A DNA stretch of 51,788 nucleotides, from NCBI GenBank assembly GCA_021846285.1, contig JAJZCB010000014.1, positions 1-51,788 of the forward strand, in the 5' to 3' direction. Origin of the DNA: Bacillota bacterium. Lineage in GTDB: Bacteria > Bacillota > Bacilli > Alicyclobacillales > SLC66. Below are positions 1 to 51,788 of this stretch, piece by piece. The number at the start of each line of letters is the position of its first letter. Positions within the stretch are counted from its first letter, which is position 1. The notes under the pieces were generated by a model. It did no database searches. It saw only the letters and a list, made by a program, of their open reading frames with translations, and was not told the origin of the DNA. The position numbers and the translations under genes were made by a program.

Positions 1-85
1 ATGACCCATGGAGTCTGTCTGAATGTAGGCGGGCTCCTTTCCCGTCATTTTCGCAAGAATGAGTCATGAATTCCAGGTGACAATG

Positions 86-1477
86 TCAGTGGGAAAAACG
101 CCGACAGACAATGCAAGCAGCAACAACACCGAGTGCAGCCTGCCAGTCCCCTTGAAGCTTGTAGCCTGTAAAGCGGAAATCCCAGTTGGTTACACCGTAC
201 AGTTCACTCAGCACACCTGGTCGGTCATATTGCCGGGCCACACTCTGTGCCTGTTTGGCCGTGGAATACTCGCGATTATCACATAGCATGTCAATGCCGG
301 GAAGTTGGAAGGATCGGTACGAACGCATCGCTTCTCCAACAACACGTGTTTGCGAGAAAAGGGCAGGTTCTTCAAGCACATGCCCAGTCAACATGATTCC
401 ATGCGCTTCGCACCACATGCCGATCATGTCGGAAAACGCAGTCGAAAACCGCTCGCTCAAATGGTCATAATAACGGTAACGGGCGACAGAAACCTGTCCG
501 CGAGGGAGTTCCCAGAAAAGTTCCGGCAGAAAGTCCAGAAGCTCGTCTCCATAGGCCTGTTTGTAAGTGTCATTGAAATCATCAGTGAACGGCATGACAA
601 CCCCGCGCACCTCTCCGACGTTTCGTAAGTCTTCCTTGCGAGTAAAGTGGGGTTCATCGGTAAAAATCGCTGGAATTGAGCCGCCAAAGTCGTTTGCCAG
701 TTTGCTGTAGTACCTCTCATGGGTAATCTCAATGAATTTTTTTGTCGCCGCAGGGTCGAGGGTATTCACATAGGTCTGGTTATTGAACCACGGATCATCT
801 TTTTCAATCTCCAGGTACGCTCGCCAGATCACTGAATTCGTTCCAACATCTTCATCCCCCATAAGCCTTCTGTACGTGTGCAATCGTCCATCTTTCAATG
901 CGATTTCATAACTTGCGATAAAATAACCCTTAGGATTCCCGTTGTTCTCCACAACCCGATTAAACTCTTCTCTGCTTGACGCCATACCCGTGTTATCAAA
1001 TACTTCAGATGTAAACACGATGTATCTGGCCCTGTTGCGGATGTCCTGGGTGACATACCCTCCAGCAAAGCCAGAGCCCCAGCGGTCTTCGTCATACAAC
1101 CAGCACAGCATTTGATTGGTCTTGGCCTTTTCATTACACATCCTGACATACTCCATAAATTCATCGCTGAGGTATGGGATTGCCATACCCGTCCGGCTGT
1201 GAATGTGGAAGCCGCCAAACCCCATATCTTTCAGTACATCGATCTGTTTAAAAAGCGCGTGAATATCAAGTTTGCAATTCCAGGCCCAGAACGGCGCGCC
1301 TCTATACTCAGACGTGGGATTCATGAACAACCCAGAACTCAGAGTAGCTTCGGATTTTCTTGGATACAGCACCTGACGCACCCCGCCTTTCGGTACTGTT
1401 TCCAGGTGTGCGAGCGTTTCTTTGGACACATGCGCTGAGTGGTCATCAAGCACCATTTGGATCTTCATCCCTTTCAT
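86..1477 (-). CDS. GH106-like glycoside hydrolase, N-terminal catalytic part; frame lost near the window edge
   Basis: The 463 residues resemble the N-terminal TIM-barrel half of large GH106-like (alpha-L-rhamnosidase related) enzymes. Seen are the opening FMNPTSEYRGAPFWAWN, GFGGFHIHSRTGM, the LYDEDRWGSGFAGG block, and near the end LSELYGVTNWDFRFTGYKLQ. Relatives are usually 700-1000 residues, so this is about half of one. After the QAALGV block the frame reads into unrelated residues and meets TGA at 88-86. In another minus-strand frame, at about bases 3-45, residues reading RERSPPTFRQTPW look like the downstream family segment, so a frameshift around 105-130 is likely. No signal peptide is visible, so a cytoplasmic enzyme is expected. 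The start overlaps the stop of the GH127 gene (ATGA), so it is translationally coupled as the last gene of the glycan operon seen here. The family is confident at superfamily level only; substrate is inferred. Confidence 0.62.
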   Translation of the reverse strand: MKGMKIQMVLDDHSAHVSKETLAHLETVPKGGVRQVLYPRKSEATLSSGLFMNPTSEYRGAPFWAWNCKLDIHALFKQIDVLKDMGFGGFHIHSRTGMAIPYLSDEFMEYVRMCNEKAKTNQMLCWLYDEDRWGSGFAGGYVTQDIRNRARYIVFTSEVFDNTGMASSREEFNRVVENNGNPKGYFIASYEIALKDGRLHTYRRLMGDEDVGTNSVIWRAYLEIEKDDPWFNNQTYVNTLDPAATKKFIEITHERYYSKLANDFGGSIPAIFTDEPHFTRKEDLRNVGEVRGVVMPFTDDFNDTYKQAYGDELLDFLPELFWELPRGQVSVARYRYYDHLSERFSTAFSDMIGMWCEAHGIMLTGHVLEEPALFSQTRVVGEAMRSYRSFQLPGIDMLCDNREYSTAKQAQSVARQYDRPGVLSELYGVTNWDFRFTGYKLQGDWQAALGVVAACIVCRRFSH

Positions 1478-3162
1478 TCCTCGTCACATCCCTCACAACG
1501 GAGGATTCCCTCCTGAAACAGAACCTGGACGCGGCTCTTGCGCGCCTCTTCCATGGACAAGTAGGTCAACGAATTCAGGGGCAACAGACGCATCTCAACA
1601 CCCTCACATTCGTAGCCGTTATCCGTCCTCTTCCACCCGTGATGGCCGACTCGCGCGTTGACCGCTTCGCTTTCCCGAACACCCAATATCAGTGAACCGT
1701 GCCTGAGCGTCACCAAGTCTGACGTGTGGGACGAATTCAGGGCCGGAACCGTGCGCAGCCCGATGTCAAAGGTGTATGTGATCACATCCCCCCGCGCCGG
1801 GATCAGTTGCACTTGTGCAAATCCATTTTCAAACTCCGCCTTGCACGGGCGATCGTTCACCAGGATGCGAAGTGAATCACGAGCAATCCAACTTGGGCAG
1901 AAGAAACAGAAACGTTTGGGGCCAGTGGCGGATGTATTGAGCACCTCCAACTGGACGAATCCATCATTCGGATAGGTCGAGGATTGCCGTACGGACAGGA
2001 GTCCGTCCTCACACCGCAGTTGGGCATCGTGATCACCGAAAAAAACCACATACAGAGAATGTTGGTTTATCGCGTAGTGATACGTGCCCATCCGCGACAG
2101 TCCCTCACCACCCCGCATCGTGCAGCAGAAGGTTGCTTCAAAAATCTCATGCGGATGAAGTGTCAAACCCGCAGGTCCAACGCAACAGTCGCACCCGAAT
2201 CCGCCGTTGGGTCGTTGACCGTGAACCAAACCGTTGTAATAAATGTGGTGCGCGTCTTCAAGGTATTGAGAATTGTTTTCCACCCTCCACAATTCAAGAG
2301 CGGCAAGCAACGAATCGATGACTGCACAGGGCTCCGTCCAAGCAGGTCTGTCAAACCAGTTGTAATTCGCGTACGTCTCTGTCAATGCATGACCCATGTA
2401 CAGTTGATATAGAGATTTGGCGACCTCGACAAATCGGCTGTTCCCGGAAATCGCGCTGTACCGTAGAATGCCACGCAGCGCGGACAAAGTGGCATGAGTC
2501 TGGAACGAACACGTCACAATATCGGTTGCTCCGAGCGTATCTATCATCTCTTCGATGAGTTGTTGCAACGGAGCAATCGGCAAGACACTCTGGGCATGTG
2601 TCAAGCCGTCCAGGGCAATAAAAACACATCCAATATCCGTAGAAGTCAACCAACCGTTGGTGCGCGCTCCAGTGAGATGCCCCCCAACTCCGCCCGTTCG
2701 GGCGCGGTCCTCCGGACGAACTGGATATGTCCTGATTTTCCCGGCGGCAGGCAGGTACAGATTACGCACCATGTCCTCCACCATGTGTATCGAGTTCTGA
2801 TTCCCCGTCCACAGGTAATACTCTATCAAGCCTCGCATGGCCCAACTGTTCCCAGCCCATTGCTGCTCATTGATCGCGTTGTCTATCGTCGGACCAAAGT
2901 ATCCCTGGCTGTTTAGATGGTCTGGCCACGCAACGAAAATTTCGTGTACATGTGCAGCATCCACATGGAGCGCGCGCGACAACAACACCAACGCCAAGAG
3001 CAGACGGCCTTCCTTGTCTCCAGGCCATTCCGCAGTGTGTCCCACAAATACTTGCGATGGAAGGTATTCCGTTTGATGCAATCTCTCAAAATTCAACTGG
3101 AGACGGTTGAGTATGTCTCCCCCATGCTGAATTTCTGAAAAATCAAGCAGCTTCACATACAT
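1474..3162 (-). CDS. GH127-type (DUF1680) beta-L-arabinofuranosidase-like glycoside hydrolase
   Basis: A 562-residue protein of the GH127/GH146 (DUF1680) alpha/alpha-barrel group, whose known members release beta-L-arabinofuranose through a zinc-coordinated catalytic cysteine. Visible features are an early helical barrel with TGARTNGWLTSTDIG, a GFGCDCCVGP cysteine cluster in the middle and EATFCCTMRGGEGL, which matches the family's Cys-Cys-x-x-R-G-x-E signature; the last third is beta-rich. The ATG at 3162 is preferred over an upstream in-frame start because AGGAGAGGAGG lies just before it. No signal peptide, so it probably acts on imported oligosaccharides. It lies 40 bases after GH38 and overlaps the following GH106-like gene by four bases. 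The family is clear, but the substrate within GH127-like groups varies and cannot be read from sequence alone. Confidence 0.82.
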   Translation of the reverse strand: MYVKLLDFSEIQHGGDILNRLQLNFERLHQTEYLPSQVFVGHTAEWPGDKEGRLLLALVLLSRALHVDAAHVHEIFVAWPDHLNSQGYFGPTIDNAINEQQWAGNSWAMRGLIEYYLWTGNQNSIHMVEDMVRNLYLPAAGKIRTYPVRPEDRARTGGVGGHLTGARTNGWLTSTDIGCVFIALDGLTHAQSVLPIAPLQQLIEEMIDTLGATDIVTCSFQTHATLSALRGILRYSAISGNSRFVEVAKSLYQLYMGHALTETYANYNWFDRPAWTEPCAVIDSLLAALELWRVENNSQYLEDAHHIYYNGLVHGQRPNGGFGCDCCVGPAGLTLHPHEIFEATFCCTMRGGEGLSRMGTYHYAINQHSLYVVFFGDHDAQLRCEDGLLSVRQSSTYPNDGFVQLEVLNTSATGPKRFCFFCPSWIARDSLRILVNDRPCKAEFENGFAQVQLIPARGDVITYTFDIGLRTVPALNSSHTSDLVTLRHGSLILGVRESEAVNARVGHHGWKRTDNGYECEGVEMRLLPLNSLTYLSMEEARKSRVQVLFQEGILRCEGCDEE

Positions 3163-3202
3163 GCCCTCCTCTCCTGTTATCAGCCGTATCACAAAGAAAC
3201 TT

Positions 3203-3856
3203 TCACACCGATTCTTGGCTCTTCAATTGGATACTCTCTTCCATGAGGTCGGTCTGTTCTAGTGTCCGACCCCGGATATTTAGACGATATGTCCTGATTT
3301 CAAATCCGGTTAACGAAACCTCGCATTCAAGCCCCAGAGCCGGAATAGACAATTTTGTTGTTCTTGCACTTCCTGTCGGCTCGAACAAACGGATTACATA
3401 ATCACTTGACCCTTCACCACACTTGAAAGCCGTCATGAGCACCGTGTTGTCTCCGAGAATCACGCCAGGCAGCGGCTGCTCTCCTGAACCATGTGGAAAG
3501 AAAGACAAAACGTATGGCTCCTCGTTATGCGCGAGCGCCTGGCGGTCGATGGTATTCAAACGATGCCGGGTAGGCCCGGGCTCTAACCAGAAACGAAACA
3601 CTCTCTCGCCCTGATCAATACGCGGCGAAAAACGGTCGTCTCGCATGATCGGTCGATCCAGGATCGGATGACCTGAATATCCTGGAGAGCGGAGCAGTGT
3701 TAGCCTCAACTCTCCGTCCATGAAGTCTGAGCCATAGATGCCATCGTTGACGACGGTCAATACACACTCATCCCTATCAGAGACAAGCGCCTGCCATTTT
3801 TGTGAGATCGCCTCACTTCCGTTTGCGGGCAACGACTCAATTCCATAAGCGACTTG
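3203..3856 (-). pseudogene. C-terminal remainder of GH38 alpha-mannosidase, cut off by an in-frame TGA
   Basis: This stretch continues the GH38 gene in exactly the same frame after the TGA at 3859-3857. It encodes about 217 residues before its own stop, beginning QVAYGIESLPANG, which fits the beta-sandwich of GH38 enzymes where a YGI-E-P-NG type segment follows the central domain. Later PGYSGHP, SFFPHGSG and RLFEPTGS are typical of the GH38 C-terminal domain. A TTG at 3832 is in frame but has no convincing ribosome site, so independent translation is doubtful. Either the gene is a recent pseudogene, the two parts are made separately, or some readthrough of TGA-C occurs. A sequencing error is also possible. 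Confidence 0.75.
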
Positions 3857-5710
3857 TCAGAGGATATGCCCATCCAGAAATGGGGTGGGAACCGAGATTT
3901 TCAACAGCCTGCTTTTTTCGTTCCAAAATACCCGCACGTTCACCTCGACTTCAGTGCCGTGTTTGGGCAACTTGTATGTGAGCACAATAGAGGAGTGCCC
4001 GTACCGGAGAACAGCCTCTATGACAGTACGAACATCCCCATCCTCAATCACACGCACTGAATCGACTACTTGTCCGTGGATACCAGAAAACTTGCTCCCT
4101 TCCTCTGGCGACATTAGCTCAAAGTGGTCAATCACAGTCCGAAAATCAGCCACTTCCATGCCCCACGGATCATCAGTGTCTTCTATGACCAGCGGCATGA
4201 ATGAGTTGGGCAGAACATAATTGACTCCCTGAAACTCAAGACAATCCATCAGCCCCGTTTGACCGTTTATTCCCACGTGAAGTTCAGGTGTAAAAAAGTC
4301 AATCATTCTATTTTCTAATTTCATCTCCGGTCTCGGGCGGCCCGGTAGAACAGCAATACGACAGTCAAAACGATTGACGGTCGCAGGCTCCAGATGAGCG
4401 AAGAACACGATTCGCTTACGCCAATCGAGATTTAAGTTACTGTGTTCCTTCTCAGGCTGAGACGGAATCAGGGTTCCGTTTCGATAGACCAATGGCATTG
4501 AAAACTCCTCATTCCAATTCTGGTCTGGCAATTGAAATTCACATTCGAAAATGCCTTGCACCGTGTATGGATGTGGGTTGTACACCAGTATCGGAATCTC
4601 ACCTTCACGCGCCTTCCTCTGTCCTTGAGTCAAAGCAAAGAACATGCGTGCCTTTGCCCTGGAGACTATCTCAAGTCCATGGTCTAACAAACGCAATGAG
4701 GTTTCCTCAACAGGTTGAATGGATGTTCCTGGCAAGATGTCATGAAACTCGGACATCATCAGGTCGCACAGCGCTTCGTGAATCTCGACTTCCGGGTATC
4801 TGGCATACCCCTGTATGGACGCATGCGAGGCCATCTTTTCTAGCATATAGATCTCATTTTCAAGCAGACGGTGTTTCTGCTTGAGACGAATCTGTGATGT
4901 ATAGCACCCTGGATTCACGGTATTCAAATCTCTTTCGTGTCTTGGCAAGACGGTCATGTTCACCTTAATCTCTTCTATATACCGCTCGGGAGTGGAGTGC
5001 ATAATGCTCCATTCTCGAGAATCTCTCATAAGTGTTTGAAGCCGTGTCAAGTCAACTTGGGATGGTCCTCCACCGTGATTACCCACACCCCACAAAACCA
5101 TGCCGAATGGTTTATCGGCATTTTGCTCCATCCACTTCAATACCTTTTCATCTGCCTTGCCGAGTGCGGAATTGTAGAATTCAGCCGCATGATGCCCGAT
5201 GACCGTTGACCCGTCATAGCCGACCCATATGAAGTCATCGTCAGGTATGTCGACATCGCCCTGACTAGGCCTACAGAAGACATAAGAATCATAGCCGGAC
5301 TTATTCAGAATTTGCACCAAACCTCGGCTATGGCCGAAAGGATCAAAGTTAATTGCTGTGGTCGGTCTAACTCCAAATTTCTCAAAGAAATATTGCCTGC
5401 CGAGCAATATTTGCCGCACCAAAGACTCACCTGATGGCATATTGCAATCGGGTTGCAGGTACCAACCGCCCATGATATTCCATTTCCCGAGTTGCACCAA
5501 CTGGCGAATTCTGATGAATAACTCTGGCTCGTACTCCTCGACCCACTTGTACAAGATCACTTCATTGTGATTGAACACAAACCCATCAAATTGTTCACAG
5601 AAATCTGCCGCGACGCGGAAGGTCGATATCGCGGTTGCCACACCCTCCTCCCACTCCCACAGCCATACTGGGTCAATGTGGGCATTGCATAACAAGTGGA
5701 GTTTCTTCAC
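3857..5710 (-). CDS. GH38 alpha-mannosidase, N-terminal and central domains (interrupted gene)
   Basis: The protein opens with NAHIDPVWLWEWEEG, the zinc-binding His11/Asp13 motif of GH38, and has NFDPFGHSRG with Asp123 as the expected nucleophile. FHDILPGTSIQPVEE marks the helical middle domain. GH38 enzymes are retaining, zinc-dependent alpha-mannosidases. The frame stops at TGA after 617 codons, but the same frame continues for about 217 more residues of the family's C-terminal domain; together (3203-5710) they make a normal-sized enzyme of about 835 residues. The start is GTG at 5710 behind AGGAAGGG. No signal peptide. It lies 71 bases after a GH78 gene and before GH127 in the same operon. 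Because the sandwich domain completes the active-site architecture in this family, the truncated form may be inactive (inference). Confidence 0.85.
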   Translation of the reverse strand: MKKLHLLCNAHIDPVWLWEWEEGVATAISTFRVAADFCEQFDGFVFNHNEVILYKWVEEYEPELFIRIRQLVQLGKWNIMGGWYLQPDCNMPSGESLVRQILLGRQYFFEKFGVRPTTAINFDPFGHSRGLVQILNKSGYDSYVFCRPSQGDVDIPDDDFIWVGYDGSTVIGHHAAEFYNSALGKADEKVLKWMEQNADKPFGMVLWGVGNHGGGPSQVDLTRLQTLMRDSREWSIMHSTPERYIEEIKVNMTVLPRHERDLNTVNPGCYTSQIRLKQKHRLLENEIYMLEKMASHASIQGYARYPEVEIHEALCDLMMSEFHDILPGTSIQPVEETSLRLLDHGLEIVSRAKARMFFALTQGQRKAREGEIPILVYNPHPYTVQGIFECEFQLPDQNWNEEFSMPLVYRNGTLIPSQPEKEHSNLNLDWRKRIVFFAHLEPATVNRFDCRIAVLPGRPRPEMKLENRMIDFFTPELHVGINGQTGLMDCLEFQGVNYVLPNSFMPLVIEDTDDPWGMEVADFRTVIDHFELMSPEEGSKFSGIHGQVVDSVRVIEDGDVRTVIEAVLRYGHSSIVLTYKLPKHGTEVEVNVRVFWNEKSRLLKISVPTPFLDGHIL

Positions 5711-5781
5711 TGGCTACCCTTCCTCTCGTGTTCAGTGGAGTTTACAGGCTCCCCTCTTCGTTGTCTTTCTTCCTGGAACCA

Positions 5782-8448
5782 CTATAATTGAGTTTGCGTG
5801 TACGTGAATTCATACGTTCCGGACCCCAGATCCACTTCTACTCCGTCGGCCAACTGTCGAACGAGATGTACCCCATGAACGTCTCCAACCTTTGTTCCCC
5901 TCTCGAACACACGGTCCATCTCGGCCCCCGGCAGGCCCACTGTGGCAGTGGTGTTTGGTGGAATCTGCACGGTGATCTCAGTACGGGCCTCTTCGGTGTT
6001 GATCGCCCATTCACATCGGATCACACCATACATTGACTCGAACTGCGTGTTCGCGAATGTAAGAGAACCACCAGGCCTCGGGCTAAGTTTCACATGCTTG
6101 TACCCTGGTCTTGCAACATCCGTGCCGATTCCGCCGATGACCTGGTACATCCAGTCGCCCACGGAACCATAGGCATAGTGGTTGAACGAATTCATTGCGT
6201 CGCTCCAGAACGAGCCATCCGGTTTGACACTGTCCCAGTGCTCCCAAATCGTCGTCGCTCCGTGGAGCACGGAATACAGCCACGACGGATATTCGGTCTG
6301 CTGCACCAACGAGTAAGCTATGTCGGCATATCCTGCGTTCGTCAACGCATGACATAGATAAGGTGTGCCTACAAAACCTGTCGTTAACCGAAACCCATTT
6401 TCCTCAATGATTTGAGCCAATGTCTTTGACGTACGTTCTTTCACGATTCCAGTCACGAGATCGAAGGACAACGCCAGCACGTGAGCAGTCTGTGTCGGTG
6501 AAGCAAGTCTGCCCGAAGGGGTAACAAATTCTTCTCCAAAACTCTCCACAATCCGTTGGTATAACTGCTGATACATCGCGGCATCGTCATGTTTCTCCAA
6601 GATTCGCGCTGCGTTCGCCAGTATTTGGGTTGCATGAGCGTAAAAGGCTGTTGCGATGAGTTCATGTGGAGTTGAGCCGCGAAGATTGTTCTCATTGGCA
6701 TCCAATGCCAGCCAATCACCAACGTGGGAACCAGTAATCCATAAATATTCGCTGTTTCCCTGATTTCGGATGTACTCAACCCAAGCTTTCATGCTCGAGT
6801 ACTGGTTCTCCAAAACTCTCACATCGCCATAGCACAAGTACAATGTCCACGGACAGATGACTGCAGCGTCGCCCCATGCGGCTGACCTTCCTTCCTCACC
6901 CAGGATGTTGGGTATGACGTGCGGAACGCCTCCGTCGGAAAATTGATCCGCTTTCAAGTCACGCAGCCACTTTGTGAAAAACGGCGCGACATTCATGTTG
7001 AAGGCGGCAGTTCTAATGAAAACTTGTGCATCTCCTGTCCAACCCAGTCGCTCGTCCCTTTGCGGACAATCCGTGGGGATATCCACAAAATTTCCTTTCT
7101 GTCCCCAGACGATGTTTTGCTGCAATCGATTCAGAAGCTCGTCTGAGCACTTAAAACTCCCGGTCCGCTCCATGTCTGTGTGGATGACTCTTGCAATGAA
7201 ACTCGTCCGAAGTTCACCAGGAAACCCTTCCACCTTCACGTACCGGAACCCCTGGAACGTAAAATGAGGTTCAAAGCTCTCAACACCGTTACCCTTGCAC
7301 ACATAACGAATTGTCTGTTTGGCGCTTCGCAAATTCCCGATATAAAAATTGCCGGCGTGGTCAAGCACCTCGGCATGTTGGAGCGTGATCACAGTTCCCG
7401 GCCCTGCGACAACGCGAAATCGCACCCACCCGACCATGTTCTGCCCCATGTCAAGGACTGTTTCACCATTGGGTGTGTGAATCACCTGCACAGGATTTAT
7501 TTCCTGTATAACCCTGGTCGGCTGGTTTTCCTGAGCGATTAAGCTATCCTTGGGCAGGTGGAGCACTGCGGCTGCATTCCAGCCACCGTCGTCATAATCC
7601 GGGAGATTCCAGCCAACCTTCTCCAATCGCGCGTCGTAGGTCTCCCCATGATAAATGGAGGCCATCAATATCGGACCGGTGGCGCTCCTCCATGAGGAAC
7701 CGGACCCTACAATCTGTTCCCTCCCATCTTCATAGACAATATGCAATTGGACGAGCGCGGCACGTCGGTTCCCGAATAGGTTCCGTTTCTTCTCCCAACC
7801 GAGGTGCCCTTTGAACCATCCATCGCCAAGGGTCAGACCAATTGCATTTGTTCCCTGCATGAGCGATGCGGTAATGTCATAGGTCTGATACTGCAATCTC
7901 GTATCGTAGGAGGTCCAGCCAGGAGTCAATAACCAGTCTCCTACGCGTTGACCATTTAGATGCAATTCATACATACCCAGGCATGTCGCATAGATCCGAG
8001 CAGCGATCACAGGTCCGTAAACTTGAAACGTGGACCGAAATACATTACAGGGTTCATCGTCCGAATCCGGTGCAAGGAAATCGGTAATCCAATCGGCTCC
8101 CCATTCGTCCTTTGTTAGCAATCCCATCTCCCAAAATGCTGGTTCACTCCAGTCGGATGCCAGACCGTCCTGATCCCACACTCGGATGCGATAGTAATAG
8201 CGCACGCGAGAGAGAACGGGCAAACCTTGATATTCCACATGTATGGATTGATCCGTTTCAACTCGTCCGGTATCCCACACAAGGTGCCCAAAAGAACGGT
8301 CATCCCTTGATACTTGAATGTGATACGCAGATTGCATGACGCCGCGGTTAGGAGCAGATATTTGCCAACTCAGTCTCGGATGGCGCTCCCCTATACCGAT
8401 CGGATTATGCCGATATTCACATTGAAGTTTTGTCACCGCCAACGTCAT
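5782..8448 (-). CDS. GH78 alpha-L-rhamnosidase (first of two)
   Basis: An 888-residue inverting GH78 alpha-L-rhamnosidase. The N-terminus (RHNPIGIGERHPRLSW) is the usual beta-sandwich opening, followed by ATCLGMYELHLNGQRVGDWLLTPGWT of the Bac_rhamnosid_N module. The catalytic barrel shows PTDCPQRDERLGWTGDAQ, which holds the acidic cluster used for catalysis, and GATTIWEHWDS with the candidate second catalytic Glu. SFNHYAYGSVGDWMYQ and the C-terminal all-beta domain complete the family layout. The ATG at 8448 was chosen over a GTG at 8466 because GAGGAGAG sits at the right distance before it. No signal peptide, so it trims imported rhamnosides inside the cell. It lies 84 bases downstream of the sulfatase in the operon. 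Confidence 0.93.
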   Translation of the reverse strand: MTLAVTKLQCEYRHNPIGIGERHPRLSWQISAPNRGVMQSAYHIQVSRDDRSFGHLVWDTGRVETDQSIHVEYQGLPVLSRVRYYYRIRVWDQDGLASDWSEPAFWEMGLLTKDEWGADWITDFLAPDSDDEPCNVFRSTFQVYGPVIAARIYATCLGMYELHLNGQRVGDWLLTPGWTSYDTRLQYQTYDITASLMQGTNAIGLTLGDGWFKGHLGWEKKRNLFGNRRAALVQLHIVYEDGREQIVGSGSSWRSATGPILMASIYHGETYDARLEKVGWNLPDYDDGGWNAAAVLHLPKDSLIAQENQPTRVIQEINPVQVIHTPNGETVLDMGQNMVGWVRFRVVAGPGTVITLQHAEVLDHAGNFYIGNLRSAKQTIRYVCKGNGVESFEPHFTFQGFRYVKVEGFPGELRTSFIARVIHTDMERTGSFKCSDELLNRLQQNIVWGQKGNFVDIPTDCPQRDERLGWTGDAQVFIRTAAFNMNVAPFFTKWLRDLKADQFSDGGVPHVIPNILGEEGRSAAWGDAAVICPWTLYLCYGDVRVLENQYSSMKAWVEYIRNQGNSEYLWITGSHVGDWLALDANENNLRGSTPHELIATAFYAHATQILANAARILEKHDDAAMYQQLYQRIVESFGEEFVTPSGRLASPTQTAHVLALSFDLVTGIVKERTSKTLAQIIEENGFRLTTGFVGTPYLCHALTNAGYADIAYSLVQQTEYPSWLYSVLHGATTIWEHWDSVKPDGSFWSDAMNSFNHYAYGSVGDWMYQVIGGIGTDVARPGYKHVKLSPRPGGSLTFANTQFESMYGVIRCEWAINTEEARTEITVQIPPNTTATVGLPGAEMDRVFERGTKVGDVHGVHLVRQLADGVEVDLGSGTYEFTYTQTQL

Positions 8449-8532
8449 CCTCAAATCTCTCCTCACATCCAGTTGGAACCAGGATTGCCCTTGATGAACA
8501 AAACCGCATAGTCACCATGGTCAAAGCCGTTG

Positions 8533-10110
8533 CTACGAGTATTCGTTTCGCGGCTCCAACAATGGAATAAACGTAAACTCATCCACCAGGCACTTCATCC
8601 CTTCTTGGATTGGAAGATTTTCGTACTGTTGTGTTCGCCCGGAGCGCATCATGGCGCAAATCATCCGTTCCATCAGTTCTTGTCGCTTCCATGACCAGTC
8701 CGCGACAGCGTAAAGATTTTGCTGCTCTGTCGGATCATTGTGCAAGTCATGCATCTGGTGACCCTCCCCGTCGAAATACATGGTGAGTCGCCATCTGTCA
8801 CTCGTAATCAATCCTCTATGCTCAAGCCCTTGAACAAGCACATCATCCCATTCTGTGTTCAATGTTTCGTTGTCCTCACTCGTACAGGCAGCGGCGAAGG
8901 AACGACCCTCCAGCGGAGGTCTGGAACCAGCCATACCCCAATCACAGAGGGTTGGGAAAAAATCCAAGGTGCACGTCAGCCGATCTGTCACTTTCGGCAT
9001 GATACCTGTTCCACAAACGATCAGGGGAGAACGAATCCCCTTGTCATAGTGTTTTACCCCTTTGGTAATCAGTTCGTGGTCCCCTAACATTTCACCGTGA
9101 TCACTTGTAAACACCAGAATCGTATCTTCCCAAAGTCCTGTCTCATCTAACCATCGGACAATGCGGGCGATCTGATCGTCGATGAAACGTAACGAACCAT
9201 GATACAGTGCCCGCAGCTGTTTCAAGGATTGCAGATTACCAATGAGGGCATCGAACCCGTTGAAACGCTTCGAAATTTCAAGAATCGGACTTTCATAATG
9301 ACGCACCGCCGCAGGAATGGGTTCGGGCATGTCATCCGGATCGAAGATGGAATCATACGGTGCGGGCGGATCATACGGATCGTGCGGATCAACATACGAG
9401 ATCTTGCAAAGAAAAGGTACGTCGGGTTGCTCCTGCACATGATGTTGCATGAAACGCAAAGCTTCATTTGTAATGAAAGTGGTCTGATGAAGTTCTTTCG
9501 GCAAAGGAGACGGATACATGACTGCCCACGGCGAAGATGATTGCAAGGGCAGAATGATTTCTTCGCGGGCTTGGCGCCACTCGTCCCACAGATTACGGCC
9601 TTCCTCTCCATACTGTGTAATGTACGGCATGGGCCAGCACATGGCGAGCGCTGTCCGGTAATGTTCGGGATACTCTCGTTCAATCCAATCCAACCAGGAG
9701 CCCAGCTTCGGATCTTCGGTGATGACGACTTCGTCAAACCCAAGTGACCGCAAGTCCGGAGGTTCCGGTGACTGCATGGGACTGGTGTGAAACTTCCCGA
9801 ACCCTCCCGTTTTGTATCCTTCTTTCTGCAGAACATGGGCGTAAGTGGGCGCACCGTTTGCCCATGCCATGGCCCGCAGCACCAAGTTGTTATCGGTGAT
9901 GCCGTGAATCTCCGGCGACCGCCCCGTCAAAAAGGTTGCGCGGCTTGGGGCGCATAGCGGTGAACTGGCGTAGCAGCGATCGAATCGGACACCTCTGGAT
10001 GCCAGGTGGTCAATCGTCGGTGTTGAACACACCTCTCCGCCATAGCAATGGAGTTCCGCAGCTCCAAGTTGATCGACCATGATGAAGATGATATTGGGCC
10101 TACGTTCCAT
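8533..10110 (-). CDS. Type I sulfatase (Cys-type, cytoplasmic)
   Basis: A 525-residue member of the alkaline-phosphatase-fold sulfatases. SSPLCAPSRATFLTGR carries the C-x-P-S-R signature, with Cys53 the residue converted to formylglycine. Calcium and substrate ligands are visible in IIFIMVDQ, FTSDHGEMLGDH and KGVKHYDKGIRSP. The Cys rather than Ser form can be matured by a radical-SAM anSME or by oxygen-dependent FGE; an anSME gene lies at 38134-39261 of this window. There is no signal peptide, so sulfate is removed from imported sugars. ATG at 10110 follows AAGGGGATC. The gene sits between two GH78 rhamnosidases, which points to sulfated rhamnose-containing glycan as substrate (inference). 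Confidence 0.92.
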   Translation of the reverse strand: MERRPNIIFIMVDQLGAAELHCYGGEVCSTPTIDHLASRGVRFDRCYASSPLCAPSRATFLTGRSPEIHGITDNNLVLRAMAWANGAPTYAHVLQKEGYKTGGFGKFHTSPMQSPEPPDLRSLGFDEVVITEDPKLGSWLDWIEREYPEHYRTALAMCWPMPYITQYGEEGRNLWDEWRQAREEIILPLQSSSPWAVMYPSPLPKELHQTTFITNEALRFMQHHVQEQPDVPFLCKISYVDPHDPYDPPAPYDSIFDPDDMPEPIPAAVRHYESPILEISKRFNGFDALIGNLQSLKQLRALYHGSLRFIDDQIARIVRWLDETGLWEDTILVFTSDHGEMLGDHELITKGVKHYDKGIRSPLIVCGTGIMPKVTDRLTCTLDFFPTLCDWGMAGSRPPLEGRSFAAACTSEDNETLNTEWDDVLVQGLEHRGLITSDRWRLTMYFDGEGHQMHDLHNDPTEQQNLYAVADWSWKRQELMERMICAMMRSGRTQQYENLPIQEGMKCLVDEFTFIPLLEPRNEYS

Positions 10111-10188
10111 CGAACGATCCCCTTTCCTGGTATCCGTCGGTTACGCTGTCAAGCTCTATATCCCCTGGCGACAAGAGACGCCATCCGT

Positions 10189-12921
10189 TCATACCGACTG
10201 CCGCGCATCCTCGGAGTTGACTGCAAACTGGTACTTGCCGGATCCGAAGCGGAATGACGCACGCCCCGAGTTCCATCCCAAATATTCGATCTCCTCGCCG
10301 TCGATGACATTCTTGCCGCTCTCGGCAATGTTCCCAACCTGTTGCCGCGCAACAGGGAATCTCAGCGTCGCGGTCGTATTGGCCGGAATTGTTAGATTCA
10401 GAACAAACTGTCCGGTCTCTCCATCCTTTTCCCACTGGCTCACAATCTCTCCATAGGCAGACCTGTAGCTGGCTTTGCAGTACCCCAGGGATCCTCCCGG
10501 GTGAGGGGACACCACAATGTGGCGGAACCCTGGCGCGTCCGGGTCCGCCTCAATCCCCGCCATGAATCGAAACATCCATTCACCGACAGACCCGAGCGAG
10601 TAGTGATTAAACGAATTCATGCCAGGGTTCTGGAATCCATACTTCTCGGTCCAGCCGTCCCACCGTTCCCAGATGGTGGTCGCCCCGTTCAACACGGAAT
10701 ACAGCCAGGAGGGATAGCTCTTCTGCTCGAGGAGTCTATAGGCCATGTCGTCACATCCAAATCGGCTCAAGACCGGAAGCAGATAACTCACGCCGAGAAA
10801 TCCGGTGGAGAGATGGTCGCCTCTTTCCTGGATGTTGCGCAACAAATGCGCCAGCGCCAGCGCCTGCCCTCCAACGTCCAGCAGACCCACGTGCAGAGCC
10901 AGAAGATATCCCGTCTGAGTGTCTCCCAGGATCGTTCCATCATCTTGCACATACGACTGACGAAACGCCCGTCGGTTCCGTTCAAACATCTCACTGTACC
11001 TTGCGGCGTCAGCTATTTCCCCCAAAATGCCGGCGATTGTGGCAAACAGCTTGACACTGTAAGCGAAATAAGCGGTGGCGACGATCTCCTTCGGCGTGTC
11101 TGCGTCGATCGACAACCAGTCGCCGTAGTTGACCAGATATGCCTCTCGTATCCCATCCTTGCTCGTGCGGTCCAAATGACCGATCCACCGCTTCATCCCC
11201 CCATAGTGGCGCCGGAGAAGGCGGACATCCCCGTACATCAGGTAGAGGGTCCAGGGCACGATGACCCCTGCATCTCCCCATCCCGGGTTGGAGTCATCAA
11301 AACAGAACCCCATTTTCCGGTGCCATTCGACAAAATCGACGTCGGGCGCGATGTCGTTGTACGCGCCATTGGACAGTTGCGCGTCGGCCATATCTCCCAT
11401 CCACTTGGCAAAGAAACGCGATACATCCATATTGTAAGAGGCCGTGCGAACGAATACCTGGGCGTCTCCCGCCCAACCGAGTCTTTCATCGCGGTTAGGA
11501 CAATCCGTCGGAACGCTCAGAAAATTCCCTCGCTGTCCCCAGAGGGTGTTTTGCCACAGGCGATTGATCAAGGGGTCATCTGTTTCCATGGTTCCGGAAG
11601 AAGGTGTGTCCGAATGCGCCACAACCGCCCGAACATCATCCGGGAGCGGGGTGTGAGTCAATCCTGACACCTCCGCGTACCGAAAGCCATGAAACGTAAA
11701 ATGCGGCTCGAAAGTCTCCGCATTCCCATGCCCGCCCGCCACATAGATATCGATCGGCTTAGCTCCGCGCAAGTTCTCCGTGTACAGAGTGCCGTCCGGA
11801 TTCAACATCTCACCGTGACGCACCTCGACGCGCGTACCTCGAGATTCGATCAGCCGAAGGCGGATGTGGCCAGAGATGTTCTGACCAAAATCCAGGATAT
11901 ACGCATGTTCGGCGATGCGGTTGACGCTGATGGGAGCGAGCTCCTCGGTCGGGCGCACCGGCGGATCCACCTGAGGTGCGAGCATTCCGGTATATGGTTC
12001 TCGTACGTGCGCCGGACGCCATTCTCCTTCGTCACATGATGCCAGAGACCACTGCGCGAGTTCGCAAGTGGCGTCATACAATTCGCCCATCATGATGTCC
12101 GAATACTGTATCGGTCCGACCGACCATTTCCAGGTATCGTCGCTCTTCACGATTTCCTGCGTTCCATCGATATACTCGATACACAGTTGAAGCAGCAAGG
12201 CGGGGTATTGCCCATAGTACCGTTCCCATGCCCATCCAACGTGACCAGCAAACCATCCGGTGCCTAGGATAGCCCCGATGGCGTGGTGTCCCGGTTTCAT
12301 GGAGGACGTGACGTCGTAGGTCTGCGTCTGCACTTTTGTCCGGTAGTCCGTCCACCCCGGAGCTAACCTGTCTTGGCCGACGCGGTGACCGTCCAAGTGC
12401 AATTCGTAAACACCAAGCGCGGTAGCATATAGGAAAGCGCGCGCAACTGGCTGGCTCACCGTGAACGCCTTGCGAAAATAGGGACTCGCTTGCAACGTTG
12501 GATGCGCATCCCCGTAGGGAAGAGGTGTTCCGGCGTCAATCCATTGACCTTCCCAATCCTGCCTTTCCAGCAATCCCATCGACCACAAGGCCGCGTCACT
12601 CCATTCGCTGCAAGTGCCTCGTTCGTCCCAGACAGCGACTTTCCAGTGACAAACCGTTCCAGAGCGCAGCGGCGCCCCCGCATACTCGACGTGCACACTT
12701 TGGTCGGACGCTACTCTGCCGCTGTCCCACAGATTCCCTTCGTCACGCTCCAACAGTCTCCGATCCGATGACACCAGCACCCGCCAAGCGGTCTGTCTGA
12801 CCCCGCGCCGCGCCGCATCAACAGGTTCAATCTGCCAACCAAACCTGGGAATCCGCTCACCTATGCCGAGCGGATTGACGGCTCCCTCTGTAGTCAGGCG
12901 TTTTACGATGATGGTTTGCAC
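10189..12921 (-). CDS. GH78 alpha-L-rhamnosidase (second of two)
   Basis: A 910-residue paralogue of the other GH78 enzyme of this locus. It shares NPLGIGERIPRFGWQ at the N-terminus, ATALGVYELHLDGHRVG, the catalytic PTDCPNRDERLGWAGDAQ block, GATTIWERWDG and SFNHYSLGSVGEWMF. It has inserts relative to its neighbour, for example around the VDFVEWHRKMGF segment. The start is best placed at GTG 12921, because GGAGG lies 7-11 bases before it, and an in-frame TTG at 12936 overlaps that ribosome site. No signal peptide. It lies 33 bases after GH172 and 78 bases before the sulfatase. The two enzymes probably attack different rhamnosidic linkages or different positions (inference). Confidence 0.93.
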   Translation of the reverse strand: MQTIIVKRLTTEGAVNPLGIGERIPRFGWQIEPVDAARRGVRQTAWRVLVSSDRRLLERDEGNLWDSGRVASDQSVHVEYAGAPLRSGTVCHWKVAVWDERGTCSEWSDAALWSMGLLERQDWEGQWIDAGTPLPYGDAHPTLQASPYFRKAFTVSQPVARAFLYATALGVYELHLDGHRVGQDRLAPGWTDYRTKVQTQTYDVTSSMKPGHHAIGAILGTGWFAGHVGWAWERYYGQYPALLLQLCIEYIDGTQEIVKSDDTWKWSVGPIQYSDIMMGELYDATCELAQWSLASCDEGEWRPAHVREPYTGMLAPQVDPPVRPTEELAPISVNRIAEHAYILDFGQNISGHIRLRLIESRGTRVEVRHGEMLNPDGTLYTENLRGAKPIDIYVAGGHGNAETFEPHFTFHGFRYAEVSGLTHTPLPDDVRAVVAHSDTPSSGTMETDDPLINRLWQNTLWGQRGNFLSVPTDCPNRDERLGWAGDAQVFVRTASYNMDVSRFFAKWMGDMADAQLSNGAYNDIAPDVDFVEWHRKMGFCFDDSNPGWGDAGVIVPWTLYLMYGDVRLLRRHYGGMKRWIGHLDRTSKDGIREAYLVNYGDWLSIDADTPKEIVATAYFAYSVKLFATIAGILGEIADAARYSEMFERNRRAFRQSYVQDDGTILGDTQTGYLLALHVGLLDVGGQALALAHLLRNIQERGDHLSTGFLGVSYLLPVLSRFGCDDMAYRLLEQKSYPSWLYSVLNGATTIWERWDGWTEKYGFQNPGMNSFNHYSLGSVGEWMFRFMAGIEADPDAPGFRHIVVSPHPGGSLGYCKASYRSAYGEIVSQWEKDGETGQFVLNLTIPANTTATLRFPVARQQVGNIAESGKNVIDGEEIEYLGWNSGRASFRFGSGKYQFAVNSEDARQSV

Positions 12922-12954
12922 GTTCGCAACCTCCAAAACTCAAGAAGATAAACT

Positions 12955-14052
12955 TCAGGCCATTTTCAGACCATCGACGTCCGGCAGTTCGGGAAACGGA
13001 GCGGTTGGAAGCGACTGATACCAGTACGCCACGGTTGCCATGTCATCCTGGCGGGGAAGATATCGCAATTCCGGGAGCAGTCCCAGGTCCTGCACCGTAA
13101 CCTTGATATCTTGACTGAATCGAATGGGGTCCATCACATGCCATCGATACATCGAGAACCACTCCTGTGCGGAGTTATGTTCGCGTTCTCTTCGGAACGT
13201 GTGCATGCCAGTAAACGGGGTGGAATAGGGGATCATAGACCCGTTCACGCCCCAGCAGTAGGCTCCGCCAAAATAATCTTCTGTACCGGTGCCGCAGATG
13301 GACGGATATTCATCGCCGTCAATGAAGAACTTCATTTCCCCTTCACCCCACCAACAGTCCGATCCGTTCAATCCGGCCAGCATCGCCGTGCCCACATAGT
13401 GTCCTCGCCCCGCCACTCCGTCCAGGATGACGTGATCTCCCATGTAGGCAACCGGATTGGTTCTCCGAAACTGGGCGTGAAAGTATCCAATGTCCTCCGC
13501 AATGTCCGTGAGCGTATAGTTGACCTGATAAAATAACGTTTTTTCGTTCTCGCTCCGATTCTCAATTTCCATCACACACTTGCGACGAAACGGCATGTTC
13601 CAATAGCAATTCAAACCGTGATTGGGATTCACTGTGACCGGCCAGGAAGTCAGTTGAACGAACGTGTTGGACGACGCCATGGGATCAAAATCGCTCCATC
13701 CATACGCGAAGAAGTCACTCAGTGGACATTCCACCGACGGGACATCCTGATTATCCCAGTATATCCGCAGGATCAGGTTGCGGTCGACGTTGCCTGTGAA
13801 CCACATGCTCTGGATCGCGCCCGGTCCGTCAATCGCCGCCAATCGAAAGATTTGGCCAGCGCCAATCGCAACGCTCGGGGATATTTTCCATCCCTTTCCC
13901 AGATCGCGTGCAAACTCCGCTCCGGTGCCGGTCACAGCGAGTCCGCCCAGACCAGGTTCCCCCGAGAAATTCTCCGCCGAAATGGAACGTGACTTTGCAC
14001 TCGACAATAGCGGCAGCGTGCCCAGATGCAGCCCCAATCCATTAAACTCCAA
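12955..14052 (-). CDS. GH172 (DUF2961) family glycoside hydrolase
   Basis: A 365-residue protein with the hallmark run of the DUF2961/GH172 family: WWGEGEMKFFIDGDEYP followed by ICGTGTEDYFGGAYCWG, plus SMWFTG and RIYWDNQDVPSVE near the N-terminus. Characterised members act as alpha-D-arabinofuranosidases, difructose-dianhydride synthases or hydrolases, and related exo-enzymes; glutamates in the GEGE region are central to the active site. The start is a TTG at 14052 with GGAGG nine bases upstream. No signal peptide, so it belongs to the cytoplasmic part of the pathway. It lies 45 bases after the ADP-ribosylglycohydrolase-like gene. Which furanoside it cleaves here is unknown; together with GH127 it hints at arabinofuranose or another furanose in the substrate (inference). 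Confidence 0.88.
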   Translation of the reverse strand: MEFNGLGLHLGTLPLLSSAKSRSISAENFSGEPGLGGLAVTGTGAEFARDLGKGWKISPSVAIGAGQIFRLAAIDGPGAIQSMWFTGNVDRNLILRIYWDNQDVPSVECPLSDFFAYGWSDFDPMASSNTFVQLTSWPVTVNPNHGLNCYWNMPFRRKCVMEIENRSENEKTLFYQVNYTLTDIAEDIGYFHAQFRRTNPVAYMGDHVILDGVAGRGHYVGTAMLAGLNGSDCWWGEGEMKFFIDGDEYPSICGTGTEDYFGGAYCWGVNGSMIPYSTPFTGMHTFRREREHNSAQEWFSMYRWHVMDPIRFSQDIKVTVQDLGLLPELRYLPRQDDMATVAYWYQSLPTAPFPELPDVDGLKMA

Positions 14053-14097
14053 GTGATCACACCTCCGGTCTAAATGTCTGTCCCGCGTGCAACGAGA

Positions 14098-15969
14098 TCA
14101 CGAGACAAATAGAATGTCGGTCAGGTAGTGGAAGTGCGCCACCTTTGTGCTTTGTTCCGGAGCCACCCACAGCACCTGGACCTCTGGCGCGTGGTCGACA
14201 TTTTGACAAGCAATTTCCAGGGTGTGCCTCTCCCGCGTCATGCGAAACTCCACCGTCTTCTCCGCGATGGAACGATGGTATGCCGGCATGAAGTCGGTGA
14301 TGTCACTGTGTCTGAACAGTTCCCGTCCATCCAGACACACGCGCGTAGGAGACGAGGTCGCCACAATCAGACGCACCTCCCGGTTTTCTGGGTTCCAGAC
14401 CGTAGCCGATGCCCGGTATTCACCCGGAACATCCGGCAAATAGTCGGAGAAACGAATATTTCCGTTTGGAAGGGACACCTGAACGGAGGCACTGTCAGCG
14501 GGACCCTGAAGTGTCCACACCATTCGGGGCAGAAGCACGAACGAGATATAATCCTCACCCCAAACAGACTCATCTACCAAACGTTCGACGCGCAGCTCCA
14601 ACCGATACCATTTTTGTGGAGCGCCATCCGCCCGCACAACTGCGGTCCATTGCATCGAGGAAAAGGCGGCAATGTTACACACCACCTCGTCCGATGCGGA
14701 CCAGCCCTCGGGTGTTTCGATCAATATTTTCCCTTGCCAAGCACAGGATAGGTTGTTTTGTAATCGGATTACGACACTTTTTTCTTCACCGATGCCGATG
14801 ACCGGTCCTTCCTGTCCATAGTTCATCGTCACCAGCAATCCCGATTCTGTCGCCGTTCCATTTGGGATAACAAATGTGTTTTCCAAGAGCGCCCCGGCAC
14901 GGACAGCACCGGCCTTGTTCGTACCAGATACCAGCAGTGTCGCCGCGGTCTCATCCTGTTGCGGGGCGCTTGATTCCAATGCGATGGGAACCCCGTTCAC
15001 ACGCCAGACCTCCTTGCCCGCTTGGATAACCCGCAGTGTCAACTCACGCAGATTCTCCGGCGGCGCGAATCCAGTGATGGTGGTACTCATGACGATCCTG
15101 TCTCCGATGGGCGTCGTCCACCGTTTGGGAATCGCTTCTGTTCCCCCCAGGATTCCAAGCAGCGCTGCAAGCGTCCCGGCGGTGCAATCGGTGTCATATC
15201 CACAGTTCACCGCCTTGAGCAGCGAGTCGGTGAAATCCTCTCCGTACAACCAGCCCAGCATCGTAAAGGCGATATTTTGGGGTGCATCCGTAAAATTGGA
15301 TCGCCCGTGCTTTGTCAAAATCGATTCTCGCGCCTGCCTCCATTCCACGCCCTGCTGATACCAACAGACGAGATCTCGCACGGCAAGGGCCACCCGGCTG
15401 CTCGTTGGCAGATACGAAAGGCCCAGTTCAATCAGTTCCAGCGGATCGGACATGACAAACGCGGCACTTTCCACAACTGAAAGGAATACTTCGCCCCAGG
15501 CGCCCTCGCCTCCGGCATGATCCACGGATGCGTCCAGTTGAGCGTAGTGAGCTGCCAATTCCGGCATGCCAGGCGCAATCATCGCCCAGATCTCCGACCG
15601 AATCGGCGCTCCCATACAGTCAATAAACGGATTGCCAAACCACCCTGAGATGGGAGGAAGCAAACCACACCGGAGATTGGTCAACGCAAACCCGTACTCA
15701 TCGTATGGGAAAAATACATGCTCCAACCATTCCTGTCCCAATTGAACAACAGACAAGCGCGGTCCGTACTGCTCCAGGGCATGCAGAGACACCAGTTGCA
15801 AATCCAGGTCATCGTTTTCAGCCGGACCATCCGGCAGGTCCAGGTAACCGCTCAGCGTCAACAGTTGTTTTGTTCCTTCAACCGGGGTTCCAAGCGTTCC
15901 GCCAATATTCTTGCCCATCCACCCCGCGTACACGCGGTCGTAGTACTTGTCTGCCTCTAGCCTTACCAT
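14098..15969 (-). CDS. ADP-ribosylglycohydrolase-family protein with C-terminal beta domain
   Basis: Residues 1-310 form an ADP-ribosylglycohydrolase (ARH/DraG) type helical domain: YAGWMGKNIGGTLGTPVEG, ENDDLDLQL as first metal motif, and CGYDTDCTAGTLAALLG as second metal motif. Residues 310-623 are beta-rich with no family recognised and look like carbohydrate-binding or sandwich modules. Classic DraG proteins are about 300 residues, so this is a long subfamily. In Firmicutes such proteins recur beside glycan-degradation genes, and here it is embedded between GH5 and GH172 in the same transcript direction. That suggests it may hydrolyse an N- or O-glycoside of the glycan rather than ADP-ribose (inference). 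ATG at 15969 follows GAGGAG ten bases upstream. No signal peptide. Confidence 0.8.
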   Translation of the reverse strand: MVRLEADKYYDRVYAGWMGKNIGGTLGTPVEGTKQLLTLSGYLDLPDGPAENDDLDLQLVSLHALEQYGPRLSVVQLGQEWLEHVFFPYDEYGFALTNLRCGLLPPISGWFGNPFIDCMGAPIRSEIWAMIAPGMPELAAHYAQLDASVDHAGGEGAWGEVFLSVVESAAFVMSDPLELIELGLSYLPTSSRVALAVRDLVCWYQQGVEWRQARESILTKHGRSNFTDAPQNIAFTMLGWLYGEDFTDSLLKAVNCGYDTDCTAGTLAALLGILGGTEAIPKRWTTPIGDRIVMSTTITGFAPPENLRELTLRVIQAGKEVWRVNGVPIALESSAPQQDETAATLLVSGTNKAGAVRAGALLENTFVIPNGTATESGLLVTMNYGQEGPVIGIGEEKSVVIRLQNNLSCAWQGKILIETPEGWSASDEVVCNIAAFSSMQWTAVVRADGAPQKWYRLELRVERLVDESVWGEDYISFVLLPRMVWTLQGPADSASVQVSLPNGNIRFSDYLPDVPGEYRASATVWNPENREVRLIVATSSPTRVCLDGRELFRHSDITDFMPAYHRSIAEKTVEFRMTRERHTLEIACQNVDHAPEVQVLWVAPEQSTKVAHFHYLTDILFVS

Positions 15970-16121
15970 CTAAAGCACACTCCTCAAGTTGAACGACGCA
16001 TCGCACGTTCTCTCAATGATAGAAGGGCCAGACGGGCGTCAAGACTGCTGGCGCCCCTCTGTTTTACGATGGCCCTGCAAGGGCCTGTGTCCACGTGCCG
16101 ACGTGTGATCGTCCCTTTGCC
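15970..16121. other. Intergenic gap with hairpins inside the glycan operon
   Basis: This 152-base gap between GH5 and the ADP-ribosylglycohydrolase gene has no coding potential recognised. It contains a perfect small hairpin at 16071-16085 (GGCCCT, 3-base loop, AGGGCC) and a second imperfect GC-rich inverted repeat at about 16034-16057. Neither is followed by a T-run in the minus direction, so these look more like mRNA processing or stabilising structures than a strong terminator. No clear promoter was seen. Confidence 0.35.
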
Positions 16122-18059
16122 TCAGGAGGACGGTACGACGGTAATGTTGACCGCATCAGCAGGCTCGAGCGTGCCTGACTCATTGAACATTCGATATCCA
16201 ATGGTATAAGTTCCAGGCTGGGTCAATTGGATTCCGGACGCGGGCATCTGAAGCCACTTCCAGTTCTCTCCATAGCCGATAGGGGTCTCAGTCCACACGT
16301 CGTTCGGCGAAACAATGTGATACTCACCGCCAATGCCAGATCCCTGCAATTGAAGGGTAACCGGCGCTGTGTACGTCGTTTGGTCGCTCGCAGGACGCCC
16401 ATTTACAAGCAGTTGCGTGTGACTCCCATGAACCTTCCTGATCGCCCCGAGGTCCGTCAACTGAACATTTTCAACGGCATACTGAGCGGCAGAGGGAGAC
16501 TCAAATCGCAAAATCAGGTCATCGGCGCCCGGCGTTGGCACGAAAGTGTACTGAAGAGTTTCAAATTGACCATTCGTGCCGTAAACTGTGTTCAGGACCG
16601 TGCTGCCCGCATACCCGGAATATGTCGTGATATTCCGGAAGTACGGTGTGACGGCGCCCTGGTTCACTTGTATCGACAGCTGCACACGGTAGGCGTGGGT
16701 TTGCGCCACGGGCAACCAGGAAGATGCTAGGCCCAGTCCGCCCTGCGTTTGAGTGACCGACTCGACGTTCGTGCCGTTTTGGTTCGTGGTGGTAACCGTG
16801 GCGCTAGGTGGCGCAAACCAGCCATCCGCCACGCCGCCGTTGTTGCTGTCGAGTGAGAAATTGCCGTTGAGTGCGAGATTGATGCTAGATGGCGAACCGA
16901 TGTTGTCCTTCGGCGCAAATGTGTTATCTTGCATCGCTGCCTGCAAAACCAACTGGCGGTCGGTTGGATCCACTGCCTTGCCCGCCGCCGCGGCATTTGC
17001 GTCGCTCGTCATTTGGGCATTCATGACGGGACCCCAAATGTCGGATCGCAGCGACAAGTAGGTCCAACTCCAACCCAGTTGTTTAAACAGCGTCGTGGCG
17101 TCGCTCATCCACTGAGCCGCCCCGGGCGCCCAGCGCAACACACCAAACTCCCCTACGTAGATGGGAACATGGTATTTCTGTTGAAAACTGATCACTGGCT
17201 GGAGATCGGCCCGCATCTGTTGGATGTTCCATTGCTGTCCATTGACCGGGCCGGGATAGCGGATTTCACCTGGCCAGCTGGTGGTGATGGGGCTCTTATT
17301 GTACACGCTGAATCCCTGTTCCGTGTAGGTCTGGGGATCATAAAAGTGGAGACTGTAGATCACATGTGGGTCTTGGATCAAAGGAACGTTCCCGTTGCCA
17401 AACGACGACGCTTGGTCCCACGGCGTCGCCTCCACAATGACAGGAGTGGTCGGGTCCAGTTTTCGGACCGCCGCCACCACTTGCGGGGCCCATTGGAGGT
17501 AGGTCGTGGACGCAATGCTGGCGCCGCTGCTGTTGGTCGTGGTCGGCTCGTTCAAAATGTCGTATCCCCAGATGTGCGAACGAACAGGAGCGAGCTCAGT
17601 GATGATCTGCTGCCATTCGCTGATCCATACGTTCAGGTTGTTCGGATTGTTCCAAAAAGAGCTTGTGATCACTTGCCCTGCGGATGTATTGTGCAAATCG
17701 ATGACCGCGTACATGCCATCCTTGGCGACCTCGCTCATCAGCAGTTTGACTCGGTCTAGGTTGGCTGTGAAAGCAGACGTGAGCGGAAGATTCGAACTGG
17801 TGCCACCGGTCGACGTCAGATACGGATTGATGACAAGACGCACCAAGTTGGCATGGTACAGCTTCCGCATCTGGTTGATTTCATTTGGATTGCCCATTTG
17901 CCCCACGTTGAACCCGCGGCCAATCGGCGGATTGAACGCCGCGCTCTGTCCATGTCCGCCCTGGGAGTCGGCCTGAGCGGTATTCATGGTGAAAGGCAAG
18001 CCGACGACGCCCAGCAGCAGCGCCATCGCCATAGCCATTCGCTTAAGACGACGAATCAC
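16122..18059 (-). CDS. Secreted GH5 endo-glycanase with C-terminal binding-type domains
   Basis: The GTG at 18059 with AAGGAG eight bases upstream gives a 645-residue precursor starting VIRRLKRMAMAMALLLG, a classical signal peptide ending near NTAQA. Residues about 40-370 are a GH5 barrel: RGFNVGQMG, YDILNEPTTTN with the acid/base Glu171, HFYDP, and VGEFGVLRW with the nucleophile Glu304. Residues about 380-540 (starting NLALNGNFSLDSNNGG) look like a CBM4/9-type jelly roll, and the final about 90 residues like an Ig-like or Y-type module. GH5 includes cellulases and beta-mannanases; the subfamily is not resolvable by eye. It is the only secreted glycosidase of the locus, so it is the likely endo-enzyme that releases oligosaccharides for import. 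It lies 111 bases after the SGNH gene. Confidence 0.88.
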   Translation of the reverse strand: MIRRLKRMAMAMALLLGVVGLPFTMNTAQADSQGGHGQSAAFNPPIGRGFNVGQMGNPNEINQMRKLYHANLVRLVINPYLTSTGGTSSNLPLTSAFTANLDRVKLLMSEVAKDGMYAVIDLHNTSAGQVITSSFWNNPNNLNVWISEWQQIITELAPVRSHIWGYDILNEPTTTNSSGASIASTTYLQWAPQVVAAVRKLDPTTPVIVEATPWDQASSFGNGNVPLIQDPHVIYSLHFYDPQTYTEQGFSVYNKSPITTSWPGEIRYPGPVNGQQWNIQQMRADLQPVISFQQKYHVPIYVGEFGVLRWAPGAAQWMSDATTLFKQLGWSWTYLSLRSDIWGPVMNAQMTSDANAAAAGKAVDPTDRQLVLQAAMQDNTFAPKDNIGSPSSINLALNGNFSLDSNNGGVADGWFAPPSATVTTTNQNGTNVESVTQTQGGLGLASSWLPVAQTHAYRVQLSIQVNQGAVTPYFRNITTYSGYAGSTVLNTVYGTNGQFETLQYTFVPTPGADDLILRFESPSAAQYAVENVQLTDLGAIRKVHGSHTQLLVNGRPASDQTTYTAPVTLQLQGSGIGGEYHIVSPNDVWTETPIGYGENWKWLQMPASGIQLTQPGTYTIGYRMFNESGTLEPADAVNITVVPSS

Positions 18060-18170
18060 CTGAATCACTCCTTTTTTATAGAATGTGAACTCCCGTCCGT
18101 ATAGTGCCGTGTCGATCACGCCATGTCGCTCACCCCCCTGGTCACAGAGCGTGAGATGCAAGCTCACACC

Positions 18171-18836
18171 TCACAAACAAAACTGAAGTGTTTTCAACCA
18201 TTCCTGCGCAATGATCTGGTTGCCAATGGCATTCATGTGCACGCCGTCCACGGTGATGGCATACGGTTGCCGATACGCACGGCGAACCGACCGAAGATGG
18301 CTGAGAATTCTTTCGTGGGCATCCACAATCCGCACGTTGTGGCGATTCGCCACTTCCTGAACCGCTTGCGCGTATTGTCCGAGACGCGCATTTTCGGAAC
18401 TGTCAGCGTCCTCGTTATGCACAGTCGGTGTCATAAACACCAAGTGCTCCACATGATGGAAGCGGCATGTCCGGATGACGTCTTCCAGACCCACAGGAAA
18501 AGCAAGCTGCGTCGAAACTTCCCTGTCATACGCGTCGTTGACTCCTATCATCAGACTGACCCATGTGGGAGTCACCGCCGCCAGATTCGCCTCCAATCGG
18601 CTCAAAACATCTGCAATCCGCGAACCACCGACAGCGCGATTAAAAAATGCGATGCGCGCTTCCGGGTAGGATGCCAGCAGCATTCTCTCCACCACGTCCA
18701 CCCAAGACGCCGTGTATCCGACATGGCGGAGATGAGCCTCGCCCTCCTCCAGCAGGGAACGGCGCGTGAGGCTGTCTCCTTCAAATAGGATCCGGTCCCC
18801 ATTTTTCAGCAAACAGGCTGCACCGGTGTGCTCCAT
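18171..18836 (-). CDS. SGNH/GDSL-family esterase
   Basis: A 221-residue SGNH hydrolase. Block I is ILFEGDSLTRR with nucleophile Ser22, Gly is in the RAVGGSRI block II, Asn100 is in MIGVNDAYD, and Asp197/His200 are in VDGVHMN. This catalytic arrangement is typical of deacetylases acting on sugar acetyl groups. ATG at 18836 follows GAGGGGGA; an upstream in-frame extension exists but would overlap the preceding GH2 gene, whose stop lies 13 bases before this start. No signal peptide, so it likely removes acetyl groups from imported oligosaccharides in the cytoplasm. Substrate is inferred from context. Confidence 0.87.
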   Translation of the reverse strand: MEHTGAACLLKNGDRILFEGDSLTRRSLLEEGEAHLRHVGYTASWVDVVERMLLASYPEARIAFFNRAVGGSRIADVLSRLEANLAAVTPTWVSLMIGVNDAYDREVSTQLAFPVGLEDVIRTCRFHHVEHLVFMTPTVHNEDADSSENARLGQYAQAVQEVANRHNVRIVDAHERILSHLRSVRRAYRQPYAITVDGVHMNAIGNQIIAQEWLKTLQFCL

Positions 18837-18849
18837 ACCGCATCCCCCT

Positions 18850-21147
18850 CTAATGACCGACTGACTCTGCGTCAAAATCGCCTTCCAGCGACGCAATCCG
18901 CTTCAACCAGAGTTTGTATTGGCTCAATGAAAATGGCGGCTGACCCAGCAGATAGTGATTTCCATGCTTTTCATCGCCGATGGTCCATTCCAACAGAATC
19001 AGTTTTTTATCCGACCTCGAGATGGGGATCCGAACCAGAGACGCATTTTCATTCGCCTCCACCTGAAACGCGCCCTCCGCCAGCAATCGATCACCGTCCG
19101 CATCCACAATTCGATAGTCTCCACGGCTTGCTTGGTTCGAATCGTTCCCGGCCATCACCTCAACCGCCCAATTTTCGGGCTCGCGAACCATCAGACACAC
19201 CGACTCCTGCGAACGACGAATATAGTGGTACGCTAGTTTCTTCCCGAAAAAGTAGTCCACGATCGCGTCTGAAAACTGCGGCCACCCGTCCATCAAATTC
19301 CACCAGATGATTCCGGTTCGTCTCCATTTTTTCAGTCGCGTCATTTCGATGAACGTCTTTTTCGCTTCCGCCTGGGAAATCTGCGACGCCAACACAAAGT
19401 CTTCCATGGAATCTGGAATGAATCCGAACAATTCCCTGATTTGATTGGCCATCAACTCGACACGGTACGGATTGTCCGCCATGTCGGTCGAATGCAGGAT
19501 CCACTGACGATTGTCCTGCCACGGCCATACATGGGGCTCGTCGATGAACTTCCGAATCGAACTGACATTGGGACAGCCATGATATCCGATCTCGCTGACG
19601 AAGTGTGCCTTATGGTCTGTGTAGTATGGACTCTTGTAATAGTCGCGCGGTCCCCAAATGTGATCCTCCGGCGGAGACGAGGCGGCCTTTTCCAATATGT
19701 ACGTAGGCGACAGGTAGGGAGAGCTGGGTAAATATGGCCTGAACGGATCACACTTAGCAATCACTTGTGGCAAAACTTCACGGGTGATGCGGTTCTTATC
19801 CGGATCGACATACAGATAGTCGCACTCATTGTCGCCGCACCAAAGGACTATCGAGGCGTGCCGCCGTAACTTTCTGACAACCGATATCCCCTCTTGTCTC
19901 ACTTTCTCCAGAAACCGCTCGTCCTGCGGATACGGCGCACAAGCCATGGAGAAGTCTTGCCACACCATTAACCCGTTGCGATCGCACAGATCGAAAAAGC
20001 TATGGTCTTCATACACGTTGCCACCCCAGCAACGGACGATATTGCAATTCAATTCAACCGCCATCGCCAAAATCGACGGAATTCGCTCCGCGTCGCGACT
20101 ATGGAAGACATCAGCGGGAACCCAATTCGTTCCCTTGCAGAGAATGGGCGTGTTGTTGATCTTCAAAAGAAACTGACCATCCCTGTCTCCAGCCACGTCC
20201 GATCGCACCAACTCAACCTCACGAATGCCAAACTGAAGATTCCGACTGGCCTCAATGTTCCCGTTGACGAGAAATTCCAGAGTGGCTTCATACAGGTGCG
20301 CCTCACCGTATCCGCGTGGCCACCACAGTTCCGGATTGGGCACGTGAAACCCGTTTGACAAGGCTCCTGACGAGAATCGCACGGCACTCAGAAATTCAAA
20401 CTGCGAATTCTTGCATGCGCCGCTGAGACGAAGCGAGAGGTTTTCCATCAGGGCCGCAGGCGGCATCCCAAGTTGAAAAAACAGAGCTAGCCTGGCTTGC
20501 TTGTCGTCCGCGGCAATCGTCTGCACATAAGCATCGAGAATCTCATACGGGCCGTGGAACACGAGTTCCACCGACCGCCAGATGCCTGCAGACAAGGCGC
20601 GCGGCATGATGTCCCAGCCATAACTGTGGGCTGCCTTGCGAATCCACAGCCGATCCCAATCAATATGCCAAGACACATAGCCGGGATCGTACTCCTCCTC
20701 AAGCGCCGCCATCAACGGCGACCGAAGGCGGACATGGAGGCGATTGATCTTGCCCTTCATTAGATGCTCGGTCACGTTGAACCGATGTTCCACCAGCATG
20801 TTCTCGCTCGCGCCGAGCAGGACGCCGTTCAGCCAATAGGTGGCCAAACAGTCCACGCCGTGAAACACCATTTCCACTTTTCCCGGGTGAAATGCATCGG
20901 CGACCAAGAACTCTTTTTCGTACCACCACTCGTTTAACTCCAGATCACGCAGTTGGCGTACTCCGTCGCCAATCAAGGGATCTCCCAGTTTTCCCGCGGA
21001 TACCAGGTCCAGTTCCACATTCCCGGGTACTGTCGCTGGAACCGACTCCATACCGCTCTGCGCAAGATCGCTCGGACGTCCAACCGAACTCCTGTCCTGA
21101 CGCCAATAGTACAATTTCCATTCTCCGTTTAGACTCTCAACCCGCAC
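18850..21147 (-). CDS. GH2 beta-mannosidase-like enzyme
   Basis: A 765-residue GH2 enzyme with the beta-mannosidase layout: sugar-binding domain from residue 1 (SLNGEWKLYYW, YWLNGVLLGASENML), Ig-like domain, then TIM barrel. The acid/base is Glu441 in LWCGDNECD and the nucleophile Glu519 in VSEIGYHG. It lacks the long C-terminal extension of some members. The start is GTG at 21147 behind a weak GGGGGTGGGA. No signal peptide. It lies 62 bases after the permease gene and 13 bases before the SGNH esterase. It differs clearly from the second GH2 at 25898-28381 (nucleophile block SEIGYHG versus SEFGFQS), so the pair may have different linkage or acceptor preference. GH2 also holds glucosaminidases and galactosidases, so mannosidase is the best but not the only reading. 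Confidence 0.85.
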   Translation of the reverse strand: MRVESLNGEWKLYYWRQDRSSVGRPSDLAQSGMESVPATVPGNVELDLVSAGKLGDPLIGDGVRQLRDLELNEWWYEKEFLVADAFHPGKVEMVFHGVDCLATYWLNGVLLGASENMLVEHRFNVTEHLMKGKINRLHVRLRSPLMAALEEEYDPGYVSWHIDWDRLWIRKAAHSYGWDIMPRALSAGIWRSVELVFHGPYEILDAYVQTIAADDKQARLALFFQLGMPPAALMENLSLRLSGACKNSQFEFLSAVRFSSGALSNGFHVPNPELWWPRGYGEAHLYEATLEFLVNGNIEASRNLQFGIREVELVRSDVAGDRDGQFLLKINNTPILCKGTNWVPADVFHSRDAERIPSILAMAVELNCNIVRCWGGNVYEDHSFFDLCDRNGLMVWQDFSMACAPYPQDERFLEKVRQEGISVVRKLRRHASIVLWCGDNECDYLYVDPDKNRITREVLPQVIAKCDPFRPYLPSSPYLSPTYILEKAASSPPEDHIWGPRDYYKSPYYTDHKAHFVSEIGYHGCPNVSSIRKFIDEPHVWPWQDNRQWILHSTDMADNPYRVELMANQIRELFGFIPDSMEDFVLASQISQAEAKKTFIEMTRLKKWRRTGIIWWNLMDGWPQFSDAIVDYFFGKKLAYHYIRRSQESVCLMVREPENWAVEVMAGNDSNQASRGDYRIVDADGDRLLAEGAFQVEANENASLVRIPISRSDKKLILLEWTIGDEKHGNHYLLGQPPFSLSQYKLWLKRIASLEGDFDAESVGH

Positions 21148-21209
21148 AAGATCCCACCCCCAGTGTCAGCGCGTTCACATAAAAACTCCATGCCTTCTAC
21201 TCTGTCACG

Positions 21210-22040
21210 CTAAAATTTCATGGCTCCAGCCGTGATGCCTTGCATGAACATGCGCATGGTCAACAGGAACATGATAAGAATGGGAATGGAAGCGATGGTA
21301 TAACCGGCAAACATGGGACCATACGAGGTATTGGCGAGAAACTCCCCTTGAAACTGAACCAGCCCGACGGTAAGGGTCATCTTGTTCGGGGAAGTCAGGA
21401 CTAGAAGCGGCAGAATGTAATCGCTCCAAATTCCCATGACATTCATGATAGCCAATGTACCGATGGTCGCCTTGGTCAGCGGCAATGCAATATATAGAAA
21501 TGCCTTGAACTCCGAACAACCATCCATCCGCGCTGATTCAAACAACTCTTCGGGCAGATTGGCCATCATCTGGCGAAGCACGAAAATGGTGAACGCCTGC
21601 CCTCCCGCCGCGTAAACCAAGACCAATCCGAACCGGTGGTTCAACAGACCGAATTTCTCGATTTCCAGAAACAACGGAATCAGCGTCAGAGCGCCAGGAA
21701 TCATCATCAACGCAATCATGGCCATGTACAAAAATCCTTTGCCACGAAAGCGCAAGCGAGCAAAGGCATAGGCGGTGACGGAAGTGGTCACCACAATGAT
21801 CACCACGCTGAGCACCGTAATGACCGCTGAATTGATCACATATGGTTCGACTGCCGCCCAAGCCGCCGCATAGTTGCCCCAATCAAACGGGAATGAGATC
21901 CCCAGGGAATTTGAAAAAAACTGTGGATTCGACTTGAGAGAGGTAGCAAGCATATAGTAAAACGGAAACAAGGACAGGGCGACCAACACGATTAAAACCA
22001 CATGACTTGCCAGGTCGCGTTTGATTATTTTCCACGTCAA
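21210..22040 (-). CDS. Sugar ABC transporter permease (MalG/AraQ type)
   Basis: A 276-residue inner-membrane permease of the carbohydrate uptake-1 family with six predicted membrane segments. The EAA loop that contacts the ATPase is visible as ESARMDGCSEFKAFLYIALP, and the C-terminus ends GITAGAMKF as is usual for MalG-type partners. The start is a TTG at 22040 with a weak GGGTGAG ahead of it. It follows the other permease by 19 bases. No ATPase gene is present in the locus, so a shared MsmX-type ATPase encoded elsewhere is expected. Confidence 0.92.
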   Translation of the reverse strand: MTWKIIKRDLASHVVLIVLVALSLFPFYYMLATSLKSNPQFFSNSLGISFPFDWGNYAAAWAAVEPYVINSAVITVLSVVIIVVTTSVTAYAFARLRFRGKGFLYMAMIALMMIPGALTLIPLFLEIEKFGLLNHRFGLVLVYAAGGQAFTIFVLRQMMANLPEELFESARMDGCSEFKAFLYIALPLTKATIGTLAIMNVMGIWSDYILPLLVLTSPNKMTLTVGLVQFQGEFLANTSYGPMFAGYTIASIPILIMFLLTMRMFMQGITAGAMKF

Positions 22041-22059
22041 TCAGCTCACCCCCATCCTG

Positions 22060-22980
22060 TCAGTTGACAAACTCCTCGCTTGGGCGTATGAACTTGTTCT
22101 GGACCCATGTCAATACCAGGACCATTACAAAAATAATCATCGCAATGGCTAGTCCCAGCGACATTTGGTTATTCTGAAACGCATCGAAGTACATCATCAA
22201 CGCCGGCATATACGTTGCATACCCGGGACCGCCGTTCGTCAATACGAGCGGCCCCATCACGTTTTGCAACAGTCCAATGACAGTCAGAATCATCAGGAGC
22301 TTGGTCTGTCCCAAAAGCAGCGGAAACTCGATTTTGAAAAAGCGCGACAGCGCGGAACAGCCGTCAAGAGTGGCGGCTTCAAACACCGACTCGGATACAT
22401 GCTGCAAGCCTGCGTAAAAAATCAGTAGATTGAAAGGAACGACAAATGGCAAACCCACCAACATCAGGGCTACCAAAGCAAGGTTGGGATCTCCCAACCA
22501 ATCGGGTGTAAGCGATGTGAAACCGAAGTGGTGTATCAGTGAATTGATGACCCCCAGGTTGGGATCGTAGAGAAAGCTCCAAATCATCAAGAGTACGACG
22601 CCGGGCACCACCATCGGTACGACAAACAGCACACGGTAGACATATTGCGCCCGAAGGCTGCGCAAGTGAAAGATGAGCGAAGCGGTGACCAACGGTACCG
22701 CGAGGTCCACGAACAGTTTGAAAAGCCCCCACAACAAGAGGTGCCACATCGACAGCCAGAAGATCGGATCCGACAAGACCTGCTGATAGTTTGTCAGACC
22801 TGAATACTGCGGCGGGTTGAAACCATCCCACGTGGTAAATGAATACACGATCGCGACAATCACCGGAAAATATGAGAAAGTGAGCATCAAGATAAATGAT
22901 GGCGCAATCAGTCCATAAGCGACTGGGGAATGGCGGGAAAGTTTTCTGGTTTTCCGGCTCTGCAACATCCGTTCCATCAT
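22060..22980 (-). CDS. Sugar ABC transporter permease (MalF/UgpA type)
   Basis: A 306-residue permease with an N-terminal basic stretch, PVAYGLIAPSFILML as first membrane helix, and the EAA-type loop EAATLDGCSALSRFFKIEFPLL. LTNGGPGYAT is typical of MalF-like subunits. It pairs with the next gene to form the membrane channel for the binding protein encoded upstream. ATG at 22980 is preferred because GGAGGG lies about ten bases upstream; another ATG directly follows, and one at 22998 overlaps the ribosome site. Confidence 0.9.
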   Translation of the reverse strand: MMERMLQSRKTRKLSRHSPVAYGLIAPSFILMLTFSYFPVIVAIVYSFTTWDGFNPPQYSGLTNYQQVLSDPIFWLSMWHLLLWGLFKLFVDLAVPLVTASLIFHLRSLRAQYVYRVLFVVPMVVPGVVLLMIWSFLYDPNLGVINSLIHHFGFTSLTPDWLGDPNLALVALMLVGLPFVVPFNLLIFYAGLQHVSESVFEAATLDGCSALSRFFKIEFPLLLGQTKLLMILTVIGLLQNVMGPLVLTNGGPGYATYMPALMMYFDAFQNNQMSLGLAIAMIIFVMVLVLTWVQNKFIRPSEEFVN

Positions 22981-23170
22981 GCCTTGTATTCCCTCCATCC
23001 TCGTACGAGCCGTGCAACTCCATGGCCTTGGGATACTATAAAAGCAAAGCCGCAGTCAACCGGCGCCTCGGCGCCAACGCTTCGAAACCCCGGACGACTG
23101 CGGCGTCTCCATCCGATTACACTCGAGATAACGAACGGCGCCAAGAGATAACGCCGTACAATCTGATTTT
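22981..23170 (-). terminator. Intercistronic hairpin between binding protein and permeases (partial terminator or stabiliser)
   Basis: On the minus strand, a 9-bp stem (GACTGCGGC/GCCGCAGTC; arms at 23096-23104 and 23049-23057) encloses a second perfect GGCGCC hairpin and is followed by TTTGCTTTT. A smaller stem (ACGGCG/CGCCGT, 23135-23157) and a 20-base-spaced direct repeat of GAGATAACG (23125 and 23145) lie just after the binding-protein stop. This fits a leaky terminator or 3'-end protector that keeps binding-protein mRNA in excess over permease mRNA, a known pattern for such operons. Termination strength is inferred. Confidence 0.5.
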
Positions 23171-24673
23171 TTATCGAATTCCCCACTGGGACAGGTTCCA
23201 GTGATTCTGAGAAATCAACTGGTCGGCCGCCGCTACCATTTGCTGCTCACACGTGGCTTCAAAACTAGCCAGCGACATCTGTCCTCCAATCCAACTTTGA
23301 TACGCGCGGTAGATGGCGTCTTCTTCATTCTGAGTAAGATCCATACCGCCGTCTATAAAGTTGGTCGAGGCCTGTGTCTGCCGATACAAATCCTTCATAT
23401 CCGGAAGTGGCGTGGCGCCAATCACAGTCGGCACAAAGCCGGCAGATTCGTTGACAATGAAAGAATCATGTGCTGGCGTAGATAAGAACTGCAGCCAATT
23501 GATCACCGCCTTCATCTTGGCCGGCGTCATGGAGGAATCGGCCCTGGGTGTCGAAACGGAGTAATTGAAACCACCGCCGAAGGGACCGCCAAGTCCCGGA
23601 TAGAAGGTGTTGGTCGCATACTTGCTGGTCTGTTTGGTTAACAAAGGAATCTTGAAGGTGCCCCACTGAAATGACGGATTCTGCTGGATGATGGTGGGCG
23701 CTGAATAGCTCCCGTCGAGCCAAATTCCGACATTCCCCGTCAGGAACGCCTGAAACGGCGCGACACCATTGTTGTCGTTGGCCTCCACATTTGGTTGCCA
23801 ATACTTGGCGAGTGTTTGGATGATGGGCCACATCGCCTTCCATCGGGGATTCGGCGTGCCGATGACGCCCTTCTTAATGGCGATCACATAGTCCTCTTGG
23901 CTGATCTGAGCCTGTTTGGTATACCGCAATTGGTTGAATTGACTGGCGAAGAAGTTCGAGTAAAAAATGCGCGGCAACCAGCCCAGGTTCCTCATTTCGC
24001 CGTTATAACCGCCAGCCACGTCCCATTCCATCGGTACGTCGCCAATCGCTTTGATCTTGGCCAAGTCGGTCATCATTTGTGACCACGTCTTCGGCGTCGC
24101 TGTAATGCCCGCTTTCTTGAAAACATCCTTGTTGTAGTACATGGCAACACCGACATAGTCCCCGTTGACGACATATTGTCCGCCATCCGGGGATACATAC
24201 TGCGCCGTAATATTCGGTTGAAACTCTGTGGACCATTTCTTCCCGCCCAAGTACGGATCTGGTTGCTGCAGATACGGCTTGAGGTTGGTGAATATTCCCG
24301 ACGGATATGACGACAGTGACAAGACGTTTTGCGGGGTAATATCCGGTGCTTGTCCCCCGTCCGCTTTGGCAAGCAACCAGGGTGTAATGGATTGTCCGGA
24401 AGGTGACGTCACGAATTGAATCGTGATCCCCGGATGCAGTTTTTCAAATTCCTTCGCCAGCACTTTTGTGGCCACGTATTGAATCCCGAAACCTTGCTGC
24501 CCTTTCGGCGGCGGCGGCGAAGGAGTGTACGCCCCTGCGTCCATGGTAATAACACCCTTAAACGTCAAATTGCCGCTTCCGGCACTGGCCGCGCTTACAT
24601 TCGCCGCCGGCAATACGGTCACAACAGTCGCGAGCGACGCAACTGCCGCCAGCCCCTTCCTCCATTTCGTCAT
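23171..24673 (-). CDS. Extracellular sugar-binding protein of ABC importer (MalE-like)
   Basis: A 500-residue family-1 solute-binding protein. ATG at 24673 has AGAGGAGG at nine bases. The signal peptide (MTKWRKGLAAVASLATVV, continuing to about NVSAASAG) has no lipobox cysteine, which is unusual for a Gram-positive binding protein. Mature features include FEKLHPGITIQFVTSPSG, YNKDVFKKAGITATPKTW and QAFLTGNVGIWLDGSY, all typical of oligosaccharide binders. It is the first gene of the minus-strand operon, divergent from the AraC regulator, and is followed by a hairpin and two permeases. The ligand is probably an oligosaccharide from the GH5 target glycan (inference). Confidence 0.92.
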   Translation of the reverse strand: MTKWRKGLAAVASLATVVTVLPAANVSAASAGSGNLTFKGVITMDAGAYTPSPPPPKGQQGFGIQYVATKVLAKEFEKLHPGITIQFVTSPSGQSITPWLLAKADGGQAPDITPQNVLSLSSYPSGIFTNLKPYLQQPDPYLGGKKWSTEFQPNITAQYVSPDGGQYVVNGDYVGVAMYYNKDVFKKAGITATPKTWSQMMTDLAKIKAIGDVPMEWDVAGGYNGEMRNLGWLPRIFYSNFFASQFNQLRYTKQAQISQEDYVIAIKKGVIGTPNPRWKAMWPIIQTLAKYWQPNVEANDNNGVAPFQAFLTGNVGIWLDGSYSAPTIIQQNPSFQWGTFKIPLLTKQTSKYATNTFYPGLGGPFGGGFNYSVSTPRADSSMTPAKMKAVINWLQFLSTPAHDSFIVNESAGFVPTVIGATPLPDMKDLYRQTQASTNFIDGGMDLTQNEEDAIYRAYQSWIGGQMSLASFEATCEQQMVAAADQLISQNHWNLSQWGIR

Positions 24674-24787
24674 TGCCATCATCCTCCTCTGTTTTGACTG
24701 CTTCCCACCACGCATTTCCCCGACGACAGCTTTTCAACAGTTCGGCACCTTCATGATCAGGCTCCCCCTCTTTCTATGAAACGACTC

Positions 24788-24808
24788 TACAACCGCTTTC
24801 ATATTATG
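24788..24808 (-). promoter_or_regulatory. Probable glycan-operon promoter -10 with overlapping cre-like site
   Basis: On the minus strand CATAAT (24808-24803) is a good -10, but no good -35 is present 16-18 bases upstream, as expected for an activator-dependent promoter. Directly downstream, at the expected transcription start, lies ATGAAAGCGGTTGTA (24802-24788). This matches the CcpA cre consensus except at one strongly conserved C in the right half. Activation by the divergent AraC protein and CcpA repression are inferences. Confidence 0.4.
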
Positions 24809-24813
24809 AATAG

Positions 24814-24848
24814 CATCTATTGACATCTGTGTACATGCACAGTATTGT
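24814..24848 (+). promoter_or_regulatory. Promoter of the araC-like gene with 10-bp repeats
   Basis: TTGACA (24820-24825), a 17-base spacer and TATTGT (24843-24848) form a near-consensus sigma-A promoter pointing to the regulator. Three 10-base units each beginning CAT (CATCTATTGA, CATCTGTGTA, CATGCACAGT; starts 24814, 24824, 24834) run through it with one-helical-turn spacing, plus an imperfect palindrome around 24828-24841. They are candidate operators for the AraC-type protein, which would both autoregulate and act on the divergent operon. Confidence 0.55.
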
Positions 24849-24904
24849 GTTTAGCAACCGAGATTTTCTTATTCCATTGACGACGATATTGGGAGGGCGC
24901 GGTC

Positions 24905-25843
24905 GTGGACCTCACGTTTTATTCGATGAATCGATTGTCGACCATCGACGTTAAATGGGCAGATTTGCACTCCGCTAACAACGAATTTCTCAATGTTGTT
25001 CATTCTAATCCCTTCTATGAGATTCTGGCGGTGACACAGGGACCCGTATTCATTCAGGTTCAAGACGAGAAATTGTCACTTCAGGCCGGCGAAGTGTTGC
25101 TATTGTCGCCGTGGGAAGAGCACATGGGGTGGAAACCCGTAGATGAATCGGCAGGATTTTTTTGGGTTCAATTTGCTTTACAACCCAGCCTTGGAAGACC
25201 TCTCACCATTCAAGAATTCACCACAGAAATGAATATGATCCATGCCGACCAATCAGATTTACGAACTGAAGGGTTACACTCTACCGAAACAATCTTGATT
25301 CCGAGATGGGGAAAGTTGACTCATCGATATCGGGTGCTTTCCGTATTCGAAGAAATTCGACATCAACTTTTGCATCCGACGGGTTACTACCGACTTCGGA
25401 CCTCATTGATGTTGGGGCAAATTCTTGAAATGATTGCTTCTGACCTCCTCAACCATTTGGAATTGCAGCGCTCCTTCCCCAAGTCTTTTTTAATATATCG
25501 TCGCGTGGTCAACTTTTTGGATGAAAATTACAAGAGGGACCTATCTCCCGAAGTTATAGAGCAACACCTGCAACGAAAATATGGATATTTATGTAACGTA
25601 TTTAAAAGATACTCAGGCATAACCATGTATTCTTATATTCTGCGATTGCGGGTTCAGTTGGCCAGCCACCTGCTGGCCACAACCAACGCCAGCATCCATG
25701 ATATTGCCTGCATGACCGGATATGACGACCCGTTATATTTTAGCCGTTGCTTTAAGAAAATGATGTCCGCGAGTCCGTCGGAATACCGAACACAGCAGCA
25801 GATCTCTAAAGTTAACAGCTCCCCGCCGTCTTTTCAGAAATGA
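24905..25843 (+). CDS. AraC-family transcriptional regulator
   Basis: A 312-residue regulator. Residues about 20-170 form a cupin-like sugar-sensing domain (YEILAVTQGPVFIQVQ, LQAGEVLLLSPWEEHMGW). Residues about 205-300 are the double helix-turn-helix of AraC proteins, with LSPEVIEQHLQRKYGYLCNV and the conserved DIACMTGYDDPLYFSRCFKK followed by SPSEYR. The start is GTG at 24905 with GGAGG eight bases upstream. It is divergent from the glycan transport operon and 54 bases before a GH2 gene on its own strand, which makes it the probable pathway activator responding to an imported sugar (inference from context). Confidence 0.92.
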   Translation: MDLTFYSMNRLSTIDVKWADLHSANNEFLNVVHSNPFYEILAVTQGPVFIQVQDEKLSLQAGEVLLLSPWEEHMGWKPVDESAGFFWVQFALQPSLGRPLTIQEFTTEMNMIHADQSDLRTEGLHSTETILIPRWGKLTHRYRVLSVFEEIRHQLLHPTGYYRLRTSLMLGQILEMIASDLLNHLELQRSFPKSFLIYRRVVNFLDENYKRDLSPEVIEQHLQRKYGYLCNVFKRYSGITMYSYILRLRVQLASHLLATTNASIHDIACMTGYDDPLYFSRCFKKMMSASPSEYRTQQQISKVNSSPPSFQK

Positions 25844-25897
25844 ACTGCTGAAACAAATCTACTGAGCGGATCGAGTACGCAGTGAGGAGATAGGACA

Positions 25898-28381
25898 ATG
25901 AAAACACTTGACTTGGCAGGCGTATGGGCGCTGCTCCAATGTGAATCAGGGGAAATCGTGGAGGGCCTTGTTCCAGGAAGCGTTATGTTGGATCTGCTGC
26001 GGGCAGGTAAAATGGAAAACCCCTTTTATCGCGATCGTGAAGAGCGCGTGGCAGATGCGTACGCACGGCACAATTACCTGTATTCCCGAAAGTTCACGGT
26101 AGACAGCGAATTGTTGGACTGTGCGGCTGTGCTCCTTGTTTGTGAGGGGCTCGACACGTTGGCGGATGTACGGATCAATGGGCAACTGGTTGCCTCCACA
26201 GATAACATGCACAGGCGCTATGAGTGGAATGTGCGCCGCCATCTTGTAGCGGGTCGCAATGAAATCAGCGTATTGCTGCGTTCTCCGTTACCCCTGATGG
26301 AGGAACGTGAGCAAGCAGATCCGCTCTGGGGTGCGGCCGAAACCATCGCAGGGTTCACCCATATACGCAAAGGACATTTTATGTTTGGCTGGGATTGGGG
26401 TCCGCAGATACCTGATGCGGGGATCTGGCGACCGATCTATCTTCAGGGCATCAAGAGCGTACGGATCGCGGATGTCCAAGTGACGCAGCGACACGAAGGT
26501 GAGCAGGTCATGCTGGCTGTGCGCGTACAAGTTGATGTATTCGGTGAAGAGTTTGCTGCCGCTCAAGTGCGAATCACGGTGACTGCGCCAAATGGAGAGC
26601 ACATCGCACACGCCGTCAAGGCGGAGTTTGGGGAGGTACAGCATACTATCATCGTTGCTCAACCGCAGTTATGGTGGCCGAGGGGTTATGGCGACCAACC
26701 GCTGTACAACGTCAAAGTGGAATTACTGGCAAACTCAGGCGCAATCGATGAACGATCCCTTCGCCTCGGTCTGCGGACTATCCAACTGCGACGGGAAGCG
26801 GATCAGTGGGGTGAATCGTTTGAATTCGTTGTTAACGGAATCCCTATATTTATAAGAGGAGCCAACTACATTCCGGAAGACAACTTGCTTAGCAGATGCA
26901 GTCGCGAGCGCACAGAGCGGTTGCTCAGAGATGCTGAGGCGGCGAACTTCAACGCCCTGCGCGTCTGGGGCGGAGGCATCTATCCGGAGGACTACTTCTA
27001 TGATTTGTGCGACAAATTCGGACTGCTCGTATGGCAGGACTTCATGTTTGCCTGCGGGGTTTACCGTCTGACGCCGACGTTTGAAGCGACGGTGCGGCAG
27101 GAAGCGGTCGACAACATCCGGCGTATCCGTCACCATGCCAGCCTGTGTCTGTGGTGCGGCAACAATGAAATGGAGACGGCATGGGCAAATTGGGACATTC
27201 CCAAACCAGATGATTTGCGCGCTGATTACCTGCGTCTTTTTGAAGGGATTCTGCCGTCGATCGTGGCGGAACAGGATCCGCAAACTCCCTACTGGCCCTC
27301 GTCACCTTCCTCCGGCGGCGGCTTCGTTGTACCGAATGACCAACATCGCGGGGATGTTCATTACTGGGAGGTGTGGCACGCGCTCAAACCGTTCACAGAA
27401 TACCGCAAGTACCACTTTCGGTTTTGCTCAGAATTTGGCTTTCAATCGTTTCCAGGCGACAAGACGGTGCGTGAGTTTACTCTCCCTGAGGATCGCAACA
27501 TCTTTTCTTATGTGATGGAACGGCATCAGAAAAACGGCGACGCCAATGGCAAGATCCTATACTACCTTGCGCAAAATTTTAAGTATCCGCGAGACTTTTC
27601 CGCCGTGCTATACGCATCGCAGATTCTTCAGGCTGAAGCGATACGCTATGGCGTGGAACACTGGCGACGCAATCGGGGTCGCTGCATGGGGTCGATCTAC
27701 TGGCAGCTCAATGACTGCTGGCCGGTGGCCTCGTGGTCCAGCATTGATAGTGCGGGGAGATGGAAAGCGCTACACTATTTTGCCAAACGTTTCTACATCC
27801 CAGTGCTGTTATCTGCGCAGGAAGATGGCACTACCGTTAGGCTATGCGTGACAAACGATACTAGAGAGACCGTACGCGGCGAAGTCGTCTGGCGCTTGCG
27901 CGATGAGTACTCGCGTGTGCAAACTTACGGTCAAGAGTCAGTCACTGTGTCCGCACTGACAGTTGAGCAACTGTCTGCGCTTGACTTTGCGGGTCAACTG
28001 ACCACTGACCGCGCACGGCGTTCCACTTACTTCGAATATGCGCTGCGCGTGAACGGAGAGCACGTCAGCGGGGGAACGGTCCTTTTTGTTCCGACAAAGC
28101 ATTTTACATTTGTGCCACCGAAGGTTGCGATAGCCGTGACAGAGACGCCTGACCACTTTTCCCTAACGATCACCGCGCAGGCTTTTGCCAAGTTTGTGGA
28201 ACTGGAGTTGAGCGTCGAGGACGCACAGTTTAGTGACAACTACTTTGATATTTCGGCAGGTGAGATTACGACGATCACAGTGGCAAAAACATCGCTTTCC
28301 ACAGTGTTGACGTTGGCAGAATTCCGTAATCAGTTGCGGGTGCGCAGCGTCTATGATCTGGATGCCATCGTCGATGTATGA
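25898..28381 (+). CDS. GH2 beta-mannosidase
   Basis: An 827-residue enzyme with the full beta-mannosidase architecture: N-terminal sugar-binding sandwich (LVPGSVMLDLLRAGKMENPF), HFMFGWDWGPQIPDAGIWRP, Ig-like domain with LWWPRGYGDQPLYNV, then the TIM barrel. The acid/base Glu424 is in LWCGNNEMET and the nucleophile Glu512 in FRFCSEFGFQSFP; the C-terminal Ig-like modules are present. It releases beta-linked mannose from the non-reducing end. ATG at 25898 follows GAGGAG eight bases upstream. No signal peptide. It is probably co-transcribed with the AraC-like gene. The match to known beta-mannosidases is closer than that of the other GH2 in the locus. Confidence 0.92.
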   Translation: MKTLDLAGVWALLQCESGEIVEGLVPGSVMLDLLRAGKMENPFYRDREERVADAYARHNYLYSRKFTVDSELLDCAAVLLVCEGLDTLADVRINGQLVASTDNMHRRYEWNVRRHLVAGRNEISVLLRSPLPLMEEREQADPLWGAAETIAGFTHIRKGHFMFGWDWGPQIPDAGIWRPIYLQGIKSVRIADVQVTQRHEGEQVMLAVRVQVDVFGEEFAAAQVRITVTAPNGEHIAHAVKAEFGEVQHTIIVAQPQLWWPRGYGDQPLYNVKVELLANSGAIDERSLRLGLRTIQLRREADQWGESFEFVVNGIPIFIRGANYIPEDNLLSRCSRERTERLLRDAEAANFNALRVWGGGIYPEDYFYDLCDKFGLLVWQDFMFACGVYRLTPTFEATVRQEAVDNIRRIRHHASLCLWCGNNEMETAWANWDIPKPDDLRADYLRLFEGILPSIVAEQDPQTPYWPSSPSSGGGFVVPNDQHRGDVHYWEVWHALKPFTEYRKYHFRFCSEFGFQSFPGDKTVREFTLPEDRNIFSYVMERHQKNGDANGKILYYLAQNFKYPRDFSAVLYASQILQAEAIRYGVEHWRRNRGRCMGSIYWQLNDCWPVASWSSIDSAGRWKALHYFAKRFYIPVLLSAQEDGTTVRLCVTNDTRETVRGEVVWRLRDEYSRVQTYGQESVTVSALTVEQLSALDFAGQLTTDRARRSTYFEYALRVNGEHVSGGTVLFVPTKHFTFVPPKVAIAVTETPDHFSLTITAQAFAKFVELELSVEDAQFSDNYFDISAGEITTITVAKTSLSTVLTLAEFRNQLRVRSVYDLDAIVDV

Positions 28382-28421
28382 ACAACCAGCGAGCAGATTC
28401 CACCGAATATCACAGTTCTCC

Positions 28422-29339
28422 TTACGCGGCGGCGTCGGGCTGCACAGGACCCGAAGACTGGGCGGCAAACAGCGCAGATTGATTGGCCACAAACACTCCT
28501 GCTAAAATCAGAACGCCCCCGATGATTTGCGATCGTTGAATCGGATCGTGAAGCAGAAAGTGCCCGAGGAGAATCGCAATAAAAGGCGGCACATTCATAA
28601 ACATAGCGGCAGTGCCGGCGCCAAGAACCGCCACGCCGCGATTCCACCAGAAACTGGCCATCCCCTGAGCGATGATGCCGGCCGCCGCCAGGATGCCCCA
28701 CATGACCAGACTGTGGCTCACCTCAGACTGGCCAAGCAATGCTTCGCCTCCGGCTGCCGGCGCCATTAAGACTGCGCCCAGAACAGTTGAAAAGATCGTA
28801 ACCGCAAACGACGACATAGATTTGGCAAGACCGCGCACAAAGATAATGCTGACAGAGAGAGCAAGCATAGCGACAATCAGATTCAAATCGCCAGGAGATG
28901 CGTGCAGCCCGCCGCCAGTCCCTACGATGACAACGATGCCTGTCAACCCGAGGATCACACCCGCCAGTCTCGCGGTCGTGAACGTCACCTTATAAATCAT
29001 TCGTTCGAGCAAAATGGTCGCCACAGGAGTTAACCCGATAATCAGCGACGCATTGGCCGCCGTAGAATGACGCAGACCTGTAAAGTAGAAGATTTGATTC
29101 AACAGTGTTCCAAACACCCCAACTCCTGCAAGGAGCAGCCACTCCCGCTTCGTAGGCCGGCGCAATCCGCGCGTTTGAAATGCCGCCGCGAGCAACAATA
29201 ACGTGGTCATGCACAGTCGTGCAAACGAAAGAAAAATCGGCGAAAATCCTCCCAACAAGTACGCGCTTGCCACGTAATTGCAGCCCCATAACACACTGAC
29301 GCCCAATAACCCGAGAAAAGCTGACTTCTGCACTGACAT
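28422..29339 (-). CDS. DMT-superfamily (EamA) transporter
   Basis: A 305-residue membrane protein with ten predicted helices in two EamA repeats (first starting GLLGVSVLWGCNYVASA, second around the GVILGLTGIVVIVG segment). Members export amino acids, nucleotides or metabolites; the substrate is unknown. ATG at 29339 has GGAG eight bases upstream. It lies 60 bases after the dehydrogenase gene on the same strand and is convergent with the GH2 gene, with a 40-base gap and no clear terminator. Confidence 0.88.
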   Translation of the reverse strand: MSVQKSAFLGLLGVSVLWGCNYVASAYLLGGFSPIFLSFARLCMTTLLLLAAAFQTRGLRRPTKREWLLLAGVGVFGTLLNQIFYFTGLRHSTAANASLIIGLTPVATILLERMIYKVTFTTARLAGVILGLTGIVVIVGTGGGLHASPGDLNLIVAMLALSVSIIFVRGLAKSMSSFAVTIFSTVLGAVLMAPAAGGEALLGQSEVSHSLVMWGILAAAGIIAQGMASFWWNRGVAVLGAGTAAMFMNVPPFIAILLGHFLLHDPIQRSQIIGGVLILAGVFVANQSALFAAQSSGPVQPDAAA

Positions 29340-29398
29340 TTCACACACTCCGTTAGCCCATCTTGCTGGCGTTCTGCTTTGCCGTCCTTAAGAGAACT

Positions 29399-30277
29399 CT
29401 ACTTATCTATGAGTTTGTACAACGCTTGGGTTCCGCTTTCGCCCTCGCCCATCTCAGCCAGTTGTTCATAGAGAGACTCTGCGAGGGACAGCCCCGGAGT
29501 TTGCAGTCCCATTTCCTTTGCCGATTCCAACGCTATCCGCATATCTTTGATAAAGTGCTTGACATAGAAACCGGGATCAAAGTCATGGTTGATGATCCTG
29601 GGGCCGAGGTTGCTCAACGACCAACTCCCCGCGGCGCCCGTTTCGATACTCTTTAGAACCGTTATAGGGTCTAACCCTGATCTTCTGGCGTAAACCAATG
29701 CCTCACATACGCCGATCATGTTGGATGCAATGGCAATCTGGTTGCACATTTTCGTGTGCTGCCCGGAACCGGCTGCACCTTGGTACACGATGTTCTTCCC
29801 CATCGCCAGAAATATCGGACGCATCGTCTCGAAAACTTCTCTGTCTCCACCTGCCATGATGGACAGCGTCGCTTCCCGCGCCCCAATGTCACCACCTGAA
29901 ACCGGAGCATCCAAAGAATAAAGCCGCCGCTTCTTCGCCTCTTCATAAATGCGTTTAGCGAGAGACGGACTCGAAGTGGTCATGTCCACCAGATACGCGC
30001 CGGGGTTCGCGTGACTGACGATTCCTTGGTCGTGTAGATAGATCTCTTCCACATCTCTGGGGTATCCAACCATGGTAATGACCACATTGACTTTTTTCAC
30101 CAGATCCGCAACGCTGTCATGCCACTTAGCGCCAAGACCAATCACCTTCTCGGCTTTTGATTTCGTTCGGCTGTAAATATGCACGTTATAGCCCGAACGG
30201 ATCAAATTGCTAACCATTCCATTCCCCATGACTCCTATTCCTACAAAGCCAATGGTCACACTGCTCGAATCCAGCAT
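29399..30277 (-). CDS. NAD(P)-dependent beta-hydroxyacid dehydrogenase (3-hydroxyisobutyrate dehydrogenase family)
   Basis: A 292-residue protein with the Rossmann motif GFVGIGVMGNGM at residues 10-21, DAPVSGGDIGAREATL at about 123-138 as substrate loop, and the catalytic Lys176 in GSGQHTKMCNQ. The family includes 3-hydroxyisobutyrate dehydrogenase and tartronate semialdehyde (2-hydroxy-3-oxopropionate) reductase; these cannot be separated by eye. ATG at 30277 follows GAGGGGGA. It may be co-transcribed with the DMT transporter. A link to sugar-acid catabolism is possible but not shown. Confidence 0.88.
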   Translation of the reverse strand: MLDSSSVTIGFVGIGVMGNGMVSNLIRSGYNVHIYSRTKSKAEKVIGLGAKWHDSVADLVKKVNVVITMVGYPRDVEEIYLHDQGIVSHANPGAYLVDMTTSSPSLAKRIYEEAKKRRLYSLDAPVSGGDIGAREATLSIMAGGDREVFETMRPIFLAMGKNIVYQGAAGSGQHTKMCNQIAIASNMIGVCEALVYARRSGLDPITVLKSIETGAAGSWSLSNLGPRIINHDFDPGFYVKHFIKDMRIALESAKEMGLQTPGLSLAESLYEQLAEMGEGESGTQALYKLIDK

Positions 30278-30365
30278 TTGTCGTCCCCCTCATCAGGAAT
30301 GAGACCAGTCTCGCCGTCTCCCCGTCTCTTCTGCCGCGCAAGGAGCGACCTCCAGCTTTGTACAC

Positions 30366-32276
30366 CTATTGTATTAAACCATTGCTTGAGGAAGGAACCA
30401 AGACATGCGTGTCGTTAAAGCTGACCGTATTCGTGACGAATTCATCTGAAATCATCGAATTGACAGCTTGATCGCCACCGTTCCACGTCGGATCAAGAAG
30501 TATCCAACTCGTGCCATTCCAAGCCTGCACCCACGCATGCGCATCTAGTGGATTTTTGGACAATGCATTTGGCGTTGTCCAAGCGCTGTTGGCGAGGCCC
30601 CCTAAAAATTCTGTGGGGATGCCCACCGATTGCAAAAGCGAGGCGGTCAGTGATGCGTAGTCTTGACAGACCCCCGATCCCGAGTTCAAAGCGGATAGAT
30701 TATCTTGATAATAGTAGTTCGTCGCGCTCTGCAGTTCCGCTTTATTGTATAGGATAGACTCGCTGACGTAGTTCGAGATCGCCTCAACCGCCGTGTTGAT
30801 GGATGGTGAATTTTCGAGCAGGGTGGCGGCGATGGCGTTGAATTCAGGACTCATGTTGTAATCCCCTTGCGTGGAGGACAGCAGCGCCGCGCGCAGAACC
30901 GTGGGCGCGGGGCCGGATACATTGACACTGTATGAGCTATTCGGAACGGTATACCCGGTACCTGTTTGATCAGACACCGTTACAGTTTTCAGGAAGTTGG
31001 GGAATAAGGTGACCAGGACCGATCCCGTGAATGGTGAACGGACTAGCCCAGAAAACACTCCATGAACGACCGGCAATCGGTAATCCCAAAAAGACTGCGT
31101 CTTGTTGCGATTGTTGTACAGGAGCACGGTGATCGACGACAACGGTCGCGTGGTGGCGCCACTGATCGGAATCCAGCCGCCCGCTGCCGCGCCCTTCAAG
31201 TATGTGAGTCCGGCATGCGTGCTCTGAGGGGCTGCCGGTAATCCCATCGGAAGCGACAGAACTCCTGTGTACTTTGTGGGCAAGGTAAAGGGTGTGCTCG
31301 ATAGTCGACTTTGCCCCACAGTGATTACGAGCGGAACGCTGTAGACTCCGTTGTATTTCGCCTGAATGGTGTAGATTCCCGGGGCGCTTGCGACAAAGTC
31401 CGCTTTGGCGATTTGCCGATTGTTGTTTCCCATCGTCCATTCCGAAGCTCCAGGTGTGATTGTAGCGTCCAAACTGTTGACATACCACGATGTATTTTGA
31501 TCAACAACGTCCGTACCGTTCGTATAGGCGAATAGATACAGGGTTTGATTCGGTTGTACCTGGAGCAGGGGTGTTCCAATCCCCGTTGTGGCAGGATTGT
31601 TGGTTTGCGCCGATACATAGAACGACTCTGAAGCCCGTCGCCAAAACCCACTGTCGTTCGTCGCGGCATTAGCGAGAGCCACGGTGGGAACCACCTGCCC
31701 ATCTATAGTGAGCGGAGAGTTCGGTGTGGTTGCCGTCGTGCTGCCCGACGCGCTCGAGCCATTGCCGGTTTGAGATGAACTCCCGGTTCCGGCTGGGGCT
31801 TCGGTCAGGTTCCAGATCCCGTTTGCCCACGTACTCGTCAAATTGATGTAACTCATAGCCTGCATGATATACCAAATAGGCATGAAGGTTGTATATACGC
31901 CAGTGGTTGGATCTGCACGAACCAAAGTGGGCGCATTTTCCACACGAACCCCATTCACATCGATGCCTGTCAACCCATTTGCAGCTATACCTTGCGGGGT
32001 TACTGAAGTCGGTCCTGTGATCGCCCACTGATGTGTTAATCCGTTCCATGTCGCGGAGATTCCAAGGTTTTTTAACGCTTGCATGACGTACCAAATGGGC
32101 ATGTAGGTTGTACCGTCATGCACAAAACTGTAAGGATGCGACAGGCTTTGACCGTTGATGTCGATCTCACGCTGCGTCATCGTTGTAGCCGCCGTCTGCG
32201 CGAACGCCACCGAACAGGGAGCAACCCCTAAAACGACCGCCAATGCTATGCCAGTTGTCCTTCTGCGTCTCTTCAT
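30366..32276 (-). CDS. Secreted transglutaminase-like protein with copper-amine-oxidase-type stalk repeats
   Basis: A 636-residue precursor with signal peptide (MKRRRRTTGIALAVVLG, ending near AFAQ). Two stalk repeats follow, each centred on TYMPIWYVMQAL or TFMPIWYIMQAM (about residues 58 and 130), of the type found in copper amine oxidase N-terminal-like domains of Firmicutes. A Ser/Thr/Gly-rich linker and middle beta domains lead to a transglutaminase core with Cys537 (GSGVCQDYASL), His580 (DAHAWVQAW) and Asp595 (LLDPTWNG). Such cores act as proteases, amidases or crosslinkers at the cell surface. ATG at 32276 follows GAGGGAG. No neighbour clearly shares its job. Confidence 0.85.
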   Translation of the reverse strand: MKRRRRTTGIALAVVLGVAPCSVAFAQTAATTMTQREIDINGQSLSHPYSFVHDGTTYMPIWYVMQALKNLGISATWNGLTHQWAITGPTSVTPQGIAANGLTGIDVNGVRVENAPTLVRADPTTGVYTTFMPIWYIMQAMSYINLTSTWANGIWNLTEAPAGTGSSSQTGNGSSASGSTTATTPNSPLTIDGQVVPTVALANAATNDSGFWRRASESFYVSAQTNNPATTGIGTPLLQVQPNQTLYLFAYTNGTDVVDQNTSWYVNSLDATITPGASEWTMGNNNRQIAKADFVASAPGIYTIQAKYNGVYSVPLVITVGQSRLSSTPFTLPTKYTGVLSLPMGLPAAPQSTHAGLTYLKGAAAGGWIPISGATTRPLSSITVLLYNNRNKTQSFWDYRLPVVHGVFSGLVRSPFTGSVLVTLFPNFLKTVTVSDQTGTGYTVPNSSYSVNVSGPAPTVLRAALLSSTQGDYNMSPEFNAIAATLLENSPSINTAVEAISNYVSESILYNKAELQSATNYYYQDNLSALNSGSGVCQDYASLTASLLQSVGIPTEFLGGLANSAWTTPNALSKNPLDAHAWVQAWNGTSWILLDPTWNGGDQAVNSMISDEFVTNTVSFNDTHVLVPSSSNGLIQ

Positions 32277-32319
32277 TCATCTCCCTCGATCCATAGGATA
32301 GTATAATACAAGAGAAGGG

Positions 32320-32352
32320 TACAAAAATAGCCCCTCCTGTAGGCGACGCTGA
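32320..32352 (-). terminator. Possible terminator after the CE7 esterase gene
   Basis: On the minus strand, AGCGTCGCCT and AGGGGCT can form an imperfect stem, followed by ATTTTTG. It lies about 20-50 bases after the CE7 stop and before the start region of the transglutaminase-like gene. The stem is short and bulged, so this is tentative. Confidence 0.35.
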
Positions 32353-32371
32353 TTCCGTCTTCCTGTCTTCT

Positions 32372-33331
32372 CTACCCCTTTAATCGTTGGCGCAGATAGG
32401 CCAGTTTTTCCGTTTGAAAAGATGGGATGTATTCGTGACCGAAGTAACGGTACACGCGAATCTCTTTTTCCGTTTGCAGATGATTATAGACTGCAAATAC
32501 GGTGGAAGGCGGCGTAATCTCATCCACCAGCCCGATCGCCGTCAGTACGGAACAGCGAATCCATCCGGCTAGATTCATGACGTCGTGGTAGGACAGAGTT
32601 GCCATCGCCCGCTCTTCGACCGAGGCGTCGCCATTGCGCCGAAAGAACTCATTGATCTCCAAATACGGCCCTTTAGGGGCCACATCGACAGCGCGCCGAA
32701 AATGACTGAGGTAGGGATACTCCGCCACGGCGACGCGCGGGATGTCTGACAAGGCAGCGGCCGCAAGCGTCAAGGCCCCGCCTTGACTCCCTCCCGTCAC
32801 GCCGATGCGGTCGCGACGCACTTCCGGCATCTCCGCCAACACCTCCAGAGCGCGGATGGCGTCCATGTATACGCCTCGGTAATAATAAGTCTCCTTGTGG
32901 AGAATTCCCTTAGTCATCCAGCCCGCATAGTGCCCCTCGGGGCTCACCATGGTATCCTCGCTGCCATATTGCCCGCGCGTCTGCATGCCGAATGTCGCGT
33001 ATCCGTGCAGCGCGAAGTTCACGATGTCATGAATGCCGCCGTCAAAACTGTAATTATATCCGTGATAAACAACCAGTCCGGGGTGCGGACCCGCACCTTC
33101 CGGCGCCGCGTACCAACCCCGAATGCGCGCCCCTTGAAAACCCCGATAGGAGAGTTCGTAGAGACGCACCCCATCGACCGGGTATTCCTGCTTGCGCACT
33201 TCCACGTAAAGCGGCTCCGCTTGCGCCTCGCGCTTGCTGTTCGCCCAAAAAGAGTCGAAATCATCTTGCCTGGTTAATTCCGGTCGATACGCCCGCAATT
33301 GGTCAAGGGGCCAATCATAGGGTTGCGCCAT
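32372..33331 (-). CDS. CE7 acetyl esterase (acetylxylan esterase / cephalosporin-C deacetylase family)
   Basis: A 319-residue CE7 alpha/beta hydrolase. Seen are the family RGQ motif (MQTRGQYGSED, about residue 119), the nucleophile elbow GVTGGSQGGAL with Ser182, Asp270 in GLVDEITPP, and His299 in YFGHEYIP. CE7 enzymes are hexameric cytoplasmic esterases that deacetylate short imported sugar oligomers, which suits this glycan-degrading neighbourhood although the gene is outside the main operon. ATG at 33331 has GGGAGGG about nine bases upstream, better than the in-frame ATG at 33373. Confidence 0.9.
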   Translation of the reverse strand: MAQPYDWPLDQLRAYRPELTRQDDFDSFWANSKREAQAEPLYVEVRKQEYPVDGVRLYELSYRGFQGARIRGWYAAPEGAGPHPGLVVYHGYNYSFDGGIHDIVNFALHGYATFGMQTRGQYGSEDTMVSPEGHYAGWMTKGILHKETYYYRGVYMDAIRALEVLAEMPEVRRDRIGVTGGSQGGALTLAAAALSDIPRVAVAEYPYLSHFRRAVDVAPKGPYLEINEFFRRNGDASVEERAMATLSYHDVMNLAGWIRCSVLTAIGLVDEITPPSTVFAVYNHLQTEKEIRVYRYFGHEYIPSFQTEKLAYLRQRLKG

Positions 33332-33411
33332 CCGGGTTTTCCCTCCCCCCAAATATTGCATGCGATATTTCATAACTAACGGTTCCTATCTCGTTGCTAT
33401 CTGATATGTTC

Positions 33412-33440
33412 AGTGTAGATGACCTGCTTACCCATATCAA
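33412..33440 (-). promoter_or_regulatory. Probable promoter of the CE7 esterase gene
   Basis: Minus-strand TTGATA (33440-33435), a 17-base spacer and TACACT (33417-33412) lie about 80 bases upstream of the esterase start. The -10 is four of six matches. Confidence 0.4.
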
Positions 33441-33489
33441 GTGCAGCAGAGATCCACCGCAGGAGACGCCCCACACCCCTGGTCAAGGA

Positions 33490-33518
33490 TTGCGCCCTGT
33501 GCATGACAGGTATATTGT
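33490..33518 (+). promoter_or_regulatory. Promoter ahead of the ABC/MarR remnant
   Basis: TTGCGC (33490-33495), a 17-base spacer and TATTGT (33513-33518) precede the remnant by about 40 bases. Directly downstream, TATAGCTAACCTAATC contains TAGCTA-like half sites similar to MarR-type operators; the operator call is speculative. Confidence 0.4.
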
Positions 33519-33556
33519 ATAGCTAACCTAATCATTATCGTGGAGGTGAAAGTGGC

Positions 33557-33979
33557 ATGGGAATGCCGATGGAACGCGGCGGCGGAGGATCCGGGATGTG
33601 GGGGGCGCACAACTGGCAGATGCGGGAGTTGGCCAAGTCGGAGAAACTCGACTGGCTCATCTTGCGACGGGCGCTCGCCGCATTTGTGCCTTATTGGGGG
33701 AACGCCATCCTCGTGTCGCTGGTCCTGCTCGCCACAGCGGTGGGCGGCGTCATCCCGGCCTATTTGACACAACGCATCATTGACGACGGAATCCTGCGCA
33801 GTCAACTCTTCGTGGTGATCGAACTGACACTGTTTCTCATCCTCGTCGCGGTGGGAACGGGTTTGCTTGGCGTGTTGCAGACATGGCTGAGCAACCTGAT
33901 TGCGCAGGATGTCATGGCGGATTACGTTATCTCAAACGCGCCGAACATTGCGCCATTGGACAATTGGCGGAGCGCATGA
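33557..33979 (+). pseudogene. N-terminal fragment of an ABC-type exporter
   Basis: The reading frame starts at ATG 33557 after a strong GGAGGTGAAAG site. It encodes a glycine-rich start, a helix pair (AILVSLVLLATAVGGVIPAYL; FVVIELTLFLILVAVG) and LQTWLSNLIAQDVM, which matches the first membrane domain of half-size ABC exporters. After about residue 120 (base 33916) the homology stops and the frame runs through sequence that, in another frame, encodes a MarR regulator. About 450 residues, including the whole ATPase domain, are missing. It is a deletion or rearrangement remnant with intact expression signals. Confidence 0.8.
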
Positions 33980-34236
33980 ATGTGCGCCCGAGCACGATGT
34001 CGCAAATGCTTGATCGACTCGAAAAAGAACACTGGGTCACGCGTTCGCTGGCGCCAGACGATTCCAGGGTACGTCTGGTTCAACTGACCGAGCCAGGGTT
34101 GTCGTTCATTCGCACCGTGGAAGCGGTCTGGCAGGAGCGACTCGTGGCGCCTTTTTCGACTTTGACCCAGCATGAACAGACGACGCTGGTGGAGTTGCTC
34201 CACAAATTGGCGGACGCTGCCAAGATTGACCGATGA
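33919..34236 (+). pseudogene. C-terminal fragment of a MarR-family regulator
   Basis: From about base 33919 the frame reads LRYLKRAEHCAIGQLAERM, then RPSTMSQMLDRLEKEHWV and DDSRVRLVQLTEPG, the winged helix-turn-helix of MarR proteins, to a stop at 34236. The N-terminal dimerisation helices are absent. An ATG at 33883 in this frame lies in exporter sequence and gives unrelated N-terminal residues. The join with the exporter fragment is at about 33916-33922. MarR regulators often control adjacent multidrug exporters, so one event probably removed the middle of a former pair. Confidence 0.8.
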
Positions 34237-34287
34237 GCTGTCGTGAGCCATTTTGCCTGAAATGAGTTCCTATCGGTTTGTAGTGGT

Positions 34288-35628
34288 TTAGACATTGAAC
34301 AGGACCTCCGCCGATCGGTTTGCTTCTTGTCTTACGCTGTCGTAGACGGCCCCATGATCGATCAGGGCCATGGCTGCGGCAGAAAGGGATTTGATCTCTC
34401 TAATGGAGAGTCCTCTCCAATCAGGCACTCTTACCTGCTTATATTCGTACAGTTGCAACTTCAACAGACCGCTCCCCTGGTTTCGCGATGAAGTCACAAG
34501 GCTGTCGAGATAAGGGTCACTATTGAGCAGTAGCCAGGCTGCTTCCGCCGGGAATCCACCAATAGGCGTTGATACATAAAAGTTGTCCGCGATGGCGACG
34601 TTCTCCTGATTCCAAAGATGGCGCGGAGCCTTCCGTATGTAGTAATTAAAGGCAATCGGCCCCTTTACGCTCTTTACGGAGATCTTTGCGGATTCCAGGT
34701 TGTTCGCGCCTGCCCGTTCTCTAAGCCAATCTTTCACCTCTGGGTCCTGAGGCGTGTCAGCCAGATACGCGCGCTCGTCCGGGTGAACCACAAGACCGGA
34801 GAGCTTTGCCTGTTTGACGAAGAAAGGTTCCGATCGGTCGTAGTAAGGGTCTGTCTGCGAAGCAAGAAAAACCTTTCGGAGAGGCAGGCTCGTTCCCCGG
34901 CGGATGGTAAGTAGTTGACCCAGCGCAACAAATCCATCGTCGGCGCGATCCGGTTGCTGGCATTCCCTTGGAAATGCGTGTTCTCTCTTACGGTACAGGA
35001 GTATTTGCGCATCAACCAAAACCTCCTGAAACGGAGCTTGTACGGACCAGGAAGATAGCAACTCTGCGTGGCGGGTCATCAGCTCCAATGTTCTTTTCCC
35101 GTAACCAGACTGCGTGATCGCATCGTAGACTATCGCGCATAAAACGCCGCCAGGCGCCAAATCAACCAACCCTTTTAGCAGGAAAAGCGCAAACAGGTTT
35201 GCCCTTCTGTCCAGGTCGCTTTCCAGCATCTTGGTCAAATACTGGTGGTATGTATCTTTTTTATTCTGAGGGATTGCCTCTTGCCGAATATAGGGTGGAT
35301 TCATGATAACGAGGTCGAACACCCCGGAGAGAGACTGGTCTGACAAATAATCTCTCATTCTGACCTCGCCGACAAGGCCAAGGGCATGATTGATCTCCGT
35401 GGTAAGCTGTGCCATTCGCTCATCAACGTCATAACAAATCAGTTCCAAACCATTCGCCCCAGCATTATTCAAGGACCGTGAGAATGTGGCGGGGCCGCAT
35501 GATGGGTCAAGGACTTTTCTGGCGTCAGGTTTAAATGACAAGGCTTTTTGCGCCATCTCCAGCGCAATGTTCTCTGGAGTCCAGACCTGGCCCAGGGCTG
35601 AGTTGAGAGTGAGTTGGGACTCTGTCAT
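34288..35628 (-). CDS. N6-adenine DNA methyltransferase
   Basis: A 446-residue methyltransferase. Motif I (AdoMet binding) is VLDPSCGPATF at residues 39-49 and motif IV is NPPY at 110-113, so the product is N6-methyladenine. The order and the long C-terminal half (about residues 230-446, likely target recognition) resemble Eco57I/TaqI-like gamma-class enzymes. It starts at ATG 35628, overlapping the stop of the cytosine methyltransferase by ATGA. No endonuclease motif is seen within it or beside it. A pair of methyltransferases of different type is typical for systems that recognise an asymmetric site and must mark each strand differently; here it may be orphaned (inference). Confidence 0.9.
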   Translation of the reverse strand: MTESQLTLNSALGQVWTPENIALEMAQKALSFKPDARKVLDPSCGPATFSRSLNNAGANGLELICYDVDERMAQLTTEINHALGLVGEVRMRDYLSDQSLSGVFDLVIMNPPYIRQEAIPQNKKDTYHQYLTKMLESDLDRRANLFALFLLKGLVDLAPGGVLCAIVYDAITQSGYGKRTLELMTRHAELLSSWSVQAPFQEVLVDAQILLYRKREHAFPRECQQPDRADDGFVALGQLLTIRRGTSLPLRKVFLASQTDPYYDRSEPFFVKQAKLSGLVVHPDERAYLADTPQDPEVKDWLRERAGANNLESAKISVKSVKGPIAFNYYIRKAPRHLWNQENVAIADNFYVSTPIGGFPAEAAWLLLNSDPYLDSLVTSSRNQGSGLLKLQLYEYKQVRVPDWRGLSIREIKSLSAAAMALIDHGAVYDSVRQEANRSAEVLFNV

Positions 35629-36740
35629 ACAAACAACCCTCTTAAAGACTCGGCGACAGCTTGCGCCATCAGAGGCGGCACAGCGTTTCCGATCTGCATG
35701 TGCAGACTTCGTTGGTTGCTGTAATAAGGGTTGAAATGATCAGGGAACGACTGCAACCGCAAAGCCTCTCGAACGGTGATGAGACGATCTTCTTGGTGGT
35801 GGTAATTTGCGCCTACATTGGGACGATTGAAGTAAGTGTTGATGGTGTATGCCGGCCTGTCCGGATGGAGTCGGCCATAAGTGGTTGTTCTGCCGCCTGT
35901 GGCCTTGAACGATAAAATGCGTTTGGTGGCCACCGAATCCGGTATATTCGTATAGTTGCCGCCGGGCGGAATGTGTCTGACAAATTCACGGTCAAGCAGC
36001 GACATAGTCGGCATCGATTGCAGCGTGACGGCAGCTTGACCCGATCTGCGCATGAGTCGGGAGTAGGCCGAATGCGGCGCCGTCAAATAGGCGGCGGCTG
36101 CTTTACTCCCCTTGACCAACGGAGCAGGCAAGTCATCAAGGGCTTGAGCCACAGAAATCGGCGTCTGTAACTCTGAGTCACCCAACAACTGGGCAAACTT
36201 AACCGAGTCAATAAGACTGAACACCCTCCGGCCAAGACGATGCCCCACCATCAGAACCCGCTGTCGTTTCTGTGGCACGAAGAAATCTGTGGCAACGAGT
36301 CTTAGAATCGTAACTTCATATCCTAATCGTGTGAATTGTTCGGCGAGGTGAATGGGGAGTCGTTTGCCATCAATTTTTGACGCCATAAGTCCAGGAACAT
36401 TCTCCATGACGAACGCTTGCGGCATTACACGTTCAATAGCTTGCTCAAAAGCGAATACCAGCTTGGCGCGAGGATCGTCTTCCAGCCGCTTCCCAACCAA
36501 AGAAAATGCCTGACAAGGCGGCCCGCCCACAATGACTTCAACTGGCGGTATTTGCTCAAGATGATCCCAAATATCGCCAACGATAACATCATGCCCAATC
36601 AGTTGCGCGTAGGATTTGGCTGCGTCTGCTGACCATTCATTGGCCCATCCGATCTCGTAACCTGTTGCTTGAAATCCAAAGTCCAGTCCGCCGCAGCCCA
36701 CAAATAGACCGGCCACGGTCGGTTTTACATATTCACTCAC
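35625..36740 (-). CDS. C5-cytosine DNA methyltransferase
   Basis: A 371-residue m5C methyltransferase. Motif I is AGLFVGCGGLDFGF, motif IV is GGPPCQAFSLVGKR with catalytic Cys76, and motif VI is FVMENVPG. Motif VIII is QKRQRVLMVG, and motifs IX-X are RLITVREALRLQSFPDHF and QIGNAVPPLMAQAV. The target domain lies at about residues 190-270. GTG at 36740 is chosen because GGAG sits six bases upstream; a GTG at 36752 is also in frame. It is followed without gap by the adenine methyltransferase and preceded by the PAS-GGDEF gene 45 bases upstream. It probably belongs to the same transcript. Confidence 0.93.
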   Translation of the reverse strand: MSEYVKPTVAGLFVGCGGLDFGFQATGYEIGWANEWSADAAKSYAQLIGHDVIVGDIWDHLEQIPPVEVIVGGPPCQAFSLVGKRLEDDPRAKLVFAFEQAIERVMPQAFVMENVPGLMASKIDGKRLPIHLAEQFTRLGYEVTILRLVATDFFVPQKRQRVLMVGHRLGRRVFSLIDSVKFAQLLGDSELQTPISVAQALDDLPAPLVKGSKAAAAYLTAPHSAYSRLMRRSGQAAVTLQSMPTMSLLDREFVRHIPPGGNYTNIPDSVATKRILSFKATGGRTTTYGRLHPDRPAYTINTYFNRPNVGANYHHQEDRLITVREALRLQSFPDHFNPYYSNQRSLHMQIGNAVPPLMAQAVAESLRGLFV

Positions 36741-36785
36741 TCTACACTCCACACTCCATTCCGTTATTTAAAGTAAAGGCGCATC

Positions 36786-38093
36786 CTATTTGGCCGCGCA
36801 TCTGCTCGCCCATTTTGATGTGTCCGTCATGGACAGACTCCAGTCTTCCGCAACGGCGTATTGATTTTTGCCCCGGCCCTTCGCGACATATAGTGCATGA
36901 TCCGCTTTTGTCAACAGAGTCTCTACGGTTGTTCCATGTATCGGGTGCATACTGATTCCGATACTGCCCGTCAGAAGAAACTCCTCTTCATTCAACAGTA
37001 AGCTTGTCTGAAAGGCGTCCAAAATGGCATGTGCGACGTCTGACACATCCTTTACTACGCTAACGGAGGGAACAACAATGACGAATTCATCTCCTGCAAG
37101 ACGCGCTACAAATCCAAATGGACCTACCGTTTCCTCAAGTAGCACCGCGACGGCCTGGAGAAGTTGATCTCCCACGGCATGTCCGCTCGTATCGTTCACC
37201 TGCTTGAATCCATCGAGATCAAGCATGATCAGCGCAGTCATACTATCACTTGGGCGCGAACCGTCTATCGATTTCGCCAGTTTCTCGGAGAAAGCCAAAC
37301 GGTTCGGAAGGCCCGTCAGTAAATCGTGATAGGCCATATAGTGAATGAATGACTCCGCTTGTTTACGCCGACTGACTTCACGGGCGACGATCACGACGGA
37401 GCTTACAGTATCGCCTTGAACAATAGGGTTCCCACGAATTTCGGTCATAAGCCACAAACCATCGCCATTTTTGTACCGAATCTCGACTGGCTCCTCATAC
37501 ACTTCTTGTCGAAGGAGTTCCATAAGCCGCTCCTGAACAAATGCCGCGTCTTCCGGGTGAACTAAGTCAATCGCGCGCTTACCCAGCACTTCGGAAACCG
37601 GAATTCCAAATATCTTTTCGTGGGACGGGGATGCATACCGTATCACTCCATGCGTGTCGAGAACCGCGATAAAGTCAGAGATATTATCTTCGATGAGTTG
37701 TAGTGTCTCGCCTTTCGACAGTAATGCTGCCGGCAGATCCAGTTTCTTCAAAATGACGTACACAGCGCGCACAGTATCTCCGTCACTAACCGGAATATAG
37801 GCAGCATGCCAAGGAACCGCGTCAGGTCCAACGACCAGCGTCAGTCTCTCTGTTGTCTGTCTGGCTTGTCGCGCACTCTCCAGCGCCCGTTCCACCGACG
37901 CGAGATCCGCGGATGAGACAAGGGAGAAAAAGGCATCGATTTGAATTCCGTCAATCGGGATACGGAACAGCGAGCGACCCGCTGGATTGACATCCAGACA
38001 GTGCCCTGCCAGGTCCAGCAGAAAGATCGGCTCTTCACTACATTCAAACAATGCTCGTTCATACGGGTGGTCTTCTCGTTTCAAGTAGCGCAC
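36786..38093 (-). CDS. PAS-PAS-GGDEF diguanylate cyclase
   Basis: A 435-residue soluble signalling protein. Residues about 5-120 form one PAS-like domain (EEPIFLLDLAGHCLDVNPAG), residues 130-250 a second (DFIAVLDTHGVIRYASPS, LVHPEDAAF, IRYKNGDGLW), and 255-420 the GGDEF domain (YHDLLTGLPNRLAF, DLDGFKQVNDTSGH). The signature is LAGDEFVIV: Ala replaces the first Gly, a variant found in some active cyclases. There is no RxxD inhibitory site at the usual place. The start is GTG at 38093 behind AGAGGTGG. It makes cyclic di-GMP, and the nearby EAL protein could degrade it. Neither PAS domain shows a recognisable cofactor site. Confidence 0.9.
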   Translation of the reverse strand: MRYLKREDHPYERALFECSEEPIFLLDLAGHCLDVNPAGRSLFRIPIDGIQIDAFFSLVSSADLASVERALESARQARQTTERLTLVVGPDAVPWHAAYIPVSDGDTVRAVYVILKKLDLPAALLSKGETLQLIEDNISDFIAVLDTHGVIRYASPSHEKIFGIPVSEVLGKRAIDLVHPEDAAFVQERLMELLRQEVYEEPVEIRYKNGDGLWLMTEIRGNPIVQGDTVSSVVIVAREVSRRKQAESFIHYMAYHDLLTGLPNRLAFSEKLAKSIDGSRPSDSMTALIMLDLDGFKQVNDTSGHAVGDQLLQAVAVLLEETVGPFGFVARLAGDEFVIVVPSVSVVKDVSDVAHAILDAFQTSLLLNEEEFLLTGSIGISMHPIHGTTVETLLTKADHALYVAKGRGKNQYAVAEDWSLSMTDTSKWASRCAAK

Positions 38094-38133
38094 CCACCAC
38101 CTCTCGTTCTGTTGCGTTTCTGTTTATGGTGTA

Positions 38134-39261
38134 TCAGATTCTCCGAAAGCGCGCAAGTAGTCTAATTTGCTGCAGAGCCAACCGCTGCATGCGCTCTTCC
38201 GCATACGAGTAGAAGCGTTTATACGCCGCGCAAAAATAATCCGGCGCCACGTCCCCGCCCTCGCCATATACGCGGTTGCGCGGACAGCCCCCCTGACAGA
38301 CGTTCTTCCACTGGCACGTCTGACATTCCGCAGGAAGTGTCGGCTTCAGAGTCGCAAAACGACGCATCGCAGGACTCGCGAGAAGCTCTGCGATGGACTG
38401 CTCCCCCACATTCCCCAATCGCCAATCCGCATCCATATAAAAATCGCACGGATAGGCGTCACCGTTTTGCTCCAGGACCAGCGTTTGCCCACAGGTCTTC
38501 GACAACACGCAAAATCCCGGATCGCGGTTCATGTACTGAGCCAGAACACTGTCAAACATGCGAATGGAGAAACGCGGGTACTCCTCGTCGTACCAATACT
38601 CGAACGCCTCGCACAGAAAATCCCCGTACTCGTCGGGCGTGATCTCGTAGGACCCACTCTGCTGGACGTCCTGTGCCGAAAAGGCCATGGAGGGGATGAA
38701 TTGAACCCACCGGAAGTCATGGCTGCGATAAAATTCCATCAATTCGCCTACACGACGCACGTTGCCGGGATGGATGACGGTGAGAACGTTATACTCGACC
38801 TGGTACCGATTGAGATGGGCCACGCCGCGCATGACGCGATCAAACGAGCCGACCCCAGAGTGCGTCACTCGCCGCGCATCGTGAATAGACTTTGGACCGT
38901 CAATGCTCACGCCGACCAGAAAGTTGTACTGTTTAAAGAACCGCGCCCACTCCTCGGTGATGAGCGTGCCATTGGTCTGCACCGCATTGCCGATGGACGT
39001 GCCGGGTGGCGCGTACTGCGCCTCGAGGGCGACCACCTCTTCAAAAAAAGGCAAGCCGGCCAGGAGTGGCTCTCCCCCCTGCCAGGCAAAGGATGCGGAC
39101 CCGACGGACAGATTCATATAGTTGCGGATGAAGCTTTCGAGCACATGCGGTTCGATTCGCCGAATCTCTTTCGGCTGACCTCCGCAATGGCTGTAGTAGC
39201 AGTAATCGCAGGCCAGATTGCAGGCCTCGGAAACCGTCTTCCACATGACGCTAATCGTCAT
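38134..39261 (-). CDS. Anaerobic sulfatase-maturating enzyme (radical SAM, SPASM)
   Basis: A 375-residue radical-SAM protein. The cluster motif is ACNLACDYCYY (Cys14, Cys18, Cys21), followed by WQGGEPLLAG, QTNGTLI and SIDGPKSIHDARR. The C-terminal SPASM region has CVLSKTCGQTLVLEQNGDAYPCDF, then ECQTCQWKNVCQGGCPRNR and FCAAYK, providing the cysteines for two auxiliary clusters, as in anSME. It oxidises the active-site Cys of sulfatases to formylglycine. The only sulfatase seen here is the Cys-type enzyme 28 kb away, its likely substrate. ATG at 39261 follows AGGAG and overlaps the stop of a 39-codon ORF. A role in peptide modification cannot be excluded. Confidence 0.9.
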   Translation of the reverse strand: MTISVMWKTVSEACNLACDYCYYSHCGGQPKEIRRIEPHVLESFIRNYMNLSVGSASFAWQGGEPLLAGLPFFEEVVALEAQYAPPGTSIGNAVQTNGTLITEEWARFFKQYNFLVGVSIDGPKSIHDARRVTHSGVGSFDRVMRGVAHLNRYQVEYNVLTVIHPGNVRRVGELMEFYRSHDFRWVQFIPSMAFSAQDVQQSGSYEITPDEYGDFLCEAFEYWYDEEYPRFSIRMFDSVLAQYMNRDPGFCVLSKTCGQTLVLEQNGDAYPCDFYMDADWRLGNVGEQSIAELLASPAMRRFATLKPTLPAECQTCQWKNVCQGGCPRNRVYGEGGDVAPDYFCAAYKRFYSYAEERMQRLALQQIRLLARFRRI

Positions 39262-39377
39262 ACGGTTCTCCTGCCTTTCTCATCCTCGCCGCACTGTGCC
39301 TCCAGGCCAAAACGTGCGCACATCTCCACGGGCGCCTGCAGTTCTCCAAGCGCTGATTGCACAAGCCCGCGCATCAT
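39258..39377 (-). CDS. Small ORF (39 aa) overlapping both EAL and anSME genes
   Basis: This unrecognised 39-codon frame starts at ATG 39377 (a second ATG follows at once), overlapping the EAL gene stop by ATGA, and ends with TGA overlapping the anSME ATG. Such exact double coupling is suggestive of a real gene. The peptide begins MMRGLVQSALGELQ, has two Cys in its second half and ends in a charged GEDEKGRRTV. No hydrophobic segment or known domain. The ribosome site ahead of it is weak (AGAGGTGG about 14 bases away), so translation would depend on coupling. It may also only be a spacer that carries the anSME ribosome site. No function is assigned. Confidence 0.35.
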   Translation of the reverse strand: MMRGLVQSALGELQAPVEMCARFGLEAQCGEDEKGRRTV

Positions 39378-42300
39378 CTCAAACACTCGTCCACCTCTTC
39401 ACTAAGCATCTTCAACGCCTCCTTAAATGGTTTGAGACTTACCCCCCAATCGACGGACGCCTGATTCGATTGTGCAAACAAGGGAACAGTGTCCCAGTAC
39501 GCGTCATACGCCCCATTCCAACTCGGCAAATGGCCATAGTGACCTTTGCGCTCCGCAAACCATCTCTCCAACGGACAAAAACAGACAGAAGACTGATGGG
39601 CGACACAGTGCTGGTACCCATCTGGGTTCATAAAAACATACGCAAGCAACGGGAGATCCTCGATGGGATAGGCCCGTGGGAAGCGCGGATGAGAGAGATC
39701 CGTTTCATGCGCCCATTCAATAAACGCATTCTCTGGCAGGGGTGGTGAAAGCAAATAGCCCTGCAGACGATATCCGCCCATTCGGGCCCAAAGCGCCAAG
39801 TCTTCTTGGTCTTCGATCCCTTCCGCAATCACAAGACGCCCTGATAGCGTCCCCAATTGGATGATTGCTCCAGCCACCGCAAAGACATTCGGATCGGTGC
39901 GAAAGCGTCTGATAAAGTGTTGGTCTAGTTTCAATTCATCTACGGGGAGATTGGCTGCGTGACTTAGCGAAGAATATCCGGTGCCAAAGTCATCAAGAGA
40001 GACAGTGAACCCCATTTTCTTGAGATCACGAATGACAACCATGGCGTGATCCAGGTCTATTAGCGCTGTGGTTTCCGTAATTTCAATGACTACTCCCTTA
40101 GCGGAGCGCCCCATAAAACAGGACTTCACATCATCCACAAAGTCTGGGTGCAAGAAGTGACGAGCGCCAATGTTTATGGATACGCGTAGAGAAAGACCCG
40201 AATCACGAAGTCTGTCTTGTAGAGCGACCGCTTCACGCAATACATGGTTACCCATTAAACGAATCAGGTTCGGATCTCTTTCTACTTCAGGCATAAAATC
40301 AACCGCTGAGATCCACCCTTTCGGCCCTGTCCAGCGCGCGAGCATCTCCACGCCATCAACCCTGCCGGTCAAACCGTCAACTTGAGGTTGCAAGAAAAAT
40401 TGAATCTCTCCAGACTTCAAGGCAGCCGGAAACGTTTGTCGAACGTGAAGACGCCTTTCAAGTTTTTTGGCAATGTTCCCTCCAAACATCCGATATGAAT
40501 TCCGACCCTCTTCTTTTGCTCTGAACAGTGCCTGATCGGCATACGTCAGCAGCGTTGAATACGTCTTCCCGTCATCTGGGTATATCGCCCATCCCAGACT
40601 ACCCGTCACATGCCCCGCGTGATGGTCCACGGAAGACACGGCTTCAAGCACATGCTTCGATATGTTCATCAGATCATCCGGTCGATCTATGGACACGCAG
40701 AGTCCAAACTCGTCGCTGCCGAGTCTGCCCAACCCCTCTTCGGGTCTCATCACACCCTGAAGACGCATCACCAAGTCCTGTAGCAAGCTGTCTCCCGCTT
40801 GATGGCCAAACGTATCATTCCATTCCCTGAAGCCATCCAAATCAAGGGTCCCGATGGCGATCATCCTTTTCTCCTGTTCGGCGCGAGTGATCGCCTTTAT
40901 CGCGTAGTTCCCAAAGGACATGCGGTTAGGCAACCCGGTAAGAGGATCACAAAGCCCCAACCGCACGATTTCTTGATGATTCTTGTGCTGTGCAAGCACA
41001 ATCTGAATGCTCGCGATCACTTGATCCATGAACATGCGAAATTCCGAAGTGAAATAACGATCATCCGGACCAGCCACGACCAAGACAGCCGATGGGCTTT
41101 CTTTGTCTTCTTCAAAAATGGGCCATCCGCCAACACTTTTCGTGCTCCAAAAAGACGAATCGCTGTTCTGGATCATCTGTAAATCGGAATCTTCTGCTGG
41201 ATTCACAACGACTGCATTCCCCTCGCGGTAGACGCGCGCCGCGACCAGTTGTCCATACGGCCGATTCTTGGGATCAATGGACGGCGTGAGTCTCCGAAGG
41301 GCCCTCTGATGATCTTCAGAACGAGCGTCGACCGCCACAATGCGGAGCCACTGCCGATCAGGCTCCGCCGGAACAGCAACAAACGCACCCAAAGCATCGG
41401 TTCCTTGAACAAGAGCCTGGACCACTGACTCAAACAAGCGCTCCGGAGGAGGATATTCCAGAAGTTTTTGTTGGAGTTCCGTTAAAATGATCTGGTATCT
41501 CCGAAGATTAGAAAGTTTTATTGCTTCCAGTCGTCGATCCAAAAACGTGCTGATATCCATGGCGAGACCCTTCATTAAATCCATCACACCAATGGGAAAG
41601 GAGGAATTGACACCTTGATGAAGTCCAATGATCCCCACTTGCCCGTCGCGCGTCTGAAAAGGGATCGCCGCCATTCCGCCTCCTAACCCGTTCTCCCGGA
41701 CAAACGCCTCCCAAGGACCTAGTCGCAGCCCTAAGGGCAATTCAGTGATTTGTGGAATCACTGTACGCAAAGCGATTCCGAACGGCCCTTGACCCTCTGA
41801 CACAGAAGCATCAATGGAAATGTGAAGATTTTTTGTCATATGCGCGGCAACGCCGGAAGCTGCCAGCACCTTCACCGACCTTTCTTGCTCTGAAACCAAG
41901 CCCGCCCAAACACACATACATCCGATTCTATCCGCGATACTATCCGTCAGTATTTGGAACACGTCTTCCAACCGAGCGTCAACCGATACAGAAAAGAGTC
42001 GATTAGCCTCCGCCAACACCTGATAAAACGCATCCCGACACGCAATCAGAGCCTTTTCCGCATCGCCGAAACCTTCCAAACACCAAAACATATCGAGCTG
42101 TAAGCGCTTAATCATGGCTTGCCTTAAAATAGCGGATTCCCCTTCAGAAATCCCCGAGAGAGTCTCTATGCCAGCCTCTAAATCCATGGCATAGAGGCTG
42201 TACGTCGCAACGAGCCAGTGAATGGGCAATCCGATGCGCTGATGCGCTTTACCCACATGATGCAGGATATTTCGCATCGAAACGTCGTAATCATGCAGCA

Positions 42301-42538
42301 GAATATTCCGATAGTGTTTGACCATATTTTTCATCAGTAATTCGATATCATGTCCGGTGAGAGCAGACGATACTTCGTCTTCTTGCAGCACATGCTGATA
42401 AAAGGTGTGGCTAAATTGCTGCGCCCGCACCGCCAAATAGGGGGCATACTGTATGACAAGTTGTTTTTCCATTGGATGTAAAACAAGAAATTCAGGTATG
42501 AGTACATCCATCGATAAGGACGAATCCATAATATCCAT
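39374..42538 (-). CDS. Globin-coupled sensor GAF-GGDEF-EAL cyclic-di-GMP enzyme
   Basis: A 1054-residue multidomain protein. Residues 1-165 are a sensor globin; His99 in HVGKAHQRIGLP is the expected proximal haem ligand, so oxygen or another gas is the likely signal. Two GAF-like domains follow (about 185-340 and 365-510). The GGDEF domain (about 520-680) has LGSDEFGLCV, a Gly-to-Ser change that may abolish cyclase activity. The EAL domain (about 695-940) keeps EMLARW, IEITET, LDDFGTGYSSL, LKLD, IAEGIED and LQGYLLSPPLP, so phosphodiesterase activity is expected. The last about 100 residues contain Cys, His and Trp (CFCPLERWFAERKGHYGHLPS) and resemble a CZB-like metal-binding domain. ATG at 42538; its ribosome site lies in a TTCC repeat. 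Confidence 0.88.
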   Translation of the reverse strand: MDIMDSSLSMDVLIPEFLVLHPMEKQLVIQYAPYLAVRAQQFSHTFYQHVLQEDEVSSALTGHDIELLMKNMVKHYRNILLHDYDVSMRNILHHVGKAHQRIGLPIHWLVATYSLYAMDLEAGIETLSGISEGESAILRQAMIKRLQLDMFWCLEGFGDAEKALIACRDAFYQVLAEANRLFSVSVDARLEDVFQILTDSIADRIGCMCVWAGLVSEQERSVKVLAASGVAAHMTKNLHISIDASVSEGQGPFGIALRTVIPQITELPLGLRLGPWEAFVRENGLGGGMAAIPFQTRDGQVGIIGLHQGVNSSFPIGVMDLMKGLAMDISTFLDRRLEAIKLSNLRRYQIILTELQQKLLEYPPPERLFESVVQALVQGTDALGAFVAVPAEPDRQWLRIVAVDARSEDHQRALRRLTPSIDPKNRPYGQLVAARVYREGNAVVVNPAEDSDLQMIQNSDSSFWSTKSVGGWPIFEEDKESPSAVLVVAGPDDRYFTSEFRMFMDQVIASIQIVLAQHKNHQEIVRLGLCDPLTGLPNRMSFGNYAIKAITRAEQEKRMIAIGTLDLDGFREWNDTFGHQAGDSLLQDLVMRLQGVMRPEEGLGRLGSDEFGLCVSIDRPDDLMNISKHVLEAVSSVDHHAGHVTGSLGWAIYPDDGKTYSTLLTYADQALFRAKEEGRNSYRMFGGNIAKKLERRLHVRQTFPAALKSGEIQFFLQPQVDGLTGRVDGVEMLARWTGPKGWISAVDFMPEVERDPNLIRLMGNHVLREAVALQDRLRDSGLSLRVSINIGARHFLHPDFVDDVKSCFMGRSAKGVVIEITETTALIDLDHAMVVIRDLKKMGFTVSLDDFGTGYSSLSHAANLPVDELKLDQHFIRRFRTDPNVFAVAGAIIQLGTLSGRLVIAEGIEDQEDLALWARMGGYRLQGYLLSPPLPENAFIEWAHETDLSHPRFPRAYPIEDLPLLAYVFMNPDGYQHCVAHQSSVCFCPLERWFAERKGHYGHLPSWNGAYDAYWDTVPLFAQSNQASVDWGVSLKPFKEALKMLSEEVDECLR

Positions 42539-42548
42539 CGTTGTTCTC

Positions 42549-42567
42549 TTCCTTCCTTCCTTCCTTC
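42549..42567 (-). repeat. TTCC tetranucleotide repeat over the ribosome binding site
   Basis: Four tandem TTCC units plus TTC (GGAA on the coding strand) supply the GGAAGG ribosome site of the globin-GAF-GGDEF-EAL gene, nine bases before its ATG. Slippage would change the leader length and the number of available sites. Confidence 0.7.
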
Positions 42568-42611
42568 AGTCACAAATTAGGAGGTGAAAGGACATGTCAG
42601 TTACTACTTGA

Positions 42612-42640
42612 AGTTTAATGATGCATAAAATCTATGTCAA
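42612..42640 (-). promoter_or_regulatory. Promoter of the c-di-GMP / anSME / methyltransferase operon
   Basis: Minus-strand TTGACA (42640-42635), a 17-base spacer and TAAACT (42617-42612) would start transcription near 42605, giving a leader of about 65 bases. It is the only good promoter noticed for the tightly packed genes down to 34288. Confidence 0.55.
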
Positions 42641-42763
42641 CACAATAGTCACACTTTATCCTCCTATTCGGTATTTTGTGGCAGTCTTCATCGGTATAAA
42701 ACTTTGGAGGACAATACATATACTCCTCTCTGAGCGCAAACCCGTTGGCTTGTACCCTGGGAT

Positions 42764-42898
42764 TCAACTCATCATTTGCGTCAGAAACGGGGCGGCGAGC
42801 GCCCCCGCCATCGAGAGCGTCCACGCTTGCCTCTGCTGACGGATGGACGACACGATCAAGCGCTTCACGGAGCGGGTGTCGATCACTCGTTCACTCAT
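42764..42898 (-). CDS. Small ORF (44 aa) coupled to the ABC permease; possibly a truncated gene start
   Basis: The frame starts at ATG 42898, overlapping the stop of the upstream permease by eight bases, and ends at TGA 42766-42764. The peptide has a basic-amphipathic first half (VKRLIVSSIRQQRQAW) and a short hydrophobic part (LSMAGALAAPFL), like the N-terminus of a membrane protein cut off early. GAGG lies about nine bases upstream. It may be the residue of a third gene of the transporter operon lost by deletion, or a genuine small membrane-associated peptide. The remaining bases between here and 42539 hold only the operon promoter and the TTCC repeat. Confidence 0.4.
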   Translation of the reverse strand: MSERVIDTRSVKRLIVSSIRQQRQAWTLSMAGALAAPFLTQMMS

Positions 42899-45392
42899 AA
42901 CGAATCGCCTCAGCAATCCGTAGTCGCCTGAACGTGCCGCCAATCGAGAGGGCGCCGCACCCGGCGATTACGACCGGCACGCCGACCGCAGCGATGGCTA
43001 CGGCGACAGGCGAAAGAAGCAGACTGATCGGAAAACCCGCAGCCGTGATGACCCTCCCGAGCAAGCGCGCGACGACCGCCGCCTCCAACAGCCCGAGCCA
43101 ACACGCCAGCGTCGTGACGATCAGCAGTTCGAGAAACTGTACCTGCGTCATCCACCCGGTGGCCGCCCCGATCGCACGCATCACCGCGCTCTCCTGCACC
43201 CGCGCCGCCACGTTCATCGTTTGCTGGTTCGCCAGTCCCAAGAGCGCGATCAAGGCGACGAACACGGATAGAGACGTGAATACGGCATAGACGGGCCCCA
43301 GTTGCCGCGACTCGGACGCGATGGCCCCAGCCACCGTCACGATCGACGGGTGATCGCCTCGCGCGATGCGCTCCAATGAGCGGCTCGCGGCGGCCGTAGC
43401 GCCAAGCGATGACAGCATCACGTCGTACGTGCGCAAGGGCGATGCGTAGGAGGATGCAAATGCACGCAGGCTCATCAGGATCGTGTCGTTCTCGCCGACC
43501 GGTTGAGCGGGCAACGCCCCGATCACGTGATACACCCCGACGCCATGCGTGGTCGGCAAACGGATGGCCTGCCCAACCCGCCAGCCGAACTGCGACATCA
43601 GAGGTTGTGCGACCACCACGTCACGCGGATCCGCCTGGAGCTGACGCATCGCCTGTGGCCACGAGACCCCGGTCAAGCGGTACGACGTCAGTGGTCCAGC
43701 CGCTGGCAACTGCATGCCTTCGACGCTCACAGGGGCCGACGTGCCAGATGTCTGCAGGTCGAACGCGGCACTCTGCTGCTCATACACGCCGCTGACATCG
43801 CGCAAGCGATTGATCGCAGACTCGGACACCCCGCGATTCGATGCCACGGTCAGGCTCACCGCGCCCCCCAGATACGACTGCGCATCCGCTCGCAGCGCGT
43901 TCCCGACAGCACTGTCAATCCCACTGGTGGACAGGTACACGACGATGGCCACGCCGATCAAAGCGCCGATCGACGCCGCAGCGGGAACGCGTCGACCCAC
44001 ACTGCGCGACGCGATCTTGAGTCGGCCCAACCCGAAGCGGTTCGAGACAGCGGTCAGAATCCGTGTCGACACCCACAGCAATGGGCGGTAGAAGACAAAC
44101 AAGGTCACGACGAGGCACCCATCGGCTGCTGTCCATCGGCCGATCACCGCAAAGACGAGGCTCACGATCAACCCAATGGCCGTGAGAAGAGTCGTGACAA
44201 GCGGAATCCGGTCGGGAGCGATCGCCGCCAGCGGTCCATGGCTGTTGGACAGGATTCGGGCGATCTCAAGCCGCGTCGCCCGACGCGCCGGCGCATACGC
44301 CGCCAGCAATACGGTGGTCAGAGCGATGCAGGCCGGAACGACAAGACTCGTCGCCGTCAGTGGACCAGCCGCACCACCCTGCGCGCCGGACTGATCAATC
44401 GCCTGAAGCACCGGTTGCTGGAGCGCTATCCCGAGCACCAGCCCCAGAACGATCCCAGCCCCGCCTACGAGAAAACTCTGCAGCAGCACCATGCGCAGGA
44501 TGCGCCCCTTGGTCGCCCCGATCGCGCGCAGGGTGGCAAACTCGCCCACCTGTTCCGCCACGGTCACCTGCATCGAATAGAAGATCATCATGCCTGCGAG
44601 GATGAAGATGAGTGCAGCGAGGAAAGTGAGAACCTCGAGCATGATATTTACATTATGAGGCATTCCGATCTGCTCGTCGGCCACCGCCGCCACTGAGAAA
44701 AGTCCGCCCACCTCTTGCTGAATTCGGCTGGCCACCCGGCTCACATCTGCCCCCGGGCGTGTGAGAATCCACACTGCGTCGGTGATCGGCGGTCGACCCA
44801 GCCACGCGTCCACCTCCCCGCGACCCGCAATGGTGTAGTGACGTCCCAACAGTGGCGCGAGCGCCCCTTCCGATCGCCCGATCCCACGAACTGTCGCCTG
44901 CACAGAGCGGCCATCGACCACCAAGTGGACGCGCTCGCCGACGCGGACACCGAGGGTGCGCGCCTCGGACGCGGATAGCACCAGCCCCCGCCCGGACACG
45001 TCGATCTCGCGACCGGAGGGGGAGAAGATGCGCTCGAATCCGCCAAATGTCCGACCGACGCCCAGGATCGTCAGCTGCATGGCGCGCTTGGCACGGCCAA
45101 CAACGGCGGTCTGCACGTTCAGGGCGAGCATGGTCTGTACACCGGGCACACGGGCGATTGCCGCCAGCGTGTGCGCGGGCAGTGAAACCGCGGTGTTCGG
45201 TGCATTCACCGTCACGGTGGCCCGGCCGTAGAACCCCTGCAGCTGGGCGCCCAGCGCTGCCGGAACGGCAATCGCCACCTGCAACACCTCGAACGCCAGA
45301 AACACACCCAAGACCACCCCAATCACCGCTGACGCCATGCGAAACGTGCGTCGTCTCAGGCTGTTCAGACTCCATTTCAAAGCTATCGGCAC
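42891..45392 (-). CDS. FtsX/MacB-type ABC transporter permease (first system)
   Basis: An 833-residue permease with the duplicated FtsX layout: one helix at the N-terminus (MASAVIGVVLGVFLAFEVL), a large extracytoplasmic domain to about residue 250, three helices (VLTFLAALIFILAGMMIFYS onward), a second N-terminal-type helix pair, another external domain (about 500-680) and three last helices. FATLRAIGATKGRIL and AVMRAIGAATGWM are the typical loops contacting the ATPase. GTG at 45392 follows GAGGGGG and lies 13 bases after the ATPase stop. It probably acts as a mechanotransmitter or exporter of lipids or peptides, as in LolCDE/MacB/BceAB relatives. Substrate unknown. GC content is visibly higher than in neighbours, hinting at different ancestry. 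Confidence 0.88.
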   Translation of the reverse strand: MPIALKWSLNSLRRRTFRMASAVIGVVLGVFLAFEVLQVAIAVPAALGAQLQGFYGRATVTVNAPNTAVSLPAHTLAAIARVPGVQTMLALNVQTAVVGRAKRAMQLTILGVGRTFGGFERIFSPSGREIDVSGRGLVLSASEARTLGVRVGERVHLVVDGRSVQATVRGIGRSEGALAPLLGRHYTIAGRGEVDAWLGRPPITDAVWILTRPGADVSRVASRIQQEVGGLFSVAAVADEQIGMPHNVNIMLEVLTFLAALIFILAGMMIFYSMQVTVAEQVGEFATLRAIGATKGRILRMVLLQSFLVGGAGIVLGLVLGIALQQPVLQAIDQSGAQGGAAGPLTATSLVVPACIALTTVLLAAYAPARRATRLEIARILSNSHGPLAAIAPDRIPLVTTLLTAIGLIVSLVFAVIGRWTAADGCLVVTLFVFYRPLLWVSTRILTAVSNRFGLGRLKIASRSVGRRVPAAASIGALIGVAIVVYLSTSGIDSAVGNALRADAQSYLGGAVSLTVASNRGVSESAINRLRDVSGVYEQQSAAFDLQTSGTSAPVSVEGMQLPAAGPLTSYRLTGVSWPQAMRQLQADPRDVVVAQPLMSQFGWRVGQAIRLPTTHGVGVYHVIGALPAQPVGENDTILMSLRAFASSYASPLRTYDVMLSSLGATAAASRSLERIARGDHPSIVTVAGAIASESRQLGPVYAVFTSLSVFVALIALLGLANQQTMNVAARVQESAVMRAIGAATGWMTQVQFLELLIVTTLACWLGLLEAAVVARLLGRVITAAGFPISLLLSPVAVAIAAVGVPVVIAGCGALSIGGTFRRLRIAEAIRYE

Positions 45393-45405
45393 ACCCGGCA
45401 CCCCC

Positions 45406-46098
45406 TCACTGCCTCGCGATCGAACGCGCAAGGGACAGCACGCCGTCCTCCATGCGCCACACCGTATCCGCACGGTCGCAGATCGCGGTATCGTGCGTCA
45501 CAAGCACAATTGTCACCTGCTGATGCTTGTGCAGATCCTCGAACACGCCCAAGACCACGTCCGCAGCCTCCCGGTCCAGATTGCCGGTCGGCTCATCCGC
45601 CAAGATCATCGCAGGACGATTTGCGAGCGCTCGTGCGATGGCCACGCGTTGCTGCTCTCCTCCACTCAGTTGACTCGGAAATGCGCGCGACCGCTGTGAC
45701 AAACCGACCAAATCTAACAGTTCAGAGGCGCGCGTCAGCGCATTCCGACGCGGTAGACGCGCCAACTCCATGGGCAAGCGCACATTTTCAACGGCCGTCA
45801 GTGAATCGATCAGGTGAAAGCTCTGAAAGACGAATCCGAGATTCTGGAGCCGAAAACGGGCGAGGCCGTCATCCTTGAGTTGAGTCACCTCCGTGCCGCA
45901 CAGCCAGAGCGCGCCCGCCTGAAGCGGCTCCATCGTTCCGAGCACCTGCAGCAGCGTACTCTTGCCCGATCCGCTGCGGCCCACTATGACGGCGAACTCG
46001 CCCTGCTCGACCTGCATGGACACGTCGCGCAGGATGTGCCGTCCGGGTTCACTTGGGTATACGTGTGTGATCTTGTCCGCGAGGAGCACTGCAGCCAC
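45406..46098 (-). CDS. ABC transporter ATPase, LolD/MacB type (first system)
   Basis: A 230-residue ATPase: Walker [12 protein letters not shown] at about residues 40-50, Q-loop [18 protein letters not shown], signature [16 protein letters not shown], Walker [13 protein letters not shown], and H-loop VLVTHD. The FQSFHLI and NLD features place it in the LolD/MacB group that pairs with FtsX-like permeases, here the gene 13 bases downstream. The start is GTG at 46098 with AAGGAGG eight bases upstream. The 184-base gap upstream separates it from the second permease and could hold its own promoter. Confidence 0.93.
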
Positions 46099-46282
46099 GA
46101 AGCCACCTCCTTACTCTTGCGCAAAGGCACAATATATGATTCTTCTAATCAAACTCATTGTCAAATGTCAGCAACAAAACTCCCGACAAACGTATGAATA
46201 CAACATGCTCAGCGTACAAAAATCTCCGTTTCGTGACGTGACCCTATGAGGAAAACATCACGTACGGTTTGATGAGGAGGGT
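46099..46282. other. Gap between the two ABC systems
   Basis: No gene is recognised. On the minus strand it contains TTGACA (46174-46169 region) and TATATT, but 22 bases apart, which is too far for a standard promoter. It also holds an inverted repeat (ACGTGA, 16 bases, TCACGT) near 46237-46264. It may hold regulated expression signals for the downstream ATPase-permease pair. Confidence 0.3.
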
Positions 46283-48844
46283 TCATTGATCACTTAACAC
46301 ACCGATAATTTCCTGACGGGCTGCCCACGCCGCAGCCGACCAGCTAGCCAGCAGTCCCAGCAGAGGACTCAGGAGAACACTGCCACAGAGCGTCGGGATC
46401 AACAGCCAGACTCCGCTCGGATGGCCCACCGCCATCAGCGCCAGATAGGCAAGCGCGCCACCTGCAACCGTACCGGCGAGACCTCCGAGAGTGGAGATCA
46501 TCATGCCTTCTGCGAGTATCAAACGGATGAGGCGCCCCTTTGTCATGCCGATCGCCCGCAAGGTGGCGAGTTCCCGAAATCGCATCCTGACTGCACTCGC
46601 GGTATGGTTCATCAGGACAATGGCGGCGATGACGGTGATGGTGAGGATCGTGATGCCGAGGACAATGCCAAACAACAGAACGGCCTCTTGCGCCTTTTGC
46701 TTCTCATTCAGTTTGTTGATCAGTTCCACATTTTGATACTGCGGATTCCGCAGGAGTCCCCGCAAGGTTTGGAGGACCTCACCCGTGTTGCCGGTGGTGA
46801 CGTTGATCTGGATGTTTTGCAGGTCGCGCACAGAAAAATCACGCGCCATCACGGCCGGACTGGTGTATAGAAAGGGGGCCCCAAACGGAATTGTGGTCCC
46901 TTTAATAATGCCCGCTACTTGGAGGTTGGTTGTCCTGCCTGTCAGGGGGTTTTTGAAACTCACGTTGTCTCCGACTTTGAATCCTAGTACGTTCGCTGCT
47001 GATGCCGTCAGTACGACCCCGTTGTGCGCAAGCCGCCTGGAGTCAATGTTGCCTGCAACGACGCGAAAATGATCTATGCGTTTATCCGTTTGCAGATCAG
47101 TACCTTGTAAAGAACGGATTGCCGAGTAAAAATTAATCCCGGAGTTTTTACGCGGCGCATTGATCACTTGCGCAAAAGCACCCGTCGTGAATTCCTCATA
47201 GTCAATCCCCTTCAAACGCCCCACCTGGGTTGCCAATGCTGGGGAAAATCCGCCCAACGAGTTCAGTGTGATATCGTGCGGGAAATTGGAAGAAACCACC
47301 GCTGTTTCCGCTGCCTCCGCGGCGTGCAGGAGCAGTATGCCGGCATTGGCGATCAAGATGGTCAGCATGAGGGCTCCCACACAAAGCGCGCTTTTGCTCC
47401 TGTGTCGAACGATGTTACGACTCGCCATCAGGATTTGCGATCCAAACAGATGCCGCAGGAACTTCGAAGACAGCCAGGCCGAGCCCTGCAACAACGAAGG
47501 AATCCAGACATATACACCGACCACAAATCCCAAGCCGCCAACCACATACAGCACTGGATGGAACCGCAGGATGTGCGTCAATACGACCAGCAGCAGACTG
47601 AGAAGGATCAAGGAGGGCGCAACTATCGCCGAAACCAGATCATCTTCCTGATCGTCGGAAGGTTCCGCGCTGCGGTATGCCTCGATTGGTGACAGACATC
47701 TCACCTGCCTTGCGGGAATCAACCCGGCCGCAGACATGACCGCTATACCGGAAAGGGCAATCCACCCGAGCGGCTGCCACGATATGATTAAGTCAATCAT
47801 CTGTACATGGAACATCTGTACCGATATCGTCTTGATCACAAGTGACAGGCCGATGCCGAGAGCCAGTCCTGCCAGCGTGGAGAGAACGCTGTATAGTAAT
47901 GACTCGATTAGGACGAGCCCTGTCAACTGGCGACCGTTTACGCCGAGCAACCGCAGCAGCGCATACTCCTTACGCCGCTCCTGCAAGGAGATCTGCAGCG
48001 TACTGATGACGATGTAGATCGACGCGACGATGGATGTGACGGATAACCCTTTTAGGAGGGGAAGAAAAGCTGCTATGTAGTTCGTTGCATTTCCCAAAGC
48101 GCCCAATTGACCCTTGGTATAGATCGTGATGGTTCGCCCCATCCTGTGCGCCCATCTGTAAAGCGTATTGGTAAAGGTATTGAGTGCTAGACTTCTTCTA
48201 TTCTCGCTCAGATTAGGACGCAGCTTCATGACGATGCCTGTCGCCTGTTTGATTCCTGTTATCTTTTGCAGCCAGGCGTAATCATAGACGGCTATCCCAA
48301 AATTCTTCTGCGAGTCTGACGACAGTTCCCCTGATACTGTGAGGTTGACCAGGCCTCTGTGGGGAAATGACAGCTGGATTGCTGAGCCGATATGCAGGTG
48401 GTGCCGCGACATGATACCCGGGGACAGTGCCACTTCGTGGGGCAGAGGGAAGCGGCCTTGCGCAATATCATAGTTTTTCAATTGCCTGGAGAGATAAGAG
48501 TCAGTCAACCCGACATCATACAGAGAATCGGAAAAGTAGCGCGGCAACCGGTTCTGGTAAGGGTACAGGATCGGCTGTAGCGCCTCGACTCCTTGTATAT
48601 CCTTTAGCTGGTCGAGTTCTTGGTTTGTCAACCCTTGGCCATCCGTCTGAAAATAGGCCAACACGTCATAATTTCCGTACTTCTGCCGCTGCATGGCATC
48701 GTAAGATTGGTTCAAGGACGTAAATACAATCTGCACAGCGGTCACCAGCAGAATCCCGAGAGAAATGCCCAAGATGGAGAAAAACGTCCGTCCCTTCCTC
48801 GCCGCGAAGAATCGAATGCCCAACTTCCACACGAACGCGTTCAC
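46283..48844 (-). CDS. FtsX/MacB-type ABC transporter permease (second system)
   Basis: An 853-residue permease with the same duplicated plan as the other one: ARKGRTFFSILGISLGILLV as first helix, external domain to about 250, helix trio, the loop KEYALLRLLGVNGRQLTG, second half starting ASRNIVRHRSKSALCVG, second external domain, and FRELATLRAIGMTKGRLI near the last three helices. GTG at 48844 overlaps the ATPase stop (GTGA) with GGAGG ten bases upstream, so both are coupled. Sequence similarity to the first permease is low apart from the FtsX loops, so this is a separate system rather than a recent copy. Confidence 0.9.
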   Translation of the reverse strand: MNAFVWKLGIRFFAARKGRTFFSILGISLGILLVTAVQIVFTSLNQSYDAMQRQKYGNYDVLAYFQTDGQGLTNQELDQLKDIQGVEALQPILYPYQNRLPRYFSDSLYDVGLTDSYLSRQLKNYDIAQGRFPLPHEVALSPGIMSRHHLHIGSAIQLSFPHRGLVNLTVSGELSSDSQKNFGIAVYDYAWLQKITGIKQATGIVMKLRPNLSENRRSLALNTFTNTLYRWAHRMGRTITIYTKGQLGALGNATNYIAAFLPLLKGLSVTSIVASIYIVISTLQISLQERRKEYALLRLLGVNGRQLTGLVLIESLLYSVLSTLAGLALGIGLSLVIKTISVQMFHVQMIDLIISWQPLGWIALSGIAVMSAAGLIPARQVRCLSPIEAYRSAEPSDDQEDDLVSAIVAPSLILLSLLLVVLTHILRFHPVLYVVGGLGFVVGVYVWIPSLLQGSAWLSSKFLRHLFGSQILMASRNIVRHRSKSALCVGALMLTILIANAGILLLHAAEAAETAVVSSNFPHDITLNSLGGFSPALATQVGRLKGIDYEEFTTGAFAQVINAPRKNSGINFYSAIRSLQGTDLQTDKRIDHFRVVAGNIDSRRLAHNGVVLTASAANVLGFKVGDNVSFKNPLTGRTTNLQVAGIIKGTTIPFGAPFLYTSPAVMARDFSVRDLQNIQINVTTGNTGEVLQTLRGLLRNPQYQNVELINKLNEKQKAQEAVLLFGIVLGITILTITVIAAIVLMNHTASAVRMRFRELATLRAIGMTKGRLIRLILAEGMMISTLGGLAGTVAGGALAYLALMAVGHPSGVWLLIPTLCGSVLLSPLLGLLASWSAAAWAARQEIIGVLSDQ

Positions 48845-49608
48845 GCCATCAGTGCCTCCCATTCCTGCTGGATCACTCTTCCAAAGGCGAACGGGGTTCC
48901 GTCGGCCTGCGCAGAAGAAGGATTTCCAATATCACCCACAACCTCTCCATCTCGCAGGAAGATTACACGATTCGCGTACGCGGCCACTCGCGGATCATGC
49001 GTCACGAGAACGAGTGAATGCGGCTGCGGTTCCCTGCAGGCATCTCTCAGCAGTTGCAGGACGTCCATGGCAGTCTTGGTATCCAGATTCCCGGTGGGTT
49101 CATCAGCCACTAGGATAGGCGGATCCGGTAACAGAGCCCGGGCAATTGCTACCCGCTGCTGCTGTCCGCCGGACAGCTCTTTCGGGCGTTTGTGCATGTG
49201 ATCGGCAAGACCCATACGGGACAGAAGCCACGTGGCGCGTTCTCGAAAGGCTGACTCCTTGTGGCCGGCCATCAGCATGGGCAAACTCACATTCTCATAG
49301 GCGGAAAGGACGGGTATGAGGTTAAAAAACTGGAATACGAACCCGATCATCTTGCCGCGCAACCTCGTCAGTTCCTCATCGTTGCAGTTCTTCAAATCCA
49401 CATCGCAAATAGTTACCCTGCCGTCCGTAGCCCTCTCGAGCCCAGATAACATGTGAAGCAGAGTTGATTTTCCAGAACCGCTCGGCCCCATAACCGCTAT
49501 GAACTCCCCAAGCTTAACCTGGAGATCGACCCCCTTTACGGCGTGAAACGCTTCCCCTCCAGTTTGAAACGTCTTGCTCAGCCGCTCAGCTTGCAGAACC
49601 ACGTTCAC
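48841..49608 (-). CDS. ABC transporter ATPase, LolD/MacB type (second system)
   Basis: A 255-residue ATPase: Walker [33 protein letters not shown], signature [16 protein letters not shown], Walker [22 protein letters not shown]-loop LVLVTHDPRVAAYA. It pairs with the permease that overlaps its stop codon. The start is GTG at 49608 behind GGAGGAATCC; it overlaps the end of the small membrane-protein gene by 23 bases. The gene carries a C-terminal extension of about 25 residues beyond the usual domain. Confidence 0.93.
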   Translation of the reverse strand: MNVVLQAERLSKTFQTGGEAFHAVKGVDLQVKLGEFIAVMGPSGSGKSTLLHMLSGLERATDGRVTICDVDLKNCNDEELTRLRGKMIGFVFQFFNLIPVLSAYENVSLPMLMAGHKESAFRERATWLLSRMGLADHMHKRPKELSGGQQQRVAIARALLPDPPILVADEPTGNLDTKTAMDVLQLLRDACREPQPHSLVLVTHDPRVAAYANRVIFLRDGEVVGDIGNPSSAQADGTPFAFGRVIQQEWEALMA

Positions 49609-49879
49609 GGGGATTCCTCCGCTTTCTTTTAATAATGGCGCGTGCCGAGGAGATAATGAGTCCTATGACCGATACGATCATAACAAAAAAAGATATAAAC
49701 AAACCCCACGAATAATCAGTCATCAAATAGGCTGCCGAATTTCTTTCGTCAATGCTAGCCATGGTTGTAACAGGATGACTCATCGCCAAATTGTAATAAT
49801 GGGCGCTCATGTGCTGGCAATAAAGTATCGAAGAGATTGACAAGACGGCAAGCGCTAGGAACGTCACTCTGGTCTTCAT
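49586..49879 (-). CDS. Small membrane protein with two predicted helices
   Basis: A 97-residue unrecognised protein. Helix one is at the N-terminus (VTFLALAVLSISSILYC), a loop of about 30 residues follows, then helix two (GLFISFFVMIVSVIGLIIS) and a strongly basic tail (IIKRKRRNPRERG). The ATG at 49879 has AGGAGG nine bases upstream; that site lies in the last codons of an ABC exporter remnant. The gene overlaps the ATPase by 23 bases, so it is an operon member and may be an accessory subunit of the second ABC system. No family match can be claimed. Confidence 0.65.
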   Translation of the reverse strand: MKTRVTFLALAVLSISSILYCQHMSAHYYNLAMSHPVTTMASIDERNSAAYLMTDYSWGLFISFFVMIVSVIGLIISSARAIIKRKRRNPRERGSAS

Positions 49880-49882
49880 TGA

Positions 49883-50065
49883 TTAAAGCCTCCTGGTCGC
49901 ATATTCCCCATTCAGGTTTAACAATTCCAAATGAGTGCCGCTTTCTGCAATTTTTCCATCCTTCATCAACAAGATCAGATCAGCCTCAGGACAAATCCCC
50001 AATCTGTGGGTTATGAAAATAGCAGTTTTATGAATAGTGAAATATTCATTCTGCAAAAGGCATAC
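49883..50065 (-). pseudogene. C-terminal tail of a lost ABC exporter
   Basis: An open stretch of 60 codons reads AIFITHRLGICPEADLILLM, KDGKIAESGTHLELL and NLNGEYATRRL, then stops. This is the H-loop and end of the ATPase domain of a half-size ABC exporter. It has no start and begins directly after the stop of the zinc-ribbon gene, so everything upstream (about 500 residues) is gone. Confidence 0.8.
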
Positions 50066-50374
50066 TTAATACTTAATCTTCCTTTCGATCAATACCCACG
50101 ATAGAAATCGAATTACTGGAGTGAACAGAGCAATAATTATCCATACCAATGAACGATATCTCATAAACAGTAATGCACACGCAATTATTGCAACGATCAT
50201 TACAAATACTGTGGCCTGGCTGTTAATTGGAGTGCGCACCCCGCTAAGCGTTTTCTGATTACTCATATAGCAATCAGAACATAATCCATGGATTCCACTC
50301 ATGGACAAGTACGTGTACAGATCATCGCGCTCAGCGATTGTTTTACCGCATTCGTGACACAGCACATCTCGCAT
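50066..50374 (-). CDS. Small zinc-ribbon-like membrane protein
   Basis: A 102-residue protein starting MRDVLCHECGK, with a second CSDCYMS pair that completes a four-cysteine zinc-ribbon-like motif, then two helices (TVFVMIVAIIACALLFM; SLVWIIIALFTPVIRFL) and a basic end. ATG at 50374 follows GGGGGA six bases upstream. The cysteine knuckle probably faces the cytoplasm. Function unknown. It replaces the front of the ABC exporter whose tail follows in frame. Confidence 0.65.
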   Translation of the reverse strand: MRDVLCHECGKTIAERDDLYTYLSMSGIHGLCSDCYMSNQKTLSGVRTPINSQATVFVMIVAIIACALLFMRYRSLVWIIIALFTPVIRFLSWVLIERKIKY

Positions 50375-50421
50375 GAGTATCCCCCATTTCAATTACTCTT
50401 TAATACTTAACACACTAGCCG

Positions 50422-50427
50422 ATTATA
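50422..50427 (-). promoter_or_regulatory. -10 element upstream of the zinc-ribbon gene
   Basis: A perfect minus-strand TATAAT lies about 50 bases upstream of the start. No good -35 is visible. Confidence 0.4.
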
Positions 50428-50540
50428 GCTCAATATTCTGAAATAAAACACATTGCGCACTCTGTAACACGCCGTATTAGCTCGAAGAAGCCTTCAACTT
50501 TGCCTGTTTTCCGTATTGCTTAGTAATCGAATCTGTCGAA

Positions 50541-50589
50541 TTGATCATAACATCAAAAAAGGACTATATTGTGACTAACTGCTAGTTAG
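50541..50589 (+). promoter_or_regulatory. Promoter and palindromic operator of the XRE-TPR regulator
   Basis: TTGATC (50541-50546), an 18-base spacer and TATATT (50565-50570) form the promoter. A perfect palindrome CTAACT-GCT-AGTTAG occupies 50575-50589, at the transcription start, well placed for autorepression. A further CTAGC-like half site follows near 50612. Confidence 0.55.
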
Positions 50590-50653
50590 CACAGCTTACC
50601 ACTAGCTATCATTTTCGACATATTCATATCCATTCTAGGGGTGGGAATCCGTG

Positions 50654-51788
50654 ATGAAATCGGCAGGTCGTAAAATTCGCCTATTGCGATTGGAACTTCG
50701 CCTTTCCCAGTCCGACCTGGCAGGTTCAGATATGACGCGAGCGTTCATCAGTCAAGTCGAATCTGGAAGAACACTGCCATCCCTCCGCACTCTGTCCATT
50801 ATTGCCAATCGACTCGGACGCCCCCTCTCGTACTTCCTGGACGATACCGATTGCATAACGACCGGCACGACAGAACTCGAGAATAGCCTGCAATCCTATG
50901 AACTGGGGAAATATTGCGATGCCACGCAAAGTGCCAAACGTGCCATATCCGCCTTGGTGTCGAGTGAGGATCCGAGTCTCCTATTTCAGGCTCGAATGGC
51001 ACTGGCCAAGAGCACCATCGCCGAACGAGCATACGAGCAGGCCTGGGATCATCTGTACGATGCGCTGGAGTCAGCTGTACTATCGAACAATCATTCAGAC
51101 ATCGGTACAACATTTTACTGGCTGGGCTGTTGTGCCTACCTGAGCGAAGAGTTCTCTTTGGCCAAGCGACATTTTACGCAGGCAATGCAGAGATTGGCAG
51201 TTCGAAAGAGCGACCTTTGTCTCTACTTTCTCTCCAAGCTTTATTTCGGAAGTTCCTGCCTCCGCCATGGAGATCTATCTGCTGCATTGGAATCATACGA
51301 ATTCGTCTATCGCAAAACGAACTCGTCAGAATTTGCCCGGACACACATCGATGCCGGGTTAGGATTAGGGTGGGCACACCATCTACTTGGGAATTCCAAA
51401 AAAGGCTATGACGTCCTCATTGCGACACGTAAAATCAGTCAAACGAACCAGGAGTACAGGTTGGTAAATATCGACCATAATTTGGGTGTCATATCCAGTT
51501 GTTTAGGCCAGGATGCTAGAGCAATTCAAATCCTACAGGACTGTATCGCGCAATACCTTGAACGTGGCGATCTTCTCTCGGTTGCGTCGGTGTTAGAAGA
51601 AGTATCCGCACATCATTTGCGATTTGGTCGAATATCGGAAGCCACGAGATACGCTGAAGATGGCCTTAAGTCGGTCACCAACAATCAGTGTGCGAATTTG
51701 CAGCGCGGACGACTGCATCGACTGCTAGCGAAAATCGCAATGGCTGACGGCTTACAGGATGAAGGCCTCCGTCAGGTGGAAATGGCTA
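50654..51788 (+). CDS. XRE-family regulator with TPR repeats (incomplete at right edge)
   Basis: The open frame from ATG 50654 (a GTG is directly upstream at 50651) runs off the window after 378 codons. Residues 5-65 are an XRE helix-turn-helix: KIRLLRLELRLSQSDLAG, then AFISQVESGRTLPSLRTL and ANRLGRPLSYFLDD. The rest is helical with repeated pairs such as YEQAWDHLYDALESA, FSLAKRHFTQAMQRL and LSAALESYEFVY, typical of TPR units. This is the layout of Rgg/PlcR/AimR-like peptide-responsive regulators, although no pheromone gene is seen. It is divergent from the zinc-ribbon and ABC genes and may control them (inference). Its C-terminus is outside the window. Confidence 0.85.
   Translation, partial: MKSAGRKIRLLRLELRLSQSDLAGSDMTRAFISQVESGRTLPSLRTLSIIANRLGRPLSYFLDDTDCITTGTTELENSLQSYELGKYCDATQSAKRAISALVSSEDPSLLFQARMALAKSTIAERAYEQAWDHLYDALESAVLSNNHSDIGTTFYWLGCCAYLSEEFSLAKRHFTQAMQRLAVRKSDLCLYFLSKLYFGSSCLRHGDLSAALESYEFVYRKTNSSEFARTHIDAGLGLGWAHHLLGNSKKGYDVLIATRKISQTNQEYRLVNIDHNLGVISSCLGQDARAIQILQDCIAQYLERGDLLSVASVLEEVSAHHLRFGRISEATRYAEDGLKSVTNNQCANLQRGRLHRLLAKIAMADGLQDEGLRQVEMA

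Follow-up and report, generated by a model that had tools for sequence, protein, structure and literature searches.

The window, 51,788 nucleotides in length, is contig C96 of a draft genome (G000; 3.9 Mb, 164 contigs, 98% complete), and protein families were assigned by Pfam and NCBIfam scans of its predicted proteins. Between positions 86 and 28381 lies a set of genes that most probably forms an operon for glycan import and digestion, of the Gram-positive type and under a divergently transcribed AraC-family regulator (24905–25843, plus strand). This regulator is followed on the same strand by a GH2 enzyme of the beta-mannosidase type (GH2b, 25898–28381). The minus strand encodes a MalEFG-type importer, consisting of a solute-binding protein with a signal peptide that lacks a lipobox (23171–24715) and two permeases (permease 1, 22060–22998; permease 2, 21210–22040), and, in turn, a beta-mannosidase-like GH2 (GH2a, 18850–21147), an SGNH/GDSL hydrolase (18171–18896), a GH5 endo-acting enzyme with a CBM4_9-type module (16122–18167), an ADP-ribosylglycohydrolase-family protein (14098–15969), a GH172 enzyme (DUF2961; 12955–14052), a GH78 enzyme (GH78b, 10189–12936), a formylglycine-type sulfatase (8533–10110), a second GH78 enzyme (GH78a, 5782–8466), an interrupted GH38 alpha-mannosidase gene (3203–5710), a GH127-like enzyme (1474–3162) and the N-terminal part of a GH106-like enzyme (86–1477). 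The intergenic gaps range from −4 to 78 bases with two exceptions, of 152 and 172, and scans of the locus for promoters and terminators gave no signal above chance. The regulator and glycosidases directly adjoin the binding protein and permeases, the arrangement by which Gram-positive glycan operons are recognised. The enzyme families named in the initial annotation were recovered by Pfam at their places, apart from GH106, which profile comparison recovered as a remote homologue, but that gene list had overlooked the ADP-ribosylglycohydrolase gene, an in-frame TGA in the GH38 gene and an insertion sequence within the GH106-like gene.

Among the soluble proteins, a hydropathy scan (as distinct from a trained signal-peptide predictor) found a strongly hydrophobic N-terminus in GH5, with the hydrophobic stretch MAMAMALLLGVVGL, and in the binding protein only, which supports the earlier proposal that GH5 is secreted and that the exo-enzymes lack signal peptides. 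From the family assignments we infer a pathway in which GH5 would cleave a beta-linked backbone outside the cell and the resulting oligosaccharides would be taken up through the binding protein and both permeases. No ATPase is encoded with the importer, and the one MalK/MsmX-type ATPase found elsewhere in G000 would drive uptake as a shared component. In the cytoplasm, esters would be taken off by the SGNH hydrolase and the sulfatase, and sugars would be trimmed by the GH78, GH106-like and GH127-like enzymes, the two beta-mannosidase-type GH2s and the ADP-ribosylglycohydrolase-family enzyme. The near-complete cytoplasmic breakdown proposed at the outset fits this layout but does not set the locus apart, because the layout is the ordinary Gram-positive plan: xanthan is degraded by an extracellular endo-enzyme and intracellular exo-enzymes (PMC10881899), and a Gram-positive D-arabinan locus is organised in the same way (PMC10509167).

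Both GH78 proteins possess the general acid/base motifs RDERLGW and TTIWE.WD in addition to the GH78 domain set, and the best solved relative of GH78b is 3w5m. GH2b is nearest to beta-mannosidases, and the nearest solved structure to GH2a is 9nfe, a recent GH2 entry for which no paper was found. The GH127-like protein probably starts at the ATG at 3162, behind AGGAGAGGAGG, the listed open reading frame beginning at a GTG at 3192; its middle domain scores 27.2 bits (cut-off 24.2) and its catalytic domain 24.6 bits, 0.3 bits below the cut-off of 24.9, and an AlphaFold model built from two sequences (pLDDT 41) was too poor for structure comparison. In the sulfatase, the type I signature C-x-P-S-R-x4-TG reads PLCAPSRATFLTG, and an anaerobic sulfatase maturase of the radical SAM/SPASM type (38134–39261, minus strand; 398.9 bits, cut-off 349.45), which is probably its helper, is encoded ~10 kb from the locus and kept in a sister species. 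The SGNH hydrolase, whose likely start is near 18836, has the motifs of its catalytic triad; no signal peptide was seen in either this protein or the sulfatase. The formylglycine signature, the maturase and the SGNH triad make a sulfated and acetylated substrate plausible.

The same operon occupies the same chromosomal place in the genome of this congeneric sister species, G012 (JAJZEE010000048.1), the one further genome in which it is conserved as a unit, and gene order and flanks are equal save for one inserted cassette. In G012 the locus is divided between contigs C159 and C1, with the junction inside the binding-protein gene. A core is common to both genomes, composed of the AraC regulator, the importer, the secreted GH5, both GH2s, GH78b, the GH106-like and GH127-like enzymes, the sulfatase, the SGNH esterase and the ADP-ribosylglycohydrolase. 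The shared genes, with dN/dS values of 0.05–0.31 between the two species as compared with 0.12–0.22 in the flanks, are under purifying selection. This conservation, together with the short gaps and the shared ATPase, bears out the earlier view of a single glycan-utilisation locus. The operon of G012 is without GH172, GH78a and GH38, accessory modules whose presence varies by gain or loss from one species to the other. In G012 the sulfatase gene no longer has a stop codon of its own and reads into the GH127-like gene, a fusion that looks like the scar of a deletion of GH78a and GH38, and the position of GH172 is taken by ~590 bases that look by eye like the C-terminal portion of a GH2. When the named genomes were scanned with GH5 for more distant copies of the operon, the sister was recovered, along with a single 37% relative and a weak match, and nothing else.

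Two genes of the locus are broken in G000. The GH38 gene is a single reading frame interrupted by one in-frame TGA at 3857–3859 (codon 618 of 835), a position through which the full-length homologue of 837 aa in another genus (G010) reads. A frameshift was ruled out, as the stop lies in the same frame; the TGA could be a sequencing error or a strain variant, the genome being a draft in 164 contigs. The open reading frame at 86–1477 comprises residues 1–453 of a GH106-like protein of ~1030 aa and a few codons of an insertion sequence, and the remainder of the gene lies at one end of contig C69 (68666–70438), 91% identical to that of G012. Foreign sequence is present at both contig ends that carry the halves of the gene. 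The end in C96 (1–125, terminal TGTTGCTGC) recurs at several other places in G000, mostly at contig ends, with a constant boundary and differing flanks, and it is the presence of this multi-copy element that causes contig C96 to stop at the window edge. The two gene halves share a 5-bp target duplication, GGTGT, and the gene of G012 is uninterrupted. The GH106-like gene is therefore interrupted by a multi-copy insertion sequence, known from its ends with the transposase not seen; the recurring 125-base end with its different flanks, coupled with the duplication, rules out an assembly error behind the short open reading frame. The part of the gene behind the insertion retains a dN/dS of ~0.21, so the damage is recent. 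In both G000 and G012 this gene forms the end of the locus and is followed by the same unrelated genes. The GH106-like protein itself, even near full length, has no Pfam GH106 match over the cut-off; relatives at ~33% identity do exceed it, and profile–profile comparison by HHalign against GH106 gives a probability of 99.3% (E 1.3e-20), with unrelated controls below 7%. The protein is thus best described, from profile comparison, as a remote homologue of GH106. In other members of the phylum, GH106-like genes at 54% identity neighbour GH42 and GH29 and no sulfatases. A pathway with two broken genes is probably being remodelled or reduced, and the locus offers an example of operon change, with a two-species core, swapped accessory enzymes and fresh insertion-sequence damage.

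The operon is of a familiar kind with a new combination of genes, and from sequence its substrate is left unnamed. Degradation of rhamnogalacturonan-II employs GH78, GH106 and a GH127 aceric acid hydrolase. GH78, GH106-like and GH127-like enzymes likewise co-occur here, and aceric acid hydrolase is the best NCBIfam match of the GH127-like protein, at 43.8 bits, far below the model cut-off of 950. In contrast to that system, the window has no polygalacturonan enzymes and the locus includes a sulfatase. In marine Bacteroidota such as Formosa agariphila, ulvan loci also place GH78 rhamnosidases alongside sulfatases (PMC8511951). The window, however, is without an ulvan lyase or GH105/GH88, and the locus employs an ABC importer instead of TonB/SusCD and a single cytoplasmic sulfatase.

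Acetan is a rhamnosylated relative of xanthan, and one alternative, which we regard as unlikely, is that the locus serves an exopolysaccharide of this type: GH5 would act on a cellulose-like backbone, the GH2 beta-mannosidases would stand in for xanthan lyase, GH38 would act on the inner alpha-mannose, the SGNH hydrolase on acetyl groups and GH78 on rhamnose. The nearest relatives of GH5 are endoglucanases, including one from Thermogutta terrifontis, which grows on xanthan and for which beta-mannosidases in the lyase's stead, along with GH38, have been predicted (PMC5673643). The Gram-positive xanthan clusters of Microbacterium sp. XT11, Bacillus sp. GL1 and R.UCG13 similarly combine a secreted endo-enzyme, an ABC importer, cytoplasmic exo-glycosidases with GH38, and esterases (PMC10881899). 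However, PL8, GH88, GH105, GH94 and GH9, as well as a xanthan-specific endo-glucanase, are lacking among the window proteins; GH38 is broken in G000 and missing from the sister operon; and the rhamnose, arabinose and sulfate suggested by the gene set are all absent from xanthan. Unlike the xanthan clusters, the locus adds GH78, GH106-like and GH127-like enzymes, a sulfatase and the ADP-ribosylglycohydrolase, and GH38 is not part of its core.

Highly improbable, in our estimate, is a locus for an actinobacterial cell-wall glycan (lipoarabinomannan or arabinogalactan), in which GH172 would act on alpha-D-arabinofuranose, GH38 on mannose and GH78 on the linker rhamnose. The characterised enzyme nearest to GH172 is the exo-alpha-D-arabinofuranosidase 8ic8 (E 1.5e-97) from the D-arabinan locus of Microbacterium arabinogalactanolyticum, which shares the importer and the Gram-positive layout (PMC10509167), and G012 carries an importer cassette with GH172 and GH183 near the same region. 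Nevertheless, GH183, the endo-D-arabinanase family, is absent throughout G000 and occurs in G012 in this other cassette only; GH116 is also missing, GH172 lies outside the sister's core operon, and GH5 and the sulfatase, found here along with GH78, would have no obvious role. That the locus is decaying and has no present function in this species is slightly less likely than the xanthan- or acetan-like reading. Decay is favoured by the TGA in GH38 and by the element that interrupts the GH106-like gene, whereas the remaining genes are open and constrained and the insertion damage is recent.

A Gram-positive glycan-utilisation operon is the reading that we prefer. The label of a rhamnose/mannose/arabinose-type polysaccharide has been weakened: its rhamnose component is carried by core genes, but alpha-mannose and arabinofuranose are not core, because GH38 is broken and GH38, GH78a and GH172 are missing from the sister operon. 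The earlier substrate guess, which had treated genes that are broken or accessory as part of the core, is corrected accordingly. As judged from their families, the core genes point to a backbone with beta linkages (GH5), to rhamnose or a similar sugar (GH78b and the GH106-like enzyme), to esters (the SGNH hydrolase) and sulfate (the sulfatase with its maturase) and, less surely, to beta-mannose (the GH2 pair). Support for alpha-mannose and D-arabinofuranose would come from accessory genes only, the nearest relative of GH172 pointing to D- in place of L-arabinofuranose. We would guess at a heteroglycan that is acidic, contains rhamnose and has a backbone resembling beta-glucan or beta-mannan. 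RhaA was the one rhamnose route searched for, as distinct from RhaI-type isomerases and dehydrogenase routes, and it was found in neither G000 nor G012, so use of the released rhamnose is unproven. The substrate had been suggested to be undescribed, and a search with partial coverage of the literature, which counts as weak evidence, returned no paper describing a locus with this combination of enzymes. The lack of a match for such a list is no evidence for novelty, and a polymer that goes unnamed need not be new.

The ADP-ribosylglycohydrolase-family protein, 623 aa in length with a C-terminal extension and encoded between GH172 and GH5, combines the family profile match with the metal-site aspartates (NDD and DTDCT), which its relatives keep. 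Elsewhere in the phylum, such relatives lie close to genes for sugar importers. They were rejected as markers of the locus in those genomes, their neighbours being without this gene set, although a GH5 (34%) is present on one of the contigs. A literature search found nothing linking ADP-ribosylglycohydrolases to polysaccharide loci, and the papers searched assign no furanosidase activity to this fold. It is conceivable, albeit doubtful, that the glycan targeted is sulfated, contains rhamnose and has yet to be described, and that this protein would be a true glycan-trimming furanosidase. An ADP-ribosylglycohydrolase-family enzyme fixed within a glycan operon is an oddity that is open to direct test.

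The first 125 nucleotides of the window are one end of an insertion sequence whose termini are TGTTGCTGC and TGTTTACGCC and which is associated with a 5-bp target duplication. This element is multi-copy in the draft genome to which the window belongs (G000), several contigs of which are broken by it, and no copy was found in G011 or in the genome of the sister species, G012.

On contig C159 of the sister species, an additional sugar cassette (L062:5498-13723) is flanked by a sulfatase maturase and a GGDEF gene and is composed of AraC, a binding protein, two permeases, GH172, DUF4185 (GH183 endo-D-arabinanase) and a PfkB kinase. This cassette, which has no counterpart within the window, looks like a D-arabinan locus. 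Other sulfatase-related genes are located elsewhere in G000: contig C75 carries both a second sulfatase maturase (L071:482-1558), sharing 84% identity with that of the window, and another sulfatase-family gene, whilst on contig C27 the region L070:6637-15790 holds a further member of this family close to a 1096-aa GH38, possibly a separate glycan locus.

The solute-binding proteins encoded at window 23171-24715 and, beyond the window, at L010:3806-5119 possess a signal peptide and lack the lipobox cysteine, an unusual combination that is out of pattern for Gram-positive bacteria. In the window, the GH5 gene is separated from that of the ADP-ribosylglycohydrolase by 152 bases, which contain an inverted repeat (16034-16056; 8 pairs, loop of 7). 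At 34288-36752, a C5-cytosine methylase gene adjoins an Eco57I-type methylase gene; these are likely to constitute a restriction-modification or methylation pair, which is also present in the sister species. Between 43000 and 46000, across an FtsX/ABC gene pair, the GC content reaches 0.63-0.65, compared with ~0.53 in the surroundings.
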